From Siphonodentalium dalli (taxonomy: Eukaryota; Mollusca; Scaphopoda; Gadilida; Siphonodentaliidae): DNA of 64,000 nucleotides. Where the stretch lies: contig CP136066.1 of NCBI GenBank assembly GCA_032622095.1, positions 57,874,609-57,938,608 on the forward strand. Reading direction: 5' to 3'. Below are positions 1 to 64,000 of this stretch, piece by piece (position 1 is the stretch's first letter; the number at the start of each line of letters is the position of its first letter). A program made the position numbers and the translations under genes. The notes beneath the pieces are model-generated. The model made no database searches. It had not been told where the DNA came from and was given only the letters and a program-made list of their open reading frames with translations.

Positions 1-234
1 ACCAATATGTGAAAACAAATTCTATTACAGCAATTATACATTCTAATACAGCTATCGTTTTAATAGCATTTCTATCAATATACGACAATACGAAACTAAC
101 AGCAGGCCATGAAAATCTAATATAATAAATGTGCGATAGCTTTAGTAGAATAAATAATTGAATTAATAATTTGTCTATGTGAGAATACATTCAGTATAGA
201 ATGGATTAAATGTGACATTATACTTGATTTACAG

Positions 235-522
235 AGTCTGGAGCAGACGCATCATCGGCATCTCTGCTGTCAACTGTATCGAGTTCAGAAAAGAATGCAA
301 GCAGTGAATCGGGATCCTCTCTGCTCTCAACCGTATTAAGTCCTGATGATGCAAGCAGCGAATCAGGATCATCTCTTCTCTCAACCGTTTCAAGTCCTGA
401 TGATGCAAACAGCGGGTGTGCGACACCGGAGAATTACATTCCGATGAGGCAATTTTATAGTAACAGTGCCGCCAACCTCAATTTCCAAGCACCTAGTGGG
501 GATTACCTACAGGTGTCTACAG
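235..522 (+). CDS. Alpha-kinase gene, exon with Ser-rich repeats
   Basis: Acceptor ATTTACAG at 227-234 and donor GTAAAT at 523. The frame reads SGADASSASLL... through NYIPMRQFYSNSAANLNF. It contains about three tandem copies of an 18-residue (54-bp) unit of the form SGSSLLSTVLSPDDASSE, the first diverged. It is low-complexity, acidic and Ser-rich, likely a disordered, phosphorylatable linker upstream of the kinase domain. An earlier donor-like GT at 513 would shorten it by 10 bp and break the phase. Confidence 0.75.
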
Positions 523-3500
523 GTAAATCTAGTAGTTTATTAAACCCCCCGATCCTTATAGGAGGTTTGGGACATACATACGAGGGCTCCGCTCTATCTG
601 TCCATCTGAGCAAACATATCACCTTGTAACTAGGGTGGTAATTAGCGGATTTTATTTTATTGGGCATGGCGATTTCACAGGTTGGGGGAAAGGATACTTA
701 CATACTACGGGTTTAGTCCATTAATTTTTACCAGAGGTTCGGCCCTTGCTTGACTTGCAAATTTGTGAATTTTGTTTCCGAAAGAACATTTCAGCTTGTG
801 ACACTGGCATATGTCACGCTGTAATTTTTTTTATATCACAATATTTTCCATAAGTTTGATTGGCAAAATTTCTCAGAAATTGTTTCGTCCAAAAATAATT
901 TGTATGGTATGACACATTTATGACCTTGACTTGAAATGAAGAAAGGTGTGCAAATCATGTGTTTGATTTGTAGAAAATTACTCTCTTCATTACAGGATTC
1001 ATAACTCATCCTGCGATCATTAAAGCTAGCCATGTCAAGGTCATACGAGGTTCTAAATCTGACGGCGAGTTGGGAGATGATGAGTCGTCATCAGTAGTGG
1101 ACATGGAAACTGCTGAGCGACAACTGGAGACAATTGAGAGCATTGATCCGTCAAGTGGTAGTTTATCAAGTTTGTCAGAATACCTCAGCCAATGGCATCC
1201 TTCCGATTTCCTTGAGCATGATGGTTATAAAGTTCAGAGTGAGTTTAACCCTTTACCCAACAAACCGGCCAAAACCGGCCAAATAAAGCTTCAACAGCCT
1301 AAAATATCTTCGGTCTGTCTCAATAGAACCATACAAATATGGATATCATTGGAACTGGCTCCTTGACCACATTGTGATAGTTACAGTTATGCCCTGTGCC
1401 AATGCATTCTCTTATATATGCGAGTCGACCATAGGTCGCCTCGCATATATAAGAGAATGCATTGGCCTAAAAAAAAATCTTTTTTTAACACTTTTTACCA
1501 TTTTTTCTTACATTCTTTAACAATTTTATAATTTTTAATGTGTTAAGCCAATGCATTCTCTTATATATGCGAGGCGACCTATGGTCGACTCGCATATATA
1601 AGAGAATGCATTGGCACAGGGCCGTTCTGTTGGGTAAAGGGTTAATTCAAAGATTACAAGCTAATTGGTCAATAATGCTCTTGGATATTACTGTATTTAT
1701 TCAGTGTTAAATTTTCTCTATTTCTGCGTTTGTGACTTCATAAAGGCTCATTATGCATGTTTGTAAGTTAAAGTTGATATTGTGAATAAATGTTCCCAAA
1801 TTACTATTTCTTTGGCTTCGGGGGTAAAAAACATTTGATTCGAGTCGTGGAACCCACCCATCAAAGCTCTGAGTGATCAGATATAAAAAATTTTAATCTG
1901 TTATTTGCTGAGATACATGTATGTAATTGTTGGTGGCCTAGCAAAAAATTCATCAAGCTGACGGTCCCGGACCAAATTGCAGATGAAGATTGATAACTCT
2001 AAAATAAAGTGGCTTTGGGTGTTTGGTATTTGACAATCAGGCCAAATTTTGTTGAACAAAATGTTGATAAATAACACTTTTATACTATAGTTGACTGTGG
2101 TTAGCATTATTTTTGGTCAATTAATCGATTCTGAAGCGGCATTTCAAAAACAAATTTGTTGTTGTTGAAATCTGATAATATGAGGACCATCGAATCGGAT
2201 TGAGTACCTTTAACCTTTGAAAAATAAAATTCAAATGCAAAGTTGTCCGTCCGCCCCAATTAAAACAAGCTGATTCCAGCATACCCCTCCCCATAACTTA
2301 AAATAATTATATGGTAGATTTGGATCATGGGGATTTATTGTCAATTCTGGAACTATTTTGTCTGACATTTGCAGAATGAGGTCCCCAGAGGGTGAATTTA
2401 GTGAAGCTACCCCATACAATGGGCTAGCATCACCAAATTCACCCTCTGGGGACCTCATTCTGCTTAGGCCTCATCCTCTGGGAAGTAGCTATAGTCTCAA
2501 ATTAACATTATTTTAGTTAGTTTTTCGCATCTGTTCATTTTCTATATCCTCTAATTTGCAGAAGATAAAATGCATAATCGAAGTGACTCATGGGCGAACA
2601 TCAACTTCAACTGAGAAACTTCAATCTGATCCTAGGTCTCCCATAGCATCCCCTGATAATAAATTATGCCGTTGCTATCAGCTGACGAAACCCTCCTATG
2701 CCCATGGTGCATGTAATGTATATATCAAATTTGAAGATCAATTGAACCATTGTTATTTTTTGCAGGATCAAATTTGTGGGTGTATAATCCTCGAAACGGT
2801 CAGTGGACAGGACAAAGTACCTTAACCCTGCTGGGGCCAGAAATTAATGTTAAAGTGAAGGGCAATTGTCGAGATGTTTACGAGGTTAACTTTCTGCATC
2901 AAGATGAACCAAATGCCAGGTCAGTATAAATATATATATCATACATGTGCCAAGACTCATAAGCAAAATGTCCGGTAGCGCAAATATCTCAGCCATCGTT
3001 TCAGGGTCCGCGCTGGCCCGAAATTAACTTTTGCCAAATGAAGATAATTTTTGCCAAATGCTGTGAGACGTTGCCAAATGCTATCAGTTTCTAATACATT
3101 GTGTTTTTTATTTTGATTATTTCAACAATCGCTGCTTGAGCGACCTTTGATATTGATAGGAAAGCAGTTCATTATTAATAATTCTTGCCTCTATACTTGG
3201 GTTTATCAGAGAGCAATAAACCAATGGCATAACAATGAAATTGCAATAGGGTTTCTTCATCAGAAAGGCACATAGAAACAAACAGGATTAGCTATGTAAA
3301 CACCTCCACCAGACATACTAGCAAACCCTCCACCCCTTACTAATGATATCAGGTTAACCCTTTACCCAACAAACCGGCCAAAAACGGCCAAATAAAGCTG
3401 CAACAGCCTAAATTATCTTGGGTCTGTCTCAATAAAACCATACAAATATGGATATCATTGGAACCGGCTCCTTGACCACATTGTGATAGTTACAGTTATG

Positions 3501-5836
3501 CCCTGTGCCAATGCATTCTCTTATATATGCGAGTCGACCATAGGTCGCCTCGCATATATAAGAGAATGCATTGGCCTAAAAAAATCTTTTTTTAACACTT
3601 TTTACCATTTTTTCTTACATTCTTTAACAATTTTATAATTTTTAATGTGTTAAGCCAATGCATTCTCTTATATATGCGAGGCGACCTATGGTCGACTCGC
3701 ATATATAAGAGAATGCATTGGCACAGGGCCCTTCTGTTGGGTAAAGGGTTAACTGAAGCTTGAGGAGTTAACTTTTCATAACCTTATAAATCACCACAAA
3801 TAATACCATTAATGAAAGTCTTTCCTGAAATGAGTCGTATTGGTTGACAAATATTATTAAACTTTCTTGAGGAATCAAAAGTGACTGCCACAAAATTTTT
3901 GCCAAATGAAAATATTTTTGACCAAATGTGAATTATTTTTGCCATTGGCAACTTTGGCAAGTGGCAGCGCGAACCCTGCATGGTTTATCATGTATGGATG
4001 AATATTCACTGAATTTCATAAGCGCGCCCAATTACATTCTAGCATTCTCGTGTTATCCTTCTTTGTCTGGATCAGCCATGTGTATTAAGACATCAATGAA
4101 ATTTGGTATTGGATGTTCACCACCACAAGGGTTTTCAATGTTATTTTTTTCAGATTTGTTCACATTTTAACTTTTATAGTTATGCTCCTTCATATATATT
4201 TCTAACTCGGGTTCCATCCTGTCGATGTTTCAATTTGGCACCGTGGGGTATGCCAGCACTCGAGGTGCAACCTCTTCTTTGTACCTGTTAACATAAACAT
4301 GTATCCTCTAGAGCAAGGCCGGCCCATGTACATTTTTTTTACATTTATTTGGATACAAACAAGCAGTCGCCAATGGTGGTATTGTCCCGCCTAGTTGGGC
4401 AAAGTTGGGGATGGGCATTTTCAAAATATGCTAAAAAATAACTGATATCAGTACATATTTCTTTGAGATTGGTTAATATTTGTTTTAGTTCAGGCTTAAA
4501 ATTTAATTTGCAATGCTAAAAATTACAAAGGGTCGTAACTCTGGTAAAAATATACAGCTGGGCCTAGTTTGCGAACTCGTTTCTGAAACTCCTATTGTGA
4601 ACGCACATACCAAAATCTCTGAAATCTTTTAATAACATTGTTCGAAATAACCCCCGGACAACTTTTCATGGGTGCAATAGCCAAAAAATGACAAAGGGCT
4701 GTAACTCTGGTGAAAATTCCTGGTCTGAACTATTTTCAGATACTCCTCTTGTTAACTGATATACCAAAAATATTTGAAATCTGTTGATAATTGTTCAAAA
4801 TAAACCCCGGACAACTTATCATGAGTGCTAAAAATGCCAAAAAATTACAATCAATGGGCTGTAACTCTGGTAAAAATGTATGGCCAGGCCTGAAGACATG
4901 GTGCTGGACGTTTTCAAAATGAGGTCTCCAGAGGGTGAATTTAGTGACATGGGGACCTCATTCTGCATGGCCTCATCTGCTATGGGAGACCTGGTCTCAG
5001 ATTTAAGTTCCGAGATGGTGATGTGCACCCATTGGGTGCCTTGATTATGCATTGTGTCGTCTGCCAATTTGGGGGATACAGAGAAACTAAACTGAAAAAA
5101 AAGAAACTTTCTAAAGACACTAAAAAACATGTTAATTTGATAATAAAGATACTTTCCAGAGAAGATGAGGCCAAAGCAGAATGAGGTCCCCAGAAGGTGA
5201 ATATAGTGATGCTAGCCCGCTGTCCGATAACATCTGTTCATTTCTTGTTCCAGGTACATTGGTAAAATATACAAAATAGAGAGGAGGCCAGAGCAGTATA
5301 TGCAGGACACCATTTGTCAGATGCTGGCGCGATATTACGTCATTATGTTTAACCAATCAGTACAGAGATGCACCGACCTTCACATTTCATTCCAAGTTCA
5401 CTATCTCCCAGTGTTTCATATCCAGCTTTTATCAAAGTCCGGCGTGCTTCTTCAGTGCATTAACGTTGAACCGTACCTCGAGGGAGACTTCGAAAAAATA
5501 ACCAACAACCTCGAACACTGCAACAATAACCTCGCTCAGCAAAAAAGCGACGAGCTTCGAGATATCGCGACAGCTCTGTCTCACTTCACGTATTGCAGTA
5601 CAAACGGACACCTGATGTTGGTCGATATTCAGGGGTTTATGCCGACTGAAGGGGAAGGAATTATCTACCTTACCGATCCACAGTTTCACACAAGGTCATC
5701 AGAGAATATGAAAATTGAGAAGTTTTGTACGGCAGATTATGGTGGAGATGGGATGAAGTTGTTCTGGCGGAGCGTCCATAGTGAATGCAACTCTATCTGT
5801 AAATCACTCGGACTGCAGCGTCCTATCATAGTTTGA
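235..5836 (+). CDS. Alpha-kinase domain protein, 3' part of gene (four exons)
   Basis: The four exons 235-522, 996-1238, 2766-2919 and 5254-5836 join in one frame with GT-AG introns and phases 1, 1 and 2, ending at TGA 5834-5836. The last two exons carry the alpha-kinase (atypical Ser/Thr kinase) fold: a lysine-containing strand (IGKIYK), INVEPYLEGDFEKITNN, LSHFTYCSTNGHLMLVDIQG, LTDPQFHT, a glycine-rich ADYGGDGMKLF and the Cys/His zinc-site helix HSECNSICKSLGL. These match the ATP-binding, metal-binding and zinc-scaffold regions of the family (eEF2 kinase, MHCK, vwkA). The N-terminal exons are Ser-rich and not conserved. The gene starts outside the window, so subfamily and substrate cannot be set. 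Introns 2 and 3 are filled with MITEs. No signal peptide or membrane segment is seen in this part, so it is probably cytosolic. Confidence 0.88.
523..995 (+). other. Alpha-kinase intron 1, no other feature
   Basis: AT-rich intron. The first 107 bases remain open in the exon frame but lead to a TAA after the strong GTAAAT donor, so they are read as intron. Confidence 0.6.
996..1238 (+). CDS. Alpha-kinase gene, acidic linker exon
   Basis: Acceptor CATTACAG ends at 995; donor GTGAGT starts at 1239. It enters in phase 1 and leaves in phase 1. The product is acidic and Ser-rich (GDDESSSVVDMETAERQLETI ... EYLSQWHPSDFLEHDGYKVQ). The last residues lead into the kinase domain. A piggyBac-like MITE starts immediately downstream of the donor, at TTAA 1245-1248. 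Confidence 0.8.
1245..1645. mobile_element. piggyBac-like MITE, family A, copy 1
   Basis: TTAA on both sides and inverted ends CCCTTTACCCAACA / TGTTGGGTAAAGGG. Two 67-nt hairpins (1399-1465 and 1548-1614) that are reverse complements of each other flank a T-rich spacer. CCC-starting ends with a TTAA target fit piggyBac. It sits a few bases after an alpha-kinase splice donor. Confidence 0.85.
1788..2215. mobile_element. Family D MITE (GGTACTCAACCCG type), copy 1
   Basis: Contains the family core TATTTCTTTGGCTTCGGGGG, TTGATTCGAGTC and GAACCCACC, and ends in TTGAGTACCTTTAA. The left end is lost. Contains the intact site AATTAATCGATTCTG that is occupied in the copy at 15600. Confidence 0.6.
2365..2650. 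mobile_element. Family F MITE (GAGGTCCCCAGAGGGTGAAT), partial
   Basis: A terminal hairpin of about 95 bp with arms GCAGAATGAGGTCCCCAGAG, followed by the family interior (CCTAGGTCTCCCATAGCA). The second hairpin is absent. Confidence 0.6.
2766..2919 (+). CDS. Alpha-kinase gene, N-lobe exon
   Basis: Acceptor TTTTTTGCAG ends at 2765; the donor GTCAGT starts at 2920. The product, SNLWVYNPRNGQWTGQ ... VYEVNFLHQDEPNA, is the start of the alpha-kinase N lobe. Phase 1 in, phase 2 out, matching its neighbours. Confidence 0.82.
3002..3978. mobile_element. hAT-like non-autonomous element
   Basis: Inverted ends CAGGGTCCGCGCTG and CAGCGCGAACCCTG with internal TTGCCAAATG iterations near both ends. Flanked by 8-bp duplications CATCGTTT (2994-3001) and CATGGTTT (3979-3986), 7 of 8 identical. 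An 8-bp target duplication with CAGGG ends fits hAT. Contains MITE 3354-3752. Confidence 0.7.
3354..3752. mobile_element. piggyBac-like MITE, family A, copy 2 (nested)
   Basis: Same ends and two hairpins; TTAA flanks. Inserted inside the hAT-like element 3002-3978. Confidence 0.85.
4910..5215. mobile_element. Family F MITE, shortened
   Basis: Left and right hairpin remnants around an interior with GGTGATGTGCACCCATTGGG. Ends about 40 bp before the acceptor of the terminal alpha-kinase exon. Confidence 0.55.
5254..5836 (+). CDS. Alpha-kinase gene, terminal catalytic exon
   Basis: Acceptor TTCTTGTTCCAG ends at 5253. One long terminal exon encodes the rest of the catalytic domain, from YIGKIYKIERRPEQYMQD through the zinc-site helix HSECNSICKSLGL, and closes with LQRPIIV and TGA. 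The base composition is visibly less AT-rich than the surrounding repeats. No polyadenylation signal is obvious; a MITE remnant follows from about 5862. Confidence 0.9.
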
Positions 5837-5861
5837 GTGTTCTGTCAATTTCAGTTAGCAC

Positions 5862-5950
5862 TTTCATGACGGGACCTGTGCTGGGACAGCATTAAATATC
5901 CTGCGCCAGTGCATTTTCTTATATAGCGAATCTCCCAGAGCGAGTGGCAT
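5862..5950. mobile_element. Family-B MITE remnant downstream of the alpha-kinase gene
   Basis: TTTCATGACGGGACCTGTGC followed by CCAGTGCATTTTCTTATAT and half a hairpin (tip CTCCCAGAG). No right end. Confidence 0.5.
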
Positions 5951-6207
5951 CGGGTCAGTTATTTTTAAGCATGTACTCCAAACTGTTCAGGGAACCGGCA
6001 CACGAAAAGTTACTTCCGGTTTGTCATTTTTATATGATAATGCGCATGCGTGGTTGGTCAAGATACACGCGTGACAATAGGACACACCCGTGGATGGTTC
6101 AAACGAACACACCTGATAAATAGTTCAGAAATTTCTGATTACCTAATTTCAAACCATACTAATATGGATTTCAAAAGTTATTGATATGGCTCAGGATCAG
6201 ACATGCG

Positions 6208-6209
6208 TT

Positions 6210-6240
<31 letters not shown>
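6208..6240 (+). repeat. Poly-C tract
   Basis: About 32 C bases in a row. Other homopolymers: G15 near 48661-48675 and C19-20 near 60269-60287. Confidence 0.9.
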
Positions 6241-6241
<1 letters not shown>

Positions 6242-6328
6242 ACAGCTAGGAAGTTATTGCCAAATAATAACGGTATTTGTAGGAGATTAGTGGTAGTCAT
6301 ATAATAAATCAATGAGTCTCTACTACAG

Positions 6329-6440
6329 TACAGTAATGCCCTAAATAATCGACTCCTTAACCACAGCAGAATTATGGGTAACTTTTCAGGATTTAGTCTG
6401 AAATATGGCTTGTTGCCATTCATCGGAAAGCTCTCACTGA
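6329..6440. mobile_element. Fold-back MITE family E, half copy
   Basis: TACAGTAATGCCCTAAATAA to GAAAGCTCTCACTGAG; only one arm. Other copies have both arms. Confidence 0.7.
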
Positions 6441-6921
6441 GTAAATGTTTGTGAGTTATATCTAACGCCTGTTATATGACCATCCAAATCATGAAACATT
6501 TTCCTAAATCATAGACCTGTGAGGCTGTGACAATTGAAGAAATTAAAGAATACTTTTCCAAACAGGGATTCAAGGCCGTCAAAGTGTGTTGATGCAAAAT
6601 AATATAAATGTCTGTAAAACAACTATCATCAACAAGTACATAAAAATATACATTGACTTTTTAATTATTTTTGTTAATAATAACTCTGCAATAACGAGAT
6701 TTTACATGTCAAAACCATTGTAATGTAAACAGCGGATAATGTTAAAAGTTCAATGAGATACCAAAGTTTAATAAAATCTGTAAAGTAAACATTGGAAAAG
6801 GTCAAAGCATTGAAAAATATTCTGAAAATCATATCCAGACTGAAATATTTGGAACTTCCTACACAATTAGGGATGTTTGTTAACAAATCATGGTAACAGT
6901 TTTGTTTACATAACAGTGGTG

Positions 6922-7321
6922 TTAACCCTTTACCCAACAAACCGGCCAAAACCGGCCAAATAAAGCTGCAACAGCCTAAATTATCTTGGGTCTGTCTCAA
7001 TAAAACCATACAAATATGGATATCATTGGAACCGGCTCATTGACCACATTGTGATGGTTACAGTTATGCCCTGTGCCAATGCATTCTCTTATATATGCGA
7101 GTCGACCATAGGTCGCCTCGCATATATAAGAGAATGCATTGGCCTAAAAAAAATCTTTTTTTACCATTTTTTCTTACATTCTTTAACAATTTTATAATTT
7201 TTAATGTGTTAAGCCAATGCATTCTCTTATATATGCGAGGCGACCTATGGTCGACTCGCATATATAAGAGAATGTATTGGCACAGGGTAAAAAAAATCCC
7301 TTCTGTTGGGTAAAGTGTTAA
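6922..7321. mobile_element. piggyBac-like MITE, family A, copy 3 (hybrid right end)
   Basis: TTAA flanks, two hairpins. Before the right end it carries CACAGGGTAAAAAAAATCCC, which otherwise belongs to the GTGACCCGCC family, suggesting recombination. Confidence 0.8.
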
Positions 7322-7652
7322 CATGCAAAAATCTGTTATTGGAGAACTATCAATAATGAAAATAAGAACAAAGTTTATCTATTTATATGTACATACTAAG
7401 TGTTGTCATCACTAAATCCAGCATTCTGATTGGTCGGCGCCCACGTGGCTATTTGCAGTTATTTCGCGGTGAATGCGCAACGGCTCATAACACCATCGAT
7501 ACGTCATTGGGTTTGGAAAGACGAACGCGTAATGTTTTGGGCGCATTTGGACTCGCGCAGGATTGACTTAATACATCATCGTGTTTCAATATGAAGAGAA
7601 ATTGTTTCTATTAACTTTTGCCAAGGGTGCCATTGGGTATTTTGGGCTGTTT
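7322..7652. other. Short CpG-bearing unique segment
   Basis: Between MITE copy 3 and the tandem duplication. Contains GATTGGTCGGCGCCCACGTG and TCGCGCAGGATTG, so a CCAAT-like and E-box-like pair; no exon could be supported. Confidence 0.3.
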
Positions 7653-7720
7653 TTGTCACGATACACTTTTCGATTTAAATACATTTACAAAAGTGGCTTT
7701 TTCGCTAAATGTATATAAAT

Positions 7721-7881
7721 ATAAGGATTAACTGTCATGTGGACTATTTTTATGGAGATGTAACCGTGAGGTAAGTGGTCATAACTTGTATGTAAAACCC
7801 TTCGGGTTTTACACAAGTTATGTCCACTTACCTCACGGTTACATCTCCATAAAAACAGTCCACATGACAGTTAATCCTTAT
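7721..7881. repeat. Long palindrome (fold-back), unit 1
   Basis: ATAAGGATTAACTGTCATGT and its reverse complement end a near-perfect hairpin of about 161 bp, with GTAAAACCCTTCGGGTTTTAC at the tip. A second copy is at 11682-11842. Confidence 0.85.
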
Positions 7882-8038
7882 CTCCATGTTCTTCTTAGTG
7901 GTCATGGTTTTACAGACTTTTATATTTTTTAAACATTTACCCACCGCGAGTTTCCGTGGGTCCCTTTGGTGGTGATGTTTTTACAGACTTTTATATTTTT
8001 TAAACATTTACACACTGCGAGTGCCGTGGGTCCCTTTA

Positions 8039-8849
8039 GGGTGGATACACACATGCATGTAATCTCTGTAATTATCGTGTATTTGGCGTTTTTACATGGA
8101 TCATACAGACAATGTAATATGTGTCCACTGAAAACCCAATCATTGCCGACGTGTTGACCGCACTGAGTTAATAGTTCCAATTAAGTCGGAATGAAGAGAA
8201 ACCGCTATCTTGGACCGAGTCGCCAGGCCACTTAAAATAATTGCTCATGTGATAACCCATATGGTGGAATTTCTATATAAATAATAACCAGTCCTCTCTT
8301 GATATTTATAGTAGTGGTGGATCAGGATTTCCCCCAACGCAGGGGCTATATATGATCCCCGACGCAGGGGCTATCTATGATCCCGAAAGCTACCATGCAG
8401 GCAGGGTGGCTAACTCTGAGCTATTTAAGTAAAACATATTATATTGTACCTTCTTGCCCAGATTATTCCGACCGATACATTCAACTAAGTCCCTTAGCAA
8501 TTTGAAGCTTTTGACACCCCACGCCAAAACAATCACCATGGTCGAAAATGTTCTATATCAAGCCTGTATATGCCAGACGTGTCGCTTCTGGTGTTCGTAC
8601 ATTAATAAAATGCCAGATATCACACAAGACTTGACTAATTTCCGCATCCGTAAGAGATTACTTGTTTTGGACTGGCCTTAAATGTCCTGATAGCAGACAG
8701 TTTTGAGTTCGCTTATCACTACTCACTTGTCTGGCCTGTTAACAATGAACTGCTCGCGTGCAGGTGATTAATGTTGTCAATTATTGGTGTGGCCACGTAA
8801 AATACATGTATTTTACATACAGAAATTACATGCATGTGTGTATCCACCC
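8039..8849. mobile_element. Harbinger-like MITE, unit 1
   Basis: The ends are inverted repeats GGGTGGATACACACATGCAT and its complement, flanked by direct TTA (8036-8038 and 8850-8852). A TTA target duplication is typical of PIF/Harbinger. No transposase was recognised; a 75-codon frame inside (8454-8681) has no known similarity that I can see. Confidence 0.65.
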
Positions 8850-9608
8850 TTAGTGGTGATGTTTTTACAGACTTTTATATTTTTTTAAACATTTACCCAC
8901 TGAGTGCCTTGGAGTTCCTTTAATCAATGCTTGTTTGTATATAGGGCAGCTTTAGGTTTTTTTTTTTTTTTTCTCTTATAAATGTTTCTCTATTGAGCTT
9001 TTTATTTATTTTATACCTATTATTCAATACATATTTAATGCCTGTTAATTATATTGAGAAATAAAAATATATTTATTCAACAATAATACTTCCTGTTTCA
9101 GTTTGTACTTGTACGTAGTCTTAGAGATGCTTATCCGATTAAGCACTCCTAGATTACTATTTTTGTGGATAAACATATTTGATTCGAGTCAAGGAACCCA
9201 CTCATCAAAGCTCAGAGTGATCAGCAAATAATTTTTGAAATCTGTTATTTCTCGAGATATGCACTTCTTTCCTAGCAAATATTCATTCAAACCGACCAAA
9301 TTAAGATGGATAACTAAAATCAAGTGGTAATACAGCCAAATTTCGTGATAATCAAGTAATCAAGGCCATATTATTAAATGAAGTGTTTGAAAAGCTATGT
9401 CATTATATTTACACCATTAAATACGCCAAAGAGTCTTTATCTAGGACTATTTATTTATGCAGGCAAACCACATGGTTTTGTAAATTCCGCTATAAACTGG
9501 GGACTCGTTGTAGATCCTCTAAGTATTTTGCAACCTATTTTGATCCCTCGTACATGAAAATGATGGACACTTTATATTGAGTAGGGAGGTTTTTTGTGAG
9601 GGTTAACA

Positions 9609-10130
9609 GGTCAGGCACATCCTGAATTCCACTATTATAGCGATATTCCACTATTATAGCGATATTCCACTATTTTAGTGATATTTGACTATAACATATT
9701 CATGTTTCCTTTATTTGTGTCGGGAATAGAAGACGGTGCATACCAGTGCACAGCCAAATGTCACTCATAACAATATTGCAGCAAATGAACAGTCTTCCGA
9801 AAAAATTCGTTGTGCAATCTTTTGCGCCAGCTTTGATATTCAATAATATTATACTATTACTAATATATCCCGTTCTAAATGACAATAGCAGGATGACTCA
9901 ATCGCTCCTTCATAACAATATTTCAACTAATTACATGCTAATTGAGTTGCTTATCATGTGCCGTCATGATTAATAATTCTCCTGGTGCGATCTGATTTTG
10001 AATAATATTTGTGGGAAATATGATTTTGGATTATCCCTCTTTTATCAAATTAACAAAACGGTAATGGTCAAATACCACTATAATAGTGGAATATCGCTAT
10101 AATAGTGGAATTCAGGATGTGCCTGACCTG
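9609..10130. mobile_element. MITE with CAGGTCAGGCACATCC ends, unit 1
   Basis: Inverted ends CAGGTCAGGCACATCCTGAA and complement, flanked by GTTAA on both sides. Inside the left end, TTCCACTATTATAGCGATA is iterated two to three times; the right end has the complement. No ORF is recognised. Confidence 0.65.
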
Positions 10131-11681
10131 GTTAATGGGCAGGCTACTGGACATTCTGAAACTAGATGGTTGAAGCCAATTAGTTTTTGAGTGTCCAATC
10201 AGGAGTCCATTAACCTACTTAAAACACAGTTTTATAATGTACAAGGAGAAATTGCTTTTATGCAGATGAAAAATTCTGATGAATCTCGATAAATGAGACA
10301 TATTAAAACGTTTTTCTGTATAAAAATAGTCCTTGGCCGACAACAAAACCACGCCCCTTCACACAGTTCGTGTTAATGGGGGTTTCATGTGGACTTTGCC
10401 ATGAACACAATTGTATGCATATATACAGGTACAACTATTTTTCCGAACAAAACGTCCATATATGCCAACATATAATAAACTATTTGTTTTTGCAGTGTGC
10501 ATATAGCGAAGTATATATACATAATATATACTCTAATCACAATTATCTGTATTTTAGGCATGTATGCATTTTAACAAAGTTTTGACTCACTATCATTGTT
10601 GTTTCCTGAAGAACAGTAACTCTATTACCGTACTGGAGTCCGGCATGCTTCAATGTGATAGAGACCCCATGGTAATGCAAATGAGCAGTTCTAAGGGTAG
10701 GCATGGTCTGGGAAACAAAATATATTGTTATTATGTCTGAGAATTGGAGATTATAAGAATGAACAGAACAAATAATAGACTTTTCCTTTATTTATTTGTG
10801 AAATTCACACAGCCTGGATGAGGCAGTCCCGAACGAGAGGTATTGCGTTCCGCCAACAAATCGAGTGCGATAATACGTCAAAATCCAGACACCCATGAGG
10901 TTCTATTTTTATTACATATCTCAGTATCATAGTAAGTTGACTCACAATCGTACATCTCCGGTACAGAAAATGTGAATTTAATTGAGTTTTAACGGCATTT
11001 TAGGGTTAACGCCACACTCAGACAGGGAGCCCGTCTATCCGCGAGTGACCCATCTTGACCCGCGCATAGGTGTTAATTGGGTTTTCCCCAGATTTTCCAA
11101 AAAATATAACCCAATCAGCGCATTGCGATTTCGACAAGAGGGTTGTCGCCCTTGCGTTGAAAAGTTGAAAAAGTTAAAATAGTAACGGCGAGAGTCAGTC
11201 TAACAACACTGAATGAAATAGTTCCGTCAACAGATTGCACTAGTGCGATTCTGAGAATTATCTCACGCCTGGAACGTCGTGCGATCATGCCAATTACGTT
11301 GATAGATATGTAATAAATATCCTATCTGTCTGGAATATAGTGTCTGACATTTGCAGAATGATCTCCAGTAGGAAGTAGTAGCATGTCTTGAAAACTGGTG
11401 ACACAAAGGACTGTATGGATAAATGATATGGAATGCTTCATTCAGTCTGGGATCCACCATTCAGACTCACACATACTGAAATTCACTTCAATCATTCTAT
11501 TAGAACTGAAGCGAAAAGGGAAGGATTACATTCATTATTTTGAGCTGAAATTGGTAAATTATCCGGGTCAGCAAAGAATGGAATCATTTTTTCCAGACTG
11601 GAGTAATTTAGAATTGTCACGATACACTTTTCGATTTAAATACATTTACAAAAGTGGCTTTTTCGCTAAATGTATATAAAT

Positions 11682-11842
11682 ATAAGGATTAACTGTCATG
11701 TGGACTATTTTTATGGAGATGTAACCGTGAGGTAAGTGGTCATAACTTGTATGTAAAACCCTTCGGGTTTTACACAAGTTATGTCCACTTACCTCACGGT
11801 TACATCTCCATAAAAACAGTCCACATGACAGTTAATCCTTAT
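11682..11842. repeat. Long palindrome (fold-back), unit 2
   Basis: Identical to 7721-7881, displaced by 3,961 bp. Confidence 0.85.
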
Positions 11843-11999
11843 CTCCATGTTCTTCTTAGTGGTCATGGTTTTACAGACTTTTATATTTTTTAAACATTTA
11901 CCCACCGCGAGTTTCCGTGGGTCCCTTTGGTGGTGATGTTTTTACAGACTTTTATATTTTTTAAACATTTACACACTGCGAGTGCCGTGGGTCCCTTTA

Positions 12000-12810
12000 G
12001 GGTGGATACACACATGCATGTAATCTCTGTAATTATCGTGTATTTGGCGTTTTTACATGGATCATACAGACAATGTAATATGTGTCCACTGAAAACCCAA
12101 TCATTGCCGACGTGTTGACCGCACTGAGTTAATAGTTCCAATTAAGTCGGAATGAAGAGAAACCGCTATCTTGGACCGAGTCGCCAGGCCACTTAAAATA
12201 ATTGCTCATGTGATAACCCATATGGTGGAATTTCTATATAAATAATAACCAGTCCTCTCTTGATATTTATAGTAGTGGTGGATCAGGATTTCCCCCAACG
12301 CAGGGGCTATATATGATCCCCGACGCAGGGGCTATCTATGATCCCGAAAGCTACCATGCAGGCAGGGTGGCTAACTCTGAGCTATTTAAGTAAAACATAT
12401 TATATTGTACCTTCTTGCCCAGATTATTCCGACCGATACATTCAACTAAGTCCCTTAGCAATTTGAAGCTTTTGACACCCCACGCCAAAACAATCACCAT
12501 GGTCGAAAATGTTCTATATCAAGCCTGTATATGCCAGACGTGTCGCTTCTGGTGTTCGTACATTAATAAAATGCCAGATATCACACAAGACTTGACTAAT
12601 TTCCGCATCCGTAAGAGATTACTTGTTTTGGACTGGCCTTAAATGTCCTGATAGCAGACAGTTTTGAGTTCGCTTATCACTACTCACTTGTCTGGCCTGT
12701 TAACAATGAACTGCTCGCGTGCAGGTGATTAATGTTGTCAATTATTGGTGTGGCCACGTAAAATACATGTATTTTACATACAGAAATTACATGCATGTGT
12801 GTATCCACCC
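12000..12810. mobile_element. Harbinger-like MITE, unit 2
   Basis: Same element in the second tandem unit, with the same TTA flanks. Confidence 0.65.
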
Positions 12811-13569
12811 TTAGTGGTGATGTTTTTACAGACTTTTATATTTTTTTAAACATTTACCCACTGAGTGCCTTGGAGTTCCTTTAATCAATGCTTGTTTGTA
12901 TATAGGGCAGCTTTAGGTTTTTTTTTTTTTTTTCTCTTATAAATGTTTCTCTATTGAGCTTTTTATTTATTTTATACCTATTATTCAATACATATTTAAT
13001 GCCTGTTAATTATATTGAGAAATAAAAATATATTTATTCAACAATAATACTTCCTGTTTCAGTTTGTACTTGTACGTAGTCTTAGAGATGCTTATCCGAT
13101 TAAGCACTCCTAGATTACTATTTTTGTGGATAAACATATTTGATTCGAGTCAAGGAACCCACTCATCAAAGCTCAGAGTGATCAGCAAATAATTTTTGAA
13201 ATCTGTTATTTCTCGAGATATGCACTTCTTTCCTAGCAAATATTCATTCAAACCGACCAAATTAAGATGGATAACTAAAATCAAGTGGTAATACAGCCAA
13301 ATTTCGTGATAATCAAGTAATCAAGGCCATATTATTAAATGAAGTGTTTGAAAAGCTATGTCATTATATTTACACCATTAAATACGCCAAAGAGTCTTTA
13401 TCTAGGACTATTTATTTATGCAGGCAAACCACATGGTTTTGTAAATTCCGCTATAAACTGGGGACTCGTTGTAGATCCTCTAAGTATTTTGCAACCTATT
13501 TTGATCCCTCGTACATGAAAATGATGGACACTTTATATTGAGTAGGGAGGTTTTTTGTGAGGGTTAACA

Positions 13570-14091
13570 GGTCAGGCACATCCTGAATTCCACTATTATA
13601 GCGATATTCCACTATTATAGCGATATTCCACTATTTTAGTGATATTTGACTATAACATATTCATGTTTCCTTTATTTGTGTCGGGAATAGAAGACGGTGC
13701 ATACCAGTGCACAGCCAAATGTCACTCATAACAATATTGCAGCAAATGAACAGTCTTCCGAAAAAATTCGTTGTGCAATCTTTTGCGCCAGCTTTGATAT
13801 TCAATAATATTATACTATTACTAATATATCCCGTTCTAAATGACAATAGCAGGATGACTCAATCGCTCCTTCATAACAATATTTCAACTAATTACATGCT
13901 AATTGAGTTGCTTATCATGTGCCGTCATGATTAATAATTCTCCTGGTGCGATCTGATTTTGAATAATATTTGTGGGAAATATGATTTTGGATTATCCCTC
14001 TTTTATCAAATTAACAAAACGGTAATGGTCAAATACCACTATAATAGTGGAATATCGCTATAATAGTGGAATTCAGGATGTGCCTGACCTG
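13570..14091. mobile_element. MITE with CAGGTCAGGCACATCC ends, unit 2
   Basis: Copy of 9609-10130 in the second tandem unit. Confidence 0.65.
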
Positions 14092-15619
14092 GTTAATGGG
14101 CAGGCTACTGGACATTCTGAAACTAGATGGTTGAAGCCAATTAGTTTTTGAGTGTCCAATCAGGAGTCCATTAACCTACTTAAAACACAGTTTTATAATG
14201 TACAAGGAGAAATTGCTTTTATGCAGATGAAAAATTCTGATGAATCTCGATAAATGAGACATATTAAAACGTTTTTCTGTATAAAAATAGTCCTTGGCCG
14301 ACAACAAAACCACGCCCCTTCACACAGTTCGTGTTAATGGGGGTTTCATGTGGACTTTGCCATGAACACAATTGTATGCATATATACAGGTACAACTATT
14401 TTTCCGAACAAAACGTCCATATATGCCAACATATAATAAACTATTTGTTTTTGCAGTGTGCATATAGCGAAGTATATATACATAATATATACTCTAATCA
14501 CAATTATCTGTATTTTAGGCATGTATGCATTTTAACAAAGTTTTGACTCACTATCATTGTTGTTTCCTGAAGAACAGTAACTCTATTACCGTACTGGAGT
14601 CCGGCATGCTTCAATGTGATAGAGACCCCATGGTAATGCAAATGAGCAGTTCTAAGGGTAGGCATGGTCTGGGAAACAAAATATATTGTTATTATGTCTG
14701 AGAATTGGAGATTATAAGAATGAACAGAACAAATAATAGACTTTTCCTTTATTTATTTGTGAAATTCACACAGCCTGGATGAGGCAGTCCCGAACGAGAG
14801 GTATTGCGTTCCGCCAACAAATCGAGTGCGATAATACGTCAAAATCCAGACACCCATGAGGTTCTATTTTTATTACATATCTCAGTATCATAGTAAGTTG
14901 ACTCACAATCGTACATCTCCGGTACAGAAAATGTGAATTTAATTGAGTTTTAACGGCATTTTAGGGTTAACGCCACACTCAGACAGGGAGCCCGTCTATC
15001 CGCGAGTGACCCATCTTGACCCGCGCATAGGTGTTAATTGGGTTTTCCCCAGATTTTCCAAAAAATATAACCCAATCAGCGCATTGCGATTTCGACAAGA
15101 GGGTTGTCGCCCTTGCGTTGAAAAGTTGAAAAAGTTAAAATAGTAACGGCGAGAGTCAGTCTAACAACACTGAATGAAATAGTTCCGTCAACAGATTGCA
15201 CTAGTGCGATTCTGAGAATTATCTCACGCCTGGAACGTCGTGCGATCATGCCAATTACGTTGATAGATATGTAATAAATATCCTATCTGTCTGGAATATA
15301 GTGTCTGACATTTGCAGAATGATCTCCAGTAGGAAGTAGTAGCATGTCTTGAAAACTGGTGACACAAAGGACTGTATGGATAAATGATATGGAATGCTTC
15401 ATTCAGTCTGGGATCCACCATTCAGACTCACACATACTGAAATTCACTTCAATCATTCTATTAGAACTGAAGCGAAAAGGGAAGGATTACATTCATTATT
15501 TTGAGCTGAAATTGGTAAATTATCCGGGTCAGCAAAGAATGGAATCATTTTTTCCAGACTGGAGTAATTTAGAAATAGTACTGACATAATGAAAAAGTGC
15601 ATTTTTAAAGATCTGAATT

Positions 15620-16285
15620 AACACTCCTAAATTACTATTTCTTTGTCTTTGGGGGTAAAAATTTGATTCGAGTTGAGTAACCCACCACCCATCAAAGCTC
15701 AAGAGTTATCAGATATCGATTTTTGAAATCTGTTATTTTTTACCACCTGGAATATTTGGCAGCCAAGCAAATAATCAACGAGCTGACCGTTGTACAAAAT
15801 TTTGATACATAACACGTTTTTGGAAAATTTTATACAAGAGGTGACAGTTGTTATTCGTTTTTGCTAATTAACCCTTTACCCAACAAACCGGCCAAATAAA
15901 GCTTCAACAGCCTAAAATATCTTCGGTCTGTCTCAATAGAACCATACAATTGGAACCGGCTCATTGACCACATTGTGATAGTTACAGTTATGCCCTGTGC
16001 CAATGCATTCTCTTATGCATTGGCCTAAAAAAAAATCTTTTTTTAACACTTTTTACCATTTTTTCTTACATTCTTTAACAATTTTATAATTTTTAATGTG
16101 TTAAGCCAATGCATTCTCTTATATATGTGAGGCGACCTATGGTTGACTCGCATATATAAGAGAATGTATTGGCACAGGGCCCTTCTGTTGGGTAAAGGGT
16201 TAATCGATTCTGATAACTAAAGTGTCATTTGAATAAATGTTGTTGTTGGAATCTGATGATACAGGGACCATCGAATTGGATTGTG
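15620..16285. mobile_element. Family D MITE, copy with nested family-A MITE
   Basis: Same core (TTTGGGGGTAAAAATTTGAT) interrupted at TTAA by 15868-16203, then ATCGATTCTGATAACTAAAG. A third, fainter copy is at 9137-9365 with its duplicate at 13098-13326. Confidence 0.65.
15868..16203. mobile_element. piggyBac-like MITE, family A, copy 4 (nested, hairpin deleted)
   Basis: TTAA flanks. The first hairpin has collapsed to a short CATTCTCTTATGCATTGG. Inserted into a family-D element; the empty site is seen at 2119-2135. Confidence 0.85.
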
Positions 16286-16409
16286 TGTAAAAGAAATTGG
16301 ACAACCCAATTTTGGTGTTTCAAATTAGTAAGGGCAAACTGCTCAATATAATACATGGAATCCTCCCCAGTTGGAATGAAATACAGCAAACCTGAGTTAA
16401 GTGTTTAGT

Positions 16410-16785
16410 TTCAGAATGAGGTCCCCAGAGGGTGAATTTATAGCATAGCCGGCTAGCACAACCAAATTCACCCTGTGGACCCCATTCTGCATGGCCTCAT
16501 CTGCTATGGGAGAAATAGACTCATATTGAAGTTCCCAAAAGGTGAATATTGTGATGTACACCTATTGTGAACCTTTTTCATGCATTTTATCGTCTGCAAA
16601 TTAAGTGATATAGATAGAAACTTCCAAGGGAAAAAGTAACTAAAAAATGTTAATCTGATACTATAGATACTTCCCAGATGATGCCTTAGCAAAATGGGGT
16701 CCCCAGAGGGAGAATTTGGTGATGCTACAACACTATGCGGGATAGCATCACTAAATTCAACCTCTGTGGACCTCATCCTGCAGAT
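16410..16785. mobile_element. Family F MITE, full but diverged
   Basis: Hairpins at both ends (AGAATGAGGTCCCCAGAGGG), interior as in other copies. Confidence 0.6.
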
Positions 16786-16832
16786 ACACACTGAACTCAG
16801 GCTTGAAATACAGAAAACAAACAGAAAACATG

Positions 16833-17048
16833 CACAGTAATGCCCAAAATAATCGACTCCTTAACCACAGCAGAATTATGGGTAATTTTTCAGGATTTAG
16901 TCAGAAATATGGCTTGTTGCCATTCATCGAAAAGCTCTCAGTGAGCGCTTTCCGATGAATGGCAACAAGCCATATTTCCGACTAAATTATGAAAAATTAC
17001 ACATAATTCTGCTGTGGTTAAGGGGTCGATTATTTAGGCCTTACTGTA
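16833..17048. mobile_element. Fold-back MITE family E
   Basis: Two arms of about 105 bp from CAGTAATGCCC to its complement at 17048, loop near GAGCG. TA-flanked, Tc1/mariner-like by target only. Confidence 0.75.
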
Positions 17049-17291
17049 CTCTTAAGATCCATATAAGGCAGATAGGGTCAGGTTACTTTGGATAGGGTCA
17101 GGTTACTATGAATCAGGCATCTGATTCGATTGGAAGAAGGAACAGTATAATGCGCGAAATTCGGCAACAACTGTCTATGTTTCTACTTCATGGAAATAAA
17201 AGCACATTTTTAGAAACAGTAATTTTGCCTCAAAGTTGATACAATTGCTCAATAGTGAATGAAAATTTCTATCCAGCTGTCATCTGTCATT

Positions 17292-17501
17292 GTTTCTGCG
17301 ACTCTTATGTCTGTTTATTTGTGCGTACTCATTGTTTCTGCGACTCTTATGTCTGTTTATTTGTGCGTACTCATTGTTTCTGCGACTCTTATGTCTGTTT
17401 ATTTGTGCGTACTCATTGTTTCTGCGACTCTTATGTCAGTTTATTTGTGCGTACTCATTGTTTCTGCGACTCTTATGTCTGTTTATTTGTGTGTACTCAT
17501 T
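17292..17501 (+). repeat. 42-bp minisatellite, five copies
   Basis: Unit GTTTCTGCGACTCTTATGTC + TGTTTATTTGTGCGTACTCA + TT, repeated five times with two or three substitutions. Because 42 is divisible by 3, all three frames stay open, giving ORFs that are not likely real. Confidence 0.92.
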
Positions 17502-17771
17502 GTCTCTTGTTGAATAGACTGTCTTCTGTTCCAAAACTACAAAAATCTGAATATATAGTAACCTTTCCCGTCCAGCTAAAACAGGATACTGGAATTTGCA
17601 ATGAAAATTAATAAAAGTTAATGTGCAGGTCCAAGTAGTAGTGGAAAAAAATACTAAAAAAAAAAACAGCTCTGATATACAAATGTAATTACCCTTCCTT
17701 TACTCAATGGATTCTTCCATTCAGTTACAACAGTATATATTGGAATGGTCTATTATTCATTTGAAGGGATG

Positions 17772-18066
17772 TTAACCCTTTCATGACGGGAGCTGCACTG
17801 GTGAAAAATTTAAGATCCTGTGCCAGCGCATCTCGTATAAATGTGAGATCATGTGCTAGTGTATTCTCTTATATATGCGAGTCTCCCATAGGAAGCCTCG
17901 CATATATAAGAGAATGCACTGGCTTACAAGGTCAAGGTAAATAATGTTAGGCCAATGTATTCTCTTATATATGCGAGGCTCCATATGGGAGACTCACATA
18001 TATAAGCGAATGCACTGGCACAGGTTTTCGCAACATTTCAAGAATCTCCAGTCATGGAAGGGTTAA
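17772..18066. mobile_element. piggyBac-like MITE, family B
   Basis: TTAA flanks, ends CCCTTTCATGAC / GTCATGGAAGGG. It contains two hairpins of a related sequence (CAGTGCATTCTCTTATATAT with a CTCCCATAGG tip). Confidence 0.78.
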
Positions 18067-18419
18067 GGATGTACAAGCAGATGAAATGATAATACAAGGG
18101 CAGAAGAATTAATATTCATTGGTGGAACATGTTCACATAATAAGTTCATATTTATTTGTTTGTTGTTGAACTTATTATCTGAATATTTCCTACTAATCAA
18201 GGAGTATTTAGTACAGAAAGGTTAAATGGGTGGGCCTGGTTACATTGGCAGCAGCTAGTTACAATTATTATTATAATCTGTTTGGAAACTCTGCCAAAAA
18301 TAGCAATATTTGTGAACAAGTTGTCATGGTGATAAATAAAAGTCACGTTATAACAAAATAAACATGAAAATTAAACAAATAAAAGCTGGGACATATGGGT
18401 ATAATAATAAATGTACATA

Positions 18420-18553
18420 TACAGTAATGCTCTAAGTAATCGACTTCTTAACCACAGCAGAATTATGGGTAACTTTTCAGGCCGACTAAATCCTGAAAAG
18501 TTACCCATAATTCTGCTGTGGTTAAGAAGTCGATTACTTCGAGCATTACTGTA
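18420..18553. mobile_element. Fold-back MITE family E, shortened
   Basis: TACAGTAATGC to GCATTACTGTA, with the central part of both arms deleted. Confidence 0.75.
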
Positions 18554-18994
18554 TGTTTATGGATCCCAAGAGTTATTAAGTATACTGTCTCTCTCATACC
18601 AACTCTCTCATACCAACTCTCTGAGAAAGTTATGAAATATATGAACAATTAGCACTTTATATCAATGCAGGCGCAGGTATTCACAGGCCCCTGGGGGAAA
18701 TACCAATATATACTATACGGCTCACAAGTCCTATTTGTGTGGATCCACTTAAATTTCACTGGAAGACAACCTTAAAATGGCCACAGAAGTCCAAACATTA
18801 ATCATTCAAACCAAATATTTTAAATGATATCACCAAGCACCGCTGAGCTACACACTCATGGACTCATCGAACAAATCAATGACTGTTACATACAAAATGA
18901 TAATGGACTATATATAGTACACAGTTTCGAAACCACAACAAGCATGATTCCTTGTGATATGACGTCCGATCAAAGGCAAGGTCAATTTCCCAAC

Positions 18995-19408
18995 TAGGGC
19001 TGCAATGATTCATCGTGATTCCAATGCATCGCGTTTTAAAGTTCACAATGCAATGCATCATATTGGGAGGGTGTAATGCGATGCAAAAACAATTTATGTA
19101 TCCAGAGTTATCAAGTCAGATATACAAACTTTTCCACTCAAAACTTCATACCTGGGCAGATCTGGGGACTGTATTAGCTATTACGGTTGATGCGTTTTTG
19201 GTCATTTTTGTTAGGTCTTGTAATTTACTTCAATGAATAATGCTGAGGTGAAGACTGATGAGAATATGAATACCAAAAACATTTAAGTGGTTCATCTAGT
19301 TTTCACAGCCGTCAGCTGTCAAAAATCTGCATCACGATGTGCATTGCATCGTGATCGTAAAATCGTGATTTTCATCCCACCATGAAGGTCTGAATCGTTG
19401 CAGCCCTA
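18995..19408. mobile_element. hAT-like MITE
   Basis: TAGGGCTGCAATGATTC and complementary GAATCGTTGCAGCCCTA ends; 8-bp flanks TTCCCAAC / TTCTCAAC (7 of 8). GGCTGCAA-type ends are seen in hAT elements. Confidence 0.65.
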
Positions 19409-19767
19409 TTCTCAACCAGTGTATAATATCACACGAAAGCAGATTATTGACACTCGATCAAAATATCCCCCACAGCCAACAAGATATATCACCTCATTCT
19501 CACTTCTCACTTACCTTTCATCATATCTGACAGCCACCGTAATCCCCCAAACCACTCCCATGTAACCCAAAATCATGGCTTTACCTTCATCGGACAACCA
19601 CCATACTCTTCCAAAATACTCCCACACAACCTAAATCATTCCACATGAATCTACTTTATTTTGAGACACCTATCAAACTGGCCACCCTGTGAGTATATAC
19701 GCCATTAAATGTGAAAACCTAAAGACTGAAGTTCCCATTTATTTTAAATCACTCTCACATGATGGGC

Positions 19768-20243
19768 TTAACCCTTTCAGCGCCAGGGGCCGATCTCATC
19801 AGCCCTAATTTACAGTCTGTAAAATCTGCCCTAAAAAAAAAAATTTTGGGTTGAATTTTTTTTGGGTATGCTTAAGCATGCTATAGCGAATTTTTTTTGG
19901 GTATGCTTAAGCATGCTATAGCGAATTTAAAAACAAACTGGTTAAAACCTTAGGGGCATATTATAACTCAAAACTATCACCAAGTATTCATAGTAATAAT
20001 TTTGATGCCCATGAAAAATGTAAGATTCCCTGGCACTAAACCTACAAAATAAGTCTGTTAAAGAATATAAGAAAAAATTATTAAAATTGTAAAAAATAAT
20101 AACAAATGATGAAAAATTGTTAGGCCAATGCATTCTCTTATATATGCGAGGCGACCTATGGTCGACTCGCATATATAAGAGAATGCATTGGCACAGGGTA
20201 TATTGGTTGATACAAAAATCGGACCTGGCACTCAAAAGCTTAA
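19768..20243. mobile_element. piggyBac-like MITE, family C, copy 1
   Basis: TTAA left; CCCTTTCAGCGCCAGG and the decayed right end GGCACTCAAAAGC-TTAA. One shared 67-nt hairpin in the right half and a 44-bp direct duplication (GGGTATGCTTAAGCATGCTA) near the left. Confidence 0.7.
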
Positions 20244-20785
20244 ATCTTGTTGTCGAATCCCTGTCATATCATCAATATTTTGTTTTGTTCTGTAATATGT
20301 AATTAATGAATAATATGGAATAAATACACCAAGTCCGATTTTGGAAAAACACATCATCTGTCATATTCCTTGTCGATCAATTAAATTATTAATTGACTTC
20401 CCTTCCATTGATTCCATCACGTTATCAATTAAAAAAAAAGGAAATTTGCTGTCCTATAAGATAAAATAGGGCATAATTTGGCTAATTTGACAATTTTTCA
20501 GCATTAATGAAGCTATTAGTCAGATGCACAAGTTGATGACCCGGTTCAGCATTTCCCCCCAAATTTCTGGTATATTTTGCAAGATTTTGGTATGATATCT
20601 TGAAAATGGTTCCCTTGATTCTGACGAATTATACGTCAAAAGAAAGGAGATTTTATGGCCAGTAAGCCCAATTGGGTGGTATCTTGAGTGAAATGACAAA
20701 ATATGCGATTTTAAGAGAGATTTTGCAGAGAGTGTGTTTTTGTCAAGAATCAGACTTGTGAGCCTTGTCTCTGGTATACATGTAG

Positions 20786-20941
20786 TACAGTAATGCCCTA
20801 ATTAATCGACTCCATAACCACAGCAGAACTCCCCGAGAGCTTTCCGATGAATGGCAACAAGCCATATTTCCGACTAAATCCTGAAAAGTTACCCATAATT
20901 CTGCTGTGGTTATGGAGTCGATTAATTAGGGCATTACAGTA
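20786..20941. mobile_element. Fold-back MITE family E, unequal arms
   Basis: Starts TACAGTAATGCCC; the left arm is partly deleted, the right arm full to GCATTACAGTA. Confidence 0.72.
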
Positions 20942-21317
20942 CATATTGGTATATTTTGTTATTTTTCCCCAGGAACCTGTCCATGTATCTCCATTCAGAA
21001 AATCTGCCATATTGGCTCAATAAAAAACGAAGAAGATCCGCTGACTACTCTGGTCCAGCAATCTGATGAATAGAGTGAATAGAGTTCAGGGATGTGGCTA
21101 GAGGGTCTCAACTGGGTGAGGGGTGTCCAATGTGGAATTTACACACACACCCTGTCCCCTTGAACCAAGCATAAATTCTGAAGCCTGGTTCAGCTGCCTG
21201 GTTTGGAATTTTCCTCATTCTTTCCATTTTTTTAGAAATCGTCCTATATACGACTAAATAGTGGTAAGAAATTCAAATTATCTGAACAATTTCAACCTAT
21301 TTGTTATCCAAGCCTGA

Positions 21318-21432
21318 ATTTAGTGTGTCTGACATCTGCAGAATGAGGTCCCCAGAGGGTTAGTTTAGTGACGCTATCACACACAGCAGGCTAGCATCAC
21401 CATAATCGCCCTCTGGGAGACCTCATTCTTCC
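21318..21432. mobile_element. Family F hairpin, solo
   Basis: One hairpin (TGCAGAATGAGGTCCCCAGA ... GGGAGACCTCATTCT) just downstream of the otubain stop. Confidence 0.55.
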
Positions 21433-21638
21433 TGAGGGTGAATTTGTTGTGGTCTCCAATTTATCTTGTATCAGGCATGAAATTGTTAAAGAAAGTGTTC
21501 ACCTAAGTCGGGGGGAATGTTGACACCCCCACATTTACCCCCTCTTTCTAACCACATCCCTGCATATGTTCACTGCATGAAGCGGCCAGCGAAACAGTCT
21601 GACTTCTAGTCCACTGACTGCACTACGACATATCAACC

Positions 21639-21833
21639 TCATTTGTATATAATATCGTAATGTCCTGGTTTATAAATGAGTGTCAGTGAATGAGGTCCAT
21701 CCTCAGGAAAACAATGTGCATTGCAGTTGTCACCAGCTCGATCAAGGTAGATAACTTTAACACCAAGTCCGAGAGCAGACGTCAGGGCAGTGATGTGTAT
21801 ATGGTCGCTCTCTTTTCCCATTGGCTCCACTTC
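21639..21833 (-). CDS. OTUB1: Otubain terminal exon with catalytic His
   Basis: Minus strand: acceptor TTTTTTCCAG, then EVEPMGKESDHIHITALTSA and on to LIYKPGHYDIIYK and a stop at 21641-21639. GHYD carries the catalytic histidine. Phase 0 entry agrees with exon 7. Confidence 0.92.
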   Translation of the reverse strand, partial: EVEPMGKESDHIHITALTSALGLGVKVIYLDRAGDNCNAHCFPEDGPHSLTLIYKPGHYDIIYK

Positions 21834-24800
21834 CTGGAAAAAATATATATAATTTATGCCCAATCCTGAGTTTAGTGTGCCTGTCATTTGCAGAATGAGG
21901 TCCCCAGAGGGTGAATTTAGAGATGCTATCCTGCATAGTGGGCTAGCATCACTAAATTCACCCTCTGGGGACCTCATTCTGTTTAACCCTTTACCCAACA
22001 AACCGGCCAAAACCGGCCAAATAAAGCTTCAACAGCCTAAAATATCTTCGGTCTGTCTCAATAGAACCATACAAATATGGATATCATTGGAACCGGCTCC
22101 TTGACCACATTGTGATAGTTACAGTTATGCCCTGTGCCAATGCATTCTCTTATATATGCGAGTCGACCATAGGTCGCCTCGCATATATAAGAGAATGCAT
22201 TGGCCTAAACAAAATCTTTTTTTAACACTTTTTACCATTTTTTCTTACATTCTTTAACAATTTTATAATTTTTAATGTGTTAAGCCAATGCATTCTCTTA
22301 TATATGCGAGGCGACCTATGGTCGACTCGCATATATAAGAGAATGCATTGGCACAGGGCCCTTCTGTTGGGTAAAGGGTTAAGCCTCATCTTCTCTGGAA
22401 AATTTCTTTATTATCAAATTTCTATAGAAACTTCTTCACATAGATTCTATTTCTTTTTAAGTTTAGTTTCTCTATATCCCCAAAATGGCAGACGCACATT
22501 GCATATCGAGGTACCCAATTCACCAATTCATATTCACAATTTGGGAACCTCAATCTGAGTCTATGTCTCACATAGCAGATGAGGCCATGCAGAATGAGGT
22601 CCCCCAGAGGGTGAATTTGGTGATGCTAGCCCACTATGCGGGATAGCATCACTAAATTCACCCTCTGGGGACCTCATTCTGCAAATGACAGGCACACTAC
22701 ACTCAGACTTGTTTATACCATTGCTCTTGAAGACATGAGCATCAAGTTATTCTGGCTTGTGTTATTCATCGACTGAGATTCCCAGGCTGGTAAATATGGT
22801 GCTGGACATTTGCAGAATAAGGTCCCCAAAGGGTGAAGCTACCCCACACAGTGGGATATCATCCCCAAATTCATCATCTGGGGACCTCATTGTACACGAC
22901 CTCATCTGCTATGGGAGACCTAGACTCATAATTAAGTTCCCAGATGGTGAAGATAGTTATGTGCACCCATTGGGCACCTCGATTATGCAGTGTGTCATCT
23001 GCCAATTTGGGGATATAGAGAAACTAAACTGAAAAAGAAACTTTCAAAGGAAGTTTTTAATTTGTTAATTTCACAATAAAGATACTTTCCAGAGAAGATG
23101 ATGCCTAAGCAGAATGAGGTCCCCAGAGGGTGAAATTAGTGATGATAGCGCACTGTGCGGGATAGCATCACTATATTCACCCTCTGGAGACCTCATTCTG
23201 AAATGTCCAGCACCATATTTTCAGGCCTGTAGAGTTCATTGATTAAATATAGAATATACGCATAGTGTTTCTGAATAACAAATTTAATCCACAAGTGGGA
23301 TTGGCGATTTACACCATGAGCTTCAGCGAGTGGTGTAAATCGCCAATCCCACTCGTGGATTAGATTTGTTATTCAGAACCACTATGCGTATATTTTGTTT
23401 ATGTCACGATCTTTACTATGCGATGGATAAACACTTGTCCGTTCAAATTGTATGGAGAAAGTTTAATCCACTCTGCGAAGTTTATGCCACGATCATTACA
23501 ATGCGATGGATAAACACTTTTGCCGCTCAAATTGTATGGAGAAAGTTTAATCCACTCTGCGAAGTTTAATATCAACAGTAGGCACGTTTAATCAACAGGT
23601 GTTGATTAAATGTAAAATTTAAACAGATGGCTTTATTTATATAGTAAGATAGGCGATCGTGGTGTAAATTTACTTCACACTAGAGCATGGGTATTGAATA
23701 AATATATAGAATGACACAAGTGTGTGAACTGGTTTAGCGGTATTGCATGAGGTTGTAGTGGCATAGCAAAAACCATAGCTTCAAGTTGTACCTTGTGGCA
23801 GGACTAGCGAGTGTAATAACGTCAACATGTTCAACCAATGTGTCATTCTATTTATTGCACACCAAAACATCTGTAGCTTGTGGTATGCAAAAAGTCAAGT
23901 TTCATTTATTGCTTTTTTTTTATTGAACATTGATTTAGGTAGAACATACCAGTTTACTAAATATATATTAAATAATGAAAAGACTATTTCCGTTACTGTT
24001 GATGCCATCATAAAATAAATATTGTCAATGTAATTTTCTTTTTTGCCCAAAGACAAGCCAAATTTTTATATTGAACATTTTGGTGTATTTTGTGAAAATA
24101 AACCAATGGATGTAGAATAAAACTGAAATCAAAATTAAATTGATGGAAGATATTCTGATACAATTTGGATCTACCTGATTGCAGAATTCCTTCATTGTTC
24201 TGTTCCCTTCTATAAAATTTGAATAGAAATCTGACTCTTTTTGTAAATATCCAGAAACAAGCAACCTGAAATTGCAAAGAAATTATTTTTTTTAAATTAT
24301 TTTACAAAAAAATACTAGAAATTTATGGATACTGGATACATAGAGCATTTTATGGAACTTCTAGAGACATAAATCTGAAAGAGGTTGCCAAAGTATTTAA
24401 ACACAGTATCAGGATTAACTGTAGAACAAATAATTTGTACAGTAATGCTCTATGTAATCGGGGAGAGCTTTCCGATGAATGGCAACAAGCCATATTTCCA
24501 ACTAAATCCTGAAAAGTTACCCATAATTCTGCTGTGGTTAAGAAGTCGATTACTTAGAGCATAACTTGTACACCGCTTGCTGCAGGCTTGGTCATTTCTT
24601 GATGCATGCATCTGAAATTTCAATAGTTTGATGGCTTTGACCATCAGTAAACAATACGAACATATGTTGTCTCAAATAAATGCAGGTTATTTAAATTATA
24701 ATCAATAGCTAAGGGTTAGATTTGGATAATGTAGAACAGTCAACAATTGTAAACGAGAGGCCGATCACGATCGGCAGATGTTTAACCCATACCTTGGCGA

Positions 24801-27800
24801 TACTGATTAGCTATTTTAATAGATTCTTACACCAACCTTTTCATGAGTGCAAAAAAATCAACAATTCACACCTTACTATTGAGGTCACAAGTGGAATCAG
24901 ACTTACTGGGCACCTTGCTCACATATGCACAATAGGAACATGGATATGGCAATCAATTTCAACCAGATATGTCTTATAGAGTGATAAAGCTAATTAAGCT
25001 AAATCCATAGTCAGAAAGATGCACCATAGCTGTTTTTATTATGTTTTTTGTTAGTTGCATATTAAAAATTCATGGGATCATTTAGATGGGAGAAAAGGGT
25101 TAATATTTCCCATTTAAAAAATCAATACATGAACCACTGTACAAGTGAGGGATGTATAGACTTGGATATAAAATTATTGATAATGATTGGATATAAAATA
25201 TTTGAATGCTGAATTTTTAGATAGCTAGAGGTATATGTACTAGTATGAGATTGGTCAGATTGAAAATAAGATTCATTACATTGGATAGCATACTGTATGG
25301 CCATGGATTGGAATGGGTAGGGTTAATTTTCTTCTAAGCTGAACATTGGAAAGATGTAATTTATGTAACAGCGGAAATATAATTTATGGTTAATTTTATC
25401 AAACCAATCGATCCCAAAATCTAAACAAGTGAAGAATGCATCAACATGGATGCAATTATATATAGTGATCATGTAAAGTATATCTAGTTACTAGTATCAC
25501 ATTGTGTCAACAGGATTGGTGGAGATGTTAATATTTTTAAGCAAATCAACCATATGACTCTCAATATGCAGGTTAGGGGTGTGTTATCATAAACTATGCC
25601 AAGAACTATAAATAAAATAAATGGAAATATTTGAGTTATGAAATCGGATAGAATAGGGTTAATCTTATCCAAACTAATGAACTGATAAACACAAAAAAGT
25701 CTATAAAAAGCATGTCATTGGATTTAGCAAAACCCACACAACAAGCCAGTCCCTAATGTCATGAAGACTATATAGACAGCAGACCTCTGGCCATCACTGT
25801 CATATTCATTTTATTTATGCAGTAGAGTGAGGCTTGAGATCAGATTATAGGAATGTGAGACTTAAATAAACAAACACTGCACACAGCCCAGATGCTGTGA
25901 CAAGCTTCTCCAGAGATGAGCTCAATTATTCACTTAGTGTTATTTGTCTGTCTCCAACTAGCATTGGCTAAGGAGAACCCCTAAACACTCTGTGAGCCAT
26001 GGTATTTATCTAATGTGAAGCTAAAGAGAAACTCATTTCCAATAAGACACTGGCTGTGTAATAAGATCTCCTCTGCTAAGCTGACAGCCTGCAGGCATTA
26101 ATTAGATTATAAGCTACTTGAATTTTAAATGGCCATAACTCTGTTAAAATATACCAGATCAAACTCAAATTTGAACCTGATCTGTATTTTGGGGTGAGGA
26201 CCATATGTACCAAATTTGGTGCTGATCAGAATAAAAATATTTAAGTTAACACAGCTTGGATTAAGTCTATTTAAAAACAAGAGCAGAAAGGGTTAACTAA
26301 ACGATACCAAAAACCATACAGATAAAGAACGTGCTAAGAAAAACCTAGGTAAGAAATATGAGGCATATCAGAAGAAAATTGTTTGACTTAGATGCATCAG
26401 ATAGCATTTGTGTGCAGGGTTAATTTTTTCCAAACCGATCAACCGATCGATACCAAAAACTATACAGGTGAGGGGTGTGTCATTATAAACCTACATATCA
26501 AATATGAAAACAATCGGACAAAAAGTACTTTGGTTACAGCATCGGATGGCTCATGCCTATGTGCGGATGCAAAGTGTTAATAATTTCTAAACCGATCAAC
26601 TGATCGATACCAAAAACTATACAGGTGAGGAGTGTGTTATCATAAACATGCACATAAAATTTTAACACGATCCGATAAAAAATATTCAAGTAATTGAATC
26701 GGAAAGCAAGTGTCTACGGACAGACGGACAGACGGACGGACGGACGAACGACGGATGGTTGATCCGGATGTCGGCATTATGTGTACCATACATGGTATGG
26801 GTACACATAAAAAACAAGAGCACCACCATGCATGGCTTAATACACCCGTTTGCAAAGTAAATAGTAGTCATCTTTCAATTAATATCAAAGAAAATTGGCT
26901 ATCAGGTACCAAACCCCAATTTGAATTTGACCTGTATTGTGAAGTAATAAACTAACATACAAAATATGAGTCCAATAAAATAATGCAATATCATCTTGAA
27001 AGCAAGAATATGCAAATTTCTAAGTCGAAAAGGCCTACAACTCCGGAACATCATCCAACAAAACTCAAATTTGAACTTGACCTGTAATTTGGTATGTCCG
27101 AGCCACATACCAAGTTTAGTTGTGATCAAATAATCCAAACTCAAGTTATCATCCAGAAACCAAAATGTTGACAGACAGACAGATGGACAAACTGATTACA
27201 TAATACGGACTCTTTTTTCAAACGGACGTTACAATACAATATATTACACCCAATTGTTATTTAGTTTTGAACTCCAGACAAGCCTTGATATAGTATGTCT
27301 GACATTTGCAGAATGAGGTCACAAGTGGGTGAAATTAGTGATGCTAACTTGCAAAGTGGGCTAGCATCATCAAATTCACCCTTTGGGTACCTCATTCTGC
27401 TTATAATAGTCCTCATCTATCTGTAGTCTCAAATTAACATTGATTTTTACTTACATGTACTTTTTCCCTTCTGTTCAGTTTCTATACTAGTATATCCTAA
27501 TTTGTAGAACATAAATTGCATAATATGGGTGAATATCACCAACTTCAACTGGGGAACTTCAGTCTGATCCTAGGTCTTCCATAGTAGTTGAAGCTTAAGC
27601 AGAATGAGGTTCCCAGAGGGTGAATTGGGTGGTGCCAGCCCACTGTGCAGGATAGCATCACTAAATTCACCCTCTGGGGACCTCATTCTGCAAATGTCAG
27701 ACACACTACATCCTGACTTGATTCCCGAAAAATATATGGAAAGAAATTCTAAAATGGCCCAAAATATATTGAGAGTGGCCCAAGTTTAGGCCCATCGATT

Positions 27801-30800
27801 TACAGGTCCATTGCGAACACTGTCTAATACAGACCTTAGATAGACGACGAGGTAATCCGATAGCCCCTGGTTATTGAATGTCTCCAGTAACTCATCTTCT
27901 GAGCATTTGTTTTCTACTTTGTTCAACACATCCAAGAACTGAAACATAATAGTATCATTTTACATCAAAGCATTATTAACCCTTTACCCAACAGAAGGGC
28001 CCTGTGCCAATGCATTCTCTTATATATGCGAGTCGACCTATGGTCGACTCGCATATATAAGAGAATGCATTGGCACGGGGCATAACTGTAACTATCACAA
28101 TGTGGTCAAGGAGCCGGTTCCAATGATATCCATATTTGTATGGTTCTATTGAGACAGACCGAAGATATTTTAGGCGGTTGAAGCTTTATTTGGCCGGTTT
28201 TGGCCGGTTTGTTGGGTAAAGGGTTAACCCTTTACTGATGGGAGCTGTGTTGGTGCAGCATTAAAGTTAGCTTTACAGCTGCAAATTATACATGACCTCC
28301 GATTCAAAAAAATTAACTGGTACAATGAACTGATCTCAAATATACTGAAATATATAAGAAATAAAACACATATTTTCAGTGCTATATTGACATGGGTGTT
28401 GTTCTTATGGCTCTCCTTGTGTTGACTATCTCTACACCAAATTTCATTGATATTCAATAAGTTAACCTATCTCTGAGACATCAGTTTAGTACAGATGAAA
28501 AATCAACATTTCCAGATGAACAAAGAGAAATAACTCTAGAAGGGAAAATGAGAGAAACATTGTTGGATACTGCTCTGATGGCCAACATCCTTAGCATTTT
28601 TTTTAGATCCGATAACTTATGGTTGAGTTATAAGCTTCAATGAGAGATGGATAGACGGAGGACTGGATGCATGTAATCCAGGACACCCACTTTTCATTTT
28701 GTTCATTGGAGTATGGTCAGTGTAGTTTGATACTTACTGTGTCATGAAAATCTTCTATTGTAAACTGTGGATAGCCCAGAGAAACTAAGTCATCTTTGCT
28801 TTTCTGTACAACATTTTTAAATCTGAAAATGATACATAATGAACAAGGTTTGTGCCACATTCTCATTTGGAAATATAATATATCTGCTTGGAAAATGTTT
28901 TGGAAAGCAAGATATTATGTCAATTAGTAATGATCTGTTTTAAAATTAAAGACATATTAGGTACTTCTTCGGGTGCTAAGAAACTAATAAGTACGTATTC
29001 AGGTGCTATGCCAACTGGAGGAATGTATCATTCTAGTAAATTCGCCAAAAATTTCAAACAAATCGACCTTACCACTTCATAGAAAACATCGTCTGAACTA
29101 CGCACAATTGTAAATATTTACTTCTCGATTCGGGACGCAACTATCTGCGATAAACTAACAAAAATGATTTTGCCATGGAGAGTCACTGTTTTTAATTAAT
29201 ATATATGAATGACGGTGCTTGTTGTCAATTTGGATATAATATTTATAAAATTTACTACTTTGAGGAAGATTATTCTCCATTTCTATTTGATCATCCTACC
29301 GGAGTGTTTCACATCACTTTAAGGTTCATTACAAAAGTTAAGAAATCATTAACAACTCTATGAACCTATTGTTAAATTGAAGTGAAACACTCTGCTGGGG
29401 TGTTATAATGCACATAACATGTTCTAAAACAGTCCCTTTTACTGTCCAACATTTATATGTGACCCGCCATATCAAATCCAGCCGTAAGTCGGGATTTTTT
29501 TACCCTGTGCCAATACAATCTCTTATATATGCGAGTCGACCATAGGTCGCATCGCATATATAAGAGAATGCATTGGCCTAACAATTTTTTATAATTTTTT
29601 TTAAATAAATGTTTCTTACAGTTTTTAGGACATAAAATAAAAAACATCCATTACCCTGCAGGGAGCCCCACACATATATAAAAGCATATAGAAGAGTGTC
29701 GTCTGCTCATGTTTGTCTGGGGCTCTGTATGGGTGAAATTATAAAATTGTTAAAGAATACAAAAAAAATTATTAAAATTGTAAAAAATTGTTAGGCCAAT
29801 GCATTCTCTTATATATGCGAGGCGACCTATGGTCAACTCGCATATATAAGAGAATGCATTGGCACAGGGTAAAAAAATCCCGACTTACGACTGGATTTGA
29901 TATGGCGGGGTCACATATATGAGAAAAAATATAACTAAAATTTATATTAATTGATAGAAATTTTTTGCCGGACAGGTGTCCTGGATTCATATATATTATT
30001 TTATACTCCGGAATCTATATAAAACATTCTAGGAAGAATTACAATATCTTTGAAACTTCGCTGTGATTTCACTTAAAGTGGGACTGTACCCTAAATCCGG
30101 CCATTTATGGGACCATCTTCTTTAATACTCAACAGAATATATGCAACAAATGAATGAGTTTGAGCCATGGATGAGTTCAAAATACATTCATGTGCTCTAT
30201 GAATGACGCAAACAACATGGTAATTATAATGAAAATGAATTTATGACTGGATTTAGTGTGCAGTACCCCTTCAAGAAGAGACAAAAGAATTATTGTTGAA
30301 AGCTTGTGTCTATTAACCCTTTACCCAACAAACCGGCCAAAACCGGCCAAGTAAAGCTTCAACAGCCTAAAATATCTTCGGTCTGTCTCAATAGAACCAT
30401 ACAAATATGGATATCATTGGAACCGGCTCCTTGACCACATTGTGATAGTTACAGTTATGCCCTGTGCCAATGCATTCTCTTATATATGCGAGTCGACCAT
30501 AGGTCGTCTCGCATATATAAGAGAATGCATTGGCCTAAAAAAAATCTTTTTTTACCATTTTTTCTTACATTCTTTAACAATTTTATAATTTTTAATGTGT
30601 TAAGCCAATGCATTCTCTTATATATGCGAGGCGACCTATGGTCGACTCGCATATATAAGAGAATGCATTGGCACAGGGCCGTTCTGTTGGGTAAAGGGTT
30701 AAAGTATAGAATGTCTCAAGGTGAATCTCTCATATAACTCTTCATAAATTAGCCATGGAACTGTGTTAGACTGATAACATAAAGAGATAACAAAACAAGA

Positions 30801-33800
30801 GCATTGTTAGGGTGTGGTAAATATGCATGTGGTCCAACAAAGGGCCATAAATCTGGTGAAAATTAAAGGGCAGAAATAAAATGTGAACTTGACCTGTATT
30901 TTGGGCTAGTAAACTCACATACCAAATTTCTTTTTATTCAGTTCAGACTTACTAAAGTTATCATCCGGAAATGAAAATTGAGTACAAATTCCAAGAGAAA
31001 GGGATGTAACTCTGTAGTTTTAAAACAATTCTTGGTCCAACTAGAGATGGGCCTGTCCCAGATGGGACTGAGGTTTACCCCCCGTATTCAACATGTTATT
31101 TGAATGTAGTAGCCATTGCTGTATATTGGGCACTGAAATTATGTGAACAGGTAACCCTAAATCCCCTAAGCCCTAACACTAATCTTGAACCTCTTAACCC
31201 TTAATCCTAATCCTAAAACCTATTGACTGAAAATTGTAGGAATAAAAGATCGGACAAAATTATGCATTTTGAGAAGATTTTCTAAGTTGAAAAATGGGGC
31301 TAACTCCACAAAAATAATTCGGACAGACATCATAATCGCAGGTGCACAGGTTCCCATGGTACTAATTATCTGTGCCAAGTTTCAAAATAATTGACCAGAA
31401 AATGTAGGAAAAAAAGATCGGACAAAATTTTGCATTTTGAGAAGATTTTGTAAGTTGAAAAAGGGGGCTAACTCCACCCAAAAATATCGGACAGACCTCA
31501 TAATCGCAGGTGCACAAGTTCCCAAGGTATTAAATATCTGTGCCAAGTTTCAAAAATATTGACCAGAAAATGTAGGAAAAAAAGATCGGACAAAATTTAG
31601 CATTTTGAGAAGATTTTGTAAGTTGAAAAAGGGGGCTAACTCCACCCAAAAATATCGGACAGACCTCATAATCGCAGGTGCACAAGTTCCCAAGGTATTA
31701 AATATCTGTGCCAAGTTTCAAAAATATTGACCAGAAAATGTAGGAATAAAAGCTCGGACAACATTTTGTCCACGGACAGATGGACAGCTCGACAGACGGA
31801 CGAACAAGCTGATTCCAGTATACCCCACCACAACTCGTTGCGGGGGGTATAAAAAGACGGGCGTATAAAAACCTTTCAAAATCAGCACTGTCTGCTAGGA
31901 GGCCCTCGAGATATGCATATCCAAATGCTCTGTAGAAACAATTCCCATCCCCACGTGTTTTCCTGATGGACTTCCATGACTTTTTCAAATCCTGTAGATG
32001 ATAAAATATAACTAATTATACACAAGTGTCTTAGAAAAGTATCAATCATGGGTATTTACTCTTAGAACCTTTTCAGTTCAACTACCTGAAGTTCTTTAAT
32101 GTAGCCTGGGTCTCTAACAACATAAGCACGTCCAACTTACTGTTCTGTTTAGTGTTTACAACCTGATGATATGAATATCATAAGCGTTATCATTCTCCAA
32201 TCCACTTTGCCATAATAACTTTGTTATGTATGAGCAAATCAATATGTTATTATTAAATATTCAAGGACTTTGATGATAGATTGGTTGTTTTCAGAATAGA
32301 TTACAAATTAGAGGTTTTGTGATACCTGATGATAGCCTGATAATAGACAAATCATAAGCGTTATCATTCTGAGTGTTAAGCACTTGTTCTCCAATCCCCA
32401 TTGCCCTAATAACTTGTTATGTATGAGCAAGTAAATATGTTTAAACTAATATAATATTCAATGACTTTGATGATAGATTGGTTGTTTTCAGAATAGATTA
32501 CAAACATGGTGCATAACCCCATGTGGCATACCACATAGTGTGGGCATACCTAGACCTATGGCTTAGATACTCAGTCAGACGTATCAATATAACTCTAGAA
32601 CGTAAAACCTGAACAAAACAATTGAACACTCGTCTGAATGTTCTCATAGTGGTGAACATTCATTCCAAATTTCAGTGAGATCTGACAACCTGTGGTTGAG
32701 ATATCTGCTCGGACACTTGTAATCCAGTATAGTAGTAAGTTACTAGTAACCACCATTTCCTTCGGTAATGGGGGTATAAAAGAGGTTTAGAGATACCTGA
32801 AGCTTTCGTATGTAGCCTGGGTCACCAGCAGCATAGTCACTTAGAATTTCCTCAAAAGAGACCTGCTTTCCAACCAACGCTTGTGTAGTAATAACCTAAA
32901 AAGGTAAAAGTAATTGGGCTACAATATTTAAATCATAATCATGTTCAAATCAGAGATGCCTTGGAATAATTGAGAAGTTCACCACTGTTACAATCTGTCG
33001 ACATAACTGGTAAAAGGCAATTTCAGCCTGTCAGTTCATTACTTATAACTCTTAAAAAAAAACGTAGAGTAAATATAACCAGTCCTCGAAATTGGCCACA
33101 GCAATAAGCAATGCCATGGGAAATGCCATGGCAACATGCCTCATAATTAAATTTGCGGCCGTGGGATATTTTTCCGAATTTCGAGGGCTGAATAACTATG
33201 TGCAGTTATTTTGTTGATGGGAAAACTCAAAATATTTATTTTCAGTTATCTATATTATAGACAATCAAACAATAATCATCTATAATCAGCTTATATTGGT
33301 TATAATTTTAATTATGTTGCCTCACTGTATTTAGCTTAAAGGGGTACTGTACCCAAGATGTTGTTGTTGGTTTCTATAATCCCCGAGTCGGAGAATAAGG
33401 TAACAACTTTTCCATTTTTTGAAAGTATGTTGAGTACGAAGTATTGTTACGGATGGCAAATTTACCGGAATGCAAAAATACAAATTGTCGTTGTCGAGTA
33501 ATTTTTGTACAGTTTTCAACCAAATGAATCAAATAAACATTATAGTATATGCTTAGTAGTCCCATATACTCATTTAAGTTAGTGTATGGCCACTAGTCAA
33601 TGAGTGGCTTGGGTTTTCTCCCCGTATAAGCATAATGTTTCAAACGATCGTGTGTGCAATTGTTTTATTAATCCAGTATCCCTCAATTATAATTTGATTA
33701 CGTTTTGTACACGGAAATTCCAATTTTAAGAGACGCCATTTTATGGCTGGAGCCATAAAATCAATTTATATTAAATTATTAACTTTTAAATTATTAAATT

Positions 33801-35595
33801 TTAAGATAGCCTATTAACCTGAGCGTTTACAGAATACATCTTCGACTCAAATTACTTATATTTCTATATAGTATCGATACTAGATCGTTGTTATCACCGG
33901 GAATTTATTGAAAATGGCGTACAGTACCCCTTTAAAAAATTAGGAATTTTCAATCTCAAATTCCTATTGTTCATCATTTCTTCTTCAATTACTAATTTTG
34001 ACCAATCTCCAACATTGAATCTATCCATTGACTTTAGATTGACTTATAAAATTCAGTACAGTAAGAAAGGGGGGTACATGTACATGTATGTAAAGATAAT
34101 CAAAAGAACTAGCAAAAATACCAGCTGGCAATACAAATATAAAGTGTCATAAACTTTCAGTCAGTGATAAATTTACTGGAAAAATATCATATTTTGGAAC
34201 AAACCTCCTTTTCGATCTCTCGTTGCAGAGCCAGTGTTTCTTCATCATAGTTTCTATCTAGACAACAAACAATAAAATGCAAGTAATTAATCATAATTTA
34301 TTTAAAGCATTAAGATGACACTGTACGCAGGGTTCACACTGTCGCTTGGCTAATTTGCCCATGGATTGCAAAAATAATTTCATTTGTTCAAGCCTTGAAA
34401 TAGTGTGTCTGTCATTTGCAGAATGAGGTCCCCAGAGGGTGAATTTAGTGATGCTACCCCGCATAGTGGGCTAGCATCACCAAATTCACCCTCTGGGAAC
34501 CTCATTCTGCTGAGGTGTAAGCAGAATTAGGTCCCCAGAGGTTGAATTTGGTAATGCTAGCCTGCTATGCGGGGTAGCATCACTAAATTCACCCTCTGGG
34601 GACCTCATTCTGCAAATGACAGACACACTATTTCAAGGCTTGAAGATGGCACTGTATGCAGGGTTCACACTGACGCTTGGCTAATTTGACAATTGCAAAA
34701 TAATTTCATTGTTCAAATATGATATAAATTTGGCAAGTTAGTTCTTGATTCCACAATAATGTAGTTCTAAACTATTTACTAGTATCTAGAAATAAAAACC
34801 ATCCATGTCGGGGGGGAAAATCCCAAGCCACAACTTCATAGTAGTGGATTTGCAGTCCTTCGATTTTGAGGTGCATAACAGCACTTGCACGCCTGGAATT
34901 GAAAAGTAGCGCACAAGAAGATGCGCGCCTCACATTCTTGGTTTAGTGTATGTGATAGTATGCTGTGTCTCAGACAAATAATTCATTGTAATCAAAACAA
35001 TCAAAGTGAAAGAGACAATGTTTAATGTATTTTGTCGGTCAATGTTGTGTTTGGTATTTCTATTAATGGCTAGCTCCGTGTGATGACATCGTAAAATAAT
35101 TTATCCAAGAAGATGTGGACTCAAGAGTGCATATTTAAATATGTTTCTTAAATGGAATGTTGGCTCTCTTATCGGTACAGATAAGTAGTGAATATGACTG
35201 AATGACCCAAAACGCGATGCGCGAATTTCAATGCCTACATATAATGTTACTGATACTTACAGTCGCCCATTTGGTTTATATAAATAAAAATAGAAATCTT
35301 TATTTTCTTCCAATTATGTTTCAGTTATTAAAATTAGTTCAAACTAATGTCCTTTTTTTGCATAAAATATATGAACACAGGGTTATTTCCCGTAGGTGCA
35401 CTAAAGAAAAAACAGTGTACCTAGATACAAAATCTACTTCTATTGCAGAATGTGCACTTTAGTGGCATCGATTACGATGTAAATACAAGTAAACGCTCTT
35501 TATTCATGGGCTGGTATTTTGTTAACAATGTCAGCAATAATTAAAGATGGATTCAGGCGTACTCCAGTATAAACTGTAATATTACCCATATCCAT
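21639..35595 (-). CDS. OTUB1: Otubain, OTU-family deubiquitinase (OTUB1-like), 8-exon gene
   Basis: Eight exons read 35595 down to 21639 join in frame into about 251 residues; vertebrate OTUB1 is slightly longer (about 270). The OTU catalytic elements are present: TRGDGNCFYRAFGYAYLE (Asp about 69, Cys about 72) and the C-terminal GHYDIIYK (His about 245). Other family landmarks are DDLVSLGYPQFTIEDFHDT, LSDYLVVYLR, SGYLQKESDFYSNFIEG and EVEPMGKESDHIHITAL. OTUB1-type enzymes cleave Lys48-linked ubiquitin chains and inhibit E2 enzymes such as UBC13 in cytosol and nucleus. EVEPM-KESDHIHI and the charged N-terminal helix favour OTUB1 over OTUB2. All seven junction phases agree. The first exon is uncertain. 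Introns contain many MITEs and SINE-like repeats. Confidence 0.92.
21885..22695. mobile_element. Family F MITE with nested family-A MITE
   Basis: Left hairpin 21893-21981, insertion 21983-22382, interior, right hairpin to GCAAATGACAGGCACACTA. In the last otubain intron. Confidence 0.68.
21983..22382. mobile_element. piggyBac-like MITE, family A, copy 5 (nested)
   Basis: TTAA flanks and two hairpins. Inserted in a family-F element between CTCATTCTG and GCCTCATC. Confidence 0.85.
22795..23212. mobile_element. Family F MITE
   Basis: Two hairpins around the standard interior (GGGCACCTCGATTATGCAGT). Confidence 0.62.
23252..23396. repeat. Fold-back hairpin
   Basis: ATATACGCATAGTG and CACTATGCGTATAT close a stem with TGGCGATTTACACCA near the tip, total about 145 bp. 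Followed by a direct duplication. Confidence 0.75.
23400..23569 (+). repeat. Two direct copies of about 85 bp
   Basis: Each has ATGCGATGGATAAACACTT and TTTAATCCACTCTGCGAAG. In the otubain intron between exons 7 and 8. Confidence 0.8.
24175..24265 (-). CDS. OTUB1: Otubain exon 7
   Basis: Minus strand: acceptor GCAATTTCAG, donor GTAGAT. Encodes LLVSGYLQKESDFYSNFIEG and NRTMKEFCNQ; phase 2 in, phase 0 out. Confidence 0.9.
24438..24569. mobile_element. Fold-back MITE family E, left arm deleted
   Basis: TACAGTAATGCTC followed directly by the central GAGAGCTTTCCGATGAATGG and a right arm ending TAGAGCATAACTTGTAC. Confidence 0.65.
24570..26100. other. AT-rich otubain intron, nothing recognised
   Basis: Between a family-E remnant and family-J repeats. 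No ORF, palindrome or RNA gene stands out. Confidence 0.5.
27296..27715. mobile_element. Family F MITE
   Basis: Ends GTCTGACATTTGCAGAATGA and its complement near 27712; both hairpins present. Lies about 120 bp downstream of otubain exon 6 (minus strand). Confidence 0.62.
27835..27938 (-). CDS. OTUB1: Otubain exon 6
   Basis: Minus strand: acceptor TATGTTTCAG, donor GTCTGT. Encodes FLDVLNKVENKCSEDELLET then FNNQGLSDYLVVYL and AG of the next Arg. Confidence 0.9.
27976..28227. mobile_element. piggyBac-like MITE, family A, copy 6 (single hairpin, inverted)
   Basis: Opposite orientation, only one hairpin, which is a perfect palindrome: it combines a half of each normal hairpin, as expected from a deletion between the two. 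Its right TTAA is shared with a family-B remnant. Confidence 0.82.
28224..28275. mobile_element. Solo end of a family-B MITE
   Basis: TTAACCCTTTACTGATGGGA and GTGTTGGTGCAGCATTAAAG match the family-B left end; the rest is missing. Confidence 0.5.
28738..28822 (-). CDS. OTUB1: Otubain exon 5
   Basis: Minus strand: acceptor ATTTTCAG, donor GTAAGT. Encodes FKNVVQKSKDDLVSLGYPQF and TIEDFHDT. Phase 2 in, phase 0 out. Confidence 0.9.
28965..29395 (-). repeat. Dispersed repeat H, minus orientation
   Basis: Shares with 54165-54500 (opposite orientation) TGATGTGAAACACTCCGG, TGTAAATATTTACNNNTCG and the cysteine-poor interior. Terminal half is itself partly inverted (ACTTTAAGGTTCATTAC). No ORF. Confidence 0.55.
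29455..29919. mobile_element. MITE with ATATGTGACCCGCCATAT ends
   Basis: Long inverted ends GTGACCCGCCATATCAAATC with complement at the right, followed inward by the shared 67-nt hairpin at both sides. Lies in an otubain intron. It differs from family A only outside the hairpins. Confidence 0.72.
30072..30274. mobile_element. Short MITE related to the TTAAAGGGGTACTGTAC family
   Basis: TTAAAGTGGGACTGTACCCT and TTTAGTGTGCAGTACCCCTT-CAA as diverged inverted ends. Confidence 0.5.
30313..30702. mobile_element. piggyBac-like MITE, family A, copy 7
   Basis: TTAA flanks, CCCTTTACCCAACA ends, two hairpins. Lies in the otubain intron between exons 4 and 5. Confidence 0.85.
31240..31872. repeat. 168-bp tandem units plus SINE-like tail
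   Basis: Units containing AAAGATCGGACAAAATTT start at about 31247, 31414 and 31582, with a partial fourth at about 31751. Then comes the tail ACGGACAGATGGACAGCTCG, GGGGGGTATAAAAAGACGGG and CGTATAAAAA, which abuts otubain exon 4. Family J, a diverged repeat common in this window. Confidence 0.7.
31873..31991 (-). CDS. OTUB1: Otubain exon 4 with catalytic Asp and Cys
   Basis: Minus strand: acceptor ATCATCTACAG. Encodes DLKKSWKSIRKTRGDGNC followed by FYRAFGYAYLEGLLADSADF. The donor is GTTTTT, weak, because a repeat lies directly against the exon (see findings). Phase 0 in, phase 2 out. Confidence 0.9.
32085..32500 (-). repeat. Otubain intron duplication with pseudo-exon
   Basis: About 160 bp around GATTGGTTGTTTTCAGAATAG recurs at 32162-32320 and 32330-32505. 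Next to it, on the minus strand (32145-32088), a piece reads VVRDPGYIKELQ, close to GDPGYIRKLQ at the end of otubain exon 3. A TAA follows its likely acceptor in the needed frame, so it looks like a decayed duplicate exon. Confidence 0.6.
32797..32895 (-). CDS. OTUB1: Otubain exon 3
   Basis: Minus strand: acceptor CTTTTTAG, donor GTATCT. Encodes 33 residues, VITTQALVGKQVSFEEILSD ending GDPGYIRKLQ. Phase 0 on both sides. Confidence 0.88.
33336..33934. mobile_element. MITE with TTAAAGGGGTACTGTAC ends
   Basis: Inverted ends TTAAAGGGGTACTGTAC and GTACAGTACCCCTTTAA surround about 560 bp of AT-rich sequence without a credible ORF. Lies in the otubain intron between exons 2 and 3. A related shorter one is at 30072-30274. 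Confidence 0.65.
34205..34257 (-). CDS. OTUB1: Otubain exon 2
   Basis: Minus strand: acceptor TTGTCTAG just above 34257, donor GTTTGT below 34205. Encodes RNYDEETLALQREIEKE, the N-terminal helix equivalent to the YDEAIMAQQDRI region that in OTUB1 contacts E2-ubiquitin. Confidence 0.82.
34388..34646. mobile_element. Family F MITE, compact palindromic copy
   Basis: TCAAGCCTTGAAATAGTGTG and complement frame two hairpins with almost no interior. Flanked by a direct duplication of CGCAGGGTTCACACTG-type sequence (34332 and 34660). Confidence 0.62.
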
Positions 35596-36204
35596 GAAAT
35601 TCACACATTGTGGTAAATAAGGTTCCACCTCCGGTGAAAAGTGCAACCCGCTATAATTCCCATGAAATATAACTCCAAAACTAAAATATGAAAACCAACC
35701 AACCGGAAAATGAGACATATAAGATAAATTTTATTTAAAAGTCAGAGGTAAACAATTTTCCAGACTTTCTGCCAACATTTGGAGCATATCTCTGGAAAAC
35801 CGACGACAACATGGCCGAAGATCGGGATGATTCGTTGTAATTTAAGACATTTCGCCAAAAATATAAGACTGTTTTCCGGAATACACAACTATTCGCAGAA
35901 ATAAATGTAGGTTTATGTAGGTTTATTTTGTACATATTTCACGACTATACATGTATATGATACCCGGTATATAATTAAGCTTTATGGCTCTGGATGCATT
36001 TTGGGACAATTAGGCATAATAGCAAACTAAAATTTATATCATATTAGAACTTTATTTATTTTATTAGTCATATACATTTACTAATAATAAATGGAATGGA
36101 AATAAAAACACAAAAAACAAAAACATAAATAATCATAAATAAACCAATCAAATATGACATACATGTGTAGCAAATATGAATGAGAAATATGTGAACTATT
36201 TTAT
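34647..36204. other. Region 5' of otubain exon 2, mostly unique
   Basis: Holds the candidate otubain first exon (35586-35595). 35735-35850 contains GGCCATGTTG on the minus strand near a likely upstream region. No certain promoter. Confidence 0.35.
35586..35595 (-). CDS. OTUB1: Otubain exon 1 (candidate start)
   Basis: Exon 2 needs a preceding exon ending in phase 1. On the minus strand ATGGATATGG is followed by GTAATA, giving M-D-M and a G that completes GAT (Asp) with exon 2. The frame stays open upstream to another ATG at 35718, so a longer N-terminus (MSHFPVGWF...) is possible. Chosen on phase alone; an unseen alternative first exon is possible. Confidence 0.35.
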
Positions 36205-36614
36205 TTTTTTTTATCATTTATTCATATTTTTGATACAATTTATCAATTATTACAGTGGTGTATTTCATAAATACATAATTCATACATAAATTAATAATCA
36301 TAGACACTGTGTATTATGACCCTGTGTATAAATTAATTTGTCGCCATGCCACTCAAATGTGTTTTACTCGATATTTGCCAGAATTTTTTTTCGTCTGATG
36401 ATTTTGGTCTTATACTTTGTGAAACTGCAGAGGAAACTAGGTTTTAAGAAAGTTCAAAGTTCTGTAATAATGGACTTTTATGCTGTGCTATGTACACTAT
36501 GGTTTTGGGATTTAATAGATAATCTTTTTTAACATAATTGGGACAAATGTCAAGAATATATTGATCGGGATTAACAAATAATGTTGGGCTTTTAAACCTC
36601 TTTGGGGAAACTTC

Positions 36615-39014
36615 TCAATGATCGAGTGAAGAGAACATATCTAGGACACTGTCCCATTTTTTCACAAATGCATTTCTAAGTGAGACATTCCATTTACATG
36701 CTTGTTTTTCAATGTTATACTCTTGGTTAAAGAAAAGAACGGCTGCTTCAAAACTTAAATTGTTTTTGCCGCATTTTGTTACGTATATATACCGCTTTGT
36801 CAACAGAATTATGCTATTTTTTGCAAGTACATTTGTTCCTGTACTTATCCCAAAGAGTATATCTTCTGTTTTTGAGGGAAGTTGTAAATTACATTTTGAG
36901 TCCAACAGTACCGATAGTTGGTTCCATATTTGTTCTACCTTTTGACAGGTAACAAATAAATGTTGTATACTTTCCCTTTCTGTCTCACAAAAAGTGCATA
37001 GATTTGATGTAGTAATTTTACATTTTTCTAGGAATACATTTGTCACCAAGGTATTAGGATTTATTTGGAATTGAAAGGCTTGCAGTTTTGTGTTTTTTGT
37101 AACTTGAAAGACTCTTGTATAGATAAATTGCCAATTAATTTGCATTGGATCGAGATTTAGCTTTTGGCACCACCCAACTTGCGCACACAGTTTGTGTGGA
37201 ACTAGCGAGTTTATGAATTTCCAATAGAGGTATTTATTCAACTTGTCTTCTTGTATGATTTTTCCAACAAGTTCGCTTTTTTGAATATTCTCCAATTTAT
37301 TTTTCGAGGCTTTTATTATTTTTTTCCAAGTTGAAGGGATGGAGTGTATTACTCCATGAAGGGTCAGATAGTTCACTTTCAAACTGTATTTGCTCGATAG
37401 TTCTTCTGTATTCATGAATGTGCCATCCTCTCGCAAAATATCATTAATATATAAAACCTGTTTGTCTATCCATTGTCTAAAATATATGGGTTTATATTGT
37501 ATTTTCATATGTACATTATGGAAAATCGGTTGACTCTTATAATCTTCTACATTTATGGGTTCCGAAGCTATCAATGCGTATGCAGATATTACATCTCTCC
37601 AGAAGGGATTCAGTTCTTTTGATATTCTCAACAAACTGGGCTTATTTAAATTAAGCATGGCCAAACCACCGTATTGGAAAATTTTGTTAAATAATAGTAA
37701 TTTCCATTCAGAAAAATTTAAGGGGTCAAGTAGTTTCTTCAGCCATGTGACCTTCAGCGATTTTGTGAAGTATTTAATATCTGGAATTTTTAGGCCTCCC
37801 TTTTCTGTATCTTGAATGAGAGTATCTCGTTTTATCTTATCGCGCTTTCCATTCCAAAAAAAACCAAATAGCAAGCCCTGCATTTCCTTTAGTATCTTAG
37901 GTTGCGGATCTGGTAACACAGACATTGTTTGAATAATTATAGGGAGTACCAGCATTTTTATTACAGTGGCCTTCCCAATATGGGACAGTGTCCTTAAAGC
38001 CCAATGCTTTAATATGTTATCTATTTTACATTTTTTTTCTTCCCAATTTTCAGACACTAACAGGGGATCTTCCAAGTTAAATAACACCCCAAGAGTTTTG
38101 AACATTCCTCTGAGATTCCATCTTAAATTAGTGTTTGTATGTAATGATTTTGTATACCCTCTTCTTTTCCCAAACCACACCGCTTCTGTTTTTTCAAAAT
38201 TTGCTCTCAACCCTGATACTCTTTCAAAGGATTTTATTAAATTTATAGTTCCATTGAGCGATGATTCACTACCGTCAAGCCAAAGTGTTGAATCATCTGC
38301 ATATTGGCTTATTTTGTATTCTGTATCATTTATTCTCACACCTTTAATGTCGTTATCATATTTGAAAGTAGCTGCAAATGTTTCAATACACAGTATGAAA
38401 AGGTAAGGTGACAATGGGTCGCCTTGTCTGACCCCTTTTTCAATATTAAAAGATTGTGATAAGTGTCCATTGTTGATGATTGAGCTGTTTGCTCCTTTGT
38501 ATAGTGTTGATACCCATTTACATATCGAATCGCCAAAGCCAAAAAAAAACAATGTTTTCTGTATGTAGTCCCAGTTTTTAGAGTCAAATGCTTTTTCATA
38601 ATCTAGAAGAAGCATTAAACCAGGGATTTTCTGTTCCTCGCATTCTAAAATCAAATCATATATTAGGCGTGTACATTCTCCAATGGAACGACCCTTTATG
38701 AATCCTTTCTGTGTATCGCTCACCATTGAGCCCAATTGAGTTTTCAATCTATTTGCTATTACAGTAGCAGCTAATTTATAATCGACGTTCAAAAGTGTGA
38801 TTGGTCTCAAGTTTTTTATATACGATTTATCCTTTCCGGGTTTAGGTAAACAAGTAATCATACCGTGACGCTGTGTCAGTGACATATGACCCTTTCTATA
38901 GGACGTATTTATAGAATTTAGTAAATAATCTGAAATGTCATTCCAGAAGAATTTATAGAACTCGGCTGTATACCCATCGACACCTGGCGACTTATTATTT
39001 TTCATAGACTTCAA
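36615..39014 (-). pseudogene. LINE reverse transcriptase portion of ORF2
   Basis: A 799-codon open frame. RT landmarks in order: SPGVDGYTAEFYK (residues 9-21), RPITLLNVDYK (70-80), TQKGFIKGRSIGE (101-113), LDYEKAFDS (137-145), GVRQGDPLSPYLF (194-206) and the catalytic YADD (238-241). The C-terminal third is the connector and zinc-knuckle-like region of L1/Tx1 ORF2 (CTFCETERESIQHLFVTC). The reading frame is intact, but the upstream ORF is broken, so the element as a whole is non-autonomous. It lies 5' of the otubain gene and is not part of it. Confidence 0.88.
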
Positions 39015-39173
39015 TGCTGTAAGCAGTTCATTGTATACAACAGACCCCTCACAACATTTAGTTTCTTCTCTAGATTTGGTATCTAAATAAGGATTTTTGG
39101 TATCTAGAAATTGGTTATATTGTATTTCTTCACAGTTTGTTTTGGTATCTGCTTTATACAGTAATTTATAAAA

Positions 39174-39365
39174 TTATCTTTGTTCTTCCAAAATTTCAGT
39201 AATATCAGTTAATGATGTACCATCTTCTCGTATTACTTTTGGGATTAGCTTCTCAGTAAAGTGCCTTTTCTCTAAATAAGCAAAGTATTTTGTATTTTTT
39301 TCCCCTTCTGCATACCATTGGGCCTTTGCACTAGTCATTAAACCTTTTACTTGTATTTGTCTCAT
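39174..39365 (-). pseudogene. LINE ORF2 linker fragment
   Basis: A frame of about 63 codons containing KAQWYAEGEKNTKYFAYLEK, the conserved segment just upstream of the RT in L1/Tx1 ORF2. Stops at 39174 and 39375 separate it from RT and endonuclease. Confidence 0.75.
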
Positions 39366-39374
39366 TGTATAAAG

Positions 39375-40304
39375 TTAATTTTCTAGTTTTTCAGCTGATA
39401 GCTTAAAGTGTTCATCTTTAGTTTCATCAAATTTTTTCTGATTATAAAGTAACTTTTGTTCTAACTCATTTTGTTTCTTAATTTGAGATTTCTTTTTGTT
39501 TGCGCAGTAAGCAATGGTTTTTCCTCGCACTCCCAGTTTAATCATTTCCCACAACATTTGATCATCCACTGTATATTTGGTTTCTGCGTTTTCAATGGTA
39601 TATTGATCCACAATTTTTATGATTGTTTCTTTTATTTGTTCCACATATATATGATCAGAAAGAAGGGAGTTATTGAATTTCCATGTTCCATTTCCTCTTT
39701 TCTGAGAGTTGAAAGCCAGTTCTAAATTTACTTGTGAATGATCTGATTTGTATTTTGTACCTATGTCCACTGATAATACATAGGGTTCCAAATCTTTAGA
39801 TATTAGGAAATAGTCAAGTCTACTACATTTTTTATTGGGACCATACCATGTATATCTATTGCGATTTGGGTTTCTTTGTCTCCAGATGTCTACCAGATCA
39901 AGTTCTTTCATTATATTTTTAACTTTCTCTTGGTTTTTGGGGTTGTTTTGTCTGTTATACATGTAGTTGTATGTGTCTAAGTCATAGTTTTGGACAACAT
40001 TCCAATCACCAACCCAGAGTGTCGATAGGTTGCCAAGTTCTATAACTTTTTCTTTTATTTCTTCGAAAAAATTTGGGTCCTCTTTATTTGGGCCATATAT
40101 TGCAATTATCGATAGCCTTTGATTTTGTATTGTAATATCGAAAATAATAAAATTACCTTTTTGGTCTAAATATTCTTGGTTAATTTTGAAATCGAAGGTG
40201 CTCTTGAATCCTATTGCTATCCCTCTACTGCTACTATTTAGAGATGTAAATTTCATTTCAATTCGTGAACTAGCTGTTAGGCAATGAAGCCAAATGATTT
40301 TCAT
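39375..40304 (-). pseudogene. LINE APE-type endonuclease fragment
   Basis: A 309-codon frame with APE motifs LSIIAIYGPNKE, LWVGDWNVVQNYDLD, NRYTWYGPNKKCSRLDYFLI and the terminal SDHSQVNLEL. The N-terminal metal-binding and QETH-containing part is absent because the element is cut short at about 40330. The C-terminal coiled segment ends at a TAA. Confidence 0.82.
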
Positions 40305-40377
40305 TATTCCATGTCTGAATTACAGAATTACTTGCTCTCTAGTCTACCATATACTGGTCTCCCACTGCACAAAGTAA

Positions 40378-40929
40378 CTAATTTGGTTTCATTGACTTGG
40401 CTTTTAGTTTCTCAAATAGTTCATGAAATTCTCTTTCTTTCTTCACTGTACTAAACTTCTGCTGAATGTGTAGCAACTGACAAGAAACTAACAGTGTCTG
40501 GGTCACGGTCGGAATCAATCCAGCTTCAACCCACAGAAGATTTACAAGTTCATAAAAGCCGACACTTAACTTATTTATCAGTGTGTTGATGCGGTTGTTC
40601 CATCCTTTGTTGTGGTTGTTCATTCGCACATGCATATCAAACACAGACCAGCAATCTAATGGAAACGTTGTGCTTGTCATCCAGAAACAGTCTATTTAGC
40701 CAAGATGTTTGTCGAGTCCTGATTCAGGTGAACAGTCGACGATGAGAGATTTTGTGTCATCAAATGTCGTAGTACTAATACATGCGGTGGCAGACACAGC
40801 AGGCTCCTTTGGTATTTGCACATGTGGCCCATTCTCAATAAAACCATGCATTTGATGTCGCCACAATCTCTTCCTTGAATGGCAAGCATGTCTATCATTC
40901 TGTGGTGACTCAATGATAGGACAACGCAA
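40378..40929 (-). pseudogene. MULE transposase relic: FLYWCH-like piece plus C-terminal piece
   Basis: The segment 40680-40378 (100 codons) reads CWSVFDMHVRMNNHNKGWNN then RINTLINK, the C-terminal signature (R-T-N-N-x-x-E-G-W-H-x-R) of MULE transposases with FLYWCH fingers found in marine invertebrates, followed by a basic tail. The frame just upstream (40929-40692) holds a short segment resembling the end of a FLYWCH finger (IENGPHVQIPKEP). The DDE core between them is missing, so this is an internally deleted, dead copy. Confidence 0.6.
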
Positions 40930-40999
40930 CCTGATTATAATGCGCTAGTCAGTGGTCGCTGACCTTCGATTAAAGGTGTCCGCCACGACCTTCAAATAT

Positions 41000-43900
41000 G
41001 GCCAAATGTAACATTCGTTACTGTCGCCACTGCGCTATTCGGCGTGTTATCGCCCATTAATCAGTATTTCACCAAAGCCAGAGTCCCCGTCATATTTTTT
41101 TTATTTGTACGGGATGTCGCCGGAATCCGGGAAAATTTGGATAAACTGTTCAGATGGTATATTGCAGAATTTAAAAACCTTTTTCATTGACAATAATCGT
41201 TCAAAAGTATAGCGCTTGGTCATATCACCTCACAGTAAGGAGTAATCAGGCTTTCATTTTGTTTAGGTTGACTCGTGTCACGACGGGGAATGAAAAAGGT
41301 CAATTTAGACGTTTTAAAGTAACATTCGTTACCGTGTGTTTATAGTGTTTGAACAGAACAATTGGTGTATAATCATCTCTGATACATCGCGAGTTGTATA
41401 ATAAGTATGATCATGCCATTTTGTTAAATCTGATGTGAAATGGTTCCTCACTCTAACTCAAATTGTCGAAAAAATGTAACATTCGTTACTGTTACTTTCG
41501 TTACCATTTTACTAGCCCTTTGAGAAATATTTCTCTTTTTATGCCACGTGCATGCAACATGCGTGAATTGATGTCAAACGCATCGACAACACATATATGA
41601 AGAAGACCACCACAATACCTCCTTATCCGTCAACGAAAATTCATATTTTGCACGTTAGTGATATATCTAAAAACTATAAACAAATGTATCAATGCACCTC
41701 GCATTTAATGTAATCATTTGCTCGCGTGTCATTGAACCGGAGTGTGTAATATGTGGCCATATATTTCTGAAATCTTGCAAACCCGATTGTGACAACATCC
41801 TAAAAGATTTCCTGACACATATAGCTTTGTCAGTGACGCCATTAAAGGCGGGAAACGTTCGTTACCGTATGTAACAAAAGTTACATAATGACTGTTTTTG
41901 AGAGCTTCTGTGTTCACACTCAGCATTGGATTACTGGCGCTTTTGTTTATTGTAAAAAAAATAACTGAGCACAGCGAAATTGTCTTTATTGGCAATAATG
42001 ATTACTTTCTGTCCATAATTAGCATTTCACGAATTACATGTCACATGTTGTGACATCATCACATGGAGTTAATTGTCATTGCCCAGCGTTACTTTATATA
42101 ACTTTTTGGTAATTATGTTCTAGTCAGTTCAATCGAAGGCCTATATTTTTACACCAAAGTTCACACTGTCGGAATGGACCATGTTCGCACCAACCAATGT
42201 CAATGACAATAGGCCGGGCCTACTATAAATTATTTGGTATCAATTGTTTCGCATGGAAGTTAAATATAATATGGAATAACAAAATGTAGTGGGTGAATAA
42301 TATCACTATATATCTGATGTCTCGTTTCCAATTGTCTGTGAGTGATTTATTTCATCAAGCTAGCGTCTGTCATGAAACGCACCTCCCCTCGTGTCATACA
42401 TCACTACGCTGCAGCAACCTAAATTATGCCACGAATCTCGATTCGAGCTACGTCCCAAGTCATATATATCATATACCACTCGTTCGCCTGAAATCTTTCT
42501 GACATATTTTGTTTATACAGTCATGTGCCTTATGTGTTTCACATTGGAAGTGGCCCAGGTCACGATTTCATGATTTGGGTGACTTATATATGTGAGCCAA
42601 TGTTGCAAAAAAACAATGAATTGGCTATATGCTCTGGGGGAAATTCCACATTTTAAGCGCCGCAAACCAAACATTGGCTCACAACCTTAACATAAACCAT
42701 GCAATTTCGAGATATCTGGAATCTTCACTTGATGTGACGTGCAATTATATTAGGAATCATGTATTGACTGAGATATATAACATGCGTCACCCGTCAGAAC
42801 AGCAGAAAGTGCCCACGTTTTGAACTAGCGGAATACGGTCTACATGCATATGTGGATGTATAGCTAGAGTAGACATTCATGACATGATATATTAGACTAT
42901 CACTTGATAATATAGTTATATTCGGTTGTGGACTACTTGTGTTTCATCTGCATGTCTTATAATAAACTACAACAAAATAAAATATTTATTCTTGACTATT
43001 TCATCACACATGCAGTATATATAAATTGACACAGTGTCACCCTAAATTCGAAATACATAGCCCATTCCTATTTTGACTCTCGGCATTTAGTAGCACTCCA
43101 TGTGCATGCATGGGGTGACATGTGATACATGCGATAGGGTAATGTTCATATTTCATTCTTGAACTTCTAATCCAAGTCTTTCATTCTTGGACGATTGTTC
43201 TCCATGTCTGTTTCTGATGTATTTGCCGCATTCTATCAGTTGTTTCAGTCTTGTTGTATGGACAGTTTTGCTGAGCACCGACTGGTCTTTGAACGTGTAA
43301 CATTCGTTACGCATGATTATCTTCCCGGTGAATACAATGGTACATATGTGCATGATCACATTAGAATCACATGCATACATGTATCATGCGAATGATGTTT
43401 CAGGTATATATCTATATATATATAGGTACATGTATGAGGTGTGATCTGTATATCGCCATCAATTATAATGGCATGCTGGATCATACAGTAACCTTCGTTA
43501 CAAAGTTGCCTATAAGTCACATGTTGTTTCATATCTAGTTTTGAACTGAGATGGTGAACCATCCACCTTTAATACTTTGCAGTAAACTGTATACAGAACA
43601 TAAACTAGGAAACCTCATAAATATAAGCAAGGCAATCGCGCTAAAGGAAAATTATAACCCTTGTAACATTCGTTACATTTATATACATGAATCATCGATC
43701 ACGTTAGAACGTTTTCAGTTGGAAGTTTCTCAAAAGTAGGTTGTTGGCATATATATCTAATTCAATAGTAACTGATAAAAACAAAAGTAGCTCAAAATAA
43801 CTTGTATGAATTTATAAATAAACAACTAAACTAGAATGAGTTTTCATGTATGACGAATTTGTCTCGCTTCATTTAATTGTCAGTCAGTGTCAGAACTATT

Positions 43901-44100
43901 AATTGTGCATTTGTTGTTTATACTCTTAGATCGAAGTTAATGATTAGTTGAACAAAGACAATGAGACATGGGCCTCATCACCCACAGAAACCCGAGCATG
44001 TGTTCCATAAACGCGACTTAATGTCATGGATGATGGTTTAGGTTATACAGAGTAACGAATGTTACAAGTGAGAAAATATGCCTTTGTTGCATTGTACAGG
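41000..44100. other. 3-kb tract between MULE relics, no gene
   Basis: Apart from the GTAAC-N4-GTTAC sites there is no credible ORF, tandem repeat or RNA gene. AT-rich with CATATATA-type microsatellite text near 43390-43430. Confidence 0.5.
41008..44065. repeat. Scattered palindromic motif GTAAC-N4-GTTAC
   Basis: Full sites at 41008-41021, 41319-41332, 41476-41489, 41871-41884 (centre AAAA), 43297-43310, 43488-43501, 43663-43676 and 44052-44065 (opposite orientation). Weaker variants lie at 41491-41504 and 41852-41865. The usual form is GTAACATTCGTTAC. I noticed no copy elsewhere in the window. The array lies exactly between the two MULE relics; spacing is irregular, so it is not a tandem repeat. 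Confidence 0.85.
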
Positions 44101-44620
44101 GCACTGCTATAAAACCGAGAAATTAGCTCAATTGTTTGCATCTTTTCGTTTTTTGAAAACCTAGAACTCTCAACAAAAATTGTAAATTTATTTTGTTTCG
44201 AAATATCGCGATTATTTTTTTCAATTTCACTACTCCTAAATGCACCGTCTTATTGAGAATGGGCCATGTAGGTATCAGCTCTATATGTTGGTGCAAGTCC
44301 ATAACCAGAAATTTGCCTGGGTCCAATGAAATGCACATCCCTGAGAACTGGGAAAATGGTCCGAAACGCCTGCCACTCAGCAGCTTCAAAATCCAGGACT
44401 GCCTATTTCATCGAAACACGTGGAAGGTTGTCCTTTAGATGTTGCAGCACACTAATATAATCATCTTTGCGTTTGCCTGACATGAACGCCAAAAGTTCTT
44501 GATTGATGGTGTCACCCTGTTTCAAGAATCCATGAACTCACAACTGTTGAATGGAAGTGTGACAGCTTTGAATGTTGCGTCGATGAACCATGTCTTTGTG
44601 AATGATAACATTGTTGCCAT
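44100..44620 (-). pseudogene. MULE transposase core fragment, broken
   Basis: Read on the minus strand: WFIDATFKAVTLPF (first catalytic Asp at 44581-44579), a frame change, then KQGDTINQELLAFMSGKRKDD and YISVLQHLKDNLP, an in-frame TAG at 44405-44403, then AVLDFEAAEWQAFRTIFPVL with the second Asp (44393-44391). This is the MULE DDE core. The frame change and stop make it inactive. Confidence 0.7.
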
Positions 44621-44929
44621 GTATAAGGAGTATAATATAATATGCCTCTGTGTCGCAACAATTACAATTTACATCACCTTGAACATATGAAGTCAGAAGA
44701 AATCCCTCTGGAATATGATATAAATCATGAATTTTTACTCTAAATCTGGTGCCGTGGTGGGTTTGATGGTTGGTTCTCCTCGCGAATCCTGTTAGCCATC
44801 CTTGCATACGAATCCAGTTTTTATAGTGTTCCTATGCTGATCCTGATGGAAGATGCTTTTTAATTTAACTGCAGATGTTGTGATCGTAGACATACCGCTA
44901 TTCTCAAAGTAATTGACCAGAAAAACGGG

Positions 44930-45210
44930 GTGATACCCCGGTCATGACCGGTGTGATACCGGTAATAAACGGTAGCGGTATCGCGACGGTCATGGCGTGG
45001 AGTTACGGTATTGGGCGATAATGATACCGTACCGTGGTCTTTTACCGGGCACCGCATTAATTTTGTTGAATACCGCGGTGATTTTCATGGAACTCTTTTA
45101 GGGGAGGTATTTACTCACACATACTTGTTCGCGTTAACAAGCGGTATCAGTACCGCGGTATTGGAGGATACCGCGGTATAGTACCGCCATATTAACGCCA
45201 TAACGGGGTG
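44930..45210. repeat. Tract of short ACCG/CGGT palindromes
   Basis: Dense runs such as GACCGGTGTGATACCGGTAA, ATACCGCGGTAT and GTATCAGTACCGCGGTATTG. Locally GC-richer than its surroundings. Each unit is a near palindrome; no ORF or gene. Confidence 0.7.
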
Positions 45211-45539
45211 ACACCACATTATTGGTGGTCAATTACAATGTAAAATATTTTTGCGCTTAATTGCAATAAGAATATTTATTACAATTTCCTTATTGTGCTT
45301 AAGCGCAATTAGATCTTAAATGTCAATTTGGCTTCCCATAAGGCATAACAGCTGCGGTCCAATTCCCGTTTATACACACCTCAAGTTGCAACGAAATTAG
45401 GCAATATTTTAAATTGTAAATTATAACATGCTAACACCCTCTCGAATCGTTGAATATATCATGTAAAGTCAATAAAATACAGCAATATGGCATACTTTTA
45501 CTAAACCATTCTTACTTGGATCATAAGAAGAATTATCGA

Positions 45540-46300
45540 GTGCAGAATTGGTTTCGGCCATTTTTACAATAGAGTTACTTCCCATATGCGGTCTGATTCA
45601 GCCAATCAAAATCTCTCTAAGAACAGGTGCCCGTGGCAACTTCTTAATTTATCAATGGCGGCCGTCAGTCGAAAACATCAGTCAGGAAGATTTGACAGAA
45701 ACACTTTTTAAGCTCGTGTTCTTAATTAATTACAAGTCTTACAGAAGCTGCTACACACCTTACAAGGTTTATAAAAGGGCCATATAATGTTATTGTTGAC
45801 GTAATCCTGTTTAAATTTTATACATTTTTTCTTCTTTTTGCACTTTGCAGAATAAAAATAAAATGAGTTTACTATTTTAGTATTTTTACTCAGGCCAAAA
45901 GGAAGAATACCTGAGTTTAGGGTAAACATGACATTTCATGACATTTTATTACTATGTCCTTTTCTGTCAGTTCAGAATCCGTGTGGTACCGGTTCACGCA
46001 CGACAACATGTCTGTGCTATAGTTGACAGGCGCCATGATGTTTCTATTCTGATTCATATGAACGCATTTGTGAAGTTTAATAGCTAAAACACAGGATCTA
46101 TCCGCACACGGAAGTGTTTCCGCCATATTCAATCGGCAAAATATCCGGTTACTTTTGATTTGCTAGTTAATACATATTCCGGCCCAAGTATTGCATGTTT
46201 TCTGGTTTCCGCTTTCGAGAAATCGGCGATGTTTGCCAAACAATGACGAGGGAATACGAATATAGCTACAACAACAATGGCGGCACTTCCGTTTTTCGTG
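45540..46300. promoter_or_regulatory. Possible promoter-like region with YY1-type CGCCAT motifs
   Basis: Motifs of the GCCAT/ATGGC type occur at 45556 (CGGCCATTTT), 45654 (AATGGCGGCC), 46031 (GCGCCATGAT), 46118 (TCCGCCATAT) and 46275 (AATGGCGGCA). The stretch is less AT-rich than its neighbours. It could hold a 5' non-coding exon of the downstream plus-strand gene. No TATA box or confirmed start. Confidence 0.3.
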
Positions 46301-46439
46301 AATTGACGATATTTGCAAGGAAATGGTTTACTTGTTTAAGCTAATTCCGTAGTCGCGAATTCCTAATTACAAAAAAATAAAATGAAGTCGGAGGAAATTT
46401 TTGAAAAACGATAAAATGGAATTTGGCGGCAGGTTTTGA

Positions 46440-47075
46440 GTAGGGGCGGGCGGGTTACCCTAAACACAGGTATTCTTCGTGTTGGCCTCATCTATAATAT
46501 GTTTTGGAACTTCTGTCTGTATCATATGTATGTATGTGTGTTATCTGACTCAAAAACTGCTAGACCGATTGAAGTACATGTATATACAACGACACGAAGA
46601 GTAACCATGTACGTCGCATCATCAAATGAACTGTGGACTGTTTGCAACAAATATTAGTGCAGGTGCTCATGTTGTCGGAATCACTTTGATACATGATCAA
46701 AGTTTGTTAACCCCTCGGTTGTGGATCAAAGTAAAACTGTGTAAAACAAACATGGTATTCAACAATAGCCCGCAGCATTTTCCAACATCCGAAATAAATA
46801 ACGCAGATTAATCGATGATGGGAATGGTAATCGATTATCGGCTTTATCAATGGTTCATCGATTATACAATTAATTGTGGCAGCCCTACTTTGAACCCGGG
46901 AACAATATGGGCAGGTCCAATTTCAAGTGCGACCATGTCCTTGACCTTGCTCATATACGCCCATATAACTATGTTTCGGGATCGATCGAACAATAGTTTT
47001 TTTCATTCTCCTAATACTTTTCAACGTTGTTCCCTAAATAGCCCGGACGAAGTCGGGCACATCAGCTAGTTTACT
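46440..47075 (+). mobile_element. Possible Helitron-like non-autonomous element
   Basis: CTGACTCAAAAACTGCTAGA at 46540 resembles text common near one end of such repeats. The right end has a small hairpin CCCGGACGAAGTCGGG (47042) followed by CAGCTAGT, fitting a 3' hairpin plus CTAG before T. The left end is unresolved and the piece 46800-46890 may be a separate hAT relic. Confidence 0.35.
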
Positions 47076-47580
47076 ATAATTTAATGATCTGATTAATAAT
47101 TGAGAATAATTACAGTATAATGATAAATGTCTATCCTGTTTGTAGCTTCAATGCTATCTCCCATATTGGGCATTTTAACAGATTTTGAACTTTAAAAAAA
47201 ATTCACTTCTGACAAGTTCTGTAGTACTGTACTGGTATAGGCGCTATGACTATGGTACTAATATACCGGTACTACTATTACTATTGGTACTAATGCAAAG
47301 TAATGTCACGGTCCACACTACACAGAACAAGACAAGAGTCTGTTGAAAAAATGAATAGCATCGAAACAAAAGTAAGCAATGTCCTGAATCAGGCACCCAT
47401 CCATGATCTATCTTCTAGTCTGTGAACCTGACGTATATAATCAGAGCAAAGCTCTATTATCTATATGTACCGGTATATAGCTCTGTTAGAATAGTCGTGT
47501 CCACAGACTATCATCCATCTCCAGATACAGATTGTCAGCAATACCAATGTTATTACTGTATCATACAACTTCCTTGTTGT

Positions 47581-48461
47581 CTATGGGAGGCCAAATTCAC
47601 ATTTAATAGCCATTTACGCCATTACGCTTAACTCAATTATGCTTAATTCCATTATGCTTACAGGTAAGCGTAATTCAGATTTCCATTATGCTTAAGTGTA
47701 ATTCAAATTCCATATCTCAAAACTCCCCTGGAGCTGAAATGGATGGAGCCAATTACTGATGCTACTAGTAGAAACTTTTGACATATATTTACCTTAGATG
47801 ATACATTATATGTAAGGCAGTAAGGCTATGAAAACCTAATAATTGCATTACGCTTAAGCGTAATGGAGTTGTGAGTGAGTCAATAACGCTTAACCATAAT
47901 GGTATTATGCTTAAGAATAATAGCATTACACTTAAGTGTAATGCATTACACTTAAAGGTACTCAACCCGTAAAGAGGGTCCCCATCTCAACAGATTCCAA
48001 CAACAACAATCCGATCAGAGGGTCCTATATTACTATTTCTTTGGCTTTGGGGGTAAAAAATATTTGATTCGAGTCGAGGAACCCATCAAACAAAGCTCAG
48101 AGTTATTAGATATTGATTTTTCAAATTTGTTATGTTCTCGAGATGAGTACCAATAACTGCCGTAATCTGCTCTGGATGTGTACTCCAAATCTATTCAAAC
48201 AGACAAGGATGAATAACTCTAAAATCAAGTGGTAATTTTTACGCAATTTTGACTGAGTTCTGGGCCAGATAGTATTCCCGATAATGAAAAATAATAGATT
48301 TCTAAAATCGATATCTAACAAATCTGAGCTTTGATGGGTGACTTCCTCGAATCAAATATTTTTGACCCCCGAAGCCATTGAAATAGTAATTGAGAGGAGT
48401 TTTATCGGGTTGAGTACCTTTAAGCGTAATTAGCTATTAAATGTGAATTTGGCTTCCCATA
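47581..48461. mobile_element. Element with CTATGGGAGGCCAAATTCAC ends and CTTAAG palindromes
   Basis: Inverted ends (GGCCAAATTCACATTTAATA and complement). The left half has at least eight copies of an imperfect palindrome CATTACGCTTAAGCGTAATG. A family-D MITE is nested. A related fragment is at 45237-45345. Confidence 0.65.
47952..48423. mobile_element. Family D MITE, complete copy with TTAA flanks
   Basis: AGGTACTCAACCCG and CGGGTTGAGTACCT ends between TTAA 47952-47955 and TTAA 48420-48423. Complete and nested in the element 47581-48461. Confidence 0.72.
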
Positions 48462-49079
48462 GTTGTTGCCCAAATTTTAAGACTATCAAAGAAATATAAC
48501 TCTATTACTCTAATGCCCGTTATTTCGTTAAAATTCACTTTTACGAAGTAATGATTTTTAACAAAGTAAGGGTCATATCAAAGATGCACACCACAAAGTC
48601 AAAGAAACAAATTTCTGGAAAATAATAGAAGTTAGGTCTGGTAGGTCACAGGTGGGTAAGGGGGGGGGGGGGGGGTGATGGCGGCACATTCTAAGAAACT
48701 TCAGCCCAAAATTTACTTGATGGGGAATTGGTGTGAGATATTCCATTGTCTGTTCGCCACGGTGCTTCACTCTATACAAAGTCCAGTCTTATTAAAACCA
48801 GACCTAATTTTAATTACTTTCAACTTAGTTGACTGTAAGGAAACCTTGGTCTAGTTATTACTAGACTGACTACAGTCTACATATACAAGTGTAAAACAAA
48901 AATACCTTGTGCAAGTTTCCTATGACTTAAATCAGCTTGAGATGCATATATAATAGTTGCTCTAGATGCGAATACAAGTTAAGTCGATCCCAGAGAAGTT
49001 GGTCTCATTGAGTGAAATTGTAAATTGCCTTAATTTAATTGATGATATCATGTCAAAGAAAAACAACATAGTGTTCATG
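48462..49079. other. Unique AT-rich stretch with poly-G run
   Basis: Contains G15 at 48661-48675 and AGACTGACTACAGTCTA-type short repeats; no gene supported. Confidence 0.4.
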
Positions 49080-49288
49080 TACAGTAATGCCCTAAATAAT
49101 ATCGACTCCTTAACCACAGAATAATTATGGTTAACTTTTCAGGATTTAGTCGGAAATATGGCTTGTTGCCATTCATTGGAAAGCTCTCAGTGAGAGCTTT
49201 CCGATGAATGGCAACAAGCCATATTTCCTGAAAAGTTACCCATAATTCTGCTGTGGTTAAGGAGTCGATTATTTAGGGCATTACTGTA
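49080..49288. mobile_element. Fold-back MITE family E, near full
   Basis: TACAGTAATGCCCTAAATAA to the complementary GGGCATTACTGTA, arms about 100 bp. Confidence 0.78.
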
Positions 49289-49799
49289 GGCCAATTGTGA
49301 CTTCAATCAGATAATTTGGTTGATGTACACACGATGTACAGTAACACATGAGATTGTAAAAGGCACTTAGGAGCAGATAGCCGAGAATAGCGGATATCCA
49401 TGGCAAAATTTAAAGCCAATAGAATCAGACACCAAAAGGAGCATGACACCAGACAACAGCTTATCATTGAACGTCTCGAGGCTATCAACTCTCTAACAGC
49501 AAAAAAATCATCTGCCCTATCAAAATAAGAAATTAAAAAGACCAAAATGACAGTGACGATGAAGTTTAAGTTTATATATTCAATTCAATTTCCATCTAAT
49601 CAATGTGGCCGAATTATGTGAAGTTGACTTCATGTGAGTCATCTTCGCAAGGGGTTGACTTCATATGGGGCAGACTTCTCCAGATACCATAGATTCTGGT
49701 TTACTCAAAGGTCTGTTCTATTACTCTCCTATATAGCAATGTTTAAGCCAAGTTATCCGCTCATTTAAAATTACTAATTCAGTTGATAAAATAACACTG

Positions 49800-50062
49800 T
49801 TAACCCTTTCGTGACTGGAGCTTCTTGAAATTTTGCGAAAACCCTGTACCAATGCATTTTATTACTGGTATATATGTGAATCTCCCATAGGGAGCCTCAT
49901 ATATATAAGAGAATACATTGGCCTAACAATATTTACCTTGATCTTGTAAGCCAGTGCTTTCTCTTATATATGTGAGGCTCCTTATGGGAGACTTGCATAT
50001 ATAAGAGCATGCACTGGCACATGATCTTTAATTCTACACCAGTGCAGCTCCTGAAAGGTTTA
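49800..50062. mobile_element. piggyBac-like MITE, family B, decayed
   Basis: Left TTAA and CCCTTTCGTGACTGGAGC; the right end is mutated (CTGAAAGGTTTA). Two imperfect hairpins of the same module. Confidence 0.65.
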
Positions 50063-50310
50063 GCCCAGTAACCAGTCTATTCCATAGGTGATATAAACAA
50101 AATTCTGAAAGCTACTTTAATTGACATTTAAACAATTTGCAGGAGTTTTAAGTAATATACCAATAATATGATTTTGTCGGGTGTATGGTTTATTTAATAA
50201 ATGTAGATTACAGTATTGTCAGTGTGACCATAAGATCACTCTTTCCGATAAATATAGCATTCTTTGATAATATGTACATCACTGTGATGATACATTTAGG
50301 GTATTAAAGG

Positions 50311-50527
50311 TACAGTAATGCCCTAAATAATTGACTCCTTAACCTCAGCAGAATTATGGGTAATTTTTCAAGATATAGTCGGAAATATGGCTTGTTGCCA
50401 TTCATCGGAAAGCGCTCAGTGAGAGCTTTCCGATGAATGGCAACAAGCCATATTTCCGACTAAATCCTGAAAAATTACCCATAATTCTGCTGTGGTTAAG
50501 GAGTCGATAATTTAGGGCACTACTGTA
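50311..50527. mobile_element. Fold-back MITE family E, full
   Basis: TACAGTAATGCCCTAAATAA to GGGCACTACTGTA; arms almost perfect complements. Lies just upstream of the first coding exon of the EF-hand/WD40 gene. Confidence 0.8.
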
Positions 50528-50657
50528 ACTTAGACCACAAGATGCCATGTATAAATCAATATTTTTATTTCCTCCAGGTTGTAGATGTTATTACAAATGG
50601 ATGAATTTCATATTCCCAATCTCTTGGTTAACTAGAGTCCACAAATCGTGAACAGTT

Positions 50658-61493
<10,836 letters not shown>

Positions 61494-61735
61494 TGAGTTC
61501 TCTTGATCCGTTGTTGCGTTATGCCAATCACACGGAACGTGCATGCATTGCAAAGCAGAGCTTCCGATTGTAGCCGAAAAGTTATTTATTTGAATAAATG
61601 CAATACTGCCAACCAAATTATCTTTTATAGACGAATTCTATGATAATGCTAAGCCTGTCAAACCCTAACTAAGTATTTATTCTCATAAATACCAGTGAAT
61701 TCCGTTAGCTTTACAGACTAAGCCACCATGATTGA

Positions 61736-62135
61736 TTAACCCTTTACCCAACAAACCGGCCAAAACCGGCCAAATAAAGCTTCAACAGCCTAAAATATCT
61801 TCGGTCTGTCTCAATAGAACCATACAAATATGGATATCATTGGAACCGGCTCCTTGGCCACATTGTGATAGTTACAGCTATGCCCTGTGCCAATGCATTC
61901 TCTTATATATGCGAGTCGACCATAGGTCGCCTCGCATATATAAGAGAATGCATTGGCCTAAAAAAAATCTTTTTTTAACACTTTTTACCATTTTTTCTTA
62001 CATTCTTTAACAATTTTATAATTTTTAATGTGTTAAGCCAATGCATTCTCTTATATATGCGAGGCGACCTATGGTCGACTCGCATATATAAGAGAATGCA
62101 TTGGCACAGGGCCCTTCTGTTGGGTAAAGGGTTAA
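61736..62135. mobile_element. piggyBac-like MITE, family A, copy 8
   Basis: TTAA flanks, two hairpins. Its right TTAA is the left TTAA of the family-B element that follows. Confidence 0.85.
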
Positions 62136-62372
62136 CCTTTCCATGACTGTAGCTTCCTGAAATTTTTGCAAAAATGAATTCTCTTATATTTATCCTCCCA
62201 TAGGGAGCGTCATATATATAAGAGAATACTTTGGCCTAACAATATTTACCTTGACCTTGTAAACCAGTGCACATTCTTTTATATATTTTGGGAGACTCAC
62301 ATATATATGAGAATGCACTGGCACAGCATCTTTAATGCTGCGCCAGCTCTGCTCCCATCATGAAAGGGTTAA
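62132..62372. mobile_element. piggyBac-like MITE, family B, abutting copy 8 of family A
   Basis: TTAACCTTTCCATGAC to CATGAAAGGGTTAA with degenerate hairpins. Shares TTAA 62132-62135 with the previous element. Confidence 0.7.
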
Positions 62373-62442
62373 AAACTAGAAACACAACTGAAATAGCATG
62401 ACATGCTCACTTTCATGCTATATAAGGTATGCATCAAACCTG

Positions 62443-62880
62443 TATATAGTATGTCTGACTGTGACGGTATCCTGCACGGTGGGCTAGCATCACCAAATTC
62501 ACCCTCTGGGGACCCCATTCTGCTTAGGCCTAATATTCTGGGAAGTATCTGTAGTTTCAAATTTAAATTGTTTTTAGTTACTTTTCCCCCTCTGTTCAGA
62601 TTATATATCCCCTAATTGCAGAATCGAGGTGAATGATGGGTGAACATCACCAACTTCAACTGGGGAACTTCAATCTGATCCTAGGTCTCCCATATCAGTT
62701 GAGGCCTCAGCAGAATGAAGTCCCCCAGAGGATGCATATAGTGATGCTAGCCTGCCATGCAAGGAATTGTCACTAAATTCACCCTGTGGGGACCTTATTC
62801 TGCAAATGACAGACCTACTATTTCAAGGCTTGTTTCCAGAAATTCACCCTCTGTCAACCTCATTCTGCTTAGGCCTCAAC
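62443..62880. mobile_element. Family F MITE, diverged
   Basis: Interior TCCTAGGTCTCCCATATCAG and GTCCCCCAGAGGATG hairpin. Ends degraded. Confidence 0.55.
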
Positions 62881-64000
62881 TGCTATGGGACTTCATGGAT
62901 TATTGGAGGTCGGTGTATAAATTTGCTCACAACTTGCTTCATTGCGGGGCATCGTCACTTCCGAGTTATATTTCTTGTCTATTTTCGGTCTAATAGGTCC
63001 AATTCTAAGTTCTAATGATGCCGTACTTGTGTGTGCAGATATTGGCAGAAATGTCATCATTTTAACTGGGATAATATGTGACCCGCCATATCAAATCCAG
63101 TCGTAAGTCGGGATTTTTTTACCCTGTGCCAATGCATTCTCTTATATATGCGAGTCGACCATAGGTCGCCTCACATATATAAGAGAATGCATTGGCCTAA
63201 CAATTTTTTACAATTTTAATAATTTTTTCTTGTATTCTTTAACAATTTTATAATTTCACCCATACAGAGCCCAAGACAAACATGAGCAGACGACACTCTT
63301 CTATATGCTTCTATATATGCTTCTATAATTATTGTCACGGTGCCTGTCAAAATGACAGACACCAAATGGATGGTGGCTGTCATTTTCTGGGCGGTGTCTG
63401 TCAAAATTATGTGCTGTCAATTGTTCTCTTATCTTATTTTTATGTGATAAACAATGCTTCAATACCATGTAAATCCAATTTGTGAACTGTGGTTACTTTT
63501 ACTGTTCGACCAGTGATCCCCCATTTCATTATTCATTTCATTAAATACTGCTTTAAACTGCCGTACATCTATCCTACTGCTAGACAAGGAGTACAGGCAT
63601 TTTTTGTTTCTTAATTTTTATATTAAAAATCGTATAATTGACCTTGAAATAGAAATGTTAAATGGTGAACGGTAAGCCAATAATTACGAACCGCACTTTA
63701 AACGAAACGAGTTGCTGATACGATTAAAGAACAACACGATATCTGATATAGTCATAAGAAACTACACGATACAATCACGTATATAATGGTTTTGTTCGAT
63801 CCAGATTTGCAAAGAAGCAAAAATAACTTGACAGAAATGTCTTATCCAGTTATATTTTATCTGATGGGAGTAGAAAAATGCTGTCGGACAAAATGTCCGA
63901 CCAGACGCAAATTGTGTCGGTCAAAGCTGTTTTGGTGACTGTCATTGACCGTGACCGACCACTTATTTCAAGCCTTATTAATTTTCGAACGCCCAGATCA
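62881..64000. other. Right edge, no exon supported
   Basis: Contains the truncated MITE 63073-63330, then a short cluster of GTGTCTGTCAAAAT text (63330-63415). The next WD40 exon is presumably beyond the window. Confidence 0.4.
63073..63330. mobile_element. MITE with GTGACCCGCCATATC end, truncated copy
   Basis: Left half of the 29455 element with one hairpin; its interior (CATGAGCAGACGACACTC) matches 29690-29720 in reverse. The right end is missing. Confidence 0.65.

Follow-up and report, generated by a model that had tools for sequence, protein, structure and literature searches.

How can one hairpin come to lie inside small transposons whose ends differ? The question arises from a 64,000-nt stretch of the genome of the scaphopod Siphonodentalium dalli (assembly GCA_032622095.1, contig CP136066.1, forward-strand positions 57,874,609 to 57,938,608; hereafter the window), for which an initial annotation described about twenty copies of a 67-nt hairpin module under different element ends. 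The arm CCAATGCATTCTCTTATATA has 49 matches in the window at ≤3 mismatches, compared with a mean of 0.00 in 100 shuffles. From these matches, hairpin modules were delimited by hand, in outward orientation, and grouped, again by hand, into larger elements, which gave 26 modules across 15 elements of four families (Table 1): 15 modules in eight A elements, six in three B elements, two in two C elements and three in two D elements. Nineteen of them are intact and of the A/C/D type, in agreement with the number first reported. The palindrome is exactly 69 nt long in 21 of the 26 modules, so that the length of 67 nt has to be corrected, and the shared unit is larger still. The right module of C1 (C1R) has 70 nt, the left module of A4 (A4L) has collapsed to 26 nt, and B2L, B3L and B3R are altered in length. 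Two modules face each other as inverted copies in 11 of the 15 elements, with one of these 22 modules collapsed (A4L); C1, C2, A6 and the half element D2 contain a single hairpin. The observation of small non-coding mobile elements that have unlike ends and a common hairpin core is thus confirmed; the layout of two facing hairpins, as well as two further parts of the shared unit described below, was missing from the first inventory.

Table 1. Elements containing the hairpin core, with positions in the window
Element	Family	Positions	Strand	Hairpins	Remarks
A1	A	1245..1645	+	1398-1466, 1547-1615	TTAA-flanked
A2	A	3354..3752	+	3507-3575, 3654-3722	
A3	A	6922..7321	+	7075-7143, 7213-7281	D-like right junction GGGATTTTTTTTACCCTGT
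A4	A	15868..16203	+	15999-16024, 16105-16173	left hairpin collapsed, 26 nt
A5	A	21983..22382	+	22136-22204, 22284-22352	
A6	A	27976..28227	-	28006-28074	single fully paired hairpin, the outer halves of two combined
A7	A	30313..30702	+	30466-30534, 30604-30672	
A8	A	61736..62135	+	61889-61957, 62037-62105	
B1	B	17772..18066	+	17855-17923, 17951-18019	TTAA on both sides; hairpins with CTCCC tip
B2	B	49800..50063	-	49849-49922 (altered), 49950-50018	TTAA on left only; right end decayed, limit approximate
B3	B	62132..62372	-	62165-62235, 62262-62322 (both altered)	decayed; TTAA common with A8
B fragment	B	5855..5940	+		half hairpin; outside the 15 elements
C1	C	52935..53222	+	53102-53171 (70 nt)	one hairpin
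C2	C	19768..20243	+	20124-20192	one hairpin
D1	D	29458..29915	+	29509-29577, 29795-29863	TATA-flanked
D2	D	63077..63327	+	63128-63196	half element; other half missing, right limit approximate

The shared unit comprises three parts: the motif CCCTGT on the outside, the 69-nt palindrome, and an A/T-rich tail on the inside. CCCTGT lies outside most modules and is altered in several B modules. The predicted fold of the palindrome consists of 27 bp, a single T-C mismatch (1x1), 5 bp and a 3-nt loop, with 32 of 33 pairs formed, which bears out the initial reading of an arm, one mismatch, an inner stem and a short loop. The predicted energy is -54.3 kcal/mol as RNA (z -14.3) and -35.4 as DNA. The T-C mismatch is retained in 19 of the 21 modules of exact length, the exceptions being the fused hairpin of A6 and A7L. 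When a whole element is transcribed, its two hairpins are predicted to base-pair together. D1 has inverted symmetry throughout, matching its reverse complement at 79% along the whole element.

The outer ends of the elements fall into four types. TTAA flanks both sides of all eight A elements and also of B1, B3, C1 and C2 (12 of the 13 A/B/C elements); B2, with its decayed right end, shows TTAA on one side only. Most A/B/C ends read CCCTT, which conforms to the CC[C/T]T terminal motif given for piggyBac-type MITEs (PMC2872659). The right tips of A3 (CACTTT) and C2 (GCTTTT) and the decayed right end of B2 are exceptions, and the left tip of B3 (CCTTTCC) departs from CCCTT but still lies within CC[C/T]T. 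Judged by this terminal signature of TTAA flanks and mostly CCCTT tips, families A, B and C are piggyBac-type MITEs. Kolobok elements, which combine TTAA with 5´-RR and YY-3´ termini (PMC9587614), were ruled out, as the A tips begin with CCC after TTAA. In family D, the tips of D1, the one complete copy, are TGTGACCCGCC (TGTGACC/GGTCACA) and are flanked by TATA or TA; the single end of D2 reads ATA followed by TGTGACC. Neither D1 nor D2 ends at a TTAA duplication, and a piggyBac site alone therefore does not explain family D. Ginger, a superfamily with TG tips and a 4-bp duplication, may be a candidate for it. On the nearer side, the hairpin lies 26–51 nt from the tip (8 ends measured, all four families; 26–47 nt in A/B/C). 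On the farther side, the distance is 149 nt in A5, 79 nt in B1 and 52 nt in D1. No DNA transposase was found among 10 proteins scanned with Pfam, drawn from 70 window ORFs of at least 85 aa.

Several observations were made at the element borders. A6 (28224-28227; by eye) and A8 (62132-62135) each adjoin a B-like tip with the TTAA in common, which concerns two of the eight A elements; a binomial estimate made post hoc, with 7 of 508 sites assumed, gives p ~0.005. A1 starts directly after GTGAGT, which resembles a putative 5´ splice site behind an open frame (1239-1248).

Of six pairs of ends compared over their outer 30 nt, five give alignments no better than those of shuffled sequence; in the sixth, A3R-D2L, the alignment beats all 2000 shuffles. 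One hairpin sequence recurs under unlike ends: the hairpins of A5L and C2R are identical over 75 nt, and the majority sequence of D is the same as well, which supports the view of one hairpin under different ends. Within family A, the hairpin has no significant advantage over the remaining sequence (4/138 variable columns versus 18/273; Fisher p=0.16). Between families, the hairpin with CCCTGT was compared with the first 60 nt of the tail. Mean mismatch is 0.9% in the hairpin versus 16.5% in the tail for A-C, 2.4% versus 13.3% for A-D, and 2.4% versus 13.7% for C-D; for B versus each other family, it is 15–17% versus 23–24%. Single pairs give 0/75 versus 9/55 for A5L-C2R (p=0.0003), 1/75 versus 6/58 for A5L-D2L (p=0.04) and 1/75 versus 7/58 for A8L-D2L (p=0.02). 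The C2R-D2L pair gives 1/75 versus 1/45 (p=1) with a 65-nt tail, in which case the tail count depends on the alignment, being 7/53 at 60 nt. The sole A-B pair tested, A5L-B1R, gives 10/75 versus 9/48 (p=0.45). These comparisons suggest, but do not prove, that the hairpin is better conserved than the tail among A, C and D, because the tails are of low complexity and the outcome depends on the alignment. Arms better conserved than flanks are consequently suggested, with this caution, for the comparison of A, C and D between families; no significant difference is seen within A or for A5L-B1R. Equal divergence of hairpin and ends, which the initial annotation had set against its own reading, gives a mixed picture: within A, the hairpin has no significant advantage; between families, it may be better kept.

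Changes within the palindrome point in two directions. Seventeen exact-length A/C/D modules, A6 being left out, contain 10 changes from the A5L sequence; none of these copy-specific changes is compensated on the opposite arm, four are of CpG type and one falls at the mismatch itself. Compared with the rest, however, B has both sides changed at three pairs (5/65, 30/40 and 31/39) in three modules from two elements, in addition to many one-sided, uncompensated changes. The absence of compensation in single copies, together with the two-sided changes in B, suggests that single copies decay freely and that the palindrome was kept in the progenitor lineage. This pattern fits an effect on transposition, or the renewal of palindromes through strand switching, better than it fits a role of the inserted copies in the host.

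We propose that the elements are non-autonomous DNA transposons (MITEs) built on one core, in which the palindrome is kept as a transposition aid and new ends are acquired by exchange, an account to which we give about an even chance of being right. A palindrome near the ends would aid transposition, so that the core is retained. The core would most likely be bound at the palindrome by a piggyBac-like transposase through its C-terminal domains, a kind of domain known to bind subterminal palindromes, and a palindrome located 26–47 nt inside the A/B/C tips could serve this binding. New ends would be gained through recombination or template switching near the base of the hairpin, favoured by palindromes, and the inserted copies would then decay neutrally. 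The ends of piggyBac itself contain 19-bp palindromes just inside the tips, which are bound by two (paired) cysteine-rich domains (PMC11707139). Rearrangements at hairpin sites are observed in three of the eight A elements, namely the collapse of A4L, the fusion in A6 and the D-like junction of A3R. This suggests that palindromes promote recombination, a likely route to new ends. The D-like junction of A3 is either a retained ancestral state or was gained by conversion; the variants of A3 conflict, some being held in common with A2 and others with A7 and A4. The variant G7A, at a position that is not CpG, occurs in A3R, A4R and D1L and, by eye, in C1R, which reflects either exchange or recurrence.

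Several points stand against the proposal. The ten proteins scanned include no DNA transposase, and D is not a TTAA element. Far-side hairpins are distant from the tip, by 79 nt in B1 and by 149 nt in A5, and in C there is only one hairpin. At 69 nt, the palindrome greatly exceeds 19 bp, and by analogy with piggyBat, in which some subterminal sites inhibit activity (PMC11707139), such a palindrome need not be an aid. The absence of a significant hairpin advantage within A and in A5L-B1R, and the uncompensated changes in B, also count against it. Finally, unrelated hairpins are abundant in the window, and a high frequency of palindromes may just be a general property of this genome. A scan for non-overlapping hairpins gave 33 or 34 in the window (two versions of one scan) and none in each of ten shuffles, and that palindromic elements are so common tempers the claim that this core is special.

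These other hairpins form two groups. Module E (93 nt, GCAGAATGAGGTCCCC) is found in 17 places, some of them partial, with varying flanks (34387-34644; 2371, 21890, 22589, 23109, 27599 and others); only at 34387-34644 are two copies paired in inverted orientation, enclosed by outer repeats. The second group, F, is a family of long palindromes at 16834-17049, 49079-49288 and 50307-50531, with further partial copies; the arms measure 94 nt in the first and 112 nt in the last, with a loop of 1 in both. At 5231-5833, the window has an alpha-kinase exon, for which human-type ALPK1 is the best PDB match. Pfam identified a LINE on the minus strand (36618-40319), encoding reverse transcriptase and endonuclease, and an otubain-like fragment (31701-32015). 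No tRNA genes were found in the window. A 3961-bp tandem duplication (7653-11613 and 11614-15574) is gapless and 100% identical, and is either very recent or an assembly artefact. A run of 30 C occupies 6211-6240.

Common descent is the alternative that survives best, and we regard it as possible though somewhat unlikely. According to this explanation, all families go back to one core-bearing ancestor and differ through divergence or replacement of its ends; no constraint acts on the core, and the A/T-rich tail merely changes or misaligns more. The non-significant contrasts within A and in A5L-B1R are consistent with it, as are the alignment dependence of the C-D tail result and the lack of compensation for copy-specific changes. 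The lower mismatch of the hairpin than of the tail in A-C, A-D, C-D and B versus the others, the three individually significant pairs and the three two-sided changes in B argue against it. A broader version of our proposal, which we consider rather doubtful, is that the hairpin cassette passes between DNA transposons of different superfamilies, A/B/C of piggyBac type and the non-TTAA family D; a subterminal palindrome would then be useful to more than one transposase, and the hairpin would provoke the exchange of ends.

That the core is a mobile unit itself, inserted into several unrelated MITEs, is quite improbable. Points in its favour are a clear-cut outer edge at CCCTGT in several contexts and the occurrence of the core in both TTAA and non-TTAA families; in addition, CCTGGCACT flanks the C2 core on both sides (by eye), and TA is present at both outer core borders in D. 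However, no duplication flanks the core in A, where the left border reads TTATG and the right border CCCTTC or CCGTTC, and independent insertion of the core was rejected for this reason. Moreover, the TA in D follows from the inverted symmetry of D, the inner boundaries are unlike between families, and all 26 modules lie, by hand assignment, within larger elements, none being free-standing.

MicroRNA precursors have an open terminal loop and an imperfect stem. The initial annotation likened the module to such a precursor, a reading that finds little support: the loop has 3 nt, the stem is near perfect (32/33 pairs), the hairpin matched no Rfam family at the gathering score, and none of the 10 changes is compensated. 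A source of microRNA- or siRNA-like small RNA, kept by selection on the RNA, is therefore highly improbable, despite the very stable predicted fold; the two hairpins are, in addition, predicted to pair together in a whole-element transcript. The precedent for this reading is Made1, an 80-bp palindromic MITE that yields hsa-mir-548 (PMC1784062). Like the present elements, Made1 is a MITE that is short and palindromic and would give a hairpin-forming transcript; it differs in consisting of one Hsmar-related palindrome with two 37-bp TIRs and a 6-bp centre (PMC1784062), whereas the hairpin of the present elements lies internally, is usually one of a pair and is closed by a 3-nt loop. With regard to the two options that had been offered, repeated capture or selection on a small RNA or transposition signal, one module under different ends is supported, the pre-miRNA is not, and a transposition signal fits better.

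The closest parallel is provided by the CMITEs of the coral Acropora, six families in which differing TTAA ends lie over a conserved core whose origin is unexplained (PMC2872659). Both groups have TTAA flanks and tips that vary by family (mostly CCCTTT in CMITEs), and in both the internal region is more conserved than the ends; here, hairpin mismatch across families is 0.9–2.4% among A, C and D and 15–17% to B. The tandem arrays, the composite family and the family related to a piggyBac-like transposon described for CMITEs also match features seen here (PMC2872659). Conversely, CMITEs measure ~100 bp with a 75-nt core, and the word 'hairpin' is absent from that paper (PMC2872659). The two cores are unrelated, as the best local matches of the 60-nt CMITE core consensus to the present core span 7 and 11 columns, both strands considered. 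Compared with CMITEs, the present core is a palindrome, is usually found as two inverted copies, and also occurs in a non-TTAA family. The likeness to piggyBac and piggyBat comprises the TTAA target and the palindromes just inside the tips, bound by transposase in piggyBac; theirs are 19-bp or imperfect palindromes, whereas a 69-nt hairpin is found here (PMC11707139). Galileo of Drosophila, a foldback-like element, likewise has long, internally repetitive inverted repeats and chimeric copies formed by ectopic recombination, and differs in belonging to the P superfamily, in its much greater length and in its 7-bp target duplication (PMC2775673).

In literature titles and abstracts, no report of this element was recognised, and strings of the element sequence had no match in the searched literature; an entry may exist in a repeat library, most subscription papers and the repeat databases lying outside this scope. 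A degenerate 26-mer had 0 matches in viral and prokaryotic contig collections, a 21-mer of the D end had 0 in viral contigs, and the 400-nt element A5 had none among plasmids or phages. The 19-mer CCTGTGCCARTGCATTCTC had 0 matches in viral contigs and 11 in prokaryotic contigs; the latter are attributed to chance, as the 15-mer ATTCTCTTATATATG is missing from all 11 loci and the sequence does not go on as the hairpin at any of them. Few matches were to be expected, since these collections are viral and prokaryotic.

Relative to the CMITE precedent, the novelty lies in the pairing of hairpins and in the occurrence of this core outside TTAA elements. The coral study left open how MITEs gain new ends and why their cores stay constant (PMC2872659). 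A core made of paired palindromes, present also in a non-TTAA family, makes both the exchange of ends and the constancy of the core testable, and the main interest of these elements lies in the presence of the core in a non-TTAA family as well.
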